Assembly: GCF_000422345.1 (NCBI RefSeq)
Contig: NZ_AULP01000003.1
Span: 186,001 to 250,000 of the forward strand
From: Neomelitea salexigens DSM 19753
GTDB lineage: Bacteria > Pseudomonadota > Gammaproteobacteria > Pseudomonadales > Spongiibacteraceae
Direction: 5' to 3'
DNA length: 64,000 nt
A program made the position numbers and the translations under genes. The notes under the pieces were generated by a model. The model ran no database searches. It saw only the letters and a program-made list of their open reading frames with translations, and was not told the DNA's origin. Below are positions 1 through 64,000 of this stretch, one piece after another. Position 1 is the stretch's first letter; each line of letters starts with the position of its first letter.

Positions 1-101
1 ACGTTGAAAATGTTGAACCGCTGACACTGGGCGATGTCCAAGCTGCGGACCTTCAGGCGCGTGAGCGCGCGCGGTCTCTCGTTCGCGAATTTGGATTTTG
101 A
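1..101 (+). CDS. dxr: 1-deoxy-D-xylulose 5-phosphate reductoisomerase, C-terminal end (partial)
   Basis: Only the last 32 codons lie in the window, in the frame starting at base 3 and ending at TGA 99-101. The tail reads VENVEPLTLGDVQAADLQ and then an Arg-rich helix ending in EFGF, which resembles the C-terminal helical region of Dxr (IspC). The enzyme makes 2-C-methyl-D-erythritol 4-phosphate in the MEP isoprenoid pathway, to which ispG at 24616 also belongs. The best support is context: dxr sits directly upstream of rseP and bamA in many gammaproteobacteria, and only 11 bases separate it from rseP here. The catalytic part is outside the window, so the call rests on the tail and the synteny. 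Confidence 0.75.
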   Translation, partial: VENVEPLTLGDVQAADLQARERARSLVREFGF

Positions 102-112
102 GGTAGCTGGCC

Positions 113-1471
113 GTGCTGGGACTCCTGCAAACGATATTCATCACGGTACTGACACTGGGTATTCTGGTGTCAATTCATGAGTTCGGTCATTTCTGGGTGG
201 CACGCCGCTGTGGTGTCAAAGTGCTGCGTTTTTCTGTGGGCTTTGGCAAGCCGCTGCTTAGTTGGCGTGACAAGTTGGGCACTGAGTACGCCGTAGCGGG
301 AATACCGCTGGGTGGCTATGTAAAAATGCTGGACGAGCGCGAGGGCGAGGTTCCTGAAGACCAGCGCCACATGGCCTTTAACCGGGCAACGCCGATGAAG
401 CGCATCGCGATTGCCGCTGCCGGCCCCTTAGCGAATTTCGTACTGGCCATATTTGTATACTGGCTGGTTTTTCTCAATGGCGTTAGCGGCGTTGCGCCGG
501 TCATTGATCGCGTTGCCCCCGGTTCACTGGCTGAGCAGGCTGGTCTCATTGAAGGTCAGGAAATTGTTGCTGTTGATGGCGTGGAGACCCCTACGTGGGA
601 AACGCTGCAAATGCAGTTGCTGGAGCGCATTGGCGAGAGTGGCGAACTCAGTATCAGCGTGAAAACTGCGGGCTCGAGTCTGCGCTACGAAAACCGCGTT
701 CAGATCAACAAGTGGATGCAAGGCCTGGAAGAGCCGCGCCCTCTGGACGAGTTGGGCGTGACACTGTTTGTGCCTGAATTAGTGCCTGAAATTGGTGAGC
801 TGGTCGCCGGCGGAGCCGCACAGCAAGCGGGTTTGCAGGAAGGCGATATCATCGTTGAATCCGACGGAAAAGCGGTGTCGACCTGGCAGGATTGGGTGCA
901 AATTGTTCGCGCCAGCCCCGATAAGGCGCTGTCTCTGCGGGTTAAGCGCGAAAACCGCTTGCTAGATCTTGTGATGACGCCGCAGAGAAAGCTTGAAGAC
1001 AACGGCATGGCTGTCGGTTTTGCTGGGGTAGGGGTTAAGCCTCCGCAATGGCCCGAGAGCATGCTCCGAGAGGTGGATTACGGCCCCGTGGCCGCCCTGG
1101 TTGCTGCCGGCGAAAAGACGTGGCGCATGAGTGTGTTTACGCTGGAATCGATAAAAAAAATGATCACCGGCTTGTTGTCGCCGAAAAACTTGAGTGGCCC
1201 GATAACGATTGCTAAAGTGGCCGGCTCTTCCGCTCAGTACGGCTTTTTTTCGTGGCTGAGTTTTCTGGGTTTGCTGAGTATCAGTTTGGCGGTATTGAAC
1301 TTGCTGCCAATTCCGATCCTTGATGGCGGACATATTGTCTATGCCGCGATTGAGGGCATTATCGGTCGCCCGGTAACGGAACAAGTGCAGGCATGGGCTA
1401 ACCAATTGGGTTTGGCGTTGGTGGTGTGTGTCATGTTTTTTGCTTTATATAACGACGTATTGCGCCTCTGA
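113..1471 (+). CDS. rseP: Site-2 intramembrane zinc metalloprotease RseP
   Basis: This 452-residue inner-membrane protease performs the second cut of the anti-sigma-E factor RseA after DegS and also clears signal-peptide remnants. The zinc motif HEFGH is at residues 22-26 in the first membrane segment. Two periplasmic PDZ domains follow at about 110-195 and 215-290, each with a carboxylate-binding-loop region near an AGL stretch. The third metal ligand is Asp404 in LPIPILDGGH, close to the position in E. coli RseP. The length matches the family (about 450). Translation starts at GTG 113; no better ATG lies near. It stands between dxr and bamA, the usual envelope-stress arrangement. Confidence 0.96.
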   Translation: MLGLLQTIFITVLTLGILVSIHEFGHFWVARRCGVKVLRFSVGFGKPLLSWRDKLGTEYAVAGIPLGGYVKMLDEREGEVPEDQRHMAFNRATPMKRIAIAAAGPLANFVLAIFVYWLVFLNGVSGVAPVIDRVAPGSLAEQAGLIEGQEIVAVDGVETPTWETLQMQLLERIGESGELSISVKTAGSSLRYENRVQINKWMQGLEEPRPLDELGVTLFVPELVPEIGELVAGGAAQQAGLQEGDIIVESDGKAVSTWQDWVQIVRASPDKALSLRVKRENRLLDLVMTPQRKLEDNGMAVGFAGVGVKPPQWPESMLREVDYGPVAALVAAGEKTWRMSVFTLESIKKMITGLLSPKNLSGPITIAKVAGSSAQYGFFSWLSFLGLLSISLAVLNLLPIPILDGGHIVYAAIEGIIGRPVTEQVQAWANQLGLALVVCVMFFALYNDVLRL

Positions 1472-1502
1472 TTTTAGGGTTTAGCGATATATTTTACCCA
1501 GT

Positions 1503-1531
1503 GCTCTTGCACCCTTGTTTTGGTGAAGAGC
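1503..1531 (+). promoter_or_regulatory. Hairpin in the bamA leader
   Basis: Between rseP and bamA the strand reads GCTCTT, a bulged G, CACC, an 8-base loop, then GGTG and AAGAGC. That is a ten-base-pair stem with one bulge (1503-1508 with 1526-1531; 1510-1513 with 1522-1525). No U-run follows, so it does not look like a terminator. It ends 24 bases before the bamA ATG and could modulate translation or mRNA processing. The structure is seen directly; the role is inference. Confidence 0.45.
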
Positions 1532-1555
1532 CCTAGCCGTGGTTGCTGGTTTTTG

Positions 1556-4138
1556 ATGAAACGCTTTTTCCTGTACGCATTGTTTTTTTGTTTGGCGAGT
1601 CCGCTTGTGTCTGCGCAAACGCGCATCAACGATATCCGTGTTGAGGGTTTGCAACGTATTGCGGCCGAAACGGTGTTCTCTGCGTTGCCGCTCAATGTCG
1701 GTGACCTGATCACCCAGCAAGCTGTTGCCCAGTCTTCCCGTGCGCTGTTTGCTACCGGCAATTTCGATGATATCCAGATCGGTGTGGACAAAGACGTTCT
1801 GGTTGTTCGGGTAACAGAGCGCCCCGCTATCAGCAAAATTAATATCGAAGGTAACAAAGCCCTGGCAACCGATGCCCTGTTAGACGGTTTGAAAGGGGCC
1901 GGTCTGGCCGAGGGTCAGGTATTCAAGCGGGCAACGCTTGAAAATATGCGAATGGAATTGACCCGCCAGTACGTATCTCAGGGTCGTTACGATGCCAGTA
2001 TTGAAACCGATGTGGTCGCCGAACCGCGCAACCGGGTGTCGATCTCGATCAATATAGATGAAGGCAGTACCGCGTCGATCAAGCACATCAATATTGTCGG
2101 CAACAGTGTTTACGATGATGAAACCCTGCTCGACGAATTTGAGTTAAAGCCCAGTGGCTTCTTCTCCTTCTTCAGCAGCAGCGACAAGTACGCGCGGGAA
2201 AAGTTGAAAGGCGACCTGGAAACGCTCAACTCCTACTATCTTGACCGCGGGTATCTGCGCTTTAACACCGACTCAATCCAAGTCTCGATCAGCCCTGACC
2301 GTAAGTCGGTGTACATCACCGTCAACGTCACAGAGGGTGATAAGTATACCGTGAGCGGCGCTGAGCTATCGGGTGATTTGGTCATTCCCGAGGATGACCT
2401 CAAACGCTTTATTTTAGTGCGGGAAGGCCAGGTGTTCTCGCAGGCCCTGGTTACCAGCACTGAAGAGTTTCTCGTCAAACGCTTGGGTAACGAGGGCTAT
2501 AACTTCGCAAAGGTACGCGGTATTCCTGAAGTCGATGAAGACGCCGGTACCGTCGCCCTGAAGTTCTTTATCGATCCGGGTAAGCGCACTTACGTTCGAC
2601 GGATCAGTTTCGAGGGCAATGAACGCACCGCCGACGAAGTGCTGCGCCGAGAAATGCGCCAGATGGAAGCGGCCCCCGCATCGGCAGACAAAATTGAATT
2701 GTCGCGTATTCGCTTGGAGCGCCTGGGCTACTTTAAGGGGGCGAAAGTCGATACGCTTGAAGTACCGGGTAGTGACGACCTGATCGACTTGACCTACTCG
2801 GTTGAAGAACAGAGCTCCGGCAGTTTGGGTGCCAGTGTTGGTTTCTCGCAAGACAGCGGTCTGTTGCTCAGCGCGAATATCCAGCAGAACAACTTTCTGG
2901 GTACCGGCAAACAAGTGGGCTTTGGTGTGTCACGCAGTGACTTCCTGACCAGTGCCAGCTTTAATTATCTCGACCCATACTTTACTGAAGATGGTGTTAG
3001 TCGCGGTTTCTCGGTGTTCTACCGCGCCACCGACTTCGAAGAGGTCAACGTTGCCAGTTATACCACCGACACTTACGGCACCAGCGTTAACTTTGGCTAC
3101 CCGATATCTGAAACTGAGCGCTTAGGGTTTGAGCTGGGTTATAACTTAACTTCCATCGAAGCCGGCGTCCGCGCGGTGAAGGAGATTAAAACCAGCCCTC
3201 GTATTTTCGATGCCGTGGATAACTACTTTGTGAGCACGCGCGACCCCAGTACTGGTCGTTACACGGTTGCTGAAGTACTCGAGGATATTGCCAACCTGCC
3301 TGCAGGCGCTTTAACAGAAAGTGACGAGCCGGGTTTCTTGGATGAATACGGCGATGAGTTTGGCAACTTTACCGCGGGGATTTCGTGGCGCCAGTCGACA
3401 TTGAACCGGGGCCTGTTGGCAACGCGCGGTGCCTCTCAGTCTGTGTCGCTGGAAGCGTCAATTCCGGGGTCAGACCTCGAGTACTACCGACTGACCTACA
3501 ATGGCCAGCTGTACGTGCCGCTCAGCAATAGCTTTACACTGCGCTTTAAGACTGAGCTCGGATACGGTGACGGCTACGGTAACCTGGATAAATTGCCTTT
3601 CTATGAGCACTTTTATGCAGGTGGCTTCAGCTCAGTCAGGGGATACCGGAGTAATACACTTGGGCCGCGCAGCTCACCAGCCGATATCTATCGTATTTCG
3701 CAGGCGGCAACAGCGATCGACAGTAACGGCAACGCGACGGCGCTGTCAGCGCAAGCCGCCTACGTCCTAGACCCGGCAACCGGGAAGTTAGTGGTAGATA
3801 CGGCGGCCTCGCTGGGCGATGAAGCCGATCCATTTGGCGGTAATGTGCTGATGGAAGGCAGTATTGAGTTGTTGTTCCCGTTGCCGTTCGTGAAGGATCA
3901 GCGCTCTGTTCGCAGTGGTCTGTTCCTTGATGCGGGTAATGTATTCAGTACTAGCTGTAGCTCTACTCAGGTCAACTGTTCGTCTCCCAGTGTCGATGAG
4001 CTGCGATACTCTGCTGGCTTTGGTGTTACATGGATCACAGGTTTCGGCCCGCTGACCTTCAGCTTAGGCCGGGCACTGAATGACGAAAAAATTGACGAGA
4101 CCGAAATTTTCCAGTTCTCTCTCGGTCGGACTTTTTAA
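1556..4138 (+). CDS. bamA: Outer-membrane protein assembly factor BamA
   Basis: BamA is the beta-barrel core of the BAM complex that folds outer-membrane proteins; its lipoprotein partner bamB is at 27754. The protein begins MKRFFLYALFF with a signal peptide ending near SAQ (residue 20-21). Five POTRA repeats follow over roughly residues 22-420, then a 16-strand barrel with the conserved loop-6 motif VRGYRSNTLGP and a C-terminal FQFSLGRTF beta-signal ending in Phe. I chose ATG 1556 over the in-frame TTG 1520 because it gives a clean signal peptide. At 860 residues it is about 50 longer than E. coli BamA, the extra length lying mainly in barrel loops, including about 20 more residues after the VRGY motif. 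Confidence 0.97.
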   Translation: MKRFFLYALFFCLASPLVSAQTRINDIRVEGLQRIAAETVFSALPLNVGDLITQQAVAQSSRALFATGNFDDIQIGVDKDVLVVRVTERPAISKINIEGNKALATDALLDGLKGAGLAEGQVFKRATLENMRMELTRQYVSQGRYDASIETDVVAEPRNRVSISINIDEGSTASIKHINIVGNSVYDDETLLDEFELKPSGFFSFFSSSDKYAREKLKGDLETLNSYYLDRGYLRFNTDSIQVSISPDRKSVYITVNVTEGDKYTVSGAELSGDLVIPEDDLKRFILVREGQVFSQALVTSTEEFLVKRLGNEGYNFAKVRGIPEVDEDAGTVALKFFIDPGKRTYVRRISFEGNERTADEVLRREMRQMEAAPASADKIELSRIRLERLGYFKGAKVDTLEVPGSDDLIDLTYSVEEQSSGSLGASVGFSQDSGLLLSANIQQNNFLGTGKQVGFGVSRSDFLTSASFNYLDPYFTEDGVSRGFSVFYRATDFEEVNVASYTTDTYGTSVNFGYPISETERLGFELGYNLTSIEAGVRAVKEIKTSPRIFDAVDNYFVSTRDPSTGRYTVAEVLEDIANLPAGALTESDEPGFLDEYGDEFGNFTAGISWRQSTLNRGLLATRGASQSVSLEASIPGSDLEYYRLTYNGQLYVPLSNSFTLRFKTELGYGDGYGNLDKLPFYEHFYAGGFSSVRGYRSNTLGPRSSPADIYRISQAATAIDSNGNATALSAQAAYVLDPATGKLVVDTAASLGDEADPFGGNVLMEGSIELLFPLPFVKDQRSVRSGLFLDAGNVFSTSCSSTQVNCSSPSVDELRYSAGFGVTWITGFGPLTFSLGRALNDEKIDETEIFQFSLGRTF

Positions 4139-4168
4139 CCTACATAGAATAATGTTTAGGAGTGTTAC

Positions 4169-4678
4169 ATGAAGGTAGTTAAATTTGCCGTTTTAATGGT
4201 AGCAATGCTGTGGGGTTCCGTTGCCCTGGCCCAGGGGCGCATCGCGGTTTTTGATTTGGAAGCGGCGGTTCTCAATACTGATGTTGCTAAGCAACGTTTG
4301 AACGCGCTGCGTAATCAGAAGGAATTCAAGAACAACTTGTCCGAGCTTGAGACAGTGCGCAAAGACTACGAAAAGCTCGTGCAAAAACTGCAAAAAGACA
4401 TTGAGATCATGAGTGCAGAGCAGCGCCAACTGGCCAAGAATCAGATCGATTCAAAACGCTCTGACGGCGAGCACTTGGCTCGTAAGATCGAAGCTGCACA
4501 GCAGCAGGAAGTGCAGACCATCATGAAAGAAGTTGGACCCAAGCTTCAGAAGCTGCTGCCCGAAATTATTAAAGAAGAAAACATCGGTTTACTGCTGCCA
4601 GCTAAGGCGGTAATGCACGCCGATGCGGGATATAACATTACTGCTAAAGTTGCCGACAAGCTCAATCAGGCAAAATAA
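4169..4678 (+). CDS. skp: Periplasmic chaperone Skp/OmpH
   Basis: Skp is a trimeric periplasmic holdase that carries unfolded outer-membrane proteins to BamA. The 169-residue product has a signal peptide (residues 1-22, cleavage after ALA) and then a charged alpha-helical coiled-coil region of about 100 residues rich in Lys, Glu and Gln, which forms the family's tentacle arms. The start ATG 4169 is preceded by a good AGGAGTG ribosome site. It lies 30 bases downstream of bamA, and its stop overlaps the lpxD start by one base (TAATG), so the three genes are almost certainly cotranscribed. Confidence 0.93.
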   Translation: MKVVKFAVLMVAMLWGSVALAQGRIAVFDLEAAVLNTDVAKQRLNALRNQKEFKNNLSELETVRKDYEKLVQKLQKDIEIMSAEQRQLAKNQIDSKRSDGEHLARKIEAAQQQEVQTIMKEVGPKLQKLLPEIIKEENIGLLLPAKAVMHADAGYNITAKVADKLNQAK

Positions 4679-5739
4679 TGGCTGAGCAAAAGTCTTTGCG
4701 CCTTGCTGATTTAGCGGGCTTGCTGAAGTTGCCGTACGAAGGAGACGGCAACTTGGTATTGACCGGCATGGCGGCGCTGGACAATGCGAGTTCCTCGCAG
4801 CTGAGTTTTCTCGCCAATGCCAAGTACCGCAGCCAGTTGGCTGAGACGGCAGCAGCAGCGGTGATTATTCACCCCGATATGGTCAGCCATGCAAATGAAA
4901 CGCGGCCAGAGATTGCTGTGATTGTGTCGGCGAATCCCTATCTTGCCTACGCGGAAGCCAGCGCGTTATTCGATCCTCTCGAAAAGCCCCGCGCCGGTAT
5001 CCACCCCTCTGCCGTTGTTATGTCGGAAAACATTCACGCCAGTGCCAGTATTGGCGCCAACTGCGTTATCGAAGAGGGCGCGATCATCGGCGAAAATGTG
5101 GTGATCAGCGCCGGGACGATAGTGGGACGGGGCAGTAGCGTGGGTAAATGCAGTTACCTTCATGCCAATGTCACTGTCTACCACGGTGTCAGTATTGGTG
5201 AGTCCTGTGTTGTCCACTCCGGCGTGGTCATTGGCGGCGACGGATTTGGCTTTGCGCCTTCTAAGCAGGGTTGGGTGAAAATACATCAGCTCGGTGGCGT
5301 GCGCATTGGCGACCGGGTGGAAGTTGGCGCGAATTCCTGTATTGATCGAGGTGCGCTCAACGACACCGTCATTGGCGACGGCGTCATCATGGATGACTTC
5401 ACCATGATCGCTCACAATGTTGAAGTGGGCGCGGGTACGGCAATGGCAGCCTGCTGTCAGGTTGCGGGCAGTGCCGTCATTGGTAAGAACTGTACCTTGG
5501 CGGGCAATATTGGTGTGGTTGGGCATATCCGTATCGCCGATGGCGTTCATCTTACCGCCCGGAGCCTGGTCACAAAATCGATTAGTGAGGCCGGCTCCTA
5601 TTCTAGTGGTGGCAGTCCTCTAATGCCGTCTGCGCAGTGGCGAAAGAACACTGCCAGACTGTCCAAGCTTGATGATTTGTATCGCCGTGTTCAGGCGATG
5701 GAAAAAGAACTGCGAACGCTGCACGAGGAAAGAGATTGA
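4678..5739 (+). CDS. lpxD: UDP-3-O-(3-hydroxyacyl)glucosamine N-acyltransferase
   Basis: LpxD adds the second 3-hydroxyacyl chain, from acyl-ACP, to UDP-3-O-acylglucosamine in lipid A synthesis. The 353-residue protein has the N-terminal uridine-binding domain (about 1-100) and then a left-handed beta-helix of hexapeptide repeats (about 105-300) with the general-base histidine in [10 protein letters not shown] (His246). It ends in a short C-terminal helix involved in ACP contact. The start shares one base with the skp stop. fabZ follows within two bases, keeping the supplier of acyl-ACP metabolism next to its consumers. Confidence 0.97.
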
Positions 5740-5741
5740 GC

Positions 5742-6182
5742 ATGGTTATGGATATAAATGAGGTTCAGGAATACCTCCCTCACCGCTACCCCTTTTTATT
5801 GGTAGATAAAGTCGTCGAGTTGACGCTTGGCGAGTCGATCGTTGCAATTAAAAACGTTACCGGAAATGAAAACCATTTCAACGGTCACTTCCCTGGCTTG
5901 CCGATTATGCCCGGCGTGTTGATTATTGAGGCAATGGCTCAGGCCGCTGGCATTCTCGGGTTTAAAACGCTCGATAAAAAGCCCTCCGATGGCTCGATCT
6001 ACATGTTTGCCGGCGTCGATAACGCGCGTTTCAAGCGACAGGTTGTCCCCGGCGACCAGCTGATCCTGAAAGCTCAGTACGTCTCAGACCGCAAAGGGCT
6101 GTGGAAATTTGAGTGTCAGGCTTATGTTGAGGATACGTTGGCCTGCTCGGCAACCATTTTATGTATTGATCGGAAGAAGTGA
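5742..6182 (+). CDS. fabZ: 3-hydroxyacyl-ACP dehydratase FabZ
   Basis: FabZ dehydrates 3-hydroxyacyl-ACP in fatty-acid elongation and so competes with LpxA and LpxD for substrate. The 146-residue hot-dog protein has the signature [11 protein letters not shown] near the N-terminus, catalytic His49 in [12 protein letters not shown] and Glu63 in IIEAMAQ, numbering equal to the Pseudomonas enzyme as I remember it. I chose ATG 5742 because a GAGGAAAG ribosome site lies about nine bases upstream. An in-frame TTG at 5736 overlaps the lpxD stop and would add two residues; ATG 5748 is a third option. Its stop overlaps the lpxA ATG (TGATG). Confidence 0.96.
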
Positions 6183-6979
6183 TGCCAGGCCATATTGATG
6201 CCAGCGCGGAGATCGACCCGCGCGCGATCATTGACCCCACGGCGGTCATTGGTGCGAATGTAAAAATCGGTCCGTGGACGATTGTTGGTCCAGGTGTTGA
6301 GCTGGGCGAAGGCTGCGACGTGCGCTCGCACGTTGTGCTCAAAGGGCCGAGCCGCATCGGCAAGAACAATACGATTTACCAATTTTCCACGGTGGGCGAG
6401 GACACGCCAGACCTGAAGTACAAAGGCGAACCGACCGAGCTGATCATTGGTGACAATAACGTGATTCGCGAGGGGGTTACGATTCACCGCGGCACGGTGC
6501 AGGACCTGGGTAAGACCGTGATCGGCAGCAACAACTTGTTGATGGCCTATGCACACGTGGGGCACGACTCGGTGATTGGCGATCATTGCATTATGGTCAA
6601 CAACGCTTCGTTGGCGGGGCACGTTGTTGTCGGTGACTGGGCGATTCTCAGCGGCTATTCGCTGGTCCATCAGTTCTGCTCGATAGGCGCCCATAGTTTT
6701 TCCGGGTTTGGTTGTCATATCAGCAAAGACGTTCCTGCCTATGTTACCGTCAGCGGTAGCCCGGCTGAGGCCAAGACCATTAACGTGGAAGGCCTGAAGC
6801 GCCGTGGTTTCAGCAGCGACGCGATCAGCGCTATTCGTCGCGCCTACAAGATTATCTACCGCCAGGGCTTAACCGTCGACGAGGCGCTGAATGCGCTGCA
6901 ACCGCTGATCGCGGAGCACCCGGAAGTGGAATTGATGGCAGCCTCCCTGAAACAGTCACAGCGCGGTATTGTTCGATAA
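6182..6979 (+). CDS. lpxA: UDP-N-acetylglucosamine acyltransferase
   Basis: LpxA performs the first step of lipid A synthesis, 3-O-acylation of UDP-GlcNAc by 3-hydroxyacyl-ACP. The 265-residue sequence has hexapeptide repeats over about residues 1-190, catalytic His125 in AYAHVGHDS (same number as E. coli), and the helical C-terminal domain beginning at GLKRRGFSSDAI. The ATG 6182 shares a base with the fabZ TGA; the GTG at 6179 is a less likely start. Translational coupling along skp-lpxD-fabZ-lpxA is evident from the overlaps. Confidence 0.97.
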   Translation: MPGHIDASAEIDPRAIIDPTAVIGANVKIGPWTIVGPGVELGEGCDVRSHVVLKGPSRIGKNNTIYQFSTVGEDTPDLKYKGEPTELIIGDNNVIREGVTIHRGTVQDLGKTVIGSNNLLMAYAHVGHDSVIGDHCIMVNNASLAGHVVVGDWAILSGYSLVHQFCSIGAHSFSGFGCHISKDVPAYVTVSGSPAEAKTINVEGLKRRGFSSDAISAIRRAYKIIYRQGLTVDEALNALQPLIAEHPEVELMAASLKQSQRGIVR

Positions 6980-7021
6980 GCGCTATCAACCAAGGGCCGG
7001 TGCGCCGGCATTGATTGCGAT

Positions 7022-8194
7022 ATGACTCCTCTCAAAATCGGTTTGATCGCCGGCGAGGCCTCCGGCGATATTCTCGGCGCCGACTTGATACGCGCCATTC
7101 GCCAGCGCTTTCCTCAGGCAGAGTTTGAGGGCATCGGCGGCCCCTTGATGATCGCGCAGGGCTTTCACTCTATTTGCGATATGGATCGCCTGTCGGTCAT
7201 GGGCTTTACCGAGCCCTTGAAGCGCTTGCCGGAGCTGTTGCGTATTCGCCGCCACCTAAAGCGCCACCTTATTGCATGGCAGCCAGATGTAGTGGTGGGT
7301 ATTGATTCGCCGGACTTTACGCTGAATGTCGAGCGCAGTATGCGCGAGCGCGGTATTCGCACTGTGCATTATGTCAGCCCCTCTGTGTGGGCCTGGCGTC
7401 AGGGTCGAATCAAAACCATTGCGAAAGCGGTGGATCACATGCTGACGCTGTTCCCGTTTGAGCAAAGTTTTTACCAAGAGCACGGTGTGCCAGTGAGCTG
7501 CGTGGGTCACCCTTTAGCCGATCAAATTCCGTTTGACGATCAGCGTGAAGCCTCGCGGCAATCCCTGTCGATAGAAGGGGATAACCCAGTGGTAGCGCTG
7601 TTGCCGGGGAGTCGCGCTGGCGAAGTGTCTCAATTGATTCCCATCTTTTTGGAAACCGCGCAGTGGCTGCGTCGATCGCTTCCCAATATCGAATTTATCG
7701 TGCCTGCTGCCAACGCTGACAGAAAACGCCAGATATTGGATGCCATTGCCCAGCAAACTGCCGACTTGCCGGTGCGCGTGGTGTTGGGTGAGTCTCGGAC
7801 CGTAATGGCGGCCGCCGACGCGGTATTGATGGCGTCGGGGACAACCAGCTTGGAAGCACTGTTGCTGCAGCGCCCCATGGTGGTGTGTTATCGCTTTAGT
7901 AAAATGAGTTATGCACTGCTGTCACGTCTGGTCAAAACGCCATTTTTCTCGCTGCCTAATTTACTCGCACAACGGGCGCTGGTGCCGGAGTTGTTGCAAG
8001 ACGAAGTGTCGGCGGAGGTGATAGGACCGCTGATTCTTGAACAGCTAAGCAATGAAAATCACCGGGAGACCCTGCTGGCTGAGTTTCGGCGCATTCATCA
8101 GGACCTGGCGCGCAATGCCAGTGAGCGTGCGGCCAGCGAAATTCTCGCCATTGCCGGTGTGTCTCAACAGGAGTCTGCTAATCGTGCAGACTGA
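7022..8194 (+). CDS. lpxB: Lipid-A-disaccharide synthase
   Basis: LpxB is a peripheral inner-membrane GT-B (family GT19) glycosyltransferase that condenses UDP-2,3-diacylglucosamine with lipid X. The 390-residue protein begins [19 protein letters not shown], the family signature, and has the conserved [10 protein letters not shown] stretch around residue 120 and [10 protein letters not shown] near 195. It follows lpxA after 42 bases and its 3' end overlaps rnhB by 11 bases. Length and motif order are normal. Confidence 0.97.
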
Positions 8195-8807
8195 TGACCT
8201 GTTTGCCGATGCACCGGATTACCCGCGACTCACGGCGGGTGTCGACGAGGTGGGTAGGGGGCCGCTGTGCGGCGATGTGGTTGCGGCCGCGGTGGTACTT
8301 GACCCGCTGCAGCCGATTGAGGGTCTGAATGACTCTAAAAAATTAAGCGAGAAAAAACGCGAAGCCCTGTTTGATATCATCCGCGAGCGCGCCCTCAGCT
8401 ATTGCGTTGCAAGAGCAAGCGTGGAAGAAATTGATCGCTTAAATATTCTGCACGCCAGTCTGCTGGCAATGAAGCGTGCAGTGGAAGGTTTGCGCTACCA
8501 GGGCGCCGAACTAGAGCCCGAATTGGTGCTGGTCGATGGCAATCGGCTGCCGCAGTGGCGCTACCGCGCCGAGGCAGTGGTCAAAGGTGATAGCCGGGTA
8601 GCGGCAATTGCCGCTGCCTCGATTCTTGCCAAGGTTGTTCGCGACCGAGAAATGCAGGCGATGGATGTCCAATATCCGGGTTATGGTCTTGCCGGTCACA
8701 AGGGCTACCCGACGAAGGCGCATCTTGAGGCGCTGAAACGCCTTGGCGTTAGCCCAATACATCGGCGTAGCTATGCGCCGGTCAGGGCGCTTTTAGAAGA
8801 ATCCTAA
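8184..8807 (+). CDS. rnhB: Ribonuclease HII
   Basis: RNase HII cuts RNA in RNA-DNA hybrids and removes single misincorporated ribonucleotides. The metal-binding acidic residues lie in [17 protein letters not shown] and KVVRDREM, in the order expected for the DEDD fold. I chose GTG 8184 because AACAGGAG lies upstream with about 10-base spacing and the resulting 207-residue protein has the family's length. The open frame extends further upstream inside lpxB, but that stretch is the wrong reading frame of lpxB. The 11-base overlap with lpxB indicates coupling. Confidence 0.95.
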
Positions 8808-8887
8808 ATAAGGCAGCTGATTGCGCTGGGGTTATTGCCGGTGAATCAGCGCAAAGCCAACAGTGTTACAGGCTCCGGGACGCTACG

Positions 8888-11800
8888 ATGTTAAACGAGA
8901 AATTTGTCCACTTGCGCGTTCATTCCGAGTACTCCTTGGTGGATGGCCTGGTGCGGGTTAAGGACCTGTGTAAGCACACCGCGACAATGGGGATGCCGGC
9001 GGTTGCGTTGACCGATATCTGTAATTTCTACGCGCTCATCAAATTTCAGAAAGCCGCGCAAGGCAACGGAATCAAGCCCATTTACGGTAGCGACCTTTGG
9101 GTGCGTGACGACAACGATCCCGAGCAAATTAGCACGCTGTGTCTGCTGGTGCAGAATGAAACGGGCTACCGGAACTTAACCGAGTTAATTTCCCGGGCCT
9201 ATCTGGAGGGGCAGTGGCAGGGTAAGCCCTACGTCTATCGCAGTTGGATAGAGGAAGCCAATGATGGCTTGATTGCGCTGTCGGCGGGTCGCGACGGGGA
9301 TGTGGGCCAGCTATTGGTAAACAATAAGCTGGAGTTGGCGCGCCAGCGGCTCGATCGCTGGTTGTCGGTATTTGGTGATCGCTATTACCTCGAACTGCAG
9401 CGCACCGGGCGTGCCAATGAAGACGACTATATCCATGCCGCTGTTCAGCTTGCGGCCCAGGCGGGGTGCGCGGTAGTTGCCACCAATGATGTGCGCTTTA
9501 TTCGCAGTGATGAGTTCGAAGCTCATGAGGCGCGGGTGTGTATTCGCGATAGCCGAGTGCTGGACGACCCGCGCCGTCCCCGCAATTACAGCGATGAGCA
9601 GTACCTGCGCAGCGCGGAGGAAATGCTTGAGCTGTTTTCCGACATTCCCGAGGCACTGGAGAATAGTGTTGAAATTGCCAGGCGTTGCAACCTGACCGTT
9701 AAGCTCGGCACCTACTACCTTCCGGAGTACCCAATTCCGGAGGGAATGACCCAGGAGCAGTTCTTCCGCGAGCTTTGTCACAAGGGCCTCGATGAACGCT
9801 TGGATTTCTTGTTTGATCGCAGTGCTGAGGGCTTTGCGGAAACAGAGAAGGAATACCGCGACAGGCTGGATTTCGAGCTCGATATCATCCTCCAGATGGG
9901 CTTCCCGGGTTACTTCCTGATCGTGATGGACTTCATCCAGTGGGCCAAAGACTATGATATCCCCGTTGGTCCAGGGCGGGGCTCCGGGGCGGGCTCGTTG
10001 GTTGCCTACGCGCTAAAAATCACCGACCTCGATCCCATTGAGTACGACCTGCTGTTCGAGCGCTTCCTAAACCCCGAGCGGGTTTCCATGCCCGACTTTG
10101 ACGTTGACTTCTGCATGGAAGGCCGCGACCGGGTTATCAGTTATGTTGCCGACAATTATGGCCGCGATGCGGTTAGTCAGATCATCACCTTTGGCACCAT
10201 GGCGGCGAAGGCGGTTGTTCGCGATGTGGCGCGGGTGCAGGGCAAGTCCTACGGCCTGGCTGACAAGCTTTCTAAATTGATTCCCTTTGAAGTGGGAATG
10301 ACGCTGGCAAAAGCGTTGGAGCAAGAGCCGGCCCTCAAGGAGTTTTTAGACAGCGACGAGCAAGCCCAGGAAATCTGGGATATGGCGGTACAGCTGGAAG
10401 GGGTCGTGCGCGGTGTTGGTAAACACGCGGGCGGCGTGGTGATTGCACCGAGTAAACTCACCGAGTTTGCGCCACTGTACTGCGATGAGAGCGGCGGCGG
10501 GCTGGTAACGCAATTCGACAAAAACGATGTTGAAGATGCCGGGCTGGTCAAGTTCGACTTCCTGGGGCTGCGAACCCTGACCATCATCGACTGGGCCTTG
10601 AAGATCATCAATGCTCAGCGCGACAAGATTGGCGAGCAGCCGCTGGATATCATGGCGATTCCGCTGGAGGATAAGAAGACCTTCGACTTGTTGAAGTCAG
10701 CGGAAACCACGGCGGTGTTCCAGCTGGAATCCCGAGGCATGAAGGAGCTGATTAAAAAGCTGCTACCGGACTGTTTCGAAGACATCATCGCACTGGTGGC
10801 ATTGTTCCGGCCGGGGCCGCTGCAGTCGGGCATGGTTGATGACTTTATCAACCGTAAGCACGGCCGCGCCGAGCTGGCCTTCCCCCACCCGCAGTACCAG
10901 CACGAATGTTTGCAGCCAATCTTGCAGCCCACCTACGGCATCATCCTATACCAAGAGCAGGTTATGCAGATCGCACAGGAGATGGGCGGTTATACCCTGG
11001 GTGGCGCTGACTTGCTGCGGCGGGCAATGGGTAAGAAAAAGCCCGAAGAGATGGAAAAACAGCGGGGCTTGTTCCTTGCCGGTGCTGTCGAGAAGGGTTT
11101 TGATAAAGACTTGGCGTCGAATATTTTCGACCTCATGGAGAAGTTTGCGGGCTACGGCTTTAACAAGTCGCACTCCGCTGCCTACGCCTTGGTTTCCTAT
11201 CAAACCGCGTGGCTGAAAACGCATTACCCAGCGCCCTTCATGGCGGCGGTGATGAGCTCGGAACTGGATAACACCGACAAAATCGTTATCTTCATCGAAG
11301 AATGCCGCGAGATGAAGCTGGACTATAAGCTGCCCTCGGTCAATGAGGGTGAGTATATGTTCACCGTCAATGATCGCGGCCAGATTGTCTATGGCCTTGG
11401 GGCAATCAAGGGGCTGGGCGAAGGCCCGGTGGAGAGCATTATTGCCGCGCGCAATAGCGGTGGTCCCTTTAAAAACCTGTTCGATTTCTGTGAGCGGACC
11501 GATCCCCGGAAAGTCAATAAGCGGGCGATTGAGGCGCTTATTCGCAGCGGCGCCTTCGACGACCTGGGCGAGGATCGAGCCGTACTGATGGCTGCCATGC
11601 CGGAGGCGGTGCAGGTCGCTGAGCAAGCGGCGCGCAATGTCGAGAGCGGTATGGTCGACCTGTTCGGCGACACCCTGTCGGTTGAGAATCGCGATGTCTA
11701 CGCTGAGTTTCGCGACGCCAGGCGCTGGACGACCAAAGAGCGATTACAGGGCGAAAAAGATACCCTTGGGCTCTATGTTACCGGGCACCCGATTGATGAC

Positions 11801-12370
11801 TACGAGGCGGAACTCAGGCGCTTCGTGCCGCGCCGCATCGTCGACCTGAATCCGGAAAAGCACCCGCAGACGGTTGCCGGTTTGGCGGTCAATATGCGCA
11901 CCATGAAAAACAAACGCGGCGATACCATGGCGTTTTTGCTACTCGATGACCGCAGTGCTCGCATTGAGGTTGCCTTGTTCTCTGACGTGTACGAGGAGTG
12001 CCGCGAAAAACTTGTCAAAGATGCGGTGCTGGTAGTCGAAGGCGTGTGCAGTTTCGACGAATACAGCGGCGGAAAGAAAATGCGCGTGAAGTCACTGCGC
12101 AGCCTGGCAGAGGCGCGAGAGCACCACGCCAAGGAGCTGGAAATTGCATTGACTGCCGAGCACAGCAGCAGTGAACAATTGCAGCGGGTAAAGTCGGCCT
12201 TGAGTACGGTGCGCGGTGGCAGCTGTCCAGTGGTGATTCGCTATAGTCGGCCCGAAGGGGAGGGGCGGTTGCGGTTGGGGGCGGAATGGCGAATTCTGCC
12301 TCAGGAGGATATGTTAATCCGCTTGCGCGAAGACTGTGGAGCAAATAACGTGGTGATCAAATACGATTAA
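8888..12370 (+). CDS. dnaE: DNA polymerase III alpha subunit
   Basis: This is the catalytic subunit of the replicative polymerase. The 1160-residue sequence shows an N-terminal PHP domain (FVHLRVHSEYSLVDGL), a C-family polymerase palm with the two catalytic aspartates in PDFDVDFCMEGRD near residue 400, and the finger motif GYGFNKSHSAAYALVSY near 760. A helix-hairpin-helix region around 850 is followed by an OB fold (QTVAGLAVNMRTMKNKRGD) and a C-terminal tau-binding region. Length equals E. coli DnaE (1160). The ATG lies 80 bases after rnhB. Nothing unusual is seen in the active site. Confidence 0.98.
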   Translation: MLNEKFVHLRVHSEYSLVDGLVRVKDLCKHTATMGMPAVALTDICNFYALIKFQKAAQGNGIKPIYGSDLWVRDDNDPEQISTLCLLVQNETGYRNLTELISRAYLEGQWQGKPYVYRSWIEEANDGLIALSAGRDGDVGQLLVNNKLELARQRLDRWLSVFGDRYYLELQRTGRANEDDYIHAAVQLAAQAGCAVVATNDVRFIRSDEFEAHEARVCIRDSRVLDDPRRPRNYSDEQYLRSAEEMLELFSDIPEALENSVEIARRCNLTVKLGTYYLPEYPIPEGMTQEQFFRELCHKGLDERLDFLFDRSAEGFAETEKEYRDRLDFELDIILQMGFPGYFLIVMDFIQWAKDYDIPVGPGRGSGAGSLVAYALKITDLDPIEYDLLFERFLNPERVSMPDFDVDFCMEGRDRVISYVADNYGRDAVSQIITFGTMAAKAVVRDVARVQGKSYGLADKLSKLIPFEVGMTLAKALEQEPALKEFLDSDEQAQEIWDMAVQLEGVVRGVGKHAGGVVIAPSKLTEFAPLYCDESGGGLVTQFDKNDVEDAGLVKFDFLGLRTLTIIDWALKIINAQRDKIGEQPLDIMAIPLEDKKTFDLLKSAETTAVFQLESRGMKELIKKLLPDCFEDIIALVALFRPGPLQSGMVDDFINRKHGRAELAFPHPQYQHECLQPILQPTYGIILYQEQVMQIAQEMGGYTLGGADLLRRAMGKKKPEEMEKQRGLFLAGAVEKGFDKDLASNIFDLMEKFAGYGFNKSHSAAYALVSYQTAWLKTHYPAPFMAAVMSSELDNTDKIVIFIEECREMKLDYKLPSVNEGEYMFTVNDRGQIVYGLGAIKGLGEGPVESIIAARNSGGPFKNLFDFCERTDPRKVNKRAIEALIRSGAFDDLGEDRAVLMAAMPEAVQVAEQAARNVESGMVDLFGDTLSVENRDVYAEFRDARRWTTKERLQGEKDTLGLYVTGHPIDDYEAELRRFVPRRIVDLNPEKHPQTVAGLAVNMRTMKNKRGDTMAFLLLDDRSARIEVALFSDVYEECREKLVKDAVLVVEGVCSFDEYSGGKKMRVKSLRSLAEAREHHAKELEIALTAEHSSSEQLQRVKSALSTVRGGSCPVVIRYSRPEGEGRLRLGAEWRILPQEDMLIRLREDCGANNVVIKYD

Positions 12371-12394
12371 CGTATAATCACCGCCATGAATGGT

Positions 12395-12422
12395 CCCATA
12401 TTGAAAAATGATAAAATATGGG
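12395..12422. promoter_or_regulatory. Inverted repeat upstream of accA
   Basis: The gap between dnaE and accA contains CCCATATT and, 12 bases later, AATATGGG, an eight-base perfect inverted repeat. The AT-rich centre includes a TTGAAA and an AAAATAT stretch, so the element could be an operator over a weak promoter or an mRNA hairpin. It has no U-run for termination. Seen directly; function unknown. Confidence 0.35.
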
Positions 12423-12453
12423 CGGACGTCAACAGAGCGAATAAAACAGAGCG

Positions 12454-13404
12454 ATGAACCCGAATTATCTCGATTTTGAACAACCGATTGCCGAGCTGGA
12501 AGCCAAAATTGAAGAGCTTCAGTTGGTGGGTAACGACAACGATATCAATATTGGTGAAGAGATCGCCAAGCTGAAGGATAAGAGCAGCAAGCTGACAGAA
12601 AAGATTTTTTCTTCGCTGCGTCCTTGGGATGTCGTAAAGATCGCGCGTCACCCTATGCGCCCCTACACCCTAGACTACATCCGGCGCATTTTTACCGATT
12701 TCGACGAGCTGCATGGCGATCGCCATTTTGGTGATGATTCCGCCATTGTCGGAGGAATTGGCAAAATCGATGGCAAGCCGGTGATGGTGATCGGTCAAGA
12801 GAAGGGGCGCGGTGTCACTGAAAAGGTTAAGCGTAACTTTGGCATGCCAAAGCCAGAGGGGTACCGCAAGGCGCTTCGACTGATGGAGATGGCGGAGCGC
12901 TTTAAGCTGCCCATCGTTACGCTCATTGACACCCCGGGGGCGTATCCCGGTATCGACAGTGAAGAGCGCGGTATCTCCGAGGCCATAGCCCAGAATCTGG
13001 CGGTAATGTCGCGACTGAAAACGCCCATCATTTGTATCGTGATTGGTGAGGGCAGCTCGGGTGGTGCACTGGGTATCGGTGTGGGCGATCATATTGCCAT
13101 GCTGCAATACTCTACCTATTTCGTGATCTCCCCTGAGGGCTGCGCCAATATTATTTGGAAGAGCACTGAGTTTGCGCCCGATGCCGCTGAAGCAATGGGT
13201 TTGACGTCTACGGTGTTGGAAGAACTCGGCATCGTTGATGCCACCATTCCCGAGCCCCAGGGCGGCGCGCATCGCGACATTGATGCCAGCGCCGAGCGGG
13301 TGAAAGAGCACATCCTGAAGCAGTTGGAGTCTTTGCAGGCGCTGCCGGAGTCTGAGTTGCTGGACATTCGCTACCAGCGTTTGATGTCATACGGCACCGT
13401 GTAG
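12454..13404 (+). CDS. accA: Acetyl-CoA carboxylase carboxyltransferase subunit alpha
   Basis: AccA with AccD transfers carboxyl from biotin to acetyl-CoA, the committed step of fatty-acid synthesis. The 316-residue protein has the N-terminal helical region ([18 protein letters not shown]) and the crotonase-like carboxyltransferase core. Typical stretches are [20 protein letters not shown] and [14 protein letters not shown], the last supplying backbone oxyanion-hole contacts. The length is typical (E. coli 319). It stands alone between dnaE and tilS, as in pseudomonads. Confidence 0.97.
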
Positions 13405-13423
13405 CGAGTGAGGCCGTCGTGTT

Positions 13424-14743
13424 ATGACGGATCATTTCGACCTCGCCAGCGAGGTTCAGGCCGCCTTGGCTTTGCTCGAGCGGCCTGAGCGTTATTGGCT
13501 GGCTTACAGCGGTGGCCTGGATTCCCGGGTGCTGCTGGATATTATGCTGCGACTGCGAGAGCAGTGTCGCAACTTCCCCCCCGTTCACGTTGTGCACGTT
13601 AACCACGGCTTGCAAGATGCCGCTGATCAATGGGAGCAGCATTGTCGTGCGCTCTGTGATGCCCACGATATTCCCTTGCTCGTCCACCGGGTGGTGGTGA
13701 GTGAAGGCGGTGAGGGCCCGGAAGCCGCAGCCAGACGGGCTCGATACCATGCCTTTGAGTCGACATTGCAGCGCGGCGATGTGTTGTTACTTGCCCACCA
13801 TCTTGATGACCAGGCTGAAACCGTGTTGCAACGCATGTTAAGGGGGGCAGGATTGCAGGGCGTGGCGGGAATACCCCGCCTGCGGCCGCTGGGTGCGGGG
13901 CGCTTGTTTCGCCCATTGTTGGCAGTTCCCCGAGAGCGTTTGTCAGTATTCGCGCAGCGGGAGGGGCTGGATTGGGATGAGGACCCCAGCAATGCCCAGG
14001 CGAGTTATGACCGCAACTACCTGCGTCATCACGTCATGCCTTTACTGGCGGCGCGCTGGCCAGCATACCGCCGCAGCTTTGCTCGCGTGGCTGAACACAG
14101 CGCGGACAGTGCAGCTCTGCTTGATGAGTACCTAGAGGCGGATCTTGGGGCGCTGATGGACGGTGCCGCACTGGATTTGTCGCGACTCTTACACGTTCCC
14201 GCCCACAAACAGCTGCCACTGCTTAATCATTTTTTACGCAGTCGCTGTCAGTTGCGCCTGGAGCAGGCGCAACTTCATATGTTTGCCGAGCAGTTTCTCG
14301 AATCCCGGGCGGATGCTCAACCGCAAGTCGTGCACGGCCAGTGGCGGTTTTATCGTCACCGGCAGCGTTTGTATGTTGAGCCCAAAGATGTCGCCGAACA
14401 GCCTCATCCTCAGGCTGTGCAATGGTCGCTGACGGAGCCCCTTCGCCTGCCGTATGGGGTGTTGTCTGCGCGTCGTGGCGGGGTATTTTTGCCTAGGGGT
14501 AAGGTGACTATTGAATTTCGCCGCGGTGGTGAGCGTTGTCAGCTTGCCGGTGAGGGGCATCATCGCTCGCTCAAAAAACTGCTCCAGCAGTGGGATTTGC
14601 CACCCCTGCAGCGCGCACGTTTGCCTCTTATCTACTGCGATGGGGTATTGGCGGCGGTTGCTGATCTGGCGGTGTGCGAGGGCTTTGCTGCGCCGAAGGG
14701 CGATGGCTGGCGAGTGTGTTGGCAGGATGTCGCCGGGCACTGA
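13424..14743 (+). CDS. tilS: tRNA(Ile)-lysidine synthetase
   Basis: TilS modifies C34 of tRNA-Ile2 to lysidine so that it reads AUA. The ATP pyrophosphatase P-loop SGGLDS is at residues 29-34, followed by HVNHGLQ and AHHLDDQAET, all characteristic. The C-terminal half holds the substrate-specificity and TilS C-terminal domains (about 240-430), with RRGGERCQ as a recognisable late motif. At 439 residues it has the usual length. It begins 19 bases after accA and is probably cotranscribed with it. Confidence 0.95.
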   Translation: MTDHFDLASEVQAALALLERPERYWLAYSGGLDSRVLLDIMLRLREQCRNFPPVHVVHVNHGLQDAADQWEQHCRALCDAHDIPLLVHRVVVSEGGEGPEAAARRARYHAFESTLQRGDVLLLAHHLDDQAETVLQRMLRGAGLQGVAGIPRLRPLGAGRLFRPLLAVPRERLSVFAQREGLDWDEDPSNAQASYDRNYLRHHVMPLLAARWPAYRRSFARVAEHSADSAALLDEYLEADLGALMDGAALDLSRLLHVPAHKQLPLLNHFLRSRCQLRLEQAQLHMFAEQFLESRADAQPQVVHGQWRFYRHRQRLYVEPKDVAEQPHPQAVQWSLTEPLRLPYGVLSARRGGVFLPRGKVTIEFRRGGERCQLAGEGHHRSLKKLLQQWDLPPLQRARLPLIYCDGVLAAVADLAVCEGFAAPKGDGWRVCWQDVAGH

Positions 14744-14769
14744 CTCCCTGCTTCAGCCTCTGGTAGAAT
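14740..14769 (+). promoter_or_regulatory. Predicted sigma-70 promoter for trmJ
   Basis: A CTGACT -35-like hexamer (14740-14745) and TAGAAT (14764-14769) are separated by 18 bases and followed by a GC-rich GCGCGG stretch. The trmJ ATG lies 27 bases beyond the -10. The -35 begins inside the tilS stop codon region. Four of six matches in the -35 and five of six in the -10. Confidence 0.5.
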
Positions 14770-14796
14770 GCGCGGCTTGTAATCAAGGCGCCAACC

Positions 14797-15579
14797 ATGA
14801 CAGATACTCACTCTCTCGATAATGTCCGCATTGTGCTGGTCAATACTTCTCACCCCGGTAATATCGGTGCGGTTGCTCGCGCCATGAAAAATATGTGCCT
14901 GTCGCAGCTGTATCTGGTTGCGCCGCGCAAATTTCCCCACGATGAGGCAACTTGGCGGGCGGCGAGTGCCGGCGATATTCTCGACAATGCTGTCGTTTGT
15001 GAAACCCTCGATGAAGCGATTGCCGATTGTCATTTGGTCGTCGGTACCAGTGCCAGGGAGCGGACTGTGCCCTGGCCCTTGCTTAATCCGCGCCATTGCA
15101 TGGAGGAGGTGTATCGCGAGGCCGGCGCCGGCCATCGCGTCGCGCTAATGTTTGGTCGCGAGGACAGGGGGCTGACTAATGAAGAGCTCCAGCGCTGCAA
15201 TTTACATGTACACATCCCCTCTAACCCCGAATACAGCTCACTTAACCTGGGTATGGCCGTGCAGGTTATGGCGTATGAATTGCGCATGTTGCAGGTGGCT
15301 GGCGAGCTGGATGCGAATGCGATGGCCGAGTGGGATCAGCCGGTAGCCGAGGCTGAGGCACTGGAGCGTTATCTGGTGCACCTTGAGGAAACGCTCTACG
15401 ACATCAATTTCCTGCGCGCTGAGGCACCCAAAAAGCTGATGCTTCGCCTCCGGCGCTTGTATCAGCGCACCCGCCTCGATGAGATGGAGGTCAATATTCT
15501 GCGCGGCATACTCACGTCTACCCAATACTGGGTGCGCAAAGCCAAAGAGCGTGGCGAGGATGGCGGGCAGGAAGGCTAG
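14797..15579 (+). CDS. trmJ: tRNA (cytidine/uridine-2'-O)-methyltransferase TrmJ
   Basis: TrmJ methylates the ribose of residue 32 in several tRNAs using S-adenosylmethionine. It is a SPOUT (trefoil-knot) enzyme: residues 1-160 contain NTSHPGNIGAVARAMKNM, then FGREDRGLTNEEL and SSLNLGMAVQVMAYE, the three SPOUT motifs. A helical C-terminal extension follows, giving 260 residues, close to the usual 240-260. It lies directly upstream of iscR, as in E. coli; the cysE gene that pseudomonads carry between the two is absent. Confidence 0.94.
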   Translation: MTDTHSLDNVRIVLVNTSHPGNIGAVARAMKNMCLSQLYLVAPRKFPHDEATWRAASAGDILDNAVVCETLDEAIADCHLVVGTSARERTVPWPLLNPRHCMEEVYREAGAGHRVALMFGREDRGLTNEELQRCNLHVHIPSNPEYSSLNLGMAVQVMAYELRMLQVAGELDANAMAEWDQPVAEAEALERYLVHLEETLYDINFLRAEAPKKLMLRLRRLYQRTRLDEMEVNILRGILTSTQYWVRKAKERGEDGGQEG

Positions 15580-15583
15580 AAAG

Positions 15584-15612
15584 TGGAGTGCGCGGCCCCC
15601 AGGGGCTATAAT
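15584..15612 (+). promoter_or_regulatory. Possible upstream promoter before the iscR control region
   Basis: A perfect TATAAT lies at 15607-15612, just after trmJ. Seventeen bases upstream the sequence TGGAGT (15584-15589) is only a weak -35. A small GCCCC/GGGGC dyad (15595-15606) overlaps the spacer. It could give an IscR-insensitive basal transcript, but the evidence is one good hexamer. Confidence 0.25.
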
Positions 15613-15641
15613 GCGCCGCCGCCCCGTCGCGTTCCTGCGAC

Positions 15642-15666
15642 ATACCCGACTAAATTAATCGGGTAA
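15642..15666 (+). promoter_or_regulatory. IscR type 1 binding site (distal)
   Basis: The 25 bases begin ATACCCGACTAAAT and end TAATCGGGTAA. They match the E. coli type 1 IscR consensus, as I remember it, at 23 of 25 positions, with CCCGA/TCGGG as inverted arms. The site lies 35 bp upstream of the -35 start's far edge and directly abuts the second site at 15667. [2Fe-2S]-IscR binding here would repress the isc operon when cluster supply is adequate. Confidence 0.75.
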
Positions 15667-15691
15667 ATAGTTGATAGAAATACTCGGTTAT
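15667..15691 (+). promoter_or_regulatory. IscR type 1 binding site (proximal, over the -35)
   Basis: The 25 bases begin ATAGTTGATAG and end ACTCGGTTAT. They agree with the type 1 consensus at about 21 of 25 positions and follow the distal site without a spacer. The site covers the -35 hexamer at 15671-15676, so occupancy should block RNA polymerase. This is the same logic as the tandem sites at E. coli PiscR. Confidence 0.65.
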
Positions 15692-15699
15692 TGCATAAT
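15671..15699 (+). promoter_or_regulatory. Sigma-70 promoter of the isc operon
   Basis: TTGATA (15671-15676), a 17-base spacer and CATAAT (15694-15699) give a good sigma-70 promoter with a predicted start near 15706. The -35 is embedded in the proximal IscR-like site. It should drive iscR-iscS-iscU-iscA and, if the hairpin at 18248 is read through, hscBA-fdx-iscX. Confidence 0.75.
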
Positions 15700-15714
15700 C
15701 TCCCTACGGAGATT
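15697..15714. promoter_or_regulatory. Palindrome spanning the iscR start point
   Basis: AATCTCC and GGAGATT form a perfect seven-base inverted repeat around a four-base centre. The left arm overlaps the -10 and the right arm holds a GGAG stretch upstream of the iscR ATG. Since transcription should start inside it, the full hairpin would not form in the main transcript, so a DNA-level role is more likely than an RNA one. Role unknown. Confidence 0.35.
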
Positions 15715-15724
15715 AGGTACGTTT

Positions 15725-16201
15725 ATGCGATTAACGACGAAAGGACGATACGCAGTTACTGCGATGCTCGACTTGGCGCTATATGGCGACCGAGGCCCTA
15801 TCAGTCTGGCTGATATTTCCAGTCGTCAGGATATTTCTTTGTCGTACCTTGAGCAGTTGTTTGCAAAGCTGCGGCGCCGGGAGTTGGTGCGGAGTATACG
15901 CGGCCCTGGCGGTGGTTATCGATTAAGTCGGCCAGGTGAAGAAATTTTTGTGGCCGAAATTATCGATGCCGTGGACGAGCGGGTCGATGCCACGGGCTGC
16001 TCGGGGCAGAGCGATTGTCAGGACGGCCACACCTGTTTAACGCATCACTTGTGGTCTGATTTAAGCGAGCAGATTCATCATTTTCTCAGTGATATCAGTC
16101 TAGCGAGCTTGGTACAGCGTAGAGATGTACAGGCGGTCTCGGCGCGGCAACGGCTGCGGGGCGAGTCCGAGCAAACGATCGTGCTGACCGCCATCGATTA
16201 A
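15725..16201 (+). CDS. iscR: Iron-sulfur cluster-responsive regulator IscR
   Basis: IscR is an Rrf2-family winged-helix repressor that senses a [2Fe-2S] cluster and controls Fe-S biogenesis. The protein starts [19 protein letters not shown], identical in style to E. coli IscR. The cluster ligands fall at Cys92, Cys98, Cys104 and His107, exactly the E. coli numbers. I chose ATG 15725; an upstream in-frame start at 15671 would run through the promoter. The 158-residue length is typical. Two IscR-like sites upstream indicate autorepression. Confidence 0.97.
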
Positions 16202-16260
16202 GCATTCAAACGCGCTGCGGCGCGAGGGGCGATACAGCGCCCCGATACGAGGAGAGAAAT

Positions 16261-17475
16261 ATGCAGTTGCCAATTTATCTGGATTATTCCGCAACCACGC
16301 CGGTAGACCCGCGTGTTGCTGAAAAGATGATGGCGTGCCTGACCACTGAAGGCGTGTTCGGCAATCCCGCGTCGCGATCTCACCTGTTTGGTTGGAAGGC
16401 GGAAGAAGCGGTGGAAAATGCGCGCCGCCAGGTGGCTGATCTGCTCAACGCTGACCCGCGAGAAATTGTTTGGACCTCGGGTGCGACTGAGTCCAATAAT
16501 CTGGCGGTTAAAGGTGCGGCGCACTTCTACAGCAAGAAGGGCAAGCATATTATTACCTCGAAGATTGAGCACAAGGCGGTTCTTGACCCCTGTCGCCAGT
16601 TGGAGCGCGAAGGTTTTGATGTGACCTACCTGGACCCGAATGCCGATGGCATTATTACGCCAGAGGCCGTGGCAGAGGCGCTGCGCGACGACACCGTGCT
16701 CGTCAGCATCATGCACGCCAATAACGAAATCGGCACAATTAACGACATCGCGGCAATCGGCGAATTATGCCGTGAGCGCAAAATTGTCTTTCACGTCGAT
16801 GCCGCGCAAACCGCGGGTAAACTGCCCATCGATTTGGCTGAAATGAAGGTCGATTTGCTGTCCATTTCGGCTCACAAACTATACGGCCCTAAGGGCATTG
16901 GTGTGCTTTACGTGCGCCGCAAGCCGCGTGTGCGCCTGGAAGCGCAGATGCACGGTGGTGGTCATGAGCGCGGTATGCGGTCTGGCACACTGCCGACCCA
17001 CCAAATAGTGGGTATGGGTGAAGCGTGCGAAATTTGCCGCCAGGAAATGGAAAAGGATGCCGCGCACTCGCTGGCACTTCGCGAGCGCTTTTGGAATGGC
17101 CTCAAAGACATTGAGCAGGTTCATGTTAACGGCTCTATAGAGCAGCGCTTGCCGGGCAACCTCAACATTAGTTTGGCTTTTGTTGAAGGGGAGTCATTGA
17201 TCATGTCGCTGAAAGACTTGGCGGTGTCATCGGGGTCAGCGTGTACCTCAGCCAGCTTGGAGCCCTCATATGTGCTCCGCGCGCTGGGTTTGAATGATGA
17301 GCTGGCGCACAGTTCGCTGCGGTTCTCGTTCGGTCGTTTCACCACCGACGAGGAAGTGGACTATGCCGTTGAACAGGTGCGCAAAGCGGTAGACAAATTG
17401 CGAGAGCTGTCTCCTCTTTGGGATATGTACAAAGACGGCGTTGATTTAGACAGCATTGAATGGGCTGCCCACTAA
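16261..17475 (+). CDS. iscS: Cysteine desulfurase IscS
   Basis: IscS is a PLP enzyme that releases sulfur from cysteine as a persulfide for IscU and tRNA thiolation. Landmarks match E. coli numbering: His104 in KIEHKAV, the PLP lysine Lys206 in [10 protein letters not shown], and the persulfide cysteine Cys328 in [15 protein letters not shown]. The 404-residue length is identical to E. coli. The ATG 16261 has an ACGAGGAGAG ribosome site. It lies 59 bases downstream of iscR. Confidence 0.98.
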
Positions 17476-17499
17476 GGTAGCTCCGGAGGAGGACGACAA

Positions 17500-17883
17500 A
17501 TGGCTTACAGTGAAAAAGTACTCGACCACTACGAAAACCCGCGTAACGTCGGTAAGTTTGATGATGCCAGTGATGAAATTGGCACCGGCATGGTGGGTGC
17601 GCCTGCCTGTGGTGATGTGATGCGTCTGCAGATCAAGGTCAACGACGAAGGCGTTATCGAAGATGCCAAGTTTAAGACCTACGGTTGTGGTTCGGCCATT
17701 GCCTCTAGTTCACTGCTTACCGAGTGGGTTAAAGGCAAAACGCTTGATGAAGCCGAGCACATTAAAAACACCGAGATCGCACAAGAGTTGGCGCTGCCGC
17801 CGGTGAAGATCCACTGCTCCGTGTTGGCGGAAGATGCAATTAAGGCTGCCATTACGGACTACCGCAAGAAGAAGGGTGCTTAA
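17500..17883 (+). CDS. iscU: Fe-S cluster assembly scaffold IscU
   Basis: IscU is the scaffold on which IscS-derived sulfur and iron are assembled. The ligands Cys37, Asp39, Cys63, His105 and Cys106 are all present, and the chaperone recognition motif LPPVK is at 99-103, matching the HscA partner encoded at 18890. Length is 127 residues (E. coli 128). A GGAGGA ribosome site precedes the ATG. Confidence 0.98.
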
Positions 17884-17903
17884 GTCGCATGGTGGCTGAA
17901 GCA

Positions 17904-18227
17904 ATGAAAATATCGCTGACAGAGTCTGCCGCTGAGCACATAAAGCGGCAGCTTGCCGGCAGAGGGCGCGGCCTGGGAATTCGCTTGGGCGTGCGCACGT
18001 CAGGCTGTTCCGGTATGGCATACGTGCTTGAGTTCGTCGATGAAGTGCAGGCGGAAGACAAAGTATTCGAGGCCTTTGGCGCGTCGGTGTTTATTGACCC
18101 CAAAAGCTTGGTTTACCTCGACGGTACGGAGTTGGACTTCGTTAAAGAAGGGCTCAACGAGGGTTTGAAGTTTAATAATCCGAATGTGTCTGCAGAGTGC
18201 GGTTGCGGGGAAAGTTTTACCGTTTAA
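17904..18227 (+). CDS. iscA: Iron-sulfur cluster assembly protein IscA
   Basis: IscA is an A-type carrier that delivers clusters, mainly for [4Fe-4S] maturation. The sequence has Cys35 in [14 protein letters not shown] and the C-terminal CGCG (Cys99, Cys101), the three cluster ligands. With ATG 17904 the protein is 107 residues, the exact E. coli length, and begins [10 protein letters not shown]. An in-frame ATG at 17889, five bases after the iscU stop codon, would add five residues and cannot be excluded. Confidence 0.96.
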
Positions 18228-18247
18228 CAGGCTTGTCGGCATCTGCT

Positions 18248-18280
18248 GGCGCGTTTCGGTTTATGCCGATCGCGCCTTTT
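18248..18280 (+). terminator. Terminator-like hairpin between iscA and hscB
   Basis: GGCGCG (18248-18253) pairs with CGCGCC (18271-18276), and inside it TCGG pairs with CCGA around a TTTATG loop. Four Ts follow directly and a nine-T run occurs at 18298-18306. The GC-rich stem and T tract fit a partial intrinsic terminator that would lower hscBA-fdx-iscX expression relative to iscRSUA. It may instead stabilise the 3' end of the upstream message. Confidence 0.5.
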
Positions 18281-18321
18281 GCGTATATGGGGCGGCGTTT
18301 TTTTTTGCCATGGGGTGAATT

Positions 18322-18858
18322 GTGAGTGAGGGCTCTCAACTGGATTTCTTTACTTTGCTGGGGTTGGAAAAGTCGTACGACATTGACCAGGCTGCGCTGA
18401 CGGCAAGCTATCGGCAGTTGCAGCGCAGTGCTCACCCAGACCGTTTTGCCGGTGGTGACGAGCGCCAGCGCCTGTTGGCTGTGCAAAAGTCGGCGCAAAT
18501 TAACGAAGCTTACGAAACGCTTCGCTCGGCAACCCGGCGGGCGGCCTATATGCTCAAACTGGCGGGACACGCCGTCGACACCAGTGCCACCACCTTTCAG
18601 GACCCTGAGTTTCTAATGCAACAAATGCAGCTTCGCGAGGAGTTGTCGGACTTGCATAGCGCGGAAGACCCGGAGCAGGCACTCGATCGTTTTTATGCCG
18701 ATGTGGATAATGCCTTGAGGTCTCAACGGCAAGCGTTTCAGGGCTTCTATGAGCTTGGTGACTACGATGCAGCAAAGTCGAGTTATGCCAAGCTGCAATT
18801 TTTAGAAAAGCTGCGCTACGAAGCGGAACAAAAAGAAGGCGAGTTGCTGGATTTTTAG
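18322..18858 (+). CDS. hscB: Fe-S assembly J-type co-chaperone HscB
   Basis: HscB is the J-domain partner that brings IscU to HscA and stimulates its ATPase. The J domain spans residues 1-80 with the diagnostic HPD in [10 protein letters not shown]. The C-terminal three-helix domain that binds IscU follows, giving 178 residues (E. coli 171). The start is GTG 18322, which gives the family-like beginning DFFTLLGL at residues 8-15. It lies 94 bases from iscA, with a hairpin between them. Confidence 0.95.
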
Positions 18859-18889
18859 CTCCGTTCACAGCAGCAAATGGAAAGACAAT

Positions 18890-20740
18890 ATGGCGTTAAT
18901 GCAAATTTCTGAGCCGGGACAGAGCCCTGAGCCCCATCAGCGCAAACTTGCGGTTGGTATCGATTTGGGGACGACGAATTCCCTTGTTGCCACCTTTCGA
19001 AACGGCAGCTTGCAAGTGTTGGCCGACGAGCAAGGGCGCGCACTGCTGCCATCCGTGGTTCACTACGCGGACAGTGGCAATGTGGTTGTAGGGGACGAGG
19101 CACAGTCGTTTGCGGCCGAAGACCCCAGCAATACGCTGGCGTCAGTGAAGCGTTTAATGGGGCGCAGCTACGCCGATGTCAGTGCCACCGAGCAGTTGTC
19201 GACGTATGAGTTGATCGATACTGAGGGAATGGTGAGCTTGAACACACGCGCGGGAGTGCGCTCGCCGGTGCAAGTGTCAGCAGAAATTCTCCGCGCGCTG
19301 GCTGAGCGCGCTCAGCAGAGTTTAGGTGGCGAGCTTCAGGGCGCTGTTATCACAGTGCCTGCGTATTTTGATGACGGTCAGCGCCAGGCAACCAAAGATG
19401 CGGCTAAGCTGGCTGGACTGAATGTGCTGCGCCTGCTTAACGAACCCACTGCAGCCGCAGTTGCCTATGGTCTGGATGAGAAAGAAGAGGGCGCCATTGC
19501 CGTTTTCGACCTGGGTGGTGGCACCTTCGATATTTCTGTGTTGCAGATGAGTAAAGGCGTCTTTGAAGTGCTTTCCACGGGGGGCGATTCTGCCTTGGGC
19601 GGTGACGACTTTGATCAGGTTATTGCTGCCTGGGCAATGGAGCAGGCCGGCGAGTCGAACCTCGATGCGCGCCAGCGCCGCCAATTACTCGATGCCTGCC
19701 GCGCCGCCAAAGAATGCTTGACCAGCGCAGAGACGGCAGAATTGCGTGTTGCTGAGCAGACGCTGTCATTAGCGCGAGAGCAATTCAATGCGCTGGTGGA
19801 TCCCTTAATTGATCGCGCTATCCGCGCCTGCAAACGAGCCTTGCGTGATGCCAAGCTAAGCAGTGACGATATTCTTAACGTGGTGATGGTCGGTGGCTCG
19901 ACGCGGGTGCCGCGTGTGCGCGAACGTGTCGCCCAGTGGTTTGGCCGTGAGCCGTTGGTCGACCTTGACCCGGACAAGGTGGTAGCGCTGGGAGCGGCCT
20001 CGCAGGCCGACCAGCTGGTCGGTAATCGCAGCGGCGACGAAACCCTGCTTCTCGATGTCATTCCCCTGTCCTTAGGTATTGAAACCATGGGCGGCTTGAC
20101 CGAAAAGGTGATTCATCGCAACACCACTATCCCGGTGGCGATGGCCCAGGAATTTACCACCTTTAAAGATGGTCAAACGGCCATGGCCATTCACGTGGTG
20201 CAGGGCGAACGAGAGCTGGTCGACGACTGCCGATCACTGGCGCGCTTCGAGCTTGGTGGTATTCCGCCGATGGTCGCCGGCGCCGCGCGGATACTGGTGA
20301 CTTTCCAGGTTGATGCCGATGGTTTGTTGCAAGTGTCAGCCCGAGAAGAAACCACTGGCGTAGAGAGCCAGATTCAAGTTAAGCCTTCTTACGGGCTCAG
20401 TGACACCGATATCGCCGATATGTTGACGGCGTCGTTCGATGCCGCTGGTGAAGACAAAGAAGCGCGTGCGCTTCGCGAGCAACAGGTCGAAGCAGAGGCG
20501 CTGTTGCAGTCGCTGTCTGCGGCACTGCTGGCCGACGGCGAGGCCTTGCTCAGTGAAGAAGAGCAGCGCGAGCTGCTGGCCAAGATGGAACAGCTCCATA
20601 ATGAAAAAGCCAGTGGTAGTGCGGCGAGTATCGCCCGCCAAATAGAAATCGTAGGTGCTGCGAGTGAAACCTTCGCGGAGCGCCGTATGGACGCGAGTAT
20701 CAAAAAAGCCCTCGCCGGACGGCGAGTAGACGAACTGTAA
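18890..20740 (+). CDS. hscA: Fe-S assembly Hsp70 chaperone HscA
   Basis: HscA is a specialised Hsp70 that uses ATP to help transfer clusters from IscU. The 616-residue protein begins [20 protein letters not shown], nearly the E. coli HscA start. It has the nucleotide-binding domain ([14 protein letters not shown] near residue 25, [15 protein letters not shown] near 205) and a substrate domain from about 390. Length equals E. coli (616). It sits 31 bases after hscB and 10 before fdx. Confidence 0.98.
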
Positions 20741-20750
20741 GGAGCGCATC

Positions 20751-21089
20751 ATGCCGCGCATAGTTGTATTGCCAAACGAGACGCTTTGTCCAGAAGGTGA
20801 GGTGCTGGAAGTTGCCAGCGGCGAGACCATCTGCGACGCCATGCTAGCCAATGGTATCGACATTGAACACGCTTGCGAGAAGTCCTGTGCCTGCACGACC
20901 TGCCACGTTGTCGTTCGCGAAGGGTTTGAGTCTCTCGATGAGGCCGACGAGCTTGAAGAAGATATGCTGGATAAAGCCTGGGGGCTGGAGCCGGAGTCTC
21001 GGCTCAGCTGCCAAGCGGTCGTAACGGATAAAGACCTCGTGGTTGAAATACCGCGTTACACCATCAATATGGTGTCGGAACGCCATTAG
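20751..21089 (+). CDS. fdx: [2Fe-2S] ferredoxin of the isc system
   Basis: This adrenodoxin-type ferredoxin supplies electrons for sulfur reduction during cluster assembly on IscU. Cluster ligands are Cys42, Cys48, Cys51 and Cys87, with an additional non-ligand Cys46, the same arrangement as E. coli Fdx. The 112-residue length is typical. It is preceded by a good AAGGAGCG ribosome site and is in the conserved position between hscA and iscX. Confidence 0.97.
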   Translation: MPRIVVLPNETLCPEGEVLEVASGETICDAMLANGIDIEHACEKSCACTTCHVVVREGFESLDEADELEEDMLDKAWGLEPESRLSCQAVVTDKDLVVEIPRYTINMVSERH

Positions 21090-21117
21090 ATTTTATGCGT
21101 CGCAAGTGGAGTAAATC

Positions 21118-21318
21118 ATGGGCATAAAATGGACGGATGTACTGGATATCGGCATTGAACTTGCTGAAAAGCACCCTGATATTGACCCAACATACATTAA
21201 CTTTGTGGATCTGCACCGCCTGGTTGTGGAGCTAGATGAGTTCGATGATGACCCCAAGCGCAGTGGCGAGAAAGTGCTGGAGGCGATTCAAGCTGCGTGG
21301 CTGGACGAGCGCGACTAG
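21118..21318 (+). CDS. iscX: Fe-S assembly protein IscX
   Basis: IscX is a small acidic protein that binds iron and IscS and tunes cluster assembly speed. The 66-residue sequence starts MGIKWTDVLDIGIELAEKHP and contains the conserved FVDLHRLVVELDEFDDDPKR and EKVLEAIQAAWLDE stretches. It is the last gene of the isc operon; ndk follows after 126 bases with its own -10. Confidence 0.95.
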   Translation: MGIKWTDVLDIGIELAEKHPDIDPTYINFVDLHRLVVELDEFDDDPKRSGEKVLEAIQAAWLDERD

Positions 21319-21380
21319 CCCTCGGTAATTGTGCCTGAGCCCAGCGCAGCGACTGCGTACCTATTTGGGGCGAATACGCG

Positions 21381-21386
21381 TATAAT
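21381..21386 (+). promoter_or_regulatory. -10 element of a predicted ndk promoter
   Basis: A perfect TATAAT lies 59 bases upstream of the ndk start. I see no good -35 at the right spacing, so the promoter may depend on an activator or be weak. It would separate ndk-rlmN-pilF-rodZ and later genes from isc control. Confidence 0.4.
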
Positions 21387-21401
21387 TCCGTCGATTTTTC
21401 G

Positions 21402-21420
21402 GGGGCTTGCCCCAATTTTT
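21402..21420 (+). promoter_or_regulatory. Short GC hairpin followed by T-run in the ndk leader
   Basis: GGGG-CTTG-CCCC followed by AATTTTTT lies between the TATAAT and the ndk ATG. The stem is only four to five pairs, so it would be a weak terminator or attenuator. It is placed to trim read-through from iscX or to attenuate the ndk transcript. Confidence 0.3.
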
Positions 21421-21444
21421 GAACTTTAAGCTGGAGATACTCAA

Positions 21445-21873
21445 ATGGGCGTTGAACGCACCCTTTCCATTGTAAAACCCGATGCAGTTGCCAAAAACGT
21501 TGTCGGTGAGATTTACAGCCGCTTTGAAAAAGCGGGCCTGCAAATCATCGCGGCAAAAATGCTGCGCTTGAGCCGCGAGCAAGCCGAAGGCTTCTACGCT
21601 GAGCACAAAGGGCGTCCATTCTTTCCCGCTCTGGTTGACTTCATGACCTCTGGTCCTGTCACTGTACAGGTGCTTGAAGGTGAAGGCGCAATTTTGAAAA
21701 ACCGCGAGCTGATGGGGGCAACAAACCCGAAGGAAGCGGAAGCAGGCACCATTCGCGCTGATTTCGCCGAGTCTATCGATGCCAATGCAGTACACGGCTC
21801 TGACTCTGAGCAGTCTGCGGCGCGTGAAATTGCTTACTTCTTTGCCACTAGCGAGCTCTGCGAGCGCGCATAA
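21445..21873 (+). CDS. ndk: Nucleoside diphosphate kinase
   Basis: Ndk balances NTP pools by phosphate transfer through a phosphohistidine. The catalytic His117 is in NAVHGSDS, and [13 protein letters not shown] near the start and [16 protein letters not shown] around 57-72 are signature stretches. Length is 142 residues (E. coli 143). A CTGGAGAT ribosome site precedes ATG 21445. rlmN begins 12 bases downstream, as in pseudomonads. Confidence 0.98.
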
Positions 21874-21885
21874 GAGGGGTGGGGC

Positions 21886-23034
21886 ATGGAAGTGCAAGAG
21901 GCAGTCACTCAACATACTGAGCGGGTAAACCTGCTTGGAATGACGCGCTCAAAAATGGAGGCTTGGTTGGTCTCCATTGGCGAGAAGCCCTTCCGTGCCC
22001 AGCAAATCCTGAAGTGGATTCACCACTCCGGTGTTGACGATTTCGAGCAAATGAGCAACCTCGGTAAGGCGCTGCGTGCCAAACTGGGCGAGCTTGCCGA
22101 GATTCGTCCGCCAAAAGTGGTGCGCCAGCTCGACTCAAAGGACGGCACGCGAAAGTGGGCAATTGAAGTCGGCGGCAATAATTTAGTTGAAACGGTGTTT
22201 ATTCCCGACGGCCAGCGCGGCACGTTGTGCGTGTCATCTCAGGTCGGCTGCAGCCTCGATTGCAGTTTTTGTTCGACGGGTAAACAGGGTTTCCAGCGGG
22301 ATCTCACCGCCTCAGAGATTCTCGGCCAGGTGTGGTTGGCAATCAAATCCTACGATGCCTTTGGCCCCGGTAAGAATCGCGTCGTCACCAATGTGGTGAT
22401 GATGGGCATGGGCGAGCCCCTGCTGAATTTTGAAAATGTGGTCGATGCCACCAACCTGATGATGGACGACTTCGGTTACGGTTTGTCCAAGCGCCGGGTT
22501 ACGCTCAGCACATCGGGTGTGGTGCCGATGCTGGATAAGCTGGGCGACGTATCGGAGGTGTCACTGGCGGTGTCACTTCACGCTCCTAATGACGCGCTTC
22601 GCAATGAGTTGGTACCGATCAACCGCCGCTACCCGATAGCAGAATTGTTGGCGGCATGTCGTCGTTACCTCGATAAGCAGCCAGACAAACATCGTGTGGT
22701 CACCGTAGAATACACGCTTATTGCAGGGGTGAACGACAGCATGGATCAGGCAAGAGAGCTTGCTCAGGTCTTGCGTGATTTACCCTGTAAGGTCAATCTT
22801 ATCCCCTTTAACCCTTTTTCTCTGTCAGACTATCAGCGTCCCTCCAAGTCGGCGGTATCGCGATTTTGGCAGGTGATGACCGACGCCGGTTACGTGACGA
22901 CTGTGAGAACGACGCGTGGCGACGATATTGACGCCGCCTGCGGCCAGCTAGCCGGTCAGGTGCAAGACCGCACTCGTCGCGCCGAGCGTCATCGTCGAAA
23001 AGCGGAAGAAACACAAATCATTCGGGTGATGTAA
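21886..23034 (+). CDS. rlmN: 23S rRNA (A2503-C2)/tRNA (A37-C2) methyltransferase RlmN
   Basis: RlmN is a radical-SAM enzyme that makes 2-methyladenosine in 23S rRNA and some tRNAs. The [4Fe-4S] motif CxxxCxxC is at Cys122, Cys126 and Cys129. The two mechanistic cysteines are Cys115 and Cys352 (in DAACGQL), each offset by three from E. coli. The 382-residue length is normal. It lies in the ndk-rlmN-pilF-rodZ-ispG order. Confidence 0.97.
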
Positions 23035-23045
23035 AGGGGGCACAG

Positions 23046-23837
23046 GTGCCAGCAGGACCGAAAAAGTACCCATTAATCGTGGTGAGCTGTGCGTTGGCGG
23101 CGTTACTGTCTGCGTGTGTAACGACTCACAAGGGCGGCTTCGCCGAGAAAGCCGACGAGCAGAAAGCTTACGAGACCTCACTTCAGCTCGCGAAAAGCTA
23201 TATCGCCCAAGGCAATTGGGAGCAGGCAAAGCGCCACCTTCAATACGTTGAAGCGAGCAACCCTCATAACGCCGAAACCATGGAAGCTCTCGCTCTGGTA
23301 TACCAGAATACTGGAGAGCTTGAGATGGCAGAGAGGTATTACCGGCGCGCAGTGGCTGAAGCGCCTAAGTCGATGCGCATTCGCAACAATTTTGCGGCGT
23401 TTTTGTACCAGCAAGAGCAGTATCGCGAGGCCGCTGAAAATCTCGAAATTGTTACCGCTGAACTACTTTACGAACGTCGTTTAGAAGCCTTTATCAACCT
23501 TGGGCGCTGCTACTTGAAGTTGGAGGAATTGCCCAAGGCTGAAGCCGCCTTCAAGCGCGCGCTCCTAATGCAGAGCAGCAATGCGCAAGTTTTGCTGTCG
23601 ATGGCTGAAGTGGCCTATCGCCAGAAAAAATACCCGGAATCTCAGCGCTTTTACGATGCCTTTCGTGAGCAGGGCGTTCGCCCCTCAGCGGCGTCGCTGT
23701 GGCTGGGAATTCGCCTGGCGCAGATTTTTGACGACCGCGATGCCTATGCGAGCAATGTACTGGCGTTAAAAAATCTTTACCCTAAATCAGAAGAATATCT
23801 GCTGTATAAAGCCTCGCTAAACTCGGTGGGGCAGTAA
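23046..23837 (+). CDS. pilF: Type IV pilus biogenesis TPR lipoprotein PilF/PilW
   Basis: PilF is the pilotin that guides the secretin PilQ into the outer membrane. The 263-residue protein has a lipoprotein signal with lipobox LSAC (Cys24) and then about six tetratricopeptide repeats, for example AKRHLQYVEASNPHNAETM. The start is GTG 23046 with AAGGGGG seven bases upstream. Its place between rlmN and rodZ is the conserved location of pilF in Pseudomonas. No other pilus genes lie in this window. Confidence 0.92.
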   Translation: MPAGPKKYPLIVVSCALAALLSACVTTHKGGFAEKADEQKAYETSLQLAKSYIAQGNWEQAKRHLQYVEASNPHNAETMEALALVYQNTGELEMAERYYRRAVAEAPKSMRIRNNFAAFLYQQEQYREAAENLEIVTAELLYERRLEAFINLGRCYLKLEELPKAEAAFKRALLMQSSNAQVLLSMAEVAYRQKKYPESQRFYDAFREQGVRPSAASLWLGIRLAQIFDDRDAYASNVLALKNLYPKSEEYLLYKASLNSVGQ

Positions 23838-23842
23838 GGGCT

Positions 23843-24619
23843 ATGGGCCAGGGTTTAAACGATAATTATACCGCGCCTCCCGGGTCCGTGTTGCTCGATG
23901 CACGGCTGAGCGCCGGCAAAAGTGTTGACGAGGTGGCCGAGGCACTGAACCTGTTGAAGACGCACGTTGAGGCGCTGGAAAGTAACGACTACTCCCGTTT
24001 TAACTCGCCGATGTTTGCCCGGGGATATATACGCAGCTACGCGCGTTACTTTGGGTTGGACGAAGCCCCCCTGCTCAACGACTGCGAGCGTATTTGCCGT
24101 CGCGATGAAGAGCAGGCCGCCAAAAAGCGCCCGCAGGGGCAAACTCGTGCGCCGGGTCAGGCAAAGTTACTGTTTGCCCTGCTGGGAACGCTGCTGTTTT
24201 GGGGGCTGAGCGTGCTGCTCTTCAATAGTCAAAAACAGCCGGAAATACAGCTCAGCTTGATTGAGGAGCGCTATGCGCCACTGGTAGAGTTGCGCGCAAG
24301 GCCATCGCTGGGTGAGTCGCTGCTGCAACTTCCGGACAGCGGCACGGCCCTGCGAGTCCCGCCCGAACTATTGCATGATGTCAGCATGACACTGCTCGCC
24401 GACGAAACGGTCTGGGTGGAAGTGCGCGATGCTAACAACGTTATGCAGTTCAGCGGCAATATCGACGCCGGGCAAAAGCAGGAATTCGAACTCCAAGGGC
24501 CAGTGCAAATCGCCATTGCGTATTGGCCGGCACTGGACATTACCTATAACCAGCAGGCTGTTGACCTCAATGGCTTGGCAGAAAGCAACGCCGTGCGTGT
24601 GCAGATTGGTGAATTATGA
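23843..24619 (+). CDS. rodZ: Cytoskeletal protein RodZ
   Basis: RodZ links the MreB cytoskeleton to the elongation machinery and keeps rod shape. The 258-residue protein has an N-terminal cytoplasmic helix-turn-helix domain (about 14-80), a basic linker, a single membrane span at about 108-127, and a periplasmic beta-rich domain (DUF4115, about 175-250). E. coli RodZ is 337 residues; the difference is a shorter periplasmic linker. The stop overlaps the ispG start (ATGA). Confidence 0.93.
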
Positions 24620-25728
24620 AGATGGAATCACCCATTAAACGCCGCAAGTCTCGCCAGATATTTATCGGCGATGTCGCCGTGGGCGGCGACGCACCGATTT
24701 CGGTGCAGAGTATGACGAATACCGACACCTGCGATGTCGATGCGACGGTGGCGCAAATTCGACGTCTGGAAGAAGCCTGTGCAGATATCGTGCGGGTTTC
24801 GGTGCCGAGCATGGACGCCGCAGAAGCTTTCAAAAAGATCCGCGAGCAAGTCAATGTGCCGCTGGTGGCCGATATTCACTTCGATCACAAAATTGCATTG
24901 AAGGTCGCGGAATACGGCGTGGATTGCCTGCGAATCAACCCGGGCAATATCGGCAGGGAAGATCGCGTGCGCGCCGTTATCGACGCGGCAAAAGCGCGCA
25001 ATATACCCATTCGTATTGGCGTGAATGCCGGGTCATTGGAAAAAGAGCTGCAGCGCAAGTATGGCGAGCCGACCCCCGAGGCATTGGTTGAGTCGGCGAT
25101 GCGCCACATCGACATTCTCGATCGCCTCGACTTTCAAGACTACAAGCTGAGTGTGAAGGCCTCCGATGTCTTTATGGCGGTGGCGGCCTATCGGCAAATT
25201 GCCAGTCAAATTGAACAGCCTCTGCACCTGGGTATTACCGAGGCCGGTGGCCTGCGCGGTGGTACCGTCAAGTCTGCCGTGGGCCTTGGCATGCTATTAA
25301 TGGATGGCATCGGCGACACGATTCGTGTGTCGCTGGCTGCTGACCCGGTAGAGGAAGTAAAAGTTGGTTACGAAATCCTCAAGAGCCTGAAGCTGCGCAC
25401 CAAGGGCATCAATTTCATCGCGTGTCCGAGTTGCTCCCGCCAAAACTTTGATGTTATTGGCACCATGAACGAACTTGAATCGCGCTTGGAAGATGTCACC
25501 ACGCCTCTCGATGTTGCCGTGATCGGCTGTATTGTTAACGGCCCTGGTGAAGCGAAAGAAGCGGAAATTGGCCTGACTGGCGGTACGCCCAATAACCTGG
25601 TGTACGTTAACGGCCAGAAAGACCACAAAGTGCAAAACCCCGAGTTGGTGGATCATCTTGAAAAGCTGATCCGCGAAAAAGTGGCTCTCAAAGAACAACA
25701 AGACAAGGACCTGATCGCCCGCAGCTAA
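24616..25728 (+). CDS. ispG: 4-hydroxy-3-methylbut-2-en-1-yl diphosphate synthase (IspG)
   Basis: IspG reduces the cyclic diphosphate MEcPP to HMBPP in the MEP isoprenoid pathway using a [4Fe-4S] cluster. The cluster ligands are Cys270, Cys273 and Cys305, the same numbers as E. coli, and the TIM-barrel start is [16 protein letters not shown]. Length is 370 (E. coli 372). The ATG overlaps the rodZ stop by four bases. Its Fe-S cluster links it functionally to the isc operon nearby. Confidence 0.97.
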
Positions 25729-25758
25729 GCATCGGGTGCAGTGGTAATAGGTAAACAC

Positions 25759-27033
25759 TTGGCTAGAATTCAATCGATCCGCGGGATGAATGACATCCTC
25801 CCCGAGGACTCGCCGTTATGGCAGTACCTGGAGTCCACAGTGGCGGCGCTGTTGGCGCGCTACGGCTACCGGGAAATTCGCTTCCCGATTTTGGAGCAAA
25901 CTGAGCTTTTTAAGCGCTCTATCGGCGAGGTTACTGATATCGTCGAGAAGGAGATGTATACCTTCGAAGACCGCAACGGCGATAGTCTGACCTTGCGCCC
26001 GGAAGGCACCGCAAGCTGTGTTCGCGCCTGCGACCAAAACGGCTTGCTGCACAATCAAGTTCAGCGGCTGTGGTATGCCGGGCCGATGTTTCGTCACGAG
26101 CGCCCACAGAAGGGGCGCTTGCGTCAATTTCATCAGATTGGTGTCGAAACCTTTGGCTTAAATGGCCCCGACATAGATGCTGAGCTGATTTTGCTCAGCG
26201 CACGCCTGTGGCAGCAGTTGGGAATCAGCGATGCCCTGACGCTGGAATTAAACAGCATTGGCAACAGCGAGTCCCGCGGCCGCTATCGTCAGGCCTTGGT
26301 GGATTATCTCAGCCAGTATAAAGACCAGTTAGACGCTGACAGCCAGCGTCGTTTGGACACAAACCCGATGCGGATTCTCGACAGTAAAGTGCCCGAAACT
26401 CAGGCCTTGCTGAGCGATGCGCCGTTACTGTCTGACTATTTAGACGATGCCTCCAAGGCACACTTCGATGGCCTTTGTGCGCGCTTGGACGCGGCCGGCC
26501 TGGGCTACACCCTTAACCCGAAACTGGTAAGGGGGCTGGATTACTATGGCCTCACAGTGTTTGAATGGACGACGACGGCGCTGGGGGCTCAAGGAACGGT
26601 TTGCGCCGGCGGACGCTACGATGGCCTGGTGCAACAATTGGGCGGCAAAGCGACTCCGGCGGTGGGCTTTGCAATGGGTTTGGAGCGGCTGTGTCTGCTG
26701 CTGGAAACCCTGGAGGCCCTGCCGGAATCAAAACCCCTCGCTGATGTCTATATCATCGCCAATGGTGAAGCCTGCGAAGTTCGCGCTCTGAGCCTGGCGG
26801 AGTCTCTGCGAGACGCGCTGCCTGCGGTGAAGGTCGTGCTTAATTGTGGTGGTGGCAGCTTTAAAAGCCAGTTTAAGAAAGCCGATAAAAGCGGCGCTGC
26901 CGTTGCCGTTGTGCTTGGTGAAGACGAGCTGGCCAACGAGCAGGTAACGGTCAAGGTCTTGCGCGGTGAACCGAACCAGCAACAATTGGCTATCAGCGAC
27001 CTGGCTGAACATATTAAAACAACGCTGTCGTAA
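25759..27033 (+). CDS. hisS: Histidyl-tRNA synthetase
   Basis: HisRS charges tRNA-His. Class II motifs are visible: motif 2 in [21 protein letters not shown], and the histidine-binding signatures [15 protein letters not shown] and [11 protein letters not shown] favour TTG 25759 ([12 protein letters not shown]) because it gives 424 residues, the E. coli length, and is preceded by AGGT. An in-frame GTG at 25741 would add six residues. The anticodon-binding domain occupies about residues 325-424. Confidence 0.95.
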
Positions 27034-27058
27034 GACAGCTGAAGGCTTGAGGAAGAAC

Positions 27059-27745
27059 GTGGAAACCTACCGTACAGAAGAAGAACAAGTAGAAGCTATC
27101 AAGCATTGGTGGCGCGAAAACGGCAAGTCTACCGTGCTGGGCGTGGCCATTGCGCTGAGCTTGGTATTTGGCTGGCGCGGCTGGAATAACTATCAGGCTG
27201 ACCGCGCCGCCGAGGCCTCGGTGCTGTATGAGAATCTGCTGCAGGCCGATGCCGCCGTGCAAAGTAACGGCAGCAAGCGCGAAACTGCTGAGCACTTGGC
27301 GAATACGCTCAAAGACGGGTTTGCAGGCCATAGCTATGCCCAATACGCGGCGCTTATCCAGGCGAAATATGCTGTCAATGACGGTGATTACGACGCGGCA
27401 GAAGCCGAGCTGAACTGGGTGTTGGCGCAGGGGCCTGATGCGGCGATAAAGGCGCAAACGCAGTTGCGCTTGGCTCGCGTCCAATTTGCCAAGGGCGAAC
27501 TCGATGCCGCACTGGCGATTGCTGAGGGGCTGAAAGACGGCAGTGCTGCTGTACAGGCCCTGGAACTGCAGGGCGACGTGATGCGTGCGCAGGGCGACAA
27601 GGCTGCTGCACTTGAGGTGTACCGCCAGGCTGACGCTATTAATCGTCAACAGGAAAATCCGCTGAACAATCCGCTGTTAAAAATGAAAATTAACAGCTTG
27701 GCCGCCGAACAAGGCGCTGACAAAAATACCACGGCTCAAAACTAG
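27059..27745 (+). CDS. yfgM: YfgM family periplasmic TPR protein (ancillary SecYEG translocon subunit)
   Basis: YfgM binds the Sec translocon and the chaperone PpiD at the inner membrane. The 228-residue product has a short cytoplasmic N-terminus, one membrane span at about 23-39 and a periplasmic helical TPR_21 domain (LNWVLAQGPDAAIKAQTQLRLA). I chose GTG 27059 because GAGGAAG lies just upstream; the open frame reaches further back into hisS in another frame. It keeps the usual order hisS-yfgM-bamB-der. Confidence 0.92.
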   Translation: METYRTEEEQVEAIKHWWRENGKSTVLGVAIALSLVFGWRGWNNYQADRAAEASVLYENLLQADAAVQSNGSKRETAEHLANTLKDGFAGHSYAQYAALIQAKYAVNDGDYDAAEAELNWVLAQGPDAAIKAQTQLRLARVQFAKGELDAALAIAEGLKDGSAAVQALELQGDVMRAQGDKAAALEVYRQADAINRQQENPLNNPLLKMKINSLAAEQGADKNTTAQN

Positions 27746-27753
27746 GAATGGCT

Positions 27754-28905
27754 ATGTCACTGTTGCGCCCACTCGTATTCATTCTGCTAGGTAGTGTGCT
27801 GGCGGCGTGTTCCTCGACCCCGAAAAGCAGCGACCCCGCGCCGCTGACAAGCTTTGAAGAGCAAAAACGACTCAAGAAAGTTTGGTCTTACTCTCTGGGA
27901 GACGGGCAAGGGGAGTCCTACTACCGTATTGCACCAGCTATCGATGGCGATGAAATTTTCATTGCCTCGGCAGATGGTGGTGTCGCGGCCTTGAATAAAA
28001 AGACCGGCAAAAAACTTTGGAAGGAATACCACGAGCTGAACATCTCCGGTGGCGTGGGTGTTGCTTCGACGCAGTTATATGTGGGAACTGCCGATGGTGA
28101 AGTGGTCGCGCTGGACCGCCTCAGTGGCGACGAGCTGTGGCGCACGGCGGTCAGTGGTGAGGTACTTGGCGCACCGGCAGGCAATGGCAGCGTTGTTGTG
28201 GTGCAAACCTACAGCGGCTTGGTACATGGCCTTAATGCCGAGTCGGGAGAGCGTCTGTGGACCTATACCTCCCAGGTTCCTCGCCTTACGATGCGCGGCA
28301 CCAGCAGCCCGGTGATTGTTCGCGGTGTTGCCTTGGTGGGCTTGGCCAATGGCCGTATTATTGCTCTGGACGCCGATACTGGCACCGTGCGTTGGGAACA
28401 GCGCGTAGCGGTCGCACAGGGCAGTACTGAAATCGATCGTCTGGTCGACGTCGACGGCCGCTTGCTGTTGATTGAAAACGAGCAAATAGTGGTCGTTAAC
28501 GGTTATCAGGGCAAAGTGATCGCCATTGATACTGCCAGCGGTCGGCCATTGTGGGCAAAAGACAATTCCAGCTACGTGGGCGCGGCCGAAGCACTCGGTA
28601 ACATCTACGTGGTTGATGCCGAAGGCGGTGTCAGCGCGATTGCGGAAGGTGGCCAGAGCATTGTTTGGACGCAAACCGTATTGGCGCGTCGGCGCTTAAC
28701 AGAGCCGGCGGCGTTAAGCGGTGTTGTTGCGGTTGGCGACTTTGACGGCTACTTGCACCTGCTGGGGCAATTAGATGGCCAGCTTATTGGCCGCACGCGG
28801 GTAGACAGCGACGGCTTGCGAGCGCCCATGGCGGTGGATGGAAAACTGCTTTATGTCTACGGCAACAGCGGTAAATTGGTAGCGTATAAAGTTACCGATC
28901 GATAG
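27754..28905 (+). CDS. bamB: Outer-membrane assembly lipoprotein BamB
   Basis: BamB is an eight-bladed beta-propeller lipoprotein that binds the BamA POTRA domains. The signal peptide ends in lipobox LAAC (Cys19 from ATG 27754). Propeller repeats of the PQQ type, such as ALNKKTGKKLWK, ALDRLSGDELWR and ALDADTGTVRWEQ, run to the C-terminus. ATG 27754 is favoured since TAGGA lies six bases upstream; ATG 27748 would add two residues. Its partner bamA is in the first operon of this window. Confidence 0.95.
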   Translation: MSLLRPLVFILLGSVLAACSSTPKSSDPAPLTSFEEQKRLKKVWSYSLGDGQGESYYRIAPAIDGDEIFIASADGGVAALNKKTGKKLWKEYHELNISGGVGVASTQLYVGTADGEVVALDRLSGDELWRTAVSGEVLGAPAGNGSVVVVQTYSGLVHGLNAESGERLWTYTSQVPRLTMRGTSSPVIVRGVALVGLANGRIIALDADTGTVRWEQRVAVAQGSTEIDRLVDVDGRLLLIENEQIVVVNGYQGKVIAIDTASGRPLWAKDNSSYVGAAEALGNIYVVDAEGGVSAIAEGGQSIVWTQTVLARRRLTEPAALSGVVAVGDFDGYLHLLGQLDGQLIGRTRVDSDGLRAPMAVDGKLLYVYGNSGKLVAYKVTDR

Positions 28906-28944
28906 TTGATTGGCTGACGCGGTGTATATTCAGGTAAGAGAAGT

Positions 28945-30360
28945 ATGGTTCCGGTAATCGCCTTAGTCGGCCGCCCCAATGTGGGCAAATCTACATTGTT
29001 TAACCGCTTAACCAAGAGCCGCGATGCCTTGGTGGCGAACTTTCCCGGGCTGACCCGCGACCGCAAATACGGCGATGCCATTCTCGGCGATCGCCATTTC
29101 ATCGTTATTGATACCGGTGGTATTAATGGTGATGAGGAGGGCATTGATGAAGCGATGGCGCAGCAGTCATTGCAGGCCATTGATGAAGCGGATGCGGTGC
29201 TGCTGATGCTGGATTCGCGTGCCGGCTTGATGCCTGCTGACCAGGGACTGGTCAACCACCTGCGTGGCTGCTCGAAGCCGGTATTTTTCGTTGCCAATAA
29301 GGTGGATGGCGCCGACCCCAATGTTGCCATGGCGGAGTTTTACCAAACTGGCGCCTCGACGATTTATCCTCTAACTGCGACGCACGGCAAAGGTGTGCGC
29401 AAGCTGATCGACGATGTTCTCGCCCTGTTTCCCGAAGCTGATGAAGCCGCCGAAAGAGAAAAGGCCACCGGTAAAAAAATAGCGGTAGTCGGCCGACCAA
29501 ATGTCGGTAAGTCCACCCTGGTTAACCGCATGCTCGGCGAAGACCGCGTTGTCGTCTACGATCAGCCGGGTACCACCCGCGACAGTGTGTACATCAATTA
29601 TGAGCGCGACGGGGAGCCCTATACCCTGATCGACACCGCAGGCGTGCGCAAGCGCCGCCACATTAACGAAGCGGTAGAAAAGTTTTCAATTGTTAAGACC
29701 CTTAAGGCCATCGATGACGCCAATGTGGTGATTTTGGTGATGGACGGTCGCGAGAATATCGTCGATCAGGATCTTCACCTGTTGGGGCAAGTTGTCGACG
29801 CCGGACGAGCGGTAGTGGTGGCGATCAACAAATGGGATGGTCTGACCAGCGATCAGAAAAATCGCATCAAGACGGAGTTGGACCGCCGCCTGCAATTCAT
29901 TGATTTTGCTGAAGTGCATTTCATTTCTGCGCTGCATGGTACGGGTGTAGGGCATTTGTATGAGTCGATAGAAAAGGCCTACCGCTCTGCAACCCAGGAT
30001 CTGCAAACCCGCCGTTTGACGATGATCCTGGAAGGGGCGGTCTACGACCATGCGCCGCCGATGATCAATGGCCGCAGAATCAAGCTGCGCTATGCCCACC
30101 CCGGTGGTCACAACCCGCCGATAGTGGTGATTCACGGCAATCAAACCAGCAAGGTGCCCAATAGCTATACGCGCTACCTGGAGAAGGTTTTCCGCCGTGA
30201 GCTGAATATGGTGGGCACGCCTATCCGCATTGAGTACAAAACGTCCGATAACCCCTACGAGGGCAAAAAGAATCAGCTTAGCAAGCGCCAAATAGACCGT
30301 AAGCGTCGTTTGGTCAGCTTTGTTAAGAAGAAAGAAAACAAGAAAAAACGCGGGCGTTAA
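28945..30360 (+). CDS. der: Ribosome biogenesis GTPase Der (EngA)
   Basis: Der is an essential double GTPase for 50S subunit maturation. Two G domains are visible: the first P-loop GRPNVGKS at residues 9-16, the second with the same motif near 183, each followed by its DTGG/DTAG and NKxD motifs. A C-terminal KH-like domain starts near 355, and the protein ends in a Lys/Arg-rich tail. Length is 471 (E. coli 490). It closes the conserved rodZ-to-der block. Confidence 0.97.
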
Positions 30361-30392
30361 CGCGCCAATCGTCCGTGAAAAGCGTTGTGACT

Positions 30393-30785
30393 ATGTCTTT
30401 ACCTACTACGCCTGCCAATGCCGATATGGATACGCCCGAGCGTATTCGTGAGTTTGTCGAGGCGTTTTACGAGCGTTTACTGGCCGATGAGCGCTTGGCA
30501 CCCATTTTTATCGATGTCGCCAACATCGATATTCGCGAGCATTTTCCGCGGATCCAGGCTTACTGGGAGAAACTGCTGCTGGGCGGTGATAATTACCAGC
30601 GCCACACCATGAATATTCACCGTGCGCTTCACGCCAAGCAAACCCTATCGCCTGCCGATTTTGAAACTTGGCTGAGCTACTTCGAGCAAACCGCGGATAG
30701 TCATTTTGCCGGGCCCAAAACTGAGCGGGCCAAAATGATCGCCAAGCGTATCGCCACCAATATGGAGCAAGCCCTCTCGTCCTGA
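30393..30785 (+). CDS. Group III truncated hemoglobin
   Basis: This 130-residue globin belongs to the TrHb3 (Ctb-like) class. Expected landmarks are Tyr26 in the B helix (AFYERLL), the group III stretch HFPRIQAYWEKLLLGG, the probable proximal His76 in TMNIHRALH, and Trp93 in FETWLSYFEQT (G8). Group III globins are linked to NO or oxygen chemistry, but the substrate is not predictable. ATG 30393 is chosen over GTG 30375 since the extra residues are not conserved. It follows der by 32 bases on the same strand and converges on the ZIP gene. Confidence 0.88.
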   Translation: MSLPTTPANADMDTPERIREFVEAFYERLLADERLAPIFIDVANIDIREHFPRIQAYWEKLLLGGDNYQRHTMNIHRALHAKQTLSPADFETWLSYFEQTADSHFAGPKTERAKMIAKRIATNMEQALSS

Positions 30786-30798
30786 AGGGCGCCCAGTG

Positions 30799-31512
30799 TT
30801 AATGGCTAAGCATGGTGCCTGCCAGCGCCAGGCAAAATCCCATAACTGCCCCGAGTGGCGGTGCCCAGTGTTTGTCTAGCCGCGACTGCGGTGCAATATC
30901 CTGAAAAATCAGGTACAAAATCCCGCCTGAAGCGAACAGCATAATCCCACCTAAGATGCCTGGAGCATCGCCCAGGAACAGATAACCGAGTAGGCCTGCG
31001 ATCGGCCCCAGTGGCACAAAGGCATACATTATTCTCAAACTTCGGCGCGCGTTGGCGCTAATTTGATTGAGCTCGCGGTAGGCGTTAAAGCCCTCGGGCA
31101 GGTTTTGCAATCCTATCAGCAGCGCCATCAGTGCAGCCGTCGGTGACCCCTTCGCCATTAGCCCGCCCAGGGCGATCGCTTCAGGGATATAGTCGAGCAT
31201 CATCCCCATTAATTGTGGTGATTCCCGTCGCCGCAAGCCCATCGCTCTCTCAATGGCGAAAAAGCACAGGCCACCCAGCACAATGGTGGTGATGGCCAGA
31301 GCTGGTATGTCCATACCTTTCAGGCCCTCTGGCACTAAAACCAAGCTAACCGCGCCCAGTAAAATGCCGCCACCAAAGGCGATAACGAAGTGGCGGAATT
31401 CGTTCTCTAGCCAATCCGAGCCGAGGTGTTCAATGCGTGCCAACAGGCCGCCTATGGGAATGGCGAGGCCGGCCAGCCCAGCGTAGAGCATGATTTGCAG
31501 GATGTCAGACAC
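30799..31512 (-). CDS. ZIP family divalent metal transporter
   Basis: This 237-residue inner-membrane protein has about seven to eight hydrophobic segments and the ZIP-family motifs MLDYIPEAIALG and IGLQNLPEGFNAYREL in the fourth and fifth helices, which form the metal site in zinc/iron permeases. The start is GTG (bases 31512-31510), placed directly after the stop of the upstream DUF454 gene with no spacer, so translation is probably coupled. The metal transported cannot be told from sequence. Confidence 0.88.
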   Translation of the reverse strand: MSDILQIMLYAGLAGLAIPIGGLLARIEHLGSDWLENEFRHFVIAFGGGILLGAVSLVLVPEGLKGMDIPALAITTIVLGGLCFFAIERAMGLRRRESPQLMGMMLDYIPEAIALGGLMAKGSPTAALMALLIGLQNLPEGFNAYRELNQISANARRSLRIMYAFVPLGPIAGLLGYLFLGDAPGILGGIMLFASGGILYLIFQDIAPQSRLDKHWAPPLGAVMGFCLALAGTMLSH

Positions 31513-31926
31513 TTATTCAGGCTCGCTCTGCTCAGTATCCGGGGTGGGCTGGCGCAGGATATAGATACTGACTAGCGCGGCGATGCTGCACAACACGGCG
31601 CTTACCCAGGGGATTCGCACGATCAAAAAGGCGCTGCTTAACATCATTATCCACAGCACGGTGATTATCAGCGCCTTTATCTTTTTGGGAATGCCTTGCC
31701 CCTCAATGTAATAGCGAATGTATACACCGAACCAGGGGTGCTCAGTTAGCCAGTGATAGAACTTGGGCGAGCTGCGAAGAAAGCAGGCGGCGCTGAGAAT
31801 CAAAAAAGGCGATGTCGGTACCACGGGCAGCAATAAACCGATCATTCCTAATACAAATGACAGCCAGCCTATAGCGATCAGGCTATAGCGTATGACGGGA
31901 TTGCGGTGCTCGTAGGGTGACTTCAT
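31513..31926 (-). CDS. DUF454 (YbaN-type) inner-membrane protein
   Basis: The 137-residue protein has the DUF454 pattern: GWLSFVLGMIGLLLPVVPTSPF near the start, then ACFLRSSPKFYHWL and a region ending in IYILRQ, with about three membrane spans. YbaN in E. coli is of unknown function and lies near priC/apt. Here the gene is followed with zero spacing by the ZIP transporter, so the two may form a small two-gene unit. Confidence 0.88.
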   Translation of the reverse strand: MKSPYEHRNPVIRYSLIAIGWLSFVLGMIGLLLPVVPTSPFLILSAACFLRSSPKFYHWLTEHPWFGVYIRYYIEGQGIPKKIKALIITVLWIMMLSSAFLIVRIPWVSAVLCSIAALVSIYILRQPTPDTEQSEPE

Positions 31927-31975
31927 GTTGAGTGGCGGATGACCTCTGGGTTTGTTGTCTGTGGCATTTTAGCGC

Positions 31976-32006
31976 GCTGATCGTTTTTGTCAGCATAGTG
32001 ATCAGC
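31976..32006. promoter_or_regulatory. Inverted repeat upstream of the DUF35 gene
   Basis: GCTGATC (31976-31982) and GATCAGC (32000-32006) are a perfect seven-base inverted repeat 17 bases apart, in the 209-base gap between the divergent DUF454 and DUF35 genes. It could be a regulator site serving both directions. The rest of this gap shows no clear sigma-70 promoter and no KstR-like palindrome that I recognise. Confidence 0.3.
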
Positions 32007-32135
32007 TGCGACATTGTCTGGTTTACGCCTCACAGAGATACTCCTTCGGCAAGCCAAATCTGGGCCTGCTATTGCACTACCGGCCACAAGGCCTATGTAG
32101 CTGCAGTGCAGGGTACATTACCAAGGAGAGACGAG

Positions 32136-33113
32136 ATGTCTTCATCGGCTGAAATTTTAAGTCAGGCCTTTACATTGGGGTATACCTATACCCGTTCAAC
32201 CGGCCCTATTGTGGGCCAGTTTCTCACAGCGTTGCGCGACCGGAAAATGGTCGGTATCAAAGGCAGCGACGGCAAGGTTCTTATGCCGCCGGTCGAATTT
32301 GATCCAGTGAGTGCGCAAGCGCTGAGCGAGTTTGTGGATGTTGCCGATTGCGGCGTTGTGCAAACGTGGAGTTGGGTCAGTGAGCCGCGTAAGGCGCACC
32401 CCAGCGACAAACCCTTTGCCTGGGCGTTGATTAAGCTCGATGGCGCTGATACGCCCATGCTTCATTGGGTGGATGCCGGTGATGCGGCGCAGATGTCTAC
32501 GGGTATGCGTGTAAAAGCTCGCTGGGCAGAGAAAACCCAGGGCTTAATCTCCGATATCAATGGCTTTGTCCCCGAGGCGACAACGCTGAGTGAAGACTAC
32601 CAAACAAATGAGGCAGAAGAGCCTATCACGGGTATCGACTCTCCCAGCTACCTGACCTACAACTTCACTGCAGGTGGCGCGACTGCACGTTATCTGGCTG
32701 AGCTCAAGAAAGGTAAGCTGGTAGGGCAGCGCTGTCCCTCCTGTGAAAACGTGTATATTCCTCCACGCGGTAGCTGTGCTGCCTGTGGTGTGGCGACAAC
32801 CGACGAAGTTGAATTAACCAATAAGGCTACCGTCGAATCGTTCACTATCGTGTATATCCCCATTCCCAACAACCCGATCAAGCCGCCCTACGTGATTGCA
32901 AATCTGGTGCTCGACGGCGCCAATATCAGCTTCCTGCACCTGCTTAGTGAGTGTAAGAACGAAGATGTGCGTATTGGTATGCGGGTTGAAGCCGTGTGGA
33001 AGCCCGAAGAAGAGTGGGGCTATGCCATGGAAAATATCCAGTACTTCAAGCCCATCGACGAGCCCGATGTTCCGGTGGAAGAAATTGGCAAATTGAAAAA
33101 AGGGGGCCGTTAA
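32136..33113 (+). CDS. Two-domain DUF35 zinc-ribbon/OB-fold protein (Rv3521-like)
   Basis: DUF35 proteins partner thiolase-fold enzymes and bind acyl-CoA. This 325-residue protein contains two copies: an N-terminal one (about 15-150) whose zinc-ribbon cysteines are missing (GSDGKVLMPPVEFD), and a C-terminal one (about 175-310) with an intact ribbon (CPSC, 11 residues, CAAC) and OB fold. ATG 32136 has an excellent AAGGAGAG site; the open frame runs 68 codons further upstream without support. Two thiolase-fold genes follow with spacings of 1 and -1 base, so a three-subunit complex is likely. In Mycobacterium tuberculosis the same order is Rv3521-ltp4-ltp3 in the cholesterol regulon (from memory). 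Confidence 0.85.
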   Translation: MSSSAEILSQAFTLGYTYTRSTGPIVGQFLTALRDRKMVGIKGSDGKVLMPPVEFDPVSAQALSEFVDVADCGVVQTWSWVSEPRKAHPSDKPFAWALIKLDGADTPMLHWVDAGDAAQMSTGMRVKARWAEKTQGLISDINGFVPEATTLSEDYQTNEAEEPITGIDSPSYLTYNFTAGGATARYLAELKKGKLVGQRCPSCENVYIPPRGSCAACGVATTDEVELTNKATVESFTIVYIPIPNNPIKPPYVIANLVLDGANISFLHLLSECKNEDVRIGMRVEAVWKPEEEWGYAMENIQYFKPIDEPDVPVEEIGKLKKGGR

Positions 33114-33114
33114 G

Positions 33115-34173
33115 ATGCGCGATGTAGCTATTGTAGCCTTTGCCCAGTCTGATTGTGTACGCGATGCCGGCGCGCGCAACGAAGTTGAGCTGATCATGCC
33201 GGTCTTGCAGGAAGTCTACAAGCAGACGGGTATTAACAGTGCTCAGGATGTTGACTTCACTTGCTCTGGTAGTTGCGACTACCAGCAGGGCGCAGCCTTC
33301 GCATTTGTGGCGGGTGTTGACGCGCTGGGTGCCGTGCCACCCATTAAGGAGTCTCACGTTGAGATGGACGCCGCGTGGGCGCTCTATGAGTCTTGGCTAA
33401 AAATTCAAATGGGCCAGGCCGAGTCGGCGCTGATTTACGGCTTTGGTAAGTCGTCGCCAGGCGAATTGCCGATCGTACTCTCTCAACAGCTCGACCCCTA
33501 TTACTTGGCGCCGCTTTGGGTGGACACCATTGCCTTTGCTGCCATGCAGGCGCGGGTGATGCTGGAGCAGGGTTTGATTACTGAAGCCGAGATGGCTGAG
33601 GTCGTTGCGCGCTCACGCCAAAACGCGAGCAACAATCCCCACGCTCAGCTTAAGGGTGATGTCAGTGTTGATGAGCTGCTCGCCGAGCCCGAATATGAAT
33701 CTCCACTGCGTCGTCACGATTGCTGCCCAATCTCTGATGGTGCCTGTGCAATGATTATCTGCACGGTCGAGAAGGCTAAAGAATGGGGTAAGCCCTATGC
33801 TGTGATTAAGGGGATTGATCACCGCATCGAGACCCACCACATCGGCTCGCGCGATCTAACGCAATCAATCTCTACCAAACAAGCGGCTGAGGCGGCTGGC
33901 GTCGCGCAAGGGCCGGTGGATATTGCCGAGTTGTATGCGCCGTTCAGCCACCAGGAAATCATCCTGCGCCGGGCGCTGAATTTATCCGATGACACCAAGG
34001 TAAACCCGTCGGGCGGCGTGTTGGCGGGCAATGTGATGATGGCCTCTGGCCTGTCGCGCATCGGTGAAGTGGCCATGCGATTAATCAACGGTGAAGGCAA
34101 GCGCGGCGTGGCACACGCAACGTCGGGGCCGTGTCTGCAACAAAACCTGGTAACTGTACTGGAGGCCCAATAA
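33115..34173 (+). CDS. Thiolase-fold lipid-transfer protein, Ltp4-like
   Basis: The 352-residue product has the thiolase fold. It resembles mycobacterial Ltp4 in stretches such as AVPPIKESHVEMDAAWALYE, YGFGKSSPGELP, SPLRRHDCCPISDGACAM and HATSGPCLQQNLV. The usual CNxxxGS nucleophile-cysteine stretch is absent, so classical thiolysis is doubtful. By analogy with the Ltp2-DUF35 steroid side-chain aldolase, a retro-aldol role is possible. It sits between the DUF35 gene and the Ltp3-like gene, with overlaps on both sides. Family membership is sure; substrate is inference. Confidence 0.85.
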   Translation: MRDVAIVAFAQSDCVRDAGARNEVELIMPVLQEVYKQTGINSAQDVDFTCSGSCDYQQGAAFAFVAGVDALGAVPPIKESHVEMDAAWALYESWLKIQMGQAESALIYGFGKSSPGELPIVLSQQLDPYYLAPLWVDTIAFAAMQARVMLEQGLITEAEMAEVVARSRQNASNNPHAQLKGDVSVDELLAEPEYESPLRRHDCCPISDGACAMIICTVEKAKEWGKPYAVIKGIDHRIETHHIGSRDLTQSISTKQAAEAAGVAQGPVDIAELYAPFSHQEIILRRALNLSDDTKVNPSGGVLAGNVMMASGLSRIGEVAMRLINGEGKRGVAHATSGPCLQQNLVTVLEAQ

Positions 34174-35336
34174 TGGCTCAATTAGCTGCTGTGGTCGGCG
34201 TCGGTCAGACCAAATACAAAACAAAGCGCGGCGACGTATCGATCGCGGGCTTGGTTCGCGAAGCGGCGCAGAATGCGCTCAATGATGCCCAGCTAACCTG
34301 GGATGACATCGATGCTGTGATCCTCGGCAAGGCGCCGGACATGTTCGAGGGCGTGATCATGCCCGAGCTGTATCTCACTGATGCACTGGGTTGTAACGGC
34401 AAGCCAATGCTGCGCGTGCACACCGCCGGCTCGGTCGGGGGCTCCACGGCTATCGTGGCGGCATCCTATGTGCAGAGCGGCGTGTTCAAACGCATTCTCA
34501 CGGTGTCCTTTGAGAAGCAATCCGAGTCCAACGCCATGTGGGCGTTGTCCAATCCACAACCGTTTTCGCCACACTTGAATGCGGGTGCTGGCGGTTATTT
34601 TGCGCCGATCATTCGCGAGTATATGCGTCGCTCCAATGCCCCCTATGATGCGGGGATTAAAGTCGCGGTGAAAGATCGCCTGCACGGTGCCAAAAACCCG
34701 CTGGCACACCTGCAGCTGCCAGAAATTACAATGAAAGAGGTCGAAGACAGCCCCATGCTGTGGGAGCCACTGCGCTTTCTTGAGGCCTGCCCGTCGTCTG
34801 ATGGCGCTTGCGCGATGGTTATTGCCAACGAAGATCTCGCTGAGCAGTCACCGGGTAAGCCCGCGTGGATTCGCGGCGCGGCAATGCGCTCCGAGCCAAC
34901 TATGTACGCGGGTCGTGAGCAGGTTAACCCGCAAGCGGGCCGCGATTGTGCGAAGGATGTGTACAAGCAAGCGGGCATCGATAACCCTCGCAAGGACCTG
35001 GATTGCGCCGAAGTCTACGTGCCGTTTTCTTGGTATGAGCCCATGTGGCTGGAGAACCTCGGTTTCGCCGAAGAAGGTAAGGGTTGGGAGCTCACCATGA
35101 GTGGTGCCACTTCCCTGCTGGAAGGCGGCGATATTCCCTGGAACTGCTCCGGCGGTGTTCTGTCGTCGAACCCGATTGGTGCCTCGGGCATGATCCGCTT
35201 TGCCGAAGCTGCGCAGCAGGTTCGCGGTGAAGCGGGAGACCATCAGGTGGACGGTGCCAAGACGGCATTGGGTCACGCCTACGGTGGCGGCGCCCAGTTC
35301 TACTCAATGTGGGTAGTGAGCAGCGAAAAGCATTAA
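34173..35336 (+). CDS. Thiolase-fold lipid-transfer protein, Ltp3-like
   Basis: This 387-residue thiolase-fold protein begins LAAVVGVGQTKYKTKRGDVS and carries VHTAGSVGGSTAIVAASYVQ, EKQSESNAMWALS and ALGHAYGGGAQFYSMWVV, which strongly recall M. tuberculosis Ltp3 (Rv3523). In place of the thiolase nucleophile cysteine it has HTAGS. ATG 34173 overlaps the preceding stop (TAATG) and has CTGGAGG upstream. With the DUF35 and Ltp4-like proteins it probably forms one acyl-CoA-processing complex. Likely substrate class is a steroid or isoprenoid side-chain CoA ester; not shown by sequence. Confidence 0.87.
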   Translation: MAQLAAVVGVGQTKYKTKRGDVSIAGLVREAAQNALNDAQLTWDDIDAVILGKAPDMFEGVIMPELYLTDALGCNGKPMLRVHTAGSVGGSTAIVAASYVQSGVFKRILTVSFEKQSESNAMWALSNPQPFSPHLNAGAGGYFAPIIREYMRRSNAPYDAGIKVAVKDRLHGAKNPLAHLQLPEITMKEVEDSPMLWEPLRFLEACPSSDGACAMVIANEDLAEQSPGKPAWIRGAAMRSEPTMYAGREQVNPQAGRDCAKDVYKQAGIDNPRKDLDCAEVYVPFSWYEPMWLENLGFAEEGKGWELTMSGATSLLEGGDIPWNCSGGVLSSNPIGASGMIRFAEAAQQVRGEAGDHQVDGAKTALGHAYGGGAQFYSMWVVSSEKH

Positions 35337-35348
35337 CAAATGGTCATC

Positions 35349-35385
35349 AGCCATCCCCCTCAACTCGTCCCTTGGGAGGATGGCT
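35349..35385 (+). promoter_or_regulatory. Inverted repeat after the Ltp3-like gene
   Basis: AGCCATCC (35349-35356) and GGATGGCT (35378-35385) are perfect complements around a 21-base loop, starting 12 bases after the stop codon. No T-run follows, so it is not a standard terminator. It might protect the 3' end of the DUF35-ltp4-ltp3 message or separate it from the next gene. Confidence 0.35.
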
Positions 35386-35498
35386 GGGTGAGAATGGCCT
35401 TGTTACTGTGTTGGGCTAAACGCCGTTCTGGCCTGCCCGGCGATACGGTTGCGATACATCGCTGCGAGTGATCGCAGACATAACAATTAAACAAATTG

Positions 35499-35519
35499 AC
35501 GCCGCCATCGAGGCGGCGT
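35499..35519 (+). promoter_or_regulatory. GC-rich hairpin in the leader of the FadD19-like gene
   Basis: ACGCCGCC and GGCGGCGT form a perfect eight-pair stem around ATCGA, ending 20 bases before ATG 35540. Just upstream lies CAATT-AAACA-AATTG (35484-35498), a small operator-like repeat. The hairpin lacks a T-run and is close enough to the start codon to affect translation or to bound the message. The 203-base gap shows no other feature that I can support. Confidence 0.45.
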
Positions 35520-35539
35520 TGATCTAACAGGGACCCACT

Positions 35540-37171
35540 ATGAGTATGCATTTTAACCTTGCGGATTTGTTTGAAGCCGTTGCCGATAAAGTACCCAGCC
35601 GTGAAGCGCTGGTGTGTGGCAGTAGTCGTGCGACTTACGCCGAGCTGGATGCTGGCGCCAACCGTATGGCCCACTACCTGAGCAGTCAGGGGGTGAAGGC
35701 CGGCGACCACGTTGGCTTGTACATGTACAACTGCAACGAATATCTGGAAGCGATGCTGGCTTGCTTCAAAATTCGCGCGGTGCCTATCAATGTTAACTAC
35801 CGCTATGTGAAAGATGAGCTGCTTTACATCTTTGATAATGCAGACATGGTTGCCTGTGTACATCACCGCGAGTTTACACCGCATATTGCTGAAGTCCGTT
35901 CGGCGGCTAAGAAACTTAAAGTATTTGTGTCGGTGGATGACGGTAGCGATGCAGACATCGCCAGCATTGGGTCTATCGACTACGCGCAGGCCTGTGAAGG
36001 ACAGAGCGCCGAGCGCGATTTCGCTGAGCGTGCCGATGACGACTACTTTGTGCTCTACACAGGTGGTACTACGGGCATGCCTAAGGGCGTTATGTGGCCG
36101 CATAAAAATGTATTTTTTGCGGCGATGGGCGGCGGCGGTCACTTTTCGCCACTCGGCCCCTGTGAGAAGCCAGAAGATATTACCGAGCGTGTCGGCGAGC
36201 ACCCGCTGACCGGTATCGCCCTGGCGCCGTTGATGCATGGCGCATCGTGGTGGTATGCCTGTATCCAGCTGCTTGCGGGCAACAAGCTGGTGCTTAATCA
36301 CAATCGCTCCTTCGACGGTGCCGAGGTATGGCAGATCGTTGCGGACGAAAAAGTGAACGCTGTGCAGATCGTTGGCGATGCCATGGCTATCCCCCTGCTG
36401 GACGCACTCGATGCGAACCCCGACCGCTGGGATTTGTCGGCGGTATTTAACGTTGGTTCAGGCGGTGCGATCTTCTCTGAAGCCAAGCAAGAAGCCTTCA
36501 AGAAGCATTTCCCCAATGTCTTTGTTACCAACGCGTTTGGTTCGTCTGAAGGCGGCCAAATGGGCATGGATAACGGCAGCAAGAAAACGGCATCGGGACT
36601 TGGCAACGTTAGTCGTACCGACTACATGGACGTGATTATCGACGAGCCAGACCAACCGCGTCGTCACGCTGAGCTCGGCGAAACCGGAATCTTTGCTCGC
36701 GCGGGTTACATCCCAATGGGCTACTACAATGACCCTGAAAAAACCGCCAAGACCTTCGTTGAGGTGGACGGTAAAACCTGGTTGTTGACGGGTGATGCCG
36801 CCAAGCTGGAAGAAGATGGTTCAATTACTGTCTTCGGTCGCGGCTCAAACTGCATTAACAGCGGTGGTGAGAAAATCTTCCCGGAAGAAGTTGAAGACGC
36901 GCTTAAGGCCCACGACGGTGTTTTCGATGCACTGGTTATTGGTGTTCCCGACGAGCGTTGGGGTAGCCGCGTGAGTGCGGTTATTCAGGCGCGCGAGGGT
37001 GTCGACCTCGACCTTAAGAATGTTCAAGAGCATTGCCGCAAACACGTGGCGGGTTACAAGGTGCCACGCGAGGTACATATCATTGCAGAAATTCCTCGCG
37101 CCCCCAGCGGCAAGCCCGACTATAAAACAGCAAAAGCCTTTGCGCTGAGTGGTGAGGGACAGGTTTCCTGA
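35540..37171 (+). CDS. FadD19-like acyl-CoA synthetase
   Basis: This 543-residue ANL-family enzyme activates a carboxylic acid as acyl-CoA through an acyl-adenylate. The AMP-binding P-loop YTGGTTGMPKG is at 173-183, FGSSEGGQMG near 334, the hinge region INSGGEKIFPEEVE near 450 and the adenylation lysine in SGKPDYK near the C-terminus. Many stretches agree with M. tuberculosis FadD19, the synthetase for C24-branched sterol side chains, including DGSDAD and VFDALVIGVPDERWG. It begins a second transcription block after a 203-base gap. Family certain, steroid substrate probable by context. Confidence 0.88.
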   Translation: MSMHFNLADLFEAVADKVPSREALVCGSSRATYAELDAGANRMAHYLSSQGVKAGDHVGLYMYNCNEYLEAMLACFKIRAVPINVNYRYVKDELLYIFDNADMVACVHHREFTPHIAEVRSAAKKLKVFVSVDDGSDADIASIGSIDYAQACEGQSAERDFAERADDDYFVLYTGGTTGMPKGVMWPHKNVFFAAMGGGGHFSPLGPCEKPEDITERVGEHPLTGIALAPLMHGASWWYACIQLLAGNKLVLNHNRSFDGAEVWQIVADEKVNAVQIVGDAMAIPLLDALDANPDRWDLSAVFNVGSGGAIFSEAKQEAFKKHFPNVFVTNAFGSSEGGQMGMDNGSKKTASGLGNVSRTDYMDVIIDEPDQPRRHAELGETGIFARAGYIPMGYYNDPEKTAKTFVEVDGKTWLLTGDAAKLEEDGSITVFGRGSNCINSGGEKIFPEEVEDALKAHDGVFDALVIGVPDERWGSRVSAVIQAREGVDLDLKNVQEHCRKHVAGYKVPREVHIIAEIPRAPSGKPDYKTAKAFALSGEGQVS

Positions 37172-37275
37172 CCCTTGGGCCGGGGTGGCGATGCTACTCC
37201 GGCACACTCTGCCCGCACTCATGGCCGCTGCTTTTCACTTATTCTCATAACAATGAATTGCGAATGGAGCCAATC

Positions 37276-38097
37276 ATGCCTACCGAACTGCCTATCAGTA
37301 CCGAAAACTGTATCGTCGAGAAAGACGGCCACGTACTGATTGTTACCCTGAACCGCCCGGAAGCAAAAAATGCGTTCAGCCCTGAAATGCTGTTGGGGCT
37401 CTATAAAGCGTGGCGCTTGCTGGATGAAGACGACGATCTTCGCTGCGCTATTCTTACAGCCAACGGCGATACCTTTTGTGCGGGAATGGACCTCAAGGCC
37501 GGAGCGGATGGCCAACAGCGCAGCACGGAAGAGTTTATGGAATTGATGGCCACAGTGCCCAATATCCATTGGCAGGCACTGCTGCGTGACAACCGCCCCT
37601 GCAAGCCATTGATCCTTGCTGTGGAAGGTTATGCGCTAGCGGGTGGAACGGAAATTCTTCAGGGTACTGACATTCGCGTTGCGGCTGAGGATGCCATCTT
37701 TGGTGTGACGGAAGTGGCGCGTGGCCTATATCCGATGTCCGGCTCAACCGTACGTCTGCGCAAACAAATTCCCTACTGCATTGCCGCTGAAATTCTGCTG
37801 CTTGGCGAGCACGTTAGTGCACAGCAGGCGCTGGAATTTGGCTTGATTAACCGCATCGTACCCAAGGGGGAGACCTTGAACGAAGCGAAGAAAATAGCCG
37901 AAAAAATCTGTGCAAATGGCCCGCTGGCGGTGAAAGCAGTGACGCGTTCATTGCGTGAGCACACCGAGCACCTGGCAGAAGACGACGCTATGTTGAAGTC
38001 CGATGAGCTGGCAGGCCCGGTGTTTGCCTCCAAGGATGCCAAAGAAGGCATGCGCGCCTTCAAAGAAAAACGTCCCGCCGAATTCACCGGCGAATAG
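37276..38097 (+). CDS. EchA19-like enoyl-CoA hydratase
   Basis: This crotonase hydrates 2-enoyl-CoA. Both catalytic glutamates are in place 20 residues apart, Glu126 in AGGTEILQG and Glu146 in FGVTEVARG, and the CoA-binding CAGMDLKA stretch is at 68-75. ALAGGTEILQGTDIRVA, GLYPMSGSTVRL and NGPLAVKAV match M. tuberculosis EchA19, the C24-enoyl steroid-CoA hydratase, as I remember it. ATG 37276 is chosen since GGAG lies six bases upstream; ATG 37264 would add four residues. Length 273. Confidence 0.87.
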   Translation: MPTELPISTENCIVEKDGHVLIVTLNRPEAKNAFSPEMLLGLYKAWRLLDEDDDLRCAILTANGDTFCAGMDLKAGADGQQRSTEEFMELMATVPNIHWQALLRDNRPCKPLILAVEGYALAGGTEILQGTDIRVAAEDAIFGVTEVARGLYPMSGSTVRLRKQIPYCIAAEILLLGEHVSAQQALEFGLINRIVPKGETLNEAKKIAEKICANGPLAVKAVTRSLREHTEHLAEDDAMLKSDELAGPVFASKDAKEGMRAFKEKRPAEFTGE

Positions 38098-38185
38098 CCC
38101 GACGCGGCGGTGGACGATGTTTCCGCCGCTGCCTCGCGACCCACTTCTCAATACCAATAATTACCCCACTAAGAAGGATGAGGCT

Positions 38186-39325
38186 ATGTCTGGGCCACTA
38201 AACGGCGTGAGAGTTATCGAGATGGCGGGCATTGGCCCCGGGCCCTATGCCTGTATGCTGTTATCTGATCTGGGCGCTGAGGTGATCCGAATTGACCGCA
38301 GCGGCGCACTGGGCCAGCCGGGTGATATCAGTACCCGTGGCCGGCGCTCGATAGCCCTAAACCTCAAATCAGAAGACGGACTCGCGATTGCCCGTCAGCT
38401 GATCGACAGTGCCGACATGCTCGTTGAAGGCTTTCGACCCGGTGTAATGGAAAAGCTAGGCCTCGGCCCCGAGGTGTGTTGTCAGTCAAATGAGAGGCTG
38501 ATATTCGGCCGCATGACGGGTTGGGGGCAAGACGGGCCGCTGGCTAAAACCGCCGGCCACGATATTAATTACATCGCCTTGAGTGGCATGTTGGCAAGTA
38601 TGGGCGATGCTGACCGCCCACCACCGGTGCCCCTGAACGTGGCGGGCGATCTGGGTGGCGGCTCGCTGTTCCTGGTGATGGGTATGTTGGCGGCGCTGCA
38701 TGAGCGGAGTCAATCAGGGAGAGGGCAGGTTATCGATGCGGCAATTTGCGACGGCGCGGCGTCGTTAATGACTACCCTTCATGGCCTCAGAGCGATCGAC
38801 TTCTGGGATGCCCAGCGAGAGCACAACATGCTTGATGGCGGCGCGCCGTTTTACCGCAATTATGAGTGTAAAGACGGGCGCTATATTTCCTTCGGCGCAA
38901 TCGAGCCACAATTTTATGCGTTGTTGCTGGACAAACTGGATATTGATTTTGGTGGCACAGACTACAGCGTGCAGTTGAACAAAGCCGATTGGCCGCGCCA
39001 GCGTGAGCAAATCGCTGCGCGCGTTAAGGAAAAGACCCTAGCGCAATGGTGCACTATCTTCGACGGCACTGATGCTTGCGTAGCGCCGGTTGTGCCGTTG
39101 GATGAGGCGATCGACCATCCACATAACGCCGTGCGTGGGAATCTTGTTGAGCGCGATGGCGTGATTCAAACTGGCGTCGCGCCGAGGTTGTCCCGCACTC
39201 CAGGTGAAATACAAAGTGGCCCGGCGGTGAGTGGCGCCCAAAGCCGAGAGCTACTGCAGGAGTTGGGTTTCGATACGGAAAAGATCGAGTCGCTAATAGC
39301 GGGTAATGCGGTGAGTACAGACTGA
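38186..39325 (+). CDS. Alpha-methylacyl-CoA racemase (CaiB/BaiF family)
   Basis: AMACR interconverts R and S 2-methylacyl-CoA epimers so that beta-oxidation can proceed past a methyl branch. The active-site residues of mycobacterial MCR are at corresponding positions: His125 in AGHDINYIALSG, Asp155 in VAGDLGGGS and Glu240 in FGAIEPQFY. GGAPFYRNYECKDGRY is also typical. ATG 38186 gives 379 residues, with AAGGA upstream; the open frame extends back into the 3' end of the hydratase gene without support. It fits degradation of sterol (C25) or isoprenoid chains. Confidence 0.88.
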   Translation: MSGPLNGVRVIEMAGIGPGPYACMLLSDLGAEVIRIDRSGALGQPGDISTRGRRSIALNLKSEDGLAIARQLIDSADMLVEGFRPGVMEKLGLGPEVCCQSNERLIFGRMTGWGQDGPLAKTAGHDINYIALSGMLASMGDADRPPPVPLNVAGDLGGGSLFLVMGMLAALHERSQSGRGQVIDAAICDGAASLMTTLHGLRAIDFWDAQREHNMLDGGAPFYRNYECKDGRYISFGAIEPQFYALLLDKLDIDFGGTDYSVQLNKADWPRQREQIAARVKEKTLAQWCTIFDGTDACVAPVVPLDEAIDHPHNAVRGNLVERDGVIQTGVAPRLSRTPGEIQSGPAVSGAQSRELLQELGFDTEKIESLIAGNAVSTD

Positions 39326-39337
39326 TAGGGAGAGAGA

Positions 39338-40009
39338 ATGAATCACGCACAAGCTTTTTACGATGTGCTAAAGCGCAGGCGGTCGGTTCGCGCATTTCGC
39401 TCGCAGCCGATAGCCGAGGCGCGCTTACAGAATATTTTTCGCGCTGCACAGCAAGCGCCGTCGAACTGTAATACGCAACCGTGGTTGTGCGCGGTGGTCA
39501 GTGGCGAGCGATTGGAAGTGCTCAGAACCGCGATTCCGCAGGCATTTACCGCCGGGCAGTGGACCATGGACTTTCCCTACGATGGTCAATACCAGGGGGT
39601 GTATAAGGAACGCCAATACCAGGCAGCGGCTGACCTATACAGCGCGATGGGGATTGCTCGCGAGGATAAAGCCGGGCGCAATGAACAATTCATGCAAAAC
39701 TTTACGTTTTTTGGTGCGCCCCACGTGGCATTTATTTTCCTGCCCGAGTCCTTTGGTTTACGCGAAGCAGCCGATTGCGGCATGTATGCCCAAAGCCTGA
39801 TGCTGGCCCTGGCAGCAGAAGGCCTGGCCAGTTGTCCGCAAACGGCGCTGAGCTTTAATGCCGACCTAGTGCGAGAGGTACTGGGAATAGACGCAGAAAA
39901 TAAACTGCTATTTGGTATCTCCTTCGGCGAGGAAGACACCGATGCCGCAGTGAATAATTGCCGAACCCAGCGCGACACCTCAGACAATTGCCTGCGGTTC
40001 TTTTCCTGA
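39338..40009 (+). CDS. Nitroreductase family FMN oxidoreductase
   Basis: The 223-residue protein has the nitroreductase FMN-binding start RRRSVRAFRSQPI, the QAPSNCNTQPW loop near 38-48 and the late AAEGLASCPQ stretch. These enzymes use NAD(P)H to reduce quinones, nitro groups or enones. The substrate is not predictable; in this operon an enone or enoyl intermediate of the acyl-CoA route is possible. It starts 12 bases after the racemase and ends 10 before the next crotonase. Confidence 0.85.
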   Translation: MNHAQAFYDVLKRRRSVRAFRSQPIAEARLQNIFRAAQQAPSNCNTQPWLCAVVSGERLEVLRTAIPQAFTAGQWTMDFPYDGQYQGVYKERQYQAAADLYSAMGIAREDKAGRNEQFMQNFTFFGAPHVAFIFLPESFGLREAADCGMYAQSLMLALAAEGLASCPQTALSFNADLVREVLGIDAENKLLFGISFGEEDTDAAVNNCRTQRDTSDNCLRFFS

Positions 40010-40019
40010 ATAGAGCGAG

Positions 40020-40796
40020 ATGAATATGAGCGATACAGTACTTCAGAAACTAGATGAGCACGGTGTGCTGCTGCTGACTTTGAATCGACCAGAGAAAAAA
40101 AATGCGTTCAGCAATGAGCAATGGCTGGCCTTTGGCGAGGCGCTGGAAGCCGCCGATGAAAATCCGGCAGTTGCCTGTGTGGTTGTGACCGGAGCGGGCC
40201 GTGACTTTTCCAGCGGCGTAGATCTAAACGATTTTTCAGAGGCGGATGGTGAGCACCCTTTCGAGCGCTGCGCGCGACGTCTTGTCGACTTTAACAAGCC
40301 TATTGTGAGCGCGGCCAAGGGTGTGGCGATAGGTGGCGGTGCGACCTTACTGCTGCATACCGATGTTGTGTATGTGGGCGAATCCCTGCGTTTGCGTTTT
40401 CCTTTTACGGCCTTGGGTTTGGTGCCGGAGTGGGGCAGTAGCTATCAGCTTCAGGCCGTCATCGGTGCCCGTAAAGCAGCAGAACTGATGTATACCTCTG
40501 AGTGGCTGGGGGCTGAGCGCGCAGTAGAATTGGGTATTGCCACGGCGGCTTACAGCGATGACGAACTGCTGGAGCGGGCTATGGAGAAGGCAAGAGAAAT
40601 TGCGAAGTGGCCGGTCAGTTCACTGCGTGAGACGAAAGATTTGATGCGTCGTGTGCATCGAGCAGCCATTCATGCCGCCATTGATGCTGAACAAGCAGGC
40701 ATGGCGAAACTGGCGGGTAAGCCCGAAAATATTGAAGCCGTCGTAGCGATTATGGAAAAGCGCGCACCGGATTTTTCCCAGTTTCGCAAGGCATAA
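40020..40796 (+). CDS. Crotonase-family protein with delta-enoyl-CoA isomerase-like active site
   Basis: This 258-residue crotonase keeps the CoA-binding and oxyanion-hole regions (FSSGVDLNDFS, AKGVAIGGGATLL) but lacks both hydratase glutamates: the first position is Thr in GGGATLL, the second lies in RFPFTAL. Instead it has Glu137 in LGLVPEWGSS, the layout of delta3,delta2-enoyl-CoA isomerases (ECI2/PECI type, PEGCSS in human). It probably shifts a double bond during oxidation of an unsaturated chain rather than adding water. ATG 40020; ATG 40026 is an alternative. Confidence 0.83.
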   Translation: MNMSDTVLQKLDEHGVLLLTLNRPEKKNAFSNEQWLAFGEALEAADENPAVACVVVTGAGRDFSSGVDLNDFSEADGEHPFERCARRLVDFNKPIVSAAKGVAIGGGATLLLHTDVVYVGESLRLRFPFTALGLVPEWGSSYQLQAVIGARKAAELMYTSEWLGAERAVELGIATAAYSDDELLERAMEKAREIAKWPVSSLRETKDLMRRVHRAAIHAAIDAEQAGMAKLAGKPENIEAVVAIMEKRAPDFSQFRKA

Positions 40797-40847
40797 CTCT
40801 CTTAGATATTAGGGTTGCCAGTATTTGATTGGGCCCAGGGAGTGAAT

Positions 40848-41342
40848 ATGAATCAGCCCTATATTGGTTATCGCGGAGCGGTGAAGCCCGAATGGATCGA
40901 TGTAAACGGCCATATGAATGCGACGCACTTTGGCTTGGTGATCTACGAGGCGCACGCCGCTCACAGTGAGTGGCTGGGTTTTAATGAGGAGTATGTCGAC
41001 CGGGCCCGATGTGGCAAAGCCGTGCTGGAAAGCCATATGCGCTATGAGCGTGAGGCCGGGTTGGGCGACCAGCTGGAGGTGCGGTGTTGGCTGCTGGCGG
41101 TCGATAATAAGCGTCTGCATTTTTTCCACGAACTGTATAACTGCAGCCGGCAATGCCGCAGCGCCACATCTGAGCAGGTGGACATTCATATCGACTTACA
41201 CGCGCGCCGCTCAGCAGACATGCCCGAATCGCTGCAGCGCTTCTTGCGTGAGCAAGTACGTGAAAATTTGGCGCTGCCGCTGCCGCTAAATATTGGTAGT
41301 CAATTGCGGCCGCCGCTAAATACCTGGTTGGATGGCGAATGA
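40848..41342 (+). CDS. Hot-dog fold acyl-CoA thioesterase
   Basis: The 164-residue product shows the 4-hydroxybenzoyl-CoA thioesterase-like pattern PEWIDVNGHMNATHFGLVIYEA near the N-terminus and a central RYEREAGLGDQLEVRCWLL stretch, then loses similarity I can recognise. Such enzymes release free acids from CoA esters, possibly freeing CoA when intermediates stall. ATG 40848 has CAGGGAG upstream. The stop overlaps the next gene by four bases (ATGA), tying it to the foldase-membrane protein pair. Confidence 0.78.
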   Translation: MNQPYIGYRGAVKPEWIDVNGHMNATHFGLVIYEAHAAHSEWLGFNEEYVDRARCGKAVLESHMRYEREAGLGDQLEVRCWLLAVDNKRLHFFHELYNCSRQCRSATSEQVDIHIDLHARRSADMPESLQRFLREQVRENLALPLPLNIGSQLRPPLNTWLDGE

Positions 41343-42283
41343 TCAAGTCGTGGTATCGGCGCCCGCTGATACATTTTCTTGTACTGGGCTGCTTGTTGTA
41401 TGCGGTAGAGCAGTGGCGGCTGCAATATGCCGCTTATCAGATTACGGCGCCCGATGCGGCGTTTTTGACCAATGCTGCCGCGCAAGTTGAAACACTGCAG
41501 GGACGACCGCTCACCTCGGTGCAGCAAGCGGCGCTGCGTCAACATGAAATCGACCAGCGCATACTGTTTAGCGAAGCACTGCGCCGAGAACTGCATCTAA
41601 CTGACCCTATCGTCAAACAACGGCTACTGCGCAACGCGGCTTTCCTGGGGATGGACGGCAGCGCTGAGCAACAGATGAATACGGCGTTGTCCCTGGAGCT
41701 CCATCGCGGTGACGAAGTGATTCGGCGCCGTTTAATACAGCGCATGGAAGCACTCGGCAGCGCTTCCGCACCGCTAACAGCACCAACGGAAGCCCAGCTG
41801 AGGGCTGCTTATGAGGCCGATATAGCACGCTGGAGTGGTGAACCGAGTTATAGCTTCCGCCATGTTTTCATCAGCGCAGACAAACGAGATATGCAACAGC
41901 GGGCCGAAGACCTACTCCAACAGCTACGTAGTGGGGGGCTTAGTGAATCAGCGGCTCTCTCACAGGGAGATAGCTTTCTGCTCGGCTCTGAGATGTCTCA
42001 AGTCTCCGCATACCACCTGGAGCGCAGTTTTGGTGAGTCTTTTTCCCAGTGGATGCAGCAGCACTCAGCAGCGCAGTTGCAGTCTTCGCTTTGGCAGGGG
42101 CCCGTTGCCTCGGCGTATGGTTTACATCTGGTTAAGATAACGGGCTTTCATCCTGCTACTGAGCGCGCATTTGCCAGCGTTAAGTCGCAGCTGCGCGAAG
42201 AGCTTTTACAACAGCAGCGCGCGAACAATCTCCAAGGTTTCTTACAGCAATTACGTCAACGTTACCGAGTACGCAGCCCATGA
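41339..42283 (+). CDS. PpiC-type (parvulin) peptidyl-prolyl isomerase, membrane-anchored
   Basis: The 314-residue protein has an N-terminal membrane anchor (about 8-25) and a SurA/PpiD-like helical region with many Gln and Arg. A parvulin-like domain follows at about 165-285 (PSYSFRHVFISAD, then FLLGSEM and VASAYGLHLVKITG). It should act on periplasmic proteins. Both ends overlap neighbours by ATGA, so it is translated together with the thioesterase and the HupE/UreJ-like protein. I know of no established role for such a foldase in CoA-ester catabolism; a dedicated folding aid for the next gene is one inference. Confidence 0.8.
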   Translation: MIKSWYRRPLIHFLVLGCLLYAVEQWRLQYAAYQITAPDAAFLTNAAAQVETLQGRPLTSVQQAALRQHEIDQRILFSEALRRELHLTDPIVKQRLLRNAAFLGMDGSAEQQMNTALSLELHRGDEVIRRRLIQRMEALGSASAPLTAPTEAQLRAAYEADIARWSGEPSYSFRHVFISADKRDMQQRAEDLLQQLRSGGLSESAALSQGDSFLLGSEMSQVSAYHLERSFGESFSQWMQQHSAAQLQSSLWQGPVASAYGLHLVKITGFHPATERAFASVKSQLREELLQQQRANNLQGFLQQLRQRYRVRSP

Positions 42284-43287
42284 ACGTATTTTGGCGCCTA
42301 CCCCTCCTGGCGGGACTACTGCTGTTTGCTGGGGCGAGCTGGGCACATAAATTAGCGCCGTCGTTACTGGAATTTCGCGCGTTAGGCAACGCTGAATATC
42401 AGGTGCTGTTTCGCACGCCAGCCGATGCACAGCGGCCGCCGCAGCCGCAGTTTCCTGCTGCTTGTTCAGCTTCTTCGCCGGATATTTCGCCTCAGGGAAC
42501 GGCCCTGGAGTGGCGCTGGAAACTGCGCTGTTCAAGCCCCTTGCCTGGGCAGAGCATCGCTATCACTGGCTTGCAGCAGAGCCGTACAACGGCATTATTG
42601 CGTGTTCAGAATGAACGCGGTGAGCTATTCGAAACGCTCCTAACGGCGGACGCTCCGCGCTTTGAGTTTGCTGAAAAAGCTTCACAGGGTGGCGTCTTTA
42701 CACAGTATTTGGGCCTGGGGTTCAGCCACATCTTAATTGGTTTGGATCATTTATTGTTTGTGGCGGGGCTGCTGTTACTGGTTAGCACATGGCGCCTGTT
42801 GCTGCTGACCATTACCGCGTTTACGGTCGGGCACAGTATCACCTTGGTGCTGGTGAGCGTCGACCTGTTGCCGCATTGGCCAGCCTTGGTGGAGCTGGCT
42901 ATCGCGGCAACGATTTTACTGTTGGCCCTGGAATTGAGCCGCCCGGCATCTGGCCCTGCCGGCGGTATTTTGCGCCGCCACCCCTGGCCCATGGCGCTGC
43001 TGTTTGGTTTGGTTCACGGGCTGGGCTTTGCCGGCGTATTGGCGGAACTGGGCTTGCCCAGCGGTCACCTACTCAAGGCGGTGCTGGCCTTTAATATTGG
43101 CATTGAGCTCGGGCAGCTGGTCTTTGTTGCCGCGCTGGCCGCGGTGCTGGCAGCTCTGCGCTCGGTTTCGCGCTGGGAGCCGCCATTGCGCTATGCGCTG
43201 ATATACAGCATGGGCGCGATATCGGTATTCTGGTGCCTGGATCGCGGCGTTAGCCTTGCGGCAGAGCTTAGCCGCGCCGCCCTGTGA
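42280..43287 (+). CDS. HupE/UreJ-like membrane protein
   Basis: The 335-residue protein has a signal peptide (residues 1-22, cut after SWA), a periplasmic beta-rich domain (about 23-140) and then about six membrane helices. The helices contain the family's histidine motifs GFSHILIGLDHLLFVAGL, FTVGHSITLVL and GLVHGLGFAGVL. HupE/UreJ proteins are putative nickel or copper permeases, and this resembles the longer HupE_UreJ_2 subgroup with an N-terminal domain. No hydrogenase or urease gene is near. The ATG overlaps the PpiC stop. Confidence 0.82.
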   Translation: MNVFWRLPLLAGLLLFAGASWAHKLAPSLLEFRALGNAEYQVLFRTPADAQRPPQPQFPAACSASSPDISPQGTALEWRWKLRCSSPLPGQSIAITGLQQSRTTALLRVQNERGELFETLLTADAPRFEFAEKASQGGVFTQYLGLGFSHILIGLDHLLFVAGLLLLVSTWRLLLLTITAFTVGHSITLVLVSVDLLPHWPALVELAIAATILLLALELSRPASGPAGGILRRHPWPMALLFGLVHGLGFAGVLAELGLPSGHLLKAVLAFNIGIELGQLVFVAALAAVLAALRSVSRWEPPLRYALIYSMGAISVFWCLDRGVSLAAELSRAAL

Positions 43288-43291
43288 ACAC

Positions 43292-43651
43292 TCAGCTACT
43301 GAAGGGCGCCATATCAAAGTAGTCCCGCCACTGCTGAATTAACCCGTCGCGCAATAAAAATACCCCCATAACAGGTAGATCAATGGCCTTGCCTCGGTCT
43401 GTGCGCTCGTTCATGACAACACCATTTGCTTCATCACAAAGCTGGTGGTGCACAATAAATTCAATGTCTTCCAGACTGTTGAGAAAGCCCTCAATAAACT
43501 CGCGTATGGCGGCTTTGCCAACGTGTGGCGGTCCCATAGGGATGTTGCAGTATTCGGCGTTCTCGTGAAAGAAACCCATGATCTGTTCGAGATTTCGCTG
43601 GTTCCACGCCTGCATAAACTGGTCGATTATTTGCTGATTCTTGTCACTCAT
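43292..43651 (-). CDS. Limonene-1,2-epoxide hydrolase-family enzyme
   Basis: The 119-residue protein has the small cone-shaped SnoaL/LEH fold with all five catalytic residues of limonene epoxide hydrolase: Tyr34 and Asn36 in AEYCNIPMG, Arg83 and Asp85 in NERTDRG, Asp110 in WRDYFD. It should hydrate an epoxide directly, without a covalent intermediate. ATG at 43651 is chosen (MSDKNQQ); upstream codons are non-conserved. It is divergent from the P450 gene with 96 bases between, which suggests a P450-made epoxide as substrate. Confidence 0.82.
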   Translation of the reverse strand: MSDKNQQIIDQFMQAWNQRNLEQIMGFFHENAEYCNIPMGPPHVGKAAIREFIEGFLNSLEDIEFIVHHQLCDEANGVVMNERTDRGKAIDLPVMGVFLLRDGLIQQWRDYFDMAPFSS

Positions 43652-43682
43652 TGGTTGAGTCTCGCCGTTATTATTTTGAGGT

Positions 43683-43714
43683 TTACAGTGTAAGCTCGCT
43701 CGGGTAGTTTTACC
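43683..43714. promoter_or_regulatory. Two small dyads in the LEH/P450 divergent region
   Basis: TTACAGTGTAA (43683-43693) and GGTAGTTTTACC (43703-43714) lie in the 96-base gap between divergent genes. Each has perfect inverted arms of four or five bases. They could be operator half-sites for a TetR regulator such as the one at 45259. Arms are short, so chance is possible. Confidence 0.3.
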
Positions 43715-43747
43715 AGTACCTGCAATGAAGCTTGCTGAGGCTCTGCT

Positions 43748-45202
43748 ATGAATCGTCCGTTTTACCACAGTCGCCGTCGTTTACTTTCTCACCTCATTGA
43801 ACGGGGAATGCGTTTGTCGGCGCGACGCTATACCCGTGGTACACAGCGAGTTGAAAGCCAGGACGCCGAGACCGCCCCGGGAAATATCAGCGTTGGGGAG
43901 CCGAGGCGACCGGGAGATTTTCGGCCACTGGAAGACGCCTATTTTCAAAACCCCTATGCCTTTTACAAAATGCTGCGCGACGACTACCCGGTTTACCAGT
44001 TGCCCAATGGCATTTACTGCCTATCCCGCTATCAAGATATTGTTGAGGTGAGCCGGAACACCGATGTTTTTTCGTCTACTCATCAGGGCGTGATTGCAGG
44101 GCTTAAGCCTGGACACAGTGTCGAGCGCGAGGCGGCGAAGTTGCGCGCCCTTGAAATGATGGGAGTGATACCCAGTGATGTGTTGGCGCTGTCTGATCCG
44201 CCGGCCCATACGGCCGAGCGCAAGGTCGGGCATCGCGGTTTAAATGCGCGGGTGGTCAAGGCCATGGAAGACGAGGTGACGGCGCTTTGTCGGGAAATGA
44301 TGGATGCGGTCATCGACAGGGGCGAACTTGAGTTTATGCGCGACTTCGCCTGGCGTTTGCCCATGCGACTGATCATTCGCATGCTGGGCTTTCCCGAAGC
44401 AGACTATGAAAAAATAAAAGACTGGTGTGTACACGGTATTGCCACACAAAGCGGTATCGCTCAGGGGGCGGCACTAGCCCGCAGTCAGGCGGAGCTGGTG
44501 GTGTTTTATCGCTATTGCTGGCGGCAATTTATACTGGCCAAGCGACGGCCACGCGATGACCTTAGCGCGGTGTTTGTGCAGGCGGCCACGGGCGATGATG
44601 CGGTGATGGCTGAGCACACCGCGGTTTCCGCAATTATGCAGTTGCTGATCGCCGGGTCGGACTCTTCTGCGACCAGTATGGGAAATGCGCTGAAATTGTT
44701 AATTGAAAACCCCGACATCCAGGCGCAGCTGCGCGAGGATTTGGATGGCTTGCTGCCGGTTTTTATCGAAGAGGTATTTCGCCTTGAAGCGGCCTTTCAG
44801 GGGCATTTTCGTTGGACCAAGAGCGCGACGCAATTGCACGGTGTAAACTTGCCCGCCGACAGCAGGGTGTTTCTAATGTGGGCGGCGGGGAATCGCGACG
44901 AGCGTGTATTCACGGCGCCCGATGACATTCGTCTTGACCGCAGCAACGGAAAAAAACACCTGACATTTGGCCACGGTATACACGCCTGCATTGGTCGCGA
45001 GCTGGCGCGCACGGAAATTCGTATCGTATTGCGTGAGTTTCTGCTGCGCACCGAAAATCTATCCTTGGCGGGACCTTCCCCCTATGTGGCGTCGATGTTT
45101 GCACGCACATTGCAGTGCTTGCCGATCCGCTTTAGCGCAAAGCGCGGGTTCGCTGACGGTGGTGGAGGAGCTGAGCGTCGTGAACATGCCGGAGCGGCAT
45201 AG
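43748..45202 (+). CDS. Cytochrome P450
   Basis: This 484-residue bacterial P450 has the heme motif FGHGIHACIGRELARTE with Cys414 as the iron ligand, an ExxR pair in EEVFRLEA, and the I-helix AGSDSS, where Ser replaces the usual Thr after the acid. An N-terminal basic extension of about 45 residues precedes the P450 fold, and a Gly/Arg/Glu-rich tail ends the protein. No ferredoxin gene is adjacent; the Rieske protein at 50621 is a distant candidate donor. The CYP subfamily is not assigned; sterol or terpenoid oxidation is inferred from context. Confidence 0.9.
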   Translation: MNRPFYHSRRRLLSHLIERGMRLSARRYTRGTQRVESQDAETAPGNISVGEPRRPGDFRPLEDAYFQNPYAFYKMLRDDYPVYQLPNGIYCLSRYQDIVEVSRNTDVFSSTHQGVIAGLKPGHSVEREAAKLRALEMMGVIPSDVLALSDPPAHTAERKVGHRGLNARVVKAMEDEVTALCREMMDAVIDRGELEFMRDFAWRLPMRLIIRMLGFPEADYEKIKDWCVHGIATQSGIAQGAALARSQAELVVFYRYCWRQFILAKRRPRDDLSAVFVQAATGDDAVMAEHTAVSAIMQLLIAGSDSSATSMGNALKLLIENPDIQAQLREDLDGLLPVFIEEVFRLEAAFQGHFRWTKSATQLHGVNLPADSRVFLMWAAGNRDERVFTAPDDIRLDRSNGKKHLTFGHGIHACIGRELARTEIRIVLREFLLRTENLSLAGPSPYVASMFARTLQCLPIRFSAKRGFADGGGGAERREHAGAA

Positions 45203-45258
45203 TTGTGTCGGCAAAAAAAATAGTCGTGCCGGCTAAAAATAAGATAAGTCGAGGTGAT

Positions 45259-45870
45259 ATGAGTGGCAGTTTGAACCGCCAGCGTTTTGTGGATGCTGCC
45301 CTGGATGTGATTGCCGATGTTGGCGTTGAGAAATTATCGATGCGCCGCGTTGCCAGTCAGCTGGGGGTTTCCGCAATGGCGATGTACAAGCATTTTGCGA
45401 ATAAAGATGAGTTGCTGGGTGCAGCCTTTGAGGAATTTATCGCTCGCGCGGAGGTGCTGCCCGATGACCAATTGCCCTGGGATGAATGGCTGACTGTGAG
45501 CGCGCGGGGCATGTACCAGGCGCTGTGTAGCGAAATGTCTTGGGTACCCTGGCTGGGAAAACTGCGCCTTGGCGGCAACGCGCTCCGGGTGACAGAACGC
45601 TTTGCCGCCAAGCTGGCGGAAAGTGGATTGGCGACGGATGCCTCGGTGAGGGTCTATATGGCGACTATTCAGCTCGTGGTCGGCGCCGTGTGTATGCGGG
45701 CCTCTCTGCATGCCAGCCATTGGCAACAGGGCGAGGGTGCGGCGGCGACGCCTGAGGCACTGCCGCCGGAGATCTATACAGGCTTGGCAAATGCGGTTGC
45801 CCAAGAGCCCATCGACGTATCCTTACCCCTGTTGATTGAGGGGGTTCGCCACCAATTATTATTGGCTTAG
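45259..45870 (+). CDS. TetR family regulator (P450-linked)
   Basis: The 203-residue protein has an N-terminal TetR helix-turn-helix (LSMRRVASQLGVSAMAMYKHFANKDELL, about 24-51, shown here in part as SAMAMYKHFANKDELL) and a C-terminal ligand domain. ATG 45259 has a GAGGTG site; an in-frame GTG at 45205 would add 18 residues without a ribosome site. It follows the P450 gene by 56 bases on the same strand. Its end overlaps the convergent dehydrogenase gene by 12 bases. It may control this cluster, in the manner of KstR, but specific likeness to KstR is not established. Confidence 0.85.
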   Translation: MSGSLNRQRFVDAALDVIADVGVEKLSMRRVASQLGVSAMAMYKHFANKDELLGAAFEEFIARAEVLPDDQLPWDEWLTVSARGMYQALCSEMSWVPWLGKLRLGGNALRVTERFAAKLAESGLATDASVRVYMATIQLVVGAVCMRASLHASHWQQGEGAAATPEALPPEIYTGLANAVAQEPIDVSLPLLIEGVRHQLLLA

Positions 45871-47349
45871 TGCCGCCTGCCTGCCCGCGAGTCGACCGAA
45901 GAATGTCGCATCGCCCACCGACATCCCGCTGGCGTATCCCTTGGCTGTGCGCGGCAGGCCAGCGGTTGCACGGCCTGCGGCGAAGAGGCCAGGGATCGCG
46001 TGGTTGTCGGCATCGAGTACTTCGCCATTACAGCGTGTTTTTAAGCCGCCAAGCGTAAAGATTAGCGGGCCATTGGTGCCCGGCATAATGATTGCGCGCA
46101 TTTCACTGGCGGAATACTCCAGCAGGGCGTAGGGCGGTTTATTGAGCGGCTTGAGCCATTCGGAAGTTTTGTGGAAGAGCGGGTCGCGCCCTTCACTGGC
46201 ATGCCGGTTAAAATAGTCGACAGTATCTTCCAGTGCGCCCGGGGGGAAGGGCGCTTCTGATGCCAGCTCAGCGATGCTGTTACCGCTGGCGATCAGCGGT
46301 GCACGCTCCAGGTAATGTGAGGCCTCGTAGTCCTCTTCCTGCACAAGTAAATAGAATTTTTGCTCAGGCTGCTGGCAGGAGTAATGCGCTAACTGGGCAA
46401 GGTAGGCATCTTCATTGATGTAACGCTGGCCACGCTGGTTGAGCAGCAGGCCGTAGGTAAGCTTAGCGGGTGGGTAGAGTGGGAACGACATGAAGGCCTG
46501 ATCCATATTGATGGCTTGGCCACCCGCCGCGAGCCCCAGCTGGATACCGTCACCCATATCATAGCTATTGCCGTAGGGCACCGCGTATTGATGAATCTCT
46601 GGCAGGTATTGGCGGGTCATCGCCTCATTCATAACAAAGCCACCGGTGGTCAACACCACCCCGCGCACAGCGCGGATCGCGATTTCGCGGTTATTGTGTT
46701 TTGCGATAACGCCACAGATTCGCCCAGTATTGTCCGCCAGCAGTGCCAGTGCCCGGCAGTCGTTAACAACGTCCACTCCCGCTTCGTCAACGCGCTGCAT
46801 AATTGCATCCATAAAAATTTTGCCGCCTTCGTCACCTTCCTTTGAGGGGACGTGGCCACGCGGCACTGGCTCAGCGATGGTGTTGAAGGGATAAGATTTT
46901 TCATTGCCGGTAAACAGCAGCGATTCGTCGCTGAGTGGCACCACGGTGCGCTCATGCATTACCGCACGCTTATAGCTAACACCCAGTGACTCTACCCAGT
47001 CGAAGTGAGCGGCCGCGCCCTCGGCGTAACAGCGAATTTTTTCGCTGTCGCCGTAGGGGCCCAGGGCTTCGTGTAGGTAGGCCAGTAGGTTTTCAGTACT
47101 GTCGTGTATGCCCAGGTCTTTCTGCAGCGCGGTGCCGCCACTGCCGCCGAGATACATCTCGCAGCTGGATAACGCGGTGGCACCGCCACCGGCGCTGGCG
47201 CGCTCAATAATACAGACTTTCGCGCCGGCCGCGGCAGCCTCTAGGGCCGCGGCAGCGCCAGCGCCGCCGTAGCCGCAAATTAGCACATCGGTGGCGATAT
47301 CAAAGTGAGTAACAGATTCAATCGGGCGTATGCGGGCGTTCGCAGCCAT
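45859..47349 (-). CDS. FAD-dependent dehydrogenase, 3-ketosteroid delta4-(5alpha)-dehydrogenase-like
   Basis: The 496-residue flavoprotein belongs to the fumarate reductase/KSTD superfamily. The FAD dinucleotide motif is DVLICGYGGAGAAAALEAA (21-39). The catalytic set of Rhodococcus delta4-(5alpha)-KSTD (Tyr319, Tyr466, Ser468, from memory) has likely counterparts in Tyr316 (INEDAY), Tyr472 and Ser474 (GYASGMSVGD). Such enzymes dehydrogenate 3-oxo-5alpha-steroids to 4-enes. The family is sure; the reaction is inferred. Its start is divergent from the second TetR gene, with an 18-bp palindrome in between. Confidence 0.82.
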   Translation of the reverse strand: MAANARIRPIESVTHFDIATDVLICGYGGAGAAAALEAAAAGAKVCIIERASAGGGATALSSCEMYLGGSGGTALQKDLGIHDSTENLLAYLHEALGPYGDSEKIRCYAEGAAAHFDWVESLGVSYKRAVMHERTVVPLSDESLLFTGNEKSYPFNTIAEPVPRGHVPSKEGDEGGKIFMDAIMQRVDEAGVDVVNDCRALALLADNTGRICGVIAKHNNREIAIRAVRGVVLTTGGFVMNEAMTRQYLPEIHQYAVPYGNSYDMGDGIQLGLAAGGQAINMDQAFMSFPLYPPAKLTYGLLLNQRGQRYINEDAYLAQLAHYSCQQPEQKFYLLVQEEDYEASHYLERAPLIASGNSIAELASEAPFPPGALEDTVDYFNRHASEGRDPLFHKTSEWLKPLNKPPYALLEYSASEMRAIIMPGTNGPLIFTLGGLKTRCNGEVLDADNHAIPGLFAAGRATAGLPRTAKGYASGMSVGDATFFGRLAGRQAALSQ

Positions 47350-47393
47350 CTTTCAGGGCCTCATTATTGTTGTTTGTGACGTCGATAATTTTA

Positions 47394-47411
47394 ACTTATC
47401 ATTTGATAAGT
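47394..47411. promoter_or_regulatory. TetR-type operator palindrome
   Basis: ACTTATCATTTGATAAGT is an 18-bp inverted repeat with eight-base perfect arms and a two-base centre. It lies in the 90-base gap between the divergent FAD dehydrogenase (start 47349) and TetR gene (start 47440). Size, symmetry and location fit the operator of the TetR protein encoded alongside, controlling both genes. Confidence 0.65.
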
Positions 47412-47439
47412 ATTAGTGTCGAGTCAAAAGAGCGCCCCC

Positions 47440-48045
47440 ATGGCTAAGCCGTCCTCACGAAATCACATAATTGCTGTTGCCACCGAGCTGTTTGCCGAGC
47501 GCGGCCTGTCGGTGTCGCTGCGGGAGGTCAATGAGGCGGCGGGCCTGAGTGCCGCGGCCGTTCACTATCACTTTAAAAATAAGGGGGCGTTGATCGACGC
47601 GGTGCTTCGCAGCCGCATGCGGCCCAAGGCCGAACGAGAAGGGCAGCTACAACAATTGGCCACTGCGCCCAAGGTCACCATCGACGATATTGTTCGGGCC
47701 TTACTTGCGCCGCTGCGCGAGGTGTTGTCGGAAGACCCCATCGCGGGGCGGCAGTATGCCAGAGTGATTGCCAGGGTGTATGCCGAGCAGTCGGAAGAGG
47801 TTCCCTTGCTGGATGAATTCCTTTCGCCAGCCAATGCGCTGATTGCCATGCTCGCGCAACAGCGCCCAGATCTGTCATTGCTGCAGTGCCGACTCCGCTA
47901 TGGCTTCGCGGTGGAAGCGATGCTCAATACATTGTCTTGCGTACACTTCCCCAGCCCCTTTGGCGGTGATGAGGTGGCGGACGATATGGCCATGTTGTTT
48001 GATGAATTGCAGCAGTTTTTGGTAGCTGGCTTGATGGCGCCTTAG
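47440..48045 (+). CDS. TetR family regulator (divergent from the FAD dehydrogenase)
   Basis: The 201-residue protein starts MAKPSSRNHIIAVATELFAE and has a TetR helix-turn-helix with SVSLREVNEAAGLSAAAVHY and HFKNKGALIDAV, then a ligand-binding domain with a tail of the TetR_C type. ATG 47440 is chosen over GTG 47416. The 18-bp palindrome at 47394 is a likely binding site, so it probably represses itself and the dehydrogenase and responds to a steroid-like or CoA-ester ligand. Confidence 0.88.
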   Translation: MAKPSSRNHIIAVATELFAERGLSVSLREVNEAAGLSAAAVHYHFKNKGALIDAVLRSRMRPKAEREGQLQQLATAPKVTIDDIVRALLAPLREVLSEDPIAGRQYARVIARVYAEQSEEVPLLDEFLSPANALIAMLAQQRPDLSLLQCRLRYGFAVEAMLNTLSCVHFPSPFGGDEVADDMAMLFDELQQFLVAGLMAP

Positions 48046-48076
48046 ATAATTTGCTGTCATATCGTATTGATGTTGT

Positions 48077-48100
48077 CGCATGCCCCGGTTGGGACATGCG
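48077..48100. terminator. Hairpin between the TetR gene and leuA (convergent ends)
   Basis: CGCATG-CCC pairs with GGG-A-CATGCG around CGGTT, nine pairs with one bulge. It lies in the 113-base gap between the convergent 3' ends. There is no immediate T-run on either strand; the CCCTTTTATTT at about 48118 is too far away. It may end transcripts from either side in a factor-dependent way. Confidence 0.3.
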
Positions 48101-48158
48101 GGCACGAAAGCGATCCTCCCTTTTATTTATCTGGCAGAGATAGGGGGCTGTCTCGGTC

Positions 48159-49838
48159 TCAGCTGGCTTTTCTCTGCGTAGTATATTGACTCTGTTCCGC
48201 AGCTTTGATCACGGCCTGCAGTGATGCGCTGACGACATCGTTGTTCACCGCGACGCCGATATAGCGCTGTTTGTTAATGCTCAGCAATACGTAGGCGATC
48301 GCTTCCGATGCGGTGCCTGATTTCAAGGCGTGCTCGCTGTAGTCGATAACTTCCACGGCGTCGCCATAGCGCTGTTGCCAGGCATCGGTCAATGCACTGA
48401 TCGCGCCATCGCCTTCACCTTCCAGGGAAACCGCTTGGCCGTTGATATGGGTAACCAGTTTTAGCCGATCGTGACCATGGTGGCTGGCATTGTCCTGACT
48501 AATGGAGAAATTCTGAAGTGACTGCTGCCCCTCAGGCTGAAGGTAGCTGGCGGCGAAGACCGACCAGATCTCGGCAGCACTGAGCTCTCCCGATTGGGCC
48601 TCGGCTTCGGCTTGTACTTTACGGCTGGCGTCAATTTGCAGCCAGCGCGGCATGTGCAGGCCGTAGTCGTTCTCAAGCACCCAAGCGACGCCGCCTTTGC
48701 CGGACTGGCTATTAATCCGTATCACTGCCTCGTAGTTGCGACCCAAGTCAGCCGGATCAATAGGCAAGTAGGCAACGTCCCACTTAGCATCTTTGTCCTG
48801 CTGGGCGAGGCATTTTTTTATTGCATCTTGATGGCTACCTGAGAACGCCGTGAACACCAACTCACCGGCGTAAGGATGACGGGGGTGCAAGGGAATGGCT
48901 GTGCAGTGCTCAACCACCGAGATGATTTCATCCATATCGGAGAGGTTCAGCTTGGGGTCAATGCCCTGGCTATACAGATTCATCGCCATGGTGACGATAT
49001 CCATATTGCCGGTGCGCTCGCCATTGCCAAGCAAGGTGCCCTCAATGCGGTCGGCGCCCGCCATCAATGCCAGTTCGGCAGCCGCAACCCCGCAGCCGCG
49101 GTCATTGTGAGTATGAATCGATACCCGGTAGTCTGCGCGGTACTGACTGTGGCGGCAGAAGTACTCGACTTGGTCGGCGAATACATTGGGAGTGGCGCAT
49201 TCTACGGTGGCGGGCAAGTTGACGATGAGAGGTTTACCACTGTCGCGCCACTGAGCGATAACCGCATCGCAGACCTCAACGGCGTAGTCGACTTCAGTAC
49301 TGCTAAAGCTCTCGGGTGAGTATTGAAACGTCCACTGGGTTTGCGGGTAGCGCTCAGCGTATTCCCGAACCCACTTTGCCCCTTGAACGGCGATGGCAGT
49401 AATGCCCGCTTTGTCGAGACCAAATACCCGCTGGCGCTGCACGGGGCTGGTGGAGTTGTAAACATGGACAATGGCGCGTTTGGCACCCTCCAATGCTTCG
49501 AAACTGCGAGCAATCAAGCTTTCGCGCGCTTGCACCAAAATTTGGATGGTGACGTCGTCAGGTATACGTTGCTCCTCTATCAAGGCGCGCACAAAGTCGA
49601 AGTCGGGCTGGGACGCAGAGGGAAAGCCAACTTCAATTTCTTTAAAACCGAGCTTGACCAGCAAGTCCCACATACGCAGCTTTTGTTGCACGGTCATCGG
49701 CTCAACCAGGGCTTGGTTGCCATCGCGCAGATCGACTGAACACCAATCGGGGGCGCGGTCGATAACGCGGCTTGGCCACTGTCGATCATCTAAGGCGATG
49801 GTGGGGGTGGGGCGGTATTTGCTGTGGTCAAAAGTCAT
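48159..49838 (-). CDS. leuA: 2-isopropylmalate synthase (LeuA type 2)
   Basis: LeuA condenses acetyl-CoA with 2-oxoisovalerate, the first committed step of leucine synthesis, and is usually feedback-inhibited by leucine. The 559-residue protein has the HMGL-like TIM barrel (WCSVDLRDGNQALVEPM, GFKEIEVGFPSAS) with the metal-binding HxH in SIHTHNDRGCG. The C-terminal LeuA dimer regulatory domain spans about 440-550. ATG at 49838 has CAGGAAC upstream; an earlier in-frame start would add ten residues. It is divergent from an Lrp-type regulator. Confidence 0.96.
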   Translation of the reverse strand: MTFDHSKYRPTPTIALDDRQWPSRVIDRAPDWCSVDLRDGNQALVEPMTVQQKLRMWDLLVKLGFKEIEVGFPSASQPDFDFVRALIEEQRIPDDVTIQILVQARESLIARSFEALEGAKRAIVHVYNSTSPVQRQRVFGLDKAGITAIAVQGAKWVREYAERYPQTQWTFQYSPESFSSTEVDYAVEVCDAVIAQWRDSGKPLIVNLPATVECATPNVFADQVEYFCRHSQYRADYRVSIHTHNDRGCGVAAAELALMAGADRIEGTLLGNGERTGNMDIVTMAMNLYSQGIDPKLNLSDMDEIISVVEHCTAIPLHPRHPYAGELVFTAFSGSHQDAIKKCLAQQDKDAKWDVAYLPIDPADLGRNYEAVIRINSQSGKGGVAWVLENDYGLHMPRWLQIDASRKVQAEAEAQSGELSAAEIWSVFAASYLQPEGQQSLQNFSISQDNASHHGHDRLKLVTHINGQAVSLEGEGDGAISALTDAWQQRYGDAVEVIDYSEHALKSGTASEAIAYVLLSINKQRYIGVAVNNDVVSASLQAVIKAAEQSQYTTQRKAS

Positions 49839-49852
49839 ATCAGTTCCTGTCG

Positions 49853-49867
49853 TGAGGCTTGGCCTCA
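49853..49867 (-). promoter_or_regulatory. Small hairpin overlapping the leuA leader
   Basis: TGAGGC and GCCTCA form a six-pair stem around three bases, ending 15 bases upstream of the leuA start codon and about five from its ribosome site. With the GC hairpin at 49880-49905 it makes a structured leader. I see no leader peptide with a leucine-codon run in any frame, so classic attenuation is not supported. Confidence 0.4.
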
Positions 49868-49879
49868 TAATTGTTTTTT

Positions 49880-49905
49880 AGCCCGCGGGTAGCGGGCTTT
49901 TTTTT
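49880..49905 (+). terminator. Rho-independent terminator-like element on the + strand in the leuA leader
   Basis: AGCCCGC-GGGTA-GCGGGCT is followed by seven Ts on the + strand, a textbook intrinsic terminator. On the leuA (-) strand the same hairpin is followed by TAAAAAAC and would not terminate. There is no + strand gene ending here, so it may stop antisense transcripts coming from leuA or act as a leader hairpin in leuA mRNA. Confidence 0.5.
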
Positions 49906-50072
49906 CAGCCTTGTGGGCCTTTTAACGCGTCGGAGTCGCGGGGTGTTGCGGCTCGTTCGGTGAGGGTGGAAGGGGTAACTTCCTGTAGTTGGGCTACGGG
50001 GAACAGTGTAGGGAAAACGGCTGAGCAGGCGATTGCGAAGTGTTGGTTAATTTGGGGTGAAATTTCTATTTA

Positions 50073-50118
50073 ATTGCTATTATTAATTGTATTTTGGAAT
50101 AATATTGCTATTAATTGT
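50073..50118. promoter_or_regulatory. AT-rich direct repeat between leuA and the Lrp-type gene
   Basis: ATTGCTATTATTAATTGT (50073-50090) and ATTGCTATTAATTGT (50104-50118) are near-identical copies 31 bases apart (about three helical turns), in the AT-rich part of the divergent region. Phased AT-rich sites are typical of Lrp/AsnC regulators, so this is a likely site for the protein encoded at 50134. The remaining leader, 49906-50072, holds no other feature that I can support. Confidence 0.5.
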
Positions 50119-50133
50119 TGTTTGGTGGTTTTT

Positions 50134-50595
50134 ATGAATATAGATCGCTATGACAGGGCAATTTTGAGTGCCTTGCAGAATGACGCACGCCTGAGTAACC
50201 AGGAGTTGGCTGATCATATTGGCTTGTCACCGTCGCCTTGTTTGCGGCGGGTGCGGCGTTTGGAAGAAAGTGGCTTAATCGAAGGCTACCGGGCGCTGCT
50301 CAATGCCCGCCAACTGCAACTGAAGTTGATGGCCTTCATCCATATCAGCATGGACAAGCACACGCCTGAGCGCTTTGAAAATTTTGAGAAGAAGGTGGCC
50401 AATTGCGACGAAGTATTGGAGTGCCACCTGATTACCGGCCAGGATGCGGACTACTTGCTAAAAGTGATTGTCGAAGATATGGACGGGTTTCAGGCCCTGT
50501 TGCTGGAACAGATTACTCGAATAGAAGGCGTAAGCGGCGTACACTCGAGCTTTGTAATGAAGTCGCCAATCAGTAAAACGGCGCTACCTATTTAG
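50134..50595 (+). CDS. Lrp/AsnC family regulator
   Basis: The 153-residue protein has the AsnC-type helix-turn-helix (LQNDARLSNQELADHIGLSP) near residues 12-31 and a C-terminal RAM effector domain (ECHLITGQDADYLLKVIVED), and ends in SSFVMKSPI. Lrp-family proteins bind amino acids such as leucine and control amino-acid metabolism. It is divergent from leuA, so control of leuA and of itself through the repeats at 50073 is a reasonable inference. ATG 50134; upstream in-frame codons lie in the AT-rich control region. Confidence 0.92.
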   Translation: MNIDRYDRAILSALQNDARLSNQELADHIGLSPSPCLRRVRRLEESGLIEGYRALLNARQLQLKLMAFIHISMDKHTPERFENFEKKVANCDEVLECHLITGQDADYLLKVIVEDMDGFQALLLEQITRIEGVSGVHSSFVMKSPISKTALPI

Positions 50596-50620
50596 CGTAA
50601 AATGACGAAGGGATGACGAT

Positions 50621-50986
50621 ATGGGCGGTCAGTTTATTGCTTCACTTGAAGAGGTGAAGGACGGGGAATTTCTCAAGCGGGAAGTCGATGGCAAAAAGGT
50701 ATTGCTAACCCGTGTGAACGGGCAGATCGCCGCTGTCGAAAACCGCTGCCCACACCTGGGCTTGCCGCTAGCGAAAGGAGAGATTTGTGACGGCGCCGTT
50801 ACCTGTCCTTTTCACGGTAGCCGCTTTGATTTACTCAGTGGTGAGAACTTGGATTGGACGCACTCTTTCTTTGGGGCAGAGCTGCCTAAATGGAGTCATA
50901 AGCTGATTGCATTGGGTAAAGCCCCGCAAGATTTACATACCTTTGATATCGAGTGTGTTGATGGTGCGGTATATCTGCGCGGGTAA
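50621..50986 (+). CDS. Rieske [2Fe-2S] ferredoxin-like protein
   Basis: The 121-residue protein is a stand-alone Rieske domain: ligands Cys43 and His45 in CPHLGLP and Cys62 and His65 in CPFHGSRFDL. Such proteins carry electrons to oxygenases. It follows the Lrp-type gene by 25 bases and may be cotranscribed. Candidate partners in the window are not adjacent; the P450 at 43748 is about 6 kb away. Partner and role are unknown. Confidence 0.9.
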   Translation: MGGQFIASLEEVKDGEFLKREVDGKKVLLTRVNGQIAAVENRCPHLGLPLAKGEICDGAVTCPFHGSRFDLLSGENLDWTHSFFGAELPKWSHKLIALGKAPQDLHTFDIECVDGAVYLRG

Positions 50987-51025
50987 GGTATGTTGTGGTT
51001 TTTTGTGTAAGGGCTTGAGATAGCA

Positions 51026-51463
51026 ATGGCGGTAGATATTTCCGTTGTCCCGATTACCCATGCCATTCAGCAGGCGGTTGCGCCGGTATTTTTGCTGGCG
51101 GGCATCGGCGCAATATTAAATGTACTCACCAATCGCTTAGCCAGGATTATTGATCGGTCGCGCAATTTGCACGCCAGGCTTGAGATGGTTGGGTCGGAAA
51201 AATCTGAGACAATACACGCTGAGTTGGTCGTGCTCACCAAGCGCGCTCGAGTGGTCAATCGCGCTATTGGCTACGGCACGGTAAGTGCCCTGCTGGTGTG
51301 TACGGTCATTGCGACGCTGTTTATCAGTGCAGTGGGCAAATGGAATAGCGGCATGTTTGTCGTTGCGCTGTTTGTGCTGGCAATGTTGTTTCTTATTGTT
51401 TCGCTTTTGAGTTTCTTGCGAGAGATTCAAATGGCAATGAAAGTGATCCTCAACGGGCCGTAG
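51026..51463 (+). CDS. DUF2721 membrane protein
   Basis: The 145-residue protein matches DUF2721 in overall pattern: a membrane span near the start (AVAPVFLLAGIGAILNVLTN) with the conserved RLARIIDRSR stretch, then two spans (about 80-101 and 107-130). Function of the family is unknown. It lies 39 bases after the Rieske gene and converges with the PilZ gene. Confidence 0.82.
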   Translation: MAVDISVVPITHAIQQAVAPVFLLAGIGAILNVLTNRLARIIDRSRNLHARLEMVGSEKSETIHAELVVLTKRARVVNRAIGYGTVSALLVCTVIATLFISAVGKWNSGMFVVALFVLAMLFLIVSLLSFLREIQMAMKVILNGP

Positions 51464-51488
51464 TGACGCCACCGCTTTTAACCGTTGC

Positions 51489-51893
51489 TTAAGCGTCTTT
51501 GTCGTCGGGAGTTTCGGTCCGCGGCACCTGGTGTTGTTTGCTGACTTTCTGCAGCATAAATACTGGGTAGTGCTTGCGAATATAGGTTTGTTCGCGAAAT
51601 AGCTGCCCAACATCCAGGCTTTTGTCGAGGGCAATTGCCAAACCGTCACTGTCTTGCCGAATAGCCACGCCTTCAGCTTCCAGCGTTTTTCCGTCATGAA
51701 AAATAATGACGCCGCTAAGCCGGGTGGAGATAGCTAAGTCGGGCTCATTGACTGCCGCGATTTTTAGCCCCTTTTCTGAGACATCAATAACCGAGTAGCG
51801 CTGACCGGAGTCCGCTTGAAAGGGGGGCTGTTCATTGTCTGGGTAGGGCACCCGGAAGTACCGTCGCTCGCTAGGCGGCTTTTGTTCGCTCAT
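51489..51893 (-). CDS. PilZ-domain protein (c-di-GMP receptor)
   Basis: The 134-residue protein carries both PilZ c-di-GMP motifs: RRYFR (Arg10, Arg11, Arg14) and DVSEKG (Asp37, Ser39, Gly42). The beta-barrel follows to about residue 105, and the C-terminal tail is polar. It has no output domain, so it likely acts by binding another protein. It is a single gene, read against its neighbours. Confidence 0.86.
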   Translation of the reverse strand: MSEQKPPSERRYFRVPYPDNEQPPFQADSGQRYSVIDVSEKGLKIAAVNEPDLAISTRLSGVIIFHDGKTLEAEGVAIRQDSDGLAIALDKSLDVGQLFREQTYIRKHYPVFMLQKVSKQHQVPRTETPDDKDA

Positions 51894-51999
51894 TGCGTGT
51901 TCCCTTTATCTCTGAGCATGAGCATAGCAGAAACCGTATCAGGCAGCGTGCTACAGCGTTTTACAGAATTTATTTACTTTTACTATTTGGAGAAGATCT

Positions 52000-53280
52000 A
52001 TGGCCGACAAAATCGTTATTGTGGGAGGTGGCGCCGGAGGCCTGCCGCTGGCAAGTAGCCTGGGTAAAAAGCTGGGGCGTCGCGGCCGGGCAGAAATCAC
52101 ACTGGTGGATAATTCTGCCAGCCATATTTGGAAACCCCGCTTCCATGAGGTGGCCACGGGCGCGATTGATGCAGACTTGGACGCGGTGGATTATCGGGCC
52201 CATGCCCGGCGTAACCACTACCAATTTGCCTTGGGCAAGATGCAAAGCGTGGACAGGGAGAACAAACAGTTGGTGTTGGCGCCGCATTGCAATGCAGCGG
52301 GCGAGGAAGTGTTGCCCGAACGACGACTGGACTACGACTATCTCGTGTTGGCAGTGGGCAGTCGCGGGAACGATTTCAACACACCTGGTGTGCGCGATCA
52401 TTGCCTGTTCCTGGACAGCCGCGCGCAGGCTGACCGTTTTCACGACCGTTTTCTCGATCTGTGTTTGCGCGCCAACCATCGCGCCGAGCCACTTTCTATC
52501 GCCATTGTCGGCGGCGGCGCAACAGGCGTTGAGTTAGCTGCAGAGATTCATCACGCCGTTGCCTTGTTGAAACTTTACGGACATGAACAGCTGGATCGCA
52601 GTCGCCTGAGGGTGGATGTTATCGAGGCAGGCCCCAGCCTGTTGCCGGTGCTTAAGCCGGAACTGGCGGCGACGGTGAAATCTGAGCTGGAGAAAATGGG
52701 GGTGAATGTTCACCTGAATACCAAGGTAAAAAGCGCCGATGCCGCAGGCTTTGTTACCGCCGATGATCAGCGCATTGATGCGGACATCCGGGTTTGGGCG
52801 GCCGGCATCAAGGCACCATCCTTTTTGGCGGAGCTCGGGTTAGCGCACAATCGCATCAACCAGCTGATGGTTTCGTCGACCTTGCAGACAGAGGATCCTA
52901 GTATCTTTGCCATTGGGGACTGTTGCGCCTGTGAGATGTCGGAAAACAAATTTGTGCCTCCCCGCGCGCAGTCTGCCCAGCAAATGGCTAAACACCTTTC
53001 CAGGAACTTACAGCGCCAAATTGCCGGTGAGGCGCTAAAACCCTTTACTTACCGCGATCATGGCTCCTTGGTATCGCTCTCCAACTACACCGCGGTAGGG
53101 AGCTTGATGGGAAGTTTGCGTGGCGGCTCGGTGTTTGTTGAGGGCTGGCTGGCGCGAATGATGTACATCAGTTTGTACCGGATGCATCAAGTTGCCCTTT
53201 ATGGCTGGATCCGTACGGCGATGCTGCTGCTCGCTGGGCGTTTTAATAAACTGTGGCGCCCGCGCTTAAAACTACATTGA
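52000..53280 (+). CDS. Type II NADH:quinone oxidoreductase (NDH-2 family)
   Basis: NDH-2 is a single-subunit, non-proton-pumping NADH dehydrogenase. The 426-residue protein has the FAD-binding IVGGGAGGLPLAS at the start, the NADH-binding IVGGGATGVELAAEI near 170 and the late IFAIGDCCACE stretch near 305. The C-terminal part (about 385-426) is amphipathic and basic, as expected for membrane attachment. Strong GGAGAAG ribosome site; an AT-rich upstream stretch with TTTACA and ACTATT may be its promoter. Could also be a related sulfide:quinone-type enzyme, but the cysteines for that are not obvious. Confidence 0.88.
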   Translation: MADKIVIVGGGAGGLPLASSLGKKLGRRGRAEITLVDNSASHIWKPRFHEVATGAIDADLDAVDYRAHARRNHYQFALGKMQSVDRENKQLVLAPHCNAAGEEVLPERRLDYDYLVLAVGSRGNDFNTPGVRDHCLFLDSRAQADRFHDRFLDLCLRANHRAEPLSIAIVGGGATGVELAAEIHHAVALLKLYGHEQLDRSRLRVDVIEAGPSLLPVLKPELAATVKSELEKMGVNVHLNTKVKSADAAGFVTADDQRIDADIRVWAAGIKAPSFLAELGLAHNRINQLMVSSTLQTEDPSIFAIGDCCACEMSENKFVPPRAQSAQQMAKHLSRNLQRQIAGEALKPFTYRDHGSLVSLSNYTAVGSLMGSLRGGSVFVEGWLARMMYISLYRMHQVALYGWIRTAMLLLAGRFNKLWRPRLKLH

Positions 53281-53346
53281 CGTAGCGCTGGCCGCTGCTG
53301 CTTCGGGGTGCTAAAAAGGAGGACATACGATAAGCAGGAGGCAGTA

Positions 53347-55488
53347 GTGGACGGACAACATGAGCAGACCACTGCTCGTAAGGCGCAGTGGTTGCACTCA
53401 GAGGCGCAATGCGTTGAGCAGGTGCGCCAGCGCTTGGGTAATTCATTAACGCTGGCGCTGCCGCTGGGCTTGGGCAAGCCCGTTGCTCTGGTAGATGCGT
53501 TTTACCAACAAGCCTGCAAGCACCCTGAGCTTTCCCTTACGGTGATGACAGCGCTCACCCTGGAGCGTCCGCAAGAGCACGATCCGATACGCGGGCGTTT
53601 ATTAACACCGGTATTTGAACGCCTGTTTCGCCGCTACCGCGAGCCGTTGTATACCACTGCTGAACGTCGCGGAGAGCTGCCGGCGAATGTGCAGGTACAC
53701 GAGTTTTATTTTAAGGCTGGCGCCCGCCTTGGTAACCCGATAGCGCAACAAAACTATGTAAGTAGCAACTATACCCATGCGGCTCGTGATATCAGTGACC
53801 GCGGTTGCAACGTGGTCATGCAGTTGCTCGCCCGGCATGCCGATGGCCGGCTGAGTATGAGTTGCAACCCAGATACCTCCAATGCATTGCTAGAGCGATT
53901 GCGCGCAAAGGCAGAGCCATTTGTCGCTATTGGTGTGGTGCACGACGAGCTGCCCTTTATGGTTGGCGATGCCGAAGTCAGTGAACAGCACTTTGACTAT
54001 CTGTTGAACAATGACAGCCAGCAGCACGGCTTGTTTGCGGTGCCGCGTTTGCAGCCGGTTCCCGCTGCCGACTACGCAATTGGTCTCATCGCCAGCAGCT
54101 TGGTTAAAGATGGTGGAACGCTTCAACTGGGCATTGGCAGTATGGGTGATGCGATTGTGCAGTCGCTAATGCTAAGGGATCAGCGCAATGACAGCTATCA
54201 GCAACTGCTAAAGCAATTGGGTGTTAGCGCCGCGCTCAGCAATGAAGTAGGTGGGCGTTTACCGTTTGAATACGGCCTTTACGGCGCCACTGAGATGTTT
54301 GTGGAGGGCTTTCTTTCGCTGTTCGACAGCGACATTTTGCGCCGCGAAGTATACGACTTCTGGGCGTTGCAGCAGCTGATTAACGAGGGGCGTTGCCAGC
54401 CCGACAATTTACAGGCGGACTGTTTGACCGCCATGGCAGACGTCGGTGTGCGAGAGCTGCGCGGTAAGGACTTTGAGGTATTGCAGTACCACGGTTTTTT
54501 CCGGGATGACTGCCGCTATCGCGAGGGCCGCCTGATCGCGGCAAGTGGTGAATCCTGCGCGGCGAATATGGCGAACCCGTCGAGTCAGCGGTTTATCGCC
54601 GAACACTGTCTGGGAAGGGCGTTGCGCAATGGAAAAGTATTGCATGGGGGCTTCTTTCTGGGCAGTGAAGACTTTTACGCTCGATTGCGCGCGCTACCAG
54701 AGGAGCGCCGCCGACAGCTTGCGATGTGCGGTGTCGATAAGATCAATCAACTCGATCTGAACCCACGGCTATTCCGTGCGCAGCGGCGCGATGCACGCTT
54801 TATCAACACAGGGTTGAATGTGAGCTTAAACGGCGCCGTCGCCTCCGATACTTTGGAGAGTGGCCAGGTTATTTCCGGTGTTGGCGGGCAATACAATTTC
54901 GTCGCGATGGCCCACCAACTTCAAACGGGGCGCTCTGTGCTGATGATCCGCTCGCATCGTCAGGGCGCTTCCGGCCCGGAGTCGAATATTGTGCCGCACT
55001 ACGGTGCCTGCACGATTCCGCGTCACCTGCGGGACCTTATTGTTACCGAGTACGGTGTTGCCGATTTGCGGGGCAAGTCAGATCGCGAGGTAGCCGAGGC
55101 GCTTATTGCCATTGCCGATAGTCGATTCCAGCCTGAGTTGATCCGCTATGCGCAGCAAGCGGGTAAGCTCCCCGCTGATTTTGTATTGCCTGAGTCGCAG
55201 CGCAGCAACACGCCGCAGCGCATTCAGACAATCATTGCCCGTGCGGCAGAGCAGGGGCTGTGTCCGCCGTACCCACTGGGCTGCGATTTTAGTGATGTTG
55301 AGCTGCGAGCGGCTAAACGGCTTCTCAAGGTAAAGAAGATGAGTGCCTTGCAGCGATGTCGCACATTGTTGCAGTCAACGCCGATAGATAGTGCCTCAGA
55401 TGAACTGTTAGAGTTGCTCGCGCTGAAGCAGGTAAGCGGGCTAAAACAGCGCCTTTTGCGGCGACTATTGCTGGCAGTTGACGATTGA
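53347..55488 (+). CDS. Acetyl-CoA hydrolase/transferase family protein
   Basis: The product, about 713 residues, has the CoA-transferase (family I, ACH type) fold, clearest in the second half: ATEMFVEGFLSLFDSD, then SGVGGQYNFVAMAHQLQTGR, SNIVPHYGACTIPRHLRDLI and VTEYGVADLRGKSDREV. ACH-type enzymes move or release CoA from short acyl groups. GTG 53347 has an AGGAGG site five bases upstream and is preferred over the start at 53308. It is longer than the usual 500-residue ACH, with about 100 extra residues at each end. Substrate unknown. Confidence 0.85.
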   Translation: MDGQHEQTTARKAQWLHSEAQCVEQVRQRLGNSLTLALPLGLGKPVALVDAFYQQACKHPELSLTVMTALTLERPQEHDPIRGRLLTPVFERLFRRYREPLYTTAERRGELPANVQVHEFYFKAGARLGNPIAQQNYVSSNYTHAARDISDRGCNVVMQLLARHADGRLSMSCNPDTSNALLERLRAKAEPFVAIGVVHDELPFMVGDAEVSEQHFDYLLNNDSQQHGLFAVPRLQPVPAADYAIGLIASSLVKDGGTLQLGIGSMGDAIVQSLMLRDQRNDSYQQLLKQLGVSAALSNEVGGRLPFEYGLYGATEMFVEGFLSLFDSDILRREVYDFWALQQLINEGRCQPDNLQADCLTAMADVGVRELRGKDFEVLQYHGFFRDDCRYREGRLIAASGESCAANMANPSSQRFIAEHCLGRALRNGKVLHGGFFLGSEDFYARLRALPEERRRQLAMCGVDKINQLDLNPRLFRAQRRDARFINTGLNVSLNGAVASDTLESGQVISGVGGQYNFVAMAHQLQTGRSVLMIRSHRQGASGPESNIVPHYGACTIPRHLRDLIVTEYGVADLRGKSDREVAEALIAIADSRFQPELIRYAQQAGKLPADFVLPESQRSNTPQRIQTIIARAAEQGLCPPYPLGCDFSDVELRAAKRLLKVKKMSALQRCRTLLQSTPIDSASDELLELLALKQVSGLKQRLLRRLLLAVDD

Positions 55489-55707
55489 ATTTGTGGCTCT
55501 GCTCACATTTTGAACAATTGGTTTGTTGGTCATTGAGCTCCGCAAGTTATTGATAATGAGGCTAAATATAGTCGTTAGCGATAGTGGGGTAGGGGAAAAT
55601 GCCTGCTGCTGTCGCCGCCTGTTTTCGCTAGTGTGAAGGCTACTGAATTGCACGCCGCGACATAAGTTCTTGTTTGCGACGGCCCAGCGAAAAGCAATAG
55701 GTGACGT

Positions 55708-56058
55708 ATGAAGGCAGTAATGGCAACGAAAGTATTGATTGGGTGTTTGAGCGTGTCGGCGTGGTGTTATGGCGCGGAACCTGAGCAGTGCTTGAACTGG
55801 ACAGTTGAAACCCATAATTCCGCCTCGAAAGCCTCCAGTTGCGCCTATTACATGCGCGACAAGGTGTCCACGCGCTTCCTCGTACAAAACCAGTGTGAGA
55901 GTAGAGTGTCAGGGGTTTTCAGTTACACGCGAGAAGATGCGGTACGGCCGCTGAGTGTACAGGCCTTTGATGTTGAACCGGGGGAGGTTGAAGAGGTGGC
56001 GAACCCTTGTGACGAAGCCGGTGACTGGCGCATCCAGGTGTCGCAAGTCAGTTATTGA
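55708..56058 (+). CDS. Small secreted protein of unknown function
   Basis: The 116-residue protein has a signal peptide (about 1-22, cut after CYGA or WCYGA) and a mature part with four cysteines (in QCLNW, SCAYY, QCESR and PCDEA), which could form two disulfides. The late part is beta-strand-like. I do not recognise the family. It stands alone with a 219-base gap upstream, in which I see no firm promoter, and a strong terminator downstream, which supports it as a real gene. Position and disulfides suggest a periplasmic or outer-surface role. Confidence 0.65.
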   Translation: MKAVMATKVLIGCLSVSAWCYGAEPEQCLNWTVETHNSASKASSCAYYMRDKVSTRFLVQNQCESRVSGVFSYTREDAVRPLSVQAFDVEPGEVEEVANPCDEAGDWRIQVSQVSY

Positions 56059-56102
56059 GAGCCTGCCTTGTCGCCGCCCTGTTGCGGTAGTTTTCGCCAG
56101 AC

Positions 56103-56137
56103 AAAAAAAAGCGCTGCATATTTGCAGCGCTTTTTTT
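56103..56137. terminator. Bidirectional intrinsic terminator
   Basis: Eight As, GCGCTGC, loop ATATTT, GCAGCGC and seven Ts form a symmetric rho-independent terminator. It lies between the convergent secreted-protein gene (+) and acyl-CoA dehydrogenase gene (-) and works in both directions. Confidence 0.9.
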
Positions 56138-56149
56138 ATGCCAGAAGAC

Positions 56150-57952
56150 CTAGCGAAGTTCGAAGCGAGCCGGGTCCATGCCCATAACGCTTTCGGTGCT
56201 GCTGTCCATTGACGCTGCGTGAGCTTTCGCGCGAGGTAACAGGCGAGAGAAGTAAAACTCAGCCGTTTCCAGCTTGGCTTTGTAGAACTCGCTGTCGCCT
56301 TCACCGGCTTCCAGCTTGTTCGCGGCGACTTCTGCCATCATCGCCCAGTAGTAGGCCATAGACAGATAGCCTGAGTACATCAGGAAGTCATAGGACGCGG
56401 CTGATACGGCATCGCGGTTACGGCTGGCGCGCGCGACCATTTTGATGGTTTTCCAGTTCAGGCCCAGGGTGTAGCCAATCAGCTTGGCACTGTGGCCACG
56501 GCGCTTGCCGCTGATCAGGTTTTTGAAGCCAAATTTGTAAAGCTTTTTGCTGAAGCCTGCGTACAGTTTAAAGCCATCCAGAACCACTTTTCGGCCGATC
56601 AGGTCCATCGCCTGAATACCGGTTGTGCCTTCGTACATGGTGGCAATACGTGCGTCGCGGTAAATCTGCTCCATGCCGTGCTCAGTGATGAAGCCGTGGC
56701 CACCGTAAACCTGCATGGCATTGCTGGCAGATTCCAAACCGGTTTCTGTCAGGAAGGCCTTCAGGATGGGAGTTAAGAAGCCCAGCTCGTTTTCCGCTGC
56801 ATCGCGCTCTTCCTGAGTGTTGGCGTGAACCATTACGTCAGAGTATTTGGCGGCGTCGTAAATCATTGCGCGGCCACCTTCAGCAAAGGCGCGAGCTGTT
56901 AACAGCATGCGGCGCACATCGCCGTGGTGGATGATTGCATCGCCGGCTTTGTCGGGGTTTTTAGTGCCTGACAGGGCGCGCATAGAGTGGCGCTCCATCG
57001 CGTAGGGCCAGGCGTTCTGGTAAGCCAACTCTGACGCAGCCAGACCTTGGATGGCCGTGCCGATACGGGCAGTATTCATGAAGGTGAACATGGCCGCCAA
57101 GCCTTCGTTCTCTTTGCCCAACATATAACCGGTGGCATCGTCGAAATTGATAACGCAGGTCGCGTTGCCGTGGATACCCATTTTCTTTTCGATGCTGCCA
57201 CAGGCAACGCCGTTGCGCTCAGTGATGTTGCCGTCGTTGTCAGACAGGAACTTGGGTACGATGAAAAGGGAAATACCCTTTGTGCCTTCCGGTGCGCCGG
57301 GTGTGCGGGCGAGTACGATGTGGACAATATTTTCGGCCAGGTCGTGTTCGCCAGCAGAAATAAAGATCTTGGTGCCGGTCAGTTTGTAACTGCCGTCTTC
57401 TTGTGGCTCGGCCTTGCTCTTCATTTGACCGAGGTCAGAACCGCAGTGGGGTTCGGTCAAGCACATGGTGCCGGTCCAGGTGGCTTCGCAGAGCTTGCGC
57501 AGGTATAGGCCTTTCTGCTCTTCAGTGCCGTGTACGTAAAGCGTGTTCATCGCGCCGAGGCTCAGGCCTGGGTACATGCCCCAGCTCCAGTTGGCGGTGC
57601 CGACCAGCTCTGATTTGATCAAACCCATTGACATCGGCAGGCCCTGGCCGCCGTATTCTGCGGGGTGAGACAAGCCCTGCCAGCCGCCCTCTACCCACAT
57701 ATCGTAGGCTTCTTTGAAACCGGGAGGTGTGGTGACTTCGCCGTCTTTCCATACACAGCCGTGCTCGTCGCCGCTTTGGTTGAGAGGCGCAAGGACTTCT
57801 TCAGAGAATTTTGCCGCTTCGCCAATGATGGCATCGATCATGTCGGGGGTGGCTTCTTCGCCGCCGGGGATCTGGGCATAGTGTGCTTGGTAGTCGAGCA
57901 CATCGTTGATCACAAAATCGATATCGCGTACCGGGGCCTTGTAAGTAGTCAT
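56150..57952 (-). CDS. Acyl-CoA dehydrogenase (long, DmdC/AcdII-type)
   Basis: The 600-residue FAD enzyme introduces a 2,3-double bond in acyl-CoA. The ACAD core covers about 40-460 with the FAD/CoA-contact motif MCLTEPHCGSDLG, and the catalytic base is probably Glu441 in MYEGTTGIQAMDLIGRK. A C-terminal extension (about 470-600) marks the long DmdC-like group, which includes 3-methylmercaptopropionyl-CoA dehydrogenase and general long-chain enzymes. No other dmd gene is near, so substrate is open. It is read toward the bidirectional terminator and away from the HIBCH-like gene. Confidence 0.9.
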   Translation of the reverse strand: MTTYKAPVRDIDFVINDVLDYQAHYAQIPGGEEATPDMIDAIIGEAAKFSEEVLAPLNQSGDEHGCVWKDGEVTTPPGFKEAYDMWVEGGWQGLSHPAEYGGQGLPMSMGLIKSELVGTANWSWGMYPGLSLGAMNTLYVHGTEEQKGLYLRKLCEATWTGTMCLTEPHCGSDLGQMKSKAEPQEDGSYKLTGTKIFISAGEHDLAENIVHIVLARTPGAPEGTKGISLFIVPKFLSDNDGNITERNGVACGSIEKKMGIHGNATCVINFDDATGYMLGKENEGLAAMFTFMNTARIGTAIQGLAASELAYQNAWPYAMERHSMRALSGTKNPDKAGDAIIHHGDVRRMLLTARAFAEGGRAMIYDAAKYSDVMVHANTQEERDAAENELGFLTPILKAFLTETGLESASNAMQVYGGHGFITEHGMEQIYRDARIATMYEGTTGIQAMDLIGRKVVLDGFKLYAGFSKKLYKFGFKNLISGKRRGHSAKLIGYTLGLNWKTIKMVARASRNRDAVSAASYDFLMYSGYLSMAYYWAMMAEVAANKLEAGEGDSEFYKAKLETAEFYFSRLLPRAKAHAASMDSSTESVMGMDPARFELR

Positions 57953-58210
57953 GGCTGCCTCGTGGTTGTCTATTCGCTGTCGGAGGAATTCCCAGTGAGG
58001 AATTCAGCTAGGTGGCGGAGCATAACGAAAGCGTTGCGGCGACAAATTGGCCGTGCCAACCAATAAAAAATGACAGTTGGGTCAATGTAGACACGAGCTG
58101 TTGTCAAAAAAGCGCGAGGCAGTTGGCTCAGCGGCGCCCCGCTATGCTTGAGAGATATGCGGTCAGGAGGGATACTGGGGGTTCGCGTTCTCGCAGGTGG
58201 AGTTGTCAGC

Positions 58211-59332
58211 ATGAATGTTGATTTTTCAATTTGCATGGAGCGCCATCCGCTACCCGCGGGTGGCTATTTGGCCCAGCTTACGCTGAATGCGCCGTCGCGG
58301 CGCAATGCCATTACCCCGGAGATGGCCGAGCGTTTGCACCGGGCGCTTCTTGGCCTGCGCGACGACCCCGAGGCGGTGGCAGTACTGCTCGATGGCGCTG
58401 GCGCTGGCGGTTTTTGCGGCGGTGCTGATGCTCAGCGTATGTTGGCGTCGGCACTGGCCAATCCGGGGGGCGCCGCCGTCGAAGCGGAGGCCTTTCTACG
58501 CTGTGGCTATATTTCCGCGTTTTTGATTCACACTTTCCCAAAACCTGTAATTTGCTGGGGTGACGGCAGAGTAATGGGGGCCGGCCTGGGCCTGATGGCG
58601 GGTGCCAGCCACCGCATTGTCACTGAGCACAGCCGCTTATCGGTGCCCGAGGCGAGTATTGGTTTACTGCCGAACGCGGGCGCGGGCTGGTATCTGGGGA
58701 AGATGCCCGGCGAAACCGGTTTGTATATGGCACTGACCGGCGTGCAACTGGGTGCGGCTGACGCGCTTTATGCCGGGCTTGCTGACTACTGCTGGGCATC
58801 GGCAGAAAAATCGGCCTTGTTGCGCAGTTTATTGCACTTGCCCTGGTGCGACGACTCCTCGGCGAATCACGAGATGCTGACCGATGCACTCACTGACTGG
58901 GAAGTGGAGCAGGGTATTTGCTTGCAGCACGCGCCGCTGAAAACGCACCGGCAATGGATAGACCAGCATTGCCGTGAATCCTGCCCGGCAGGCCTTGAGG
59001 CCGCTTTAGCGGGCGCCGCACCGCGCGACGCCTGGTTGTCGGAATCGCTGGCGGGCCTTCGTCGAGGCGCCGCGAGTGCTCATAAACTAATTGTTCGCCA
59101 GTTTGAGCGCAGTCGCGGTTTGGGGCTGGCCGATGTGTTGCGTCTGGAAATGACCCTGGCAGCGAACCGGCTTCGCGACCCGGAGTTTGCCGAAGGGGTG
59201 CGCGCGCGCTTCAAAGACCGCGACCAGGACCCTCACTGGTGCTACCGCAGCGTGGCCGAGGTGCCGGACGAGGAAATTGAGGCGCTTTTTGTGCCGCCCT
59301 GGCAGCAGCACCCCCTGACCGCGCTGGGATAA
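58211..59332 (+). CDS. Enoyl-CoA hydratase/3-hydroxyisobutyryl-CoA hydrolase-like protein
   Basis: The 373-residue length and C-terminal domain fit the HIBCH (ECH_2) group, which removes CoA from 3-hydroxyisobutyryl-CoA in valine degradation. The oxyanion-hole stretch GGFCGGADAQRM is present, and Glu147 is in SVPEASIGLLP. The residue eight positions later, Asp in the known hydrolases (PDVG), is Asn155 here (PNAG), which may change the reaction. ATG 58211 has GGTGGAG upstream; the open frame extends 21 codons further without support. Divergent from the acyl-CoA dehydrogenase. Confidence 0.82.
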   Translation: MNVDFSICMERHPLPAGGYLAQLTLNAPSRRNAITPEMAERLHRALLGLRDDPEAVAVLLDGAGAGGFCGGADAQRMLASALANPGGAAVEAEAFLRCGYISAFLIHTFPKPVICWGDGRVMGAGLGLMAGASHRIVTEHSRLSVPEASIGLLPNAGAGWYLGKMPGETGLYMALTGVQLGAADALYAGLADYCWASAEKSALLRSLLHLPWCDDSSANHEMLTDALTDWEVEQGICLQHAPLKTHRQWIDQHCRESCPAGLEAALAGAAPRDAWLSESLAGLRRGAASAHKLIVRQFERSRGLGLADVLRLEMTLAANRLRDPEFAEGVRARFKDRDQDPHWCYRSVAEVPDEEIEALFVPPWQQHPLTALG

Positions 59333-59346
59333 GATGCACGAGGCGT

Positions 59347-60252
59347 TTATTGCGCTTCAGCCAGGATGTCCTCGTCGGTGTCTATTTGACGCGGCGCCGA
59401 TATCCAGTTGTCGAGAGCATCTAGCATGTCGCTGCGCCGCCGTTTCAGGCCACTAAATGCCAGCAGCGGCGCAACATGGCCACCGTCGCTTACAAACAAC
59501 TCCGCAGAACTTCCCGCTGACTGCAGTAATTCAACCAGCCGCTGACTATTGCGCACACTAACCGTTGTGTCGTCGCGACCGTGTATGAGCAGCGCTGGCG
59601 GGTGATTGGCACTGACAAAGTTCACCGTATTGCCCTCTGGGTAACGCTCTGGTGGGCCAAAGATCGCCGCCACCTTCTTTGCCTTCGGTGGCAGGAAGTC
59701 GTAGGGGCCAGATAGCCCGAAGACACCACTCAGCCACGCTGGGCTGCCGCCTTCTGCACGAAGGTAACGCTCATCCAGGGCAAGCATCAGGGCGCTGTGT
59801 GCACCGGCAGAGTGACCACCGACATAGAGTTGCTGCGGGTCGCCACCGTACTGCGCGGCAATTTTACGCACGGCTGCCACGGCGCTTGCGGCATCTTCAA
59901 TAAACGCGGGGAAGCGCACTTCGGGGAATAAGCGGTAACTGATGATGACGGCCAGATAGCCACGTTGAGCCAGGGTTTCGCCCACAAAGCGATACTCGCT
60001 GCGCTCGCCAGATGACCAGTAACCACCGTGAATAAAAACCACCACAGGAAGATTATTGCCCTGCTCGGGGCGATAAAGGTCAAACTTGTTTCGGGGGTGC
60101 TCGCCATAGGACAGCGCTGGTATATGCGTGGCACCGGAGTCGGGCGTCAGGGCATTGACAAGATGCAGGGCGCAGCCGGTTACTGAAAAAAATGCCATAA
60201 GGAGTCCTGTCCACCGTAGAGCACAACTGAGATTGCTGAAAATAGGGCTCAT
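59347..60252 (-). CDS. Alpha/beta hydrolase lipoprotein (esterase/carboxylesterase)
   Basis: The 301-residue protein has an N-terminal lipoprotein signal with lipobox VTGC (Cys27) and an alpha/beta hydrolase fold of the hormone-sensitive lipase kind: oxyanion motif FIHGGYW at 73-79 and nucleophile Ser148 in GHSAGAHSA. The acid and histidine are probably in LIHGRDDTTVSV and SDGGHVAPL. It would act on esters in the periplasm or at the outer membrane. Substrate unknown. Confidence 0.83.
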   Translation of the reverse strand: MSPIFSNLSCALRWTGLLMAFFSVTGCALHLVNALTPDSGATHIPALSYGEHPRNKFDLYRPEQGNNLPVVVFIHGGYWSSGERSEYRFVGETLAQRGYLAVIISYRLFPEVRFPAFIEDAASAVAAVRKIAAQYGGDPQQLYVGGHSAGAHSALMLALDERYLRAEGGSPAWLSGVFGLSGPYDFLPPKAKKVAAIFGPPERYPEGNTVNFVSANHPPALLIHGRDDTTVSVRNSQRLVELLQSAGSSAELFVSDGGHVAPLLAFSGLKRRRSDMLDALDNWISAPRQIDTDEDILAEAQ

Positions 60253-60345
60253 TAGAGCGTGATTCCGTATTGGATAAAAGCGTGTTTACGGTGTGGTGCC
60301 GCAGTTGTGATCAGCAGAATAATTTTTTCCTATCAGTTTTATAGA

Positions 60346-60351
60346 TATAAT
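60346..60351 (+). promoter_or_regulatory. -10 element upstream of the DUF2061 gene
   Basis: A perfect TATAAT lies 66 bases before ATG 60418, in an AT-rich gap. The -35 region at 17 bases is only T-rich. The hexamer sits within AGATA...TATCT, a small imperfect palindrome that could be an operator. Confidence 0.35.
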
Positions 60352-60417
60352 CGAATTTATCTATTTTTGGTGCGCGGTTAAGGTGAAAGCCAGCAATGAG
60401 GATTGAGGGCAAATACC

Positions 60418-60621
60418 ATGAAAAAAACTCTGAGCTTTGCCGTGATGCATTTCAGCGTGGCCTTTGCCGTGGCTTATATACTGACCGGCAGTGTATTGAT
60501 CGGTGGGCTGTTAGCCCTGGTTGAGCCAGCAGTGAACACGGTGGCGTTTTACTTCCACGAGCAATTTTGGCAGCGGCTGCAGTCATCCAGACCGCAGCCA
60601 GCGGAGGTGTTATCCGTTTAA
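60418..60621 (+). CDS. DUF2061 small membrane protein
   Basis: The 67-residue protein begins MKKTLSFAVMHFSVAFAVAY and continues with ILTGSVLIGGLLALVEPAVN and TVAFYFHEQFW, the DUF2061 pattern with two membrane segments. Function is unknown. ATG 60418 is chosen over an upstream in-frame start that would add five residues. Its 3' end overlaps the convergent small membrane-protein gene by 12 bases. Confidence 0.78.
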   Translation: MKKTLSFAVMHFSVAFAVAYILTGSVLIGGLLALVEPAVNTVAFYFHEQFWQRLQSSRPQPAEVLSV

Positions 60622-60792
60622 CAGATGCTGTATCAGTGCCACCACGATACCGACGGCAACCAGGGGCAGTATCCAGCGGCTGATCCGCTGTTGCTGCTCA
60701 GGGCTTGCCCGCGGCGCGTATTTTTCAATTAGTGGCACAAGCAAAAACAGCGAGATAAATATCGCCGCAACAAGGGCTAGCATGGTAGCCAT
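60610..60792 (-). CDS. Small two-span membrane protein, unknown
   Basis: The 60-residue product has two hydrophobic segments (residues 3-21 and 39-57) separated by a polar, charged loop (EKYAPRASPEQQQRISRW). I do not recognise a family. A GGAGAGGCG stretch upstream of the ATG looks like a ribosome site, which supports it. It overlaps the end of the convergent DUF2061 gene by 12 bases and follows the GNAT-nitrilase gene by 28 bases on the same strand. Confidence 0.55.
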   Translation of the reverse strand: MATMLALVAAIFISLFLLVPLIEKYAPRASPEQQQRISRWILPLVAVGIVVALIQHLLNG

Positions 60793-60820
60793 AGCGTCGC
60801 CTCTCCTTTATTTAAAACGC

Positions 60821-62410
60821 CTACTGGCCGCGCCACTTTACCTGGTAGAGGTCGTGACGTCGGTCGCGAAGATTCTGCACGGTGCCACTATTGCGGGCGA
60901 CGTGCAGGCTTTCTGGTCGCAGGTCTGCAATAGCAACGGTTTCGACATTGGGCGTGGTGTCAGCGGCAATGCCGTCGCGGGCAAAGGAGAAATCGCAGGG
61001 TGTCAGAATGCAGCTCTGTGCATACTGAATGTCCATATTCGCCACGTTGGGAAGGTTGCCGACATTGCCCGACATCACGACATAGATTTGGTTTTCCACC
61101 GCCCGTGCCTGACAACAGTAGCGTACGCGCATATAGCTCTGGCGTTCGTCTGTGCAAAACGGCACGAACAGGATCTGAGCGCCCTGGTTCACGAGGTGGC
61201 GTGATAATTCGGGGAATTCCGAGTCGTAGCAGATCAATACGCCAATGGGGCCGCAGTCGGTGTCGATAGTATTCAGGCTGCTGCCGCCCTCAATATTCCA
61301 CCAATACGCCTCGTTGGGGGTCGGGTGGATTTTCGGTTGCTCGTCGATGCGGCCATCGCGATGAAAGACATAGGAGATATTTTCCACCCGTCCATTGGCG
61401 ACGCGGGTAGGGTGGGAGCCGCCGATAATATTGATGTTGTAGCGCACGGCGAGGTCTTGCATGGCTTCGCAGTAGCGCGGCGTGTATTTGGTCAGGGCTT
61501 CAATGGATTCCGCTGGGCTGAGCTCTTGGTCTTCAATGGAGAGGAGCTGGAGGGTAATCAGCTCAGGGAAGACCACAAAATCCGCTTTGTAGTCGGCGAC
61601 GACATCGACGAAGTATTCCACGAAGGACATGAACTCCGCGAAGGACTGCACTTTGCGCTGCATGTATTGCACTGTCCCAACGCGCACGGTATCCGCTTGC
61701 CTGCCACCAAATTCGCTGGTTTGGGTGATATAGGCGTCTCTGGCGATCTTCGGGTTGTGCCATACCAGGTGGGCGCCAAAGCCCAGCGAATCGCGGTCGG
61801 CGCTGAGGTAGTTTTCAACCACGCCCAAAACCTCAAAACCGTTGCCAATCTGGAATGACAGTACCGGGTCGCGCACCTGTTTTTGCATTACAGCGTCAAG
61901 GTAGGCTTCGGCACTGCCGAAACGGCGCAAACGCTTGGCCAGCCCTGGCAGGCGACCGACAAAAACAATGCCCTTCAGCGACAGGGACTCGCAGAGTTTT
62001 TTACGGGCATTGTAGAGCCGTTGGCCAATGCGATAACCGCGCACACTTTTGTCGACACACACCTCCATGCCATAGAGCCATTCGCCATTGGGGTCGTGGC
62101 GGGTGCCGTAGCCATTGGCCGTTATCGACTCCCATGTGTGGGGCTGCAGGCATACTTTACCGCTGACGCGAAACGTGGCGCAGTAGCCGACGATGTCCTC
62201 GTCGAGGGTGACCACAAATTTCCCCTCCGGGAAGTGGCTGAGCTGGCCGCGCAGTTCCGCCGGTGAGTAGGGGTCGATGCCGGTGCCCTGATACACCCGA
62301 CGGGACAAATTGACGATGCCTGGAATATCGCCGCGTTGGGCGGTTCTTACATGCAGCCGTTTGCCCGAGGCGGTGAGCTTTTCGCCGCCTCGTGAAGCCG
62401 ATTTTGCCAT
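60821..62410 (-). CDS. GNAT acetyltransferase-nitrilase superfamily fusion protein
   Basis: The 529-residue protein joins a GNAT-like domain (about 18-170, with VDKSVRGYRIGQRLYNARKK as the acetyl-CoA loop) to a carbon-nitrogen hydrolase (about 240-520). The nitrilase triad is complete: Glu283 in VFPELI, Lys360 in QPKIHPTPNE and Cys394 in LICYDSEFPE. Fusions of this kind (YhcX-like) are known, but their substrate is not; the nitrilase part suggests an amide or amidine. It is followed by a small membrane protein and preceded by a DUF6489 gene, all on the - strand. Confidence 0.87.
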   Translation of the reverse strand: MAKSASRGGEKLTASGKRLHVRTAQRGDIPGIVNLSRRVYQGTGIDPYSPAELRGQLSHFPEGKFVVTLDEDIVGYCATFRVSGKVCLQPHTWESITANGYGTRHDPNGEWLYGMEVCVDKSVRGYRIGQRLYNARKKLCESLSLKGIVFVGRLPGLAKRLRRFGSAEAYLDAVMQKQVRDPVLSFQIGNGFEVLGVVENYLSADRDSLGFGAHLVWHNPKIARDAYITQTSEFGGRQADTVRVGTVQYMQRKVQSFAEFMSFVEYFVDVVADYKADFVVFPELITLQLLSIEDQELSPAESIEALTKYTPRYCEAMQDLAVRYNINIIGGSHPTRVANGRVENISYVFHRDGRIDEQPKIHPTPNEAYWWNIEGGSSLNTIDTDCGPIGVLICYDSEFPELSRHLVNQGAQILFVPFCTDERQSYMRVRYCCQARAVENQIYVVMSGNVGNLPNVANMDIQYAQSCILTPCDFSFARDGIAADTTPNVETVAIADLRPESLHVARNSGTVQNLRDRRHDLYQVKWRGQ

Positions 62411-62444
62411 TCTATGATCTCGCTAGCGTACGGGAAGGTGGGAA

Positions 62445-62759
62445 CTATTCACTGGTTTTCGCGCTCGACGCGCGGCGCTTCGCAGGCGTTTTACGGGCGG
62501 ATGGCTTGGCCTTGGTTTGGGTTTTGCTCTCCGAGTCGCGCTTGGTTGCCAGGCCGCTCACGGTTTTTAACAGGCGGGTGGTCATATCCAGCGTTTTCAT
62601 GCCCTCGGTGAAAGCCGTTTTGGCGATTTGCTGCACCATCTCCGTGTCGCCTTCGGTGATACGCTTTTGCACAGAGTCCCAAATAGGCTGCATATCGGGC
62701 AGGCCGACTAAGCGCCGCAGCTCTTCGGGTTCGATCTCCAGTTCTAAATGTACTTTCAT
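62445..62759 (-). CDS. DUF6489 family protein
   Basis: The 104-residue protein has an N-terminal MKVHLELEIEPEELRRLVGLPD start that fits DUF6489, a helical middle and a Lys/Ala/Ser/Thr-rich tail that looks disordered. Function unknown; the tail resembles those of phasin-like or nucleic-acid-binding proteins. It has an AAGGAGCAC ribosome site and lies 34 bases upstream of the GNAT-nitrilase gene. Confidence 0.7.
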   Translation of the reverse strand: MKVHLELEIEPEELRRLVGLPDMQPIWDSVQKRITEGDTEMVQQIAKTAFTEGMKTLDMTTRLLKTVSGLATKRDSESKTQTKAKPSARKTPAKRRASSAKTSE

Positions 62760-62836
62760 TCAAGGTGCTCCTTGTGGATATGCTGAGTATGCCACTGGCA
62801 AAGCAAGGGTCAATCACCTGTTGTTCGCGAATCGCA

Positions 62837-64000
62837 TTATTTTTGTAGCTGTCTCAAAACGTACTGCAAAATGCCGCCGCAGCGGAAGTATTCCGCCTCC
62901 TGCAGGGTGTCGATCCGGCTGTGGGCAAGCACCTCATGACGGTTGCCGTCGGCCCGCGACAGGATTACTCGCACGGCTTGCTTGGGCGTTAATTCAGCGT
63001 CGCAGGGAATCAAATCAACTTCTTCCAAACCGTTGAGATCAAGCATGGTCAAGGAAACTTCACCGTCTAATTCAAGCGGTAAAACGCCCATACCAATTAG
63101 GTTGGAGCGGTGAATGCGCTCGAAACTCTCAGCAATCACGGCGCGAACGCCTAGTAGCAATGTGCCTTTGGCAGCCCAGTCACGGCTAGAGCCCGTGCCG
63201 TATTGTTTGCCGGCGATAACAACGAGCGGCGTGTTGGTCGCGCGGTACTTTTCTGCTGCTGCAAAAATGGTGGTGACATCCTCACCATTGGGGGCCAGTG
63301 TAAAGCCGCCTTCTTTCTCGACCATGCGATTGTTCAGCCGGGTATTGGCGAAGGTGCCCCGTAGCATCACTTCGTGGTTGCCCCGCCGCGAACCATAGGA
63401 GTTAAAGTCAGCAGGCTCGATACCCAAGCTTTGTAGATAGTGGCCGGCGGGACTATCGTCGGCGATTTTACCCGCGGGCGAAATATGGTCGGTGGTGATG
63501 CTGTCGCCAAATACGCCAAGTATCCTGCCGTTGCGCAAGGCATCGAGCTGTTGTTTGGGAGCGGCGATATCGCTAAAGAAACTGGGCAGGCGAATATAAC
63601 TGGAGTCATCTTGCCAGTGGTAGGTCTGCCCGGTGGGGGCGTCGAGCTGGCGCCATTCCTCGGTGCCTTTAAAAACGTCGTCGTAGGCCTCTCGATACAT
63701 GCCACCGCTGACGATTTTGCGCACCTCATGGATTTCTGCGGAAGTCGGCCACAGATCTCGCAGAAACACTGGTTGTTCCATACTGTCGTGTGCGATGGGG
63801 TCGTTTTGCAGGTCGATCAAACTGGTGCCGGCCAGCGCAAAGGCGACGACCAGCGGCGGCGAAGCTAGCCAGCTCGCTTTAATTTGCGGGTGAATGCGGC
63901 CCTCAAAGTTTCGGTTGCCGGAGAGCACCGCCGACACCAGCATATCGCCGTCGTCGATGGCCCTGGCAACAGGCTCCGGCAGCGGACCGGAATTGCCAAT
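62837..64000 (-). CDS. acnA: Aconitate hydratase A, C-terminal part (5' end outside window)
   Basis: About 388 codons of the 3' part are present. The first visible residues, IGNSGPLPEPV, follow the CxxCIGNSG cluster-cysteine region that lies just outside. The reading frame then shows the swivel domain with IAGKQYGTGSSRDWAAKG, the arginine and serine active-site stretch of aconitases, and FERIHRSNLIGMGVLPLE near the end. AcnA interconverts citrate and isocitrate with a [4Fe-4S] cluster and so depends on the isc operon in this window. The length and motif order are normal. Confidence 0.96.
   Translation of the reverse strand: MGNSGPLPEPVARAIDDGDMLVSAVLSGNRNFEGRIHPQIKASWLASPPLVVAFALAGTSLIDLQNDPIAHDSMEQPVFLRDLWPTSAEIHEVRKIVSGGMYREAYDDVFKGTEEWRQLDAPTGQTYHWQDDSSYIRLPSFFSDIAAPKQQLDALRNGRILGVFGDSITTDHISPAGKIADDSPAGHYLQSLGIEPADFNSYGSRRGNHEVMLRGTFANTRLNNRMVEKEGGFTLAPNGEDVTTIFAAAEKYRATNTPLVVIAGKQYGTGSSRDWAAKGTLLLGVRAVIAESFERIHRSNLIGMGVLPLELDGEVSLTMLDLNGLEEVDLIPCDAELTPKQAVRVILSRADGNRHEVLAHSRIDTLQEAEYFRCGGILQYVLRQLQK

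Follow-up and report, generated by a model that had tools for sequence, protein, structure and literature searches.

The window, meaning the whole stretch of 64,000 nucleotides that was analysed, belongs to a Spongiibacter-like gammaproteobacterium and has an even GC content along its length. It contains a gene cluster with the following features.

31977..32042, plus strand: conserved 5' element and putative promoter before the DUF35 gene (inverted repeat CTGATC-N17-GATCAG, then TTGTCT-N17-GATACT)
32136..33113, plus strand: tandem DUF35 (OB-fold) protein, Rv3521-type (OB_ChsH2_C, E 1.3e-26)
33115..34173, plus strand: Ltp4-family thiolase-like subunit (NF005924, 499 bits, cut-off 419)
34173..35336, plus strand: Ltp3-family thiolase-like aldol-lyase subunit (NF006180, 667 bits, cut-off 514)
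35337..35539, plus strand: 203-nt ltp3-fadD19 gap with two RNA hairpins (z-scores -2.28 and -3.65)
35540..37171, plus strand: FadD19-clade sterol-CoA ligase (NF005863, 690 bits, cut-off 543)
37258..38097, plus strand: EchA19-like enoyl-CoA hydratase (NF005864, 344 bits, cut-off 316)
38186..39325, plus strand: alpha-methylacyl-CoA racemase, MCR type (solved chains including M. tuberculosis MCR 1x74, E about 1e-108)
39338..40009, plus strand: FMN nitroreductase-family protein (family match; tracks the module)
40020..40796, plus strand: ECI-like crotonase (Glu137 retained, Phe129 at the hydratase Glu144 position)
40815..41342, plus strand: 4HBT-type thioesterase, a local addition (next to the module at a single locus of the 84)
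43748..45202, plus strand: cytochrome P450, not CYP125/142 (best solved chain CYP144, E 5e-60; 24% to CYP125)
45205..45870, plus strand: TetR-family regulator
45859..47349, minus strand: 3-ketosteroid delta4-(5alpha)-dehydrogenase, KSTD (NF005510, 735 bits, cut-off 481)
47416..48045, plus strand: TetR-family regulator, divergent from the KSTD gene (family match)

The initial annotation had grouped DUF35, Ltp4, Ltp3, FadD19-like and EchA19-like proteins with a racemase, a P450, TetR regulators and a KSTD-like protein, and profile and solved-chain matches placed all of them where it had put them. The nitroreductase, second crotonase, PpiC-type PPIase, HupE and SnoaL/LEH protein it had listed were also present, the last on the minus strand. 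Best solved chains supported its calls of an MCR-type racemase and a delta4-(5alpha)-KSTD. The parallel it drew with M. tuberculosis Rv3515c-Rv3523 was borne out; the genes there are Rv3515c fadD19, Rv3516 echA19, Rv3521, Rv3522 ltp4 and Rv3523 ltp3 (PMC6429209, excerpt).

PF01796 matched the DUF35 protein at two distinct places (47.2 and 52 bits, cut-off 27.1), and the N-terminal copy lacks the zinc-ribbon cysteines. The Ltp2-partner DUF35 chain 6ok1_B was among the solved-chain matches of this protein (E 2e-7). The DUF35 gene is separated from ltp4 by 1 nt, and ltp3 follows directly with an overlap of one base. The module was compared with 84 other loci (29 Gammaproteobacteria, 3 Betaproteobacteria, 9 Myxococcota, 38 Actinomycetota and 5 other). 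The DUF35 end lay at most 117 nt from Ltp4 in all 84, and the Ltp3 start at most 57 nt from the Ltp4 end in 82, the contigs of the other two stopping 1-2 nt past the Ltp4 match. This adjacency exceeds chance. The two DUF35 domains are fused here and split elsewhere: one ORF was counted in 33-43 of the loci, two in 32-38 and an unclear arrangement in 9-13, the two scripts differing for high-GC loci (33/38/13 versus 43/32/9). Within the 29 gammaproteobacterial loci both scripts found 7 fused, and one script gave 21 split and 1 unclear. A cruder count of 59 fused and 25 split was discarded for these two later scripts, and row L114, with its N-terminus out of frame, was left out of the DUF35 alignment. 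Ltp3/Ltp4 have been described as a heteromeric C24-C25 aldol-lyase (PMC6678751, excerpt), and one paper saw the Rv3521 family as a possible DNA-binding protein (PMC9782250). We infer that the tandem DUF35 protein would be the scaffold of an Ltp3-Ltp4 aldolase.

The hairpin-bearing gap after ltp3 is possibly a transcript boundary. In the ligase tree a branch (SH-aLRT 100) separates the window FadD19 and 49 module-linked ligases from 12 others, a partly circular result because group membership had been defined through 42% identity with the window. The EchA19-like protein retains both catalytic Glu positions (E152, E178). It scored 334 bits against the NCBI EchA19 equivalog NF051848, below the cut-off of 400, and is called EchA19-like only. 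The racemase start codon was a choice made in this analysis; its gene was linked with the module in 10 of the 84 loci, all Gammaproteobacteria. Delta3,delta2-enoyl-CoA isomerases have their decisive Glu at the Glu137 position and hydratases at Glu144. E137 together with F129 was found in the window crotonase, in 16/16 module-linked homologues and in 12/12 further matches.

The predicted KSTD was nearer to 4AT0, the delta4-(5alpha)-3-ketosteroid dehydrogenase of R. jostii RHA1 (E 5e-106; runner-up urocanate reductase, 6e-42), than to KstD. Its Tyr, Tyr and Ser align at the catalytic positions, which we take to be Tyr319, Tyr466 and Ser468 of 4AT0. A paralogue (47%) lies on contig C1. The genome had 13 PF00067 matches, of which one 451-aa frame accounts for two. 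The window P450 was rejected as first candidate for a sterol C26-hydroxylase, and other candidates lie elsewhere in the genome. The P450 at C11:34947-36209 is 55-57% identical to the one that two Halieaceae-type loci (L061 and L070) have close to their triad. The P450 at C12:71402-72601 has 36% identity to CYP125.

Both blocks of the 5' element were conserved in five of five aligned loci (the window, S. marinus and three Zhongshania). The element had a single perfect copy in 580,312 scanned bases of its own genome, and any further copy in those bases had at least two mismatches. We infer a regulatory role for it. The cholesterol-regulon likeness proposed initially gained no support: a shared regulon was not found, and the TetR protein at 45205..45870 scored only 23 bits against the KstR model NF033703 (cut-off 280). 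When 77 + 38 intergenic regions were searched for dyads, every motif was confined to three sites at most, and an operator shared by the window and the ring clusters was rejected because this signal was lacking. The two may still be under common control.

The ring genes lie outside the window, as had been noted, and were found elsewhere in the genome. The initial annotation had proposed looking there for kshA and hsaC, and had counted a lack of ring-cleavage genes against its reading; seven KshA-family proteins, all above cut-off, and HsaC-like proteins were present. Genes adjacent to kshA are HsaD/E/F/G-like and HsaC/HsaA-like, and there is a second kshA-hsaC-hsaA set. The KshA, HsaA/C/D/E/F/G-like and KstD-like genes are on the same contig as the window and IpdABC-like genes on another. 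The latter products have 50, 38 and 48% identity to proteins of a Tsukamurella cholesterol plasmid, which we take to be IpdA, IpdB and IpdC. Homologues of HsaA, HsaC, HsaD and KstD scored below the curated cut-offs, which are actinobacterium-based. KshA, HsaC and most ring genes, the set by which a 9,10-seco degrader is recognised, are in the genome. A ChsE4-ChsE5-like pair is encoded on contig C1, and FadA5-like proteins also occur.

In M. smegmatis FadD19 is required for C24-branched sterols including sitosterol and not for cholesterol, and echA19 is non-essential; the same paper gives Ltp3/Ltp4 as essential for branched and not straight side chains (PMC6273163, excerpt). This reported essentiality in Actinobacteria is the ground for reading the locus as a plant- or algal-sterol side-chain module. 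Positions 32136-40796 are probably a gammaproteobacterial version of the C24-branch-removing module with which 24-alkyl sterols of plants, fungi and algae are broken down. The steroid context proposed earlier was supported, as the same genome has homologues for ring cleavage, whereas the label cholesterol-like was too wide because FadD19 is not required for cholesterol in M. smegmatis. A function on straight-chain cholesterol, or on sterols generally with the C24 branch incidental, is unlikely for the module. BD1-7-clade (Spongiibacteraceae) and Halieaceae sponge isolates do grow on cholesterol (PMC5790920, excerpt), a review draws FadD19 as cholesterol-26-oyl-CoA ligase (PMC6678751, excerpt), and the ChsE4/E5-like and FadA5-like proteins would fit. 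However, FadD19 and echA19 are dispensable for cholesterol in M. smegmatis, and an unbranched chain needs no C24 retro-aldol enzyme.

Co-occurrence was compared between 31 Ltp4-bearing relatives and 84 other relatives, with p-values that overstate independence because the genomes are related. HsaC-like proteins (E < 1e-40) were present in 29/31 versus 15/84 (Fisher p 5e-14) and the nitroreductase (E <= 1e-70) in 29/31 versus 9/84, both E-value lines having been chosen after viewing the lists. The ECI-like crotonase was present in 31/31 versus 4/84 (p 5e-24), and within the 44 HsaC-bearing genomes in 29/29 versus 3/15 (p 2e-8). It is therefore probably a pathway member and a new candidate partner. 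The gene is not universal: at 48% or more it was absent from 9/9 Actinomycetota genomes, and it was also missing from one of four Myxococcota and from a Sterolibacterium MAG, where the match had 37% identity and one internal stop. Among the proteobacterial additions named initially, this crotonase and the nitroreductase thus track the module. The P450, PpiC, HupE, thioesterase and LEH genes were seen next to it only in S. marinus. The last four were rejected as pathway parts, since at 40% or more they accompany the module in 1/84 loci; flanks were compared to at most 10 kb, these window genes lie 7.7-10 kb from ltp4, and longer spacing would escape the count.

KshA was present in eight of nine named triad-bearing genomes. 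The triad is also carried by Sterolibacterium MAGs. A triad-bearing Sterolibacterium MAG had no KshA match, as expected if the triad acts on the side chain rather than in the ring step that depends on an oxygenase. S. denitrificans reportedly grows on sitosterol and stigmasterol (PMC11061730, excerpt). Two of the 31 Ltp4-bearing relatives (G050 and G070) lacked an HsaC match. Branched fatty acyl-CoAs are further substrates of the MCR-type racemase, hydratase and ligase families. A module for other branched isoprenoids (pristane, citronellol or similar), with a coincidental steroid context, is nevertheless very unlikely given the HsaC-like and KshA co-occurrence, the delta4-(5alpha)-KSTD in the cluster and the actinobacterial homologues that adjoin a steroid thiolase and CYP125 gene on one plasmid.

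An unrooted tree of Ltp4 and Ltp3 placed the 51 Actinomycetota/Myxococcota rows on one side of a branch (SH-aLRT 99) and all proteobacterial rows on the other, with identities of 49-60% across the split. The contig of row L090 stops after ltp4, and its Ltp3 entry, a very long-branched paralogue, was disregarded. Mycobacteria or another actinobacterium could be imagined as a recent source of the cluster, as the set was first described in Actinobacteria and plasmid-collection Ltp4 matches above 45% identity were all actinobacterial among the 30 matches listed. The tree split, the cross-split identities and the even GC make this highly improbable. A recent mycobacterial origin is not supported by these sequences; the unrooted tree itself gives no direction. 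Least probable is a bile-acid side-chain cluster of Sal-Shy type: Sal, Ltp2 and Ltp3/4 are related, with DUF35 partners in both kinds of system (PMC11321319, excerpt), but the MaoC-DUF35 fusion is absent here and Ltp3 and Ltp4 exceed their own family cut-offs. The genome has only one other DUF35 protein, a 144-aa single-domain chain whose gene neighbours that of a PRK06059-family aldolase on contig C1, and this is a better candidate for a Sal- or Ltp2-like step.

For removal of the C24 branch, the substrate, step order and complex are proposed from the presence, family, gene order, co-occurrence and catalytic residues established here. A C26 hydroxylase, probably another P450 of the genome, would give the 26-acid, and FadD19 would convert it to the CoA thioester. 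The racemase would set the C25 configuration and a dehydrogenase, perhaps the ChsE4-ChsE5-like pair, would introduce the alpha,beta-double bond. The ECI-like crotonase may shift the double bond between C24(28) and C24(25), a delta3-to-delta2 shift in C24(28)-unsaturated sterols. EchA19 would then hydrate to a tertiary 24-alcohol, and Ltp3 with Ltp4, held by the two DUF35 domains, would cleave it by retro-aldol reaction. The shortened steroid would enter the 9,10-seco ring pathway, the delta4-(5alpha)-KSTD feeding in 5alpha-saturated (stanol) rings. The published actinobacterial scheme has C28 carboxylation (PMC6678751, excerpt), which counts against this explanation. Deletion of ltp3 or ltp4 in M. 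neoaurum did not stop conversion of phytosterol to 4-HBC, and only atf1 deletion did (PMC10398937, excerpt); the two genes are therefore not required for every phytosterol outcome. A separate route for algal sterols with a C24(28) double bond, such as fucosterol and 24-methylenecholesterol, is tentatively suggested for marine Gammaproteobacteria and Myxococcota. There the ECI-type isomerase would bring the C24(28) bond into conjugation with the thioester, and the Ltp3-Ltp4-two-DUF35 aldolase would cut the branch without the carboxylation drawn for Actinobacteria.

Similar gene sets occur in several other bacterial groups. The window shares with Actinobacteria (M. tuberculosis Rv3515c-Rv3523; mutants of R. 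rhodochrous and M. smegmatis) the same five families and the order DUF35-ltp4-ltp3, with ligase and hydratase nearby. In the window the FadD19 and EchA19 genes come next on the same strand, in a single gene run; the racemase, nitroreductase and ECI-like crotonase are added, and CYP125/142 and KstR are missing. The Ltp2-ChsH2(DUF35) aldolase (6OK1) and Sal-Shy likewise combine a thiolase-like retro-aldolase with DUF35 partners, and in Ltp2 two DUF35 chains bridge the central dimer (PMC11321319, excerpt). The module differs from both: its thiolase-like subunits are of two kinds, its one DUF35 chain joins two distinct domains, and it has no MaoC hydratase. The anaerobic phytosterol pathway of Sterolibacterium denitrificans is linked to it by the triad in Sterolibacterium MAGs; there molybdenum enzymes hydroxylate C26 without O2 (PMC11061730, excerpt), whereas the ring genes here are O2-dependent.

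A 2016 survey reported a lack of evidence for Proteobacteria degrading cholesterol via the 9,10-seco pathway (PMC4810484). A 2018 study isolated cholesterol-growing gammaproteobacteria and left their genes for later work (PMC5790920, excerpt). If the C24-branch reading is true, the attack of abundant marine bacteria on 24-alkyl sterols, the dominant sterols of algae and plants, would be explained by a concrete gene set. The ECI-like isomerase would be a new candidate partner and the Rv3521 family would gain a proposed role as aldolase scaffold. Steroid degradation would then likely extend to the Myxococcota MAGs with the triad and KshA-family proteins.

The window corresponds to C3:186001-250000 in a genome of 3.44 Mb in 21 contigs. 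Spongiibacter marinus DSM 17750 (Gammaproteobacteria, Spongiibacteraceae) has an Ltp4 that shares 99% identity with the one encoded here. Housekeeping genes (ndk, rlmN, rodZ, ispG, hisS, bamB and those of der-type proteins) are located 5' of the cluster and GC content is uniform over the segment. From window position 32136 the gene order is:

From 32136: DUF35 protein, Ltp4, Ltp3
35337-35539: 203-nt gap between ltp3 and fadD19
Then: FadD19-like ligase, EchA19-like hydratase, alpha-methylacyl-CoA racemase, nitroreductase-family protein, ECI-like crotonase, thioesterase, PpiC-type PPIase, HupE
Then, minus strand: LEH/SnoaL protein
Then: P450, TetR regulator
Then, minus strand: delta4-(5alpha)-ketosteroid dehydrogenase (KSTD)
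Then: TetR regulator

The genes named in the initial annotation were confirmed, with Ltp4, Ltp3 and the ligase exceeding curated NCBIfam family cut-offs. The EchA19-like hydratase passed one subfamily cut-off and fell below the NCBI EchA19 equivalog cut-off. The racemase matched the M. tuberculosis MCR type among solved chains, and the KSTD-like flavoprotein was by far nearest, of all solved chains, to 4AT0, the KSTD of R. jostii RHA1; both calls are supported. What we take to be the three catalytic residues of 4AT0 align with Tyr, Tyr and Ser. The ltp3-fadD19 gap contains two stable RNA hairpins (z -2.28 and -3.65), perhaps marking a transcript boundary. An inverted repeat with a promoter-like element at 31977-32042 was kept in 5/5 aligned Spongiibacteraceae loci, and no second copy was found in the own-genome stretches scanned.

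Ring-cleavage homologues were found elsewhere in the genome, so the objection foreseen in the initial annotation, a genome lacking them, does not apply. Seven proteins exceeded the PF19298 (KshA) cut-off, three of them on contig C3, which also holds the window; among 14 control genomes only Corynebacterium glutamicum gave a match, under cut-off. HsaD-, HsaE-, HsaG-, HsaF-, KshA-, HsaC- and HsaA-like genes occupy C3:112.9-123.4 kb. HsaA, HsaC and HsaD homologues scored under NCBI curated cut-offs. A KstD-like protein at C3:38.2 kb scored 541 bits (cut-off 788). A second kshA-hsaC-hsaA-like set (C3:149148-152320) and a third KshA-family gene on this contig (C3:261320-262240) hint at several steroid substrates. 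A CofE-type F420-0:L-glutamate ligase (275 bits, curated cut-off 180.65) is encoded at L009:18500-19267 (C3:128500), in a gammaproteobacterium.

The DUF35-Ltp4-Ltp3 triad also occurs on plasmid 4 of Tsukamurella tyrosinosolvens (NZ_LR134446.1; loci L150, L052 and L149), together with kstR, CYP125, six MlaD (Mce-type) genes, a CoA-transferase pair and a steroid 3-ketoacyl-CoA thiolase. This is a cholesterol set largely on a plasmid. Between 603 and 632 kb of contig C1, four proteins are 50, 38, 48 and 42% identical to plasmid proteins which we take, by position, to be IpdA, IpdB, IpdC and EchA20, respectively. Thiolases there reach 42-45% identity to the plasmid's annotated steroid thiolase. 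An acyl-CoA dehydrogenase pair at C1:551.0-553.6 kb shows 33 and 49% identity to a plasmid pair that is presumably ChsE5 and ChsE4. Beside it are a PRK06059-family aldolase and the only DUF35 protein that the genome has besides the one in the window. The window KSTD has a paralogue (47% identity; C1:631432-632922) adjoining the IpdABC-like cluster. A TonB-dependent receptor (C1:545837-547768; NF053590, 631 bits, cut-off 645), encoded within a few kb of the ChsE4/E5-like genes, is a possible sterol uptake gene.

The Ltp4 alignment was scanned against 84,980 species genomes, giving at least 590 related stretches. The best 80 and four plasmid loci were taken. Ranking was by likeness to the window, so many actinobacterial loci, including M. 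tuberculosis, lie outside this sample; the M. tuberculosis gene order was that described in PMC6429209. DUF35 was immediately 5' of ltp4 in 84/84 loci of this sample and Ltp3 immediately 3' in 82, the contig ending there in the other two. With taxon labels as submitted, the 84 comprise 29 Gammaproteobacteria, 3 Betaproteobacteria (all Sterolibacterium MAGs), 9 Myxococcota, 38 Actinomycetota and 5 plasmid or unranked loci. Within the fetched stretches, a ligase at least 42% identical was present at 52 of the 84 and an EchA19-like protein at least 45% identical at 44. The triad and KshA-family proteins occur together in MAGs labelled Deltaproteobacteria and ranked Myxococcota (L086, L087, L092). 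The steroid degraders named in the relevant sections of two surveys are Actinobacteria and Proteobacteria only (PMC4810484, PMC5790920).

The initial annotation also described proteobacterial additions to the cluster. The nitroreductase and ECI-like crotonase do track Ltp4; for the PpiC, HupE and LEH proteins, as for the thioesterase and P450, S. marinus was the one locus of 84 (best 80 of at least 590 plus four plasmid) where they were found next to the module. These neighbour counts cover the fetched flanks, and the KSTD position lies outside them. The window P450 was displaced as first candidate for the C26-hydroxylase: CYP144 is its nearest solved chain, it is 24% identical to CYP125, and better candidates are on contigs C11 and C12.

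In an unrooted Ltp4+Ltp3 tree of 81 rows, one branch (SH-aLRT 99) separated 51 Actinomycetota and Myxococcota rows from every proteobacterial row. This split speaks against recent transfer from mycobacteria, which appears disfavoured, although an old transfer could run either way in an unrooted tree. The window ligase grouped with 49 module-linked ligases against 12 others (SH-aLRT 100), a grouping that is partly circular because groups were defined by identity to that ligase.

PF01796 matches the window DUF35 protein twice (47.2 and 52 bits, cut-off 27.1); zinc-ribbon cysteines are present in the C-terminal domain and missing from the N-terminal one. Among the best-80-plus-plasmid loci, the domains are fused in this way in 7/29 gammaproteobacterial loci and are two adjacent genes in most of the rest. 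In the Ltp2 structure a central Ltp2 dimer is bridged by two DUF35 chains (PMC11321319). Here the simplest arrangement by analogy would be a heterodimer of Ltp3 and Ltp4, with two unlike DUF35 domains as the bridge. DNA binding was suggested for an Rv3521 homologue (PMC9782250); the domain make-up speaks for a probable aldolase role instead.

Ltp3-Ltp4 has been reviewed as a heteromeric aldol-lyase at C24-C25, acting after C26 oxidation, FadD19 and C28 carboxylation (PMC6678751). M. smegmatis needs FadD19 for beta-sitosterol and not for cholesterol, and the same paper describes Ltp3 and Ltp4 as essential for branched side chains and dispensable for straight ones (PMC6273163). Removal of the C24 branch is supported, in a circular way, by Sterolibacterium, as the betaproteobacterium S. 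denitrificans uses the 24-alkyl sterols sitosterol and stigmasterol (PMC11061730) and Sterolibacterium MAGs bear the triad. The one such MAG tested gave no KshA match compared to 8/8 other triad-bearing genomes tested, as expected if the triad acts on the side chain. This reading is weakened by engineered M. neoaurum, which still formed 4-HBC from phytosterols after ltp3 and ltp4 deletions (PMC10398937).

A 2016 survey reported no evidence of 9,10-seco cholesterol catabolism in Proteobacteria (PMC4810484). A 2018 study described cholesterol-growing isolates of the BD1-7 clade, Halieaceae and Colwellia (PMC5790920); the module is present in a Zhongshania genome (L055) whose label, BC9_2A, is similar to the names given to isolates there. 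In the open-access papers searched, no description of the module in Gammaproteobacteria was found, and among the matching papers listed (12 of 13) none named an enoyl-CoA isomerase in the C24-branched sterol pathway. As the search covered open-access papers, this is weak evidence that the module in Gammaproteobacteria is new.

Association with Ltp4 was scored in 115 related genomes, own included, 31 of them with Ltp4 above cut-off. A crotonase homologue (E <= 1e-50) was present in 35: 31/31 Ltp4-bearing and 4/84 others (Fisher p 5e-24, a value too small because the genomes are related). These four assemblies (G033, G064, G078, G106) each have at least 350 contigs, and G106 holds an Ltp4 fragment. 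Among HsaC-like-bearing genomes only, the crotonase was in 29/29 with Ltp4 compared to 3/15 without. Its position is frequently away from the triad, as in G023 and G028, where the two are on separate contigs; the association is therefore not mere linkage. Crotonase and Ltp4 vary together in the four families with both states (f1, f8, f31, f40); f14 and f18 include genomes with crotonase and without full Ltp4. The nitroreductase (E <= 1e-70) was more weakly associated (29/31 compared to 9/84). In 18 named triad-bearing genomes, a crotonase at least 48% identical was found in 4/4 Gammaproteobacteria, 3/4 Myxococcota and 0/9 Actinomycetota; the Sterolibacterium MAG had none at that level.

The crotonase keeps Glu137 and has Phe129 at the hydratase Glu144 position, as do 16/16 module-linked homologues and 12/12 further matches. 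This is presumably the pattern of delta3,delta2-enoyl-CoA isomerases. In a sterol-26-oyl thioester, C24(28) is delta3 and C24(25) is delta2 by CoA numbering. Such positions suit an isomerase, and the ECI-like crotonase may act on C24(28)-unsaturated sterols or make a shift needed before cleavage.
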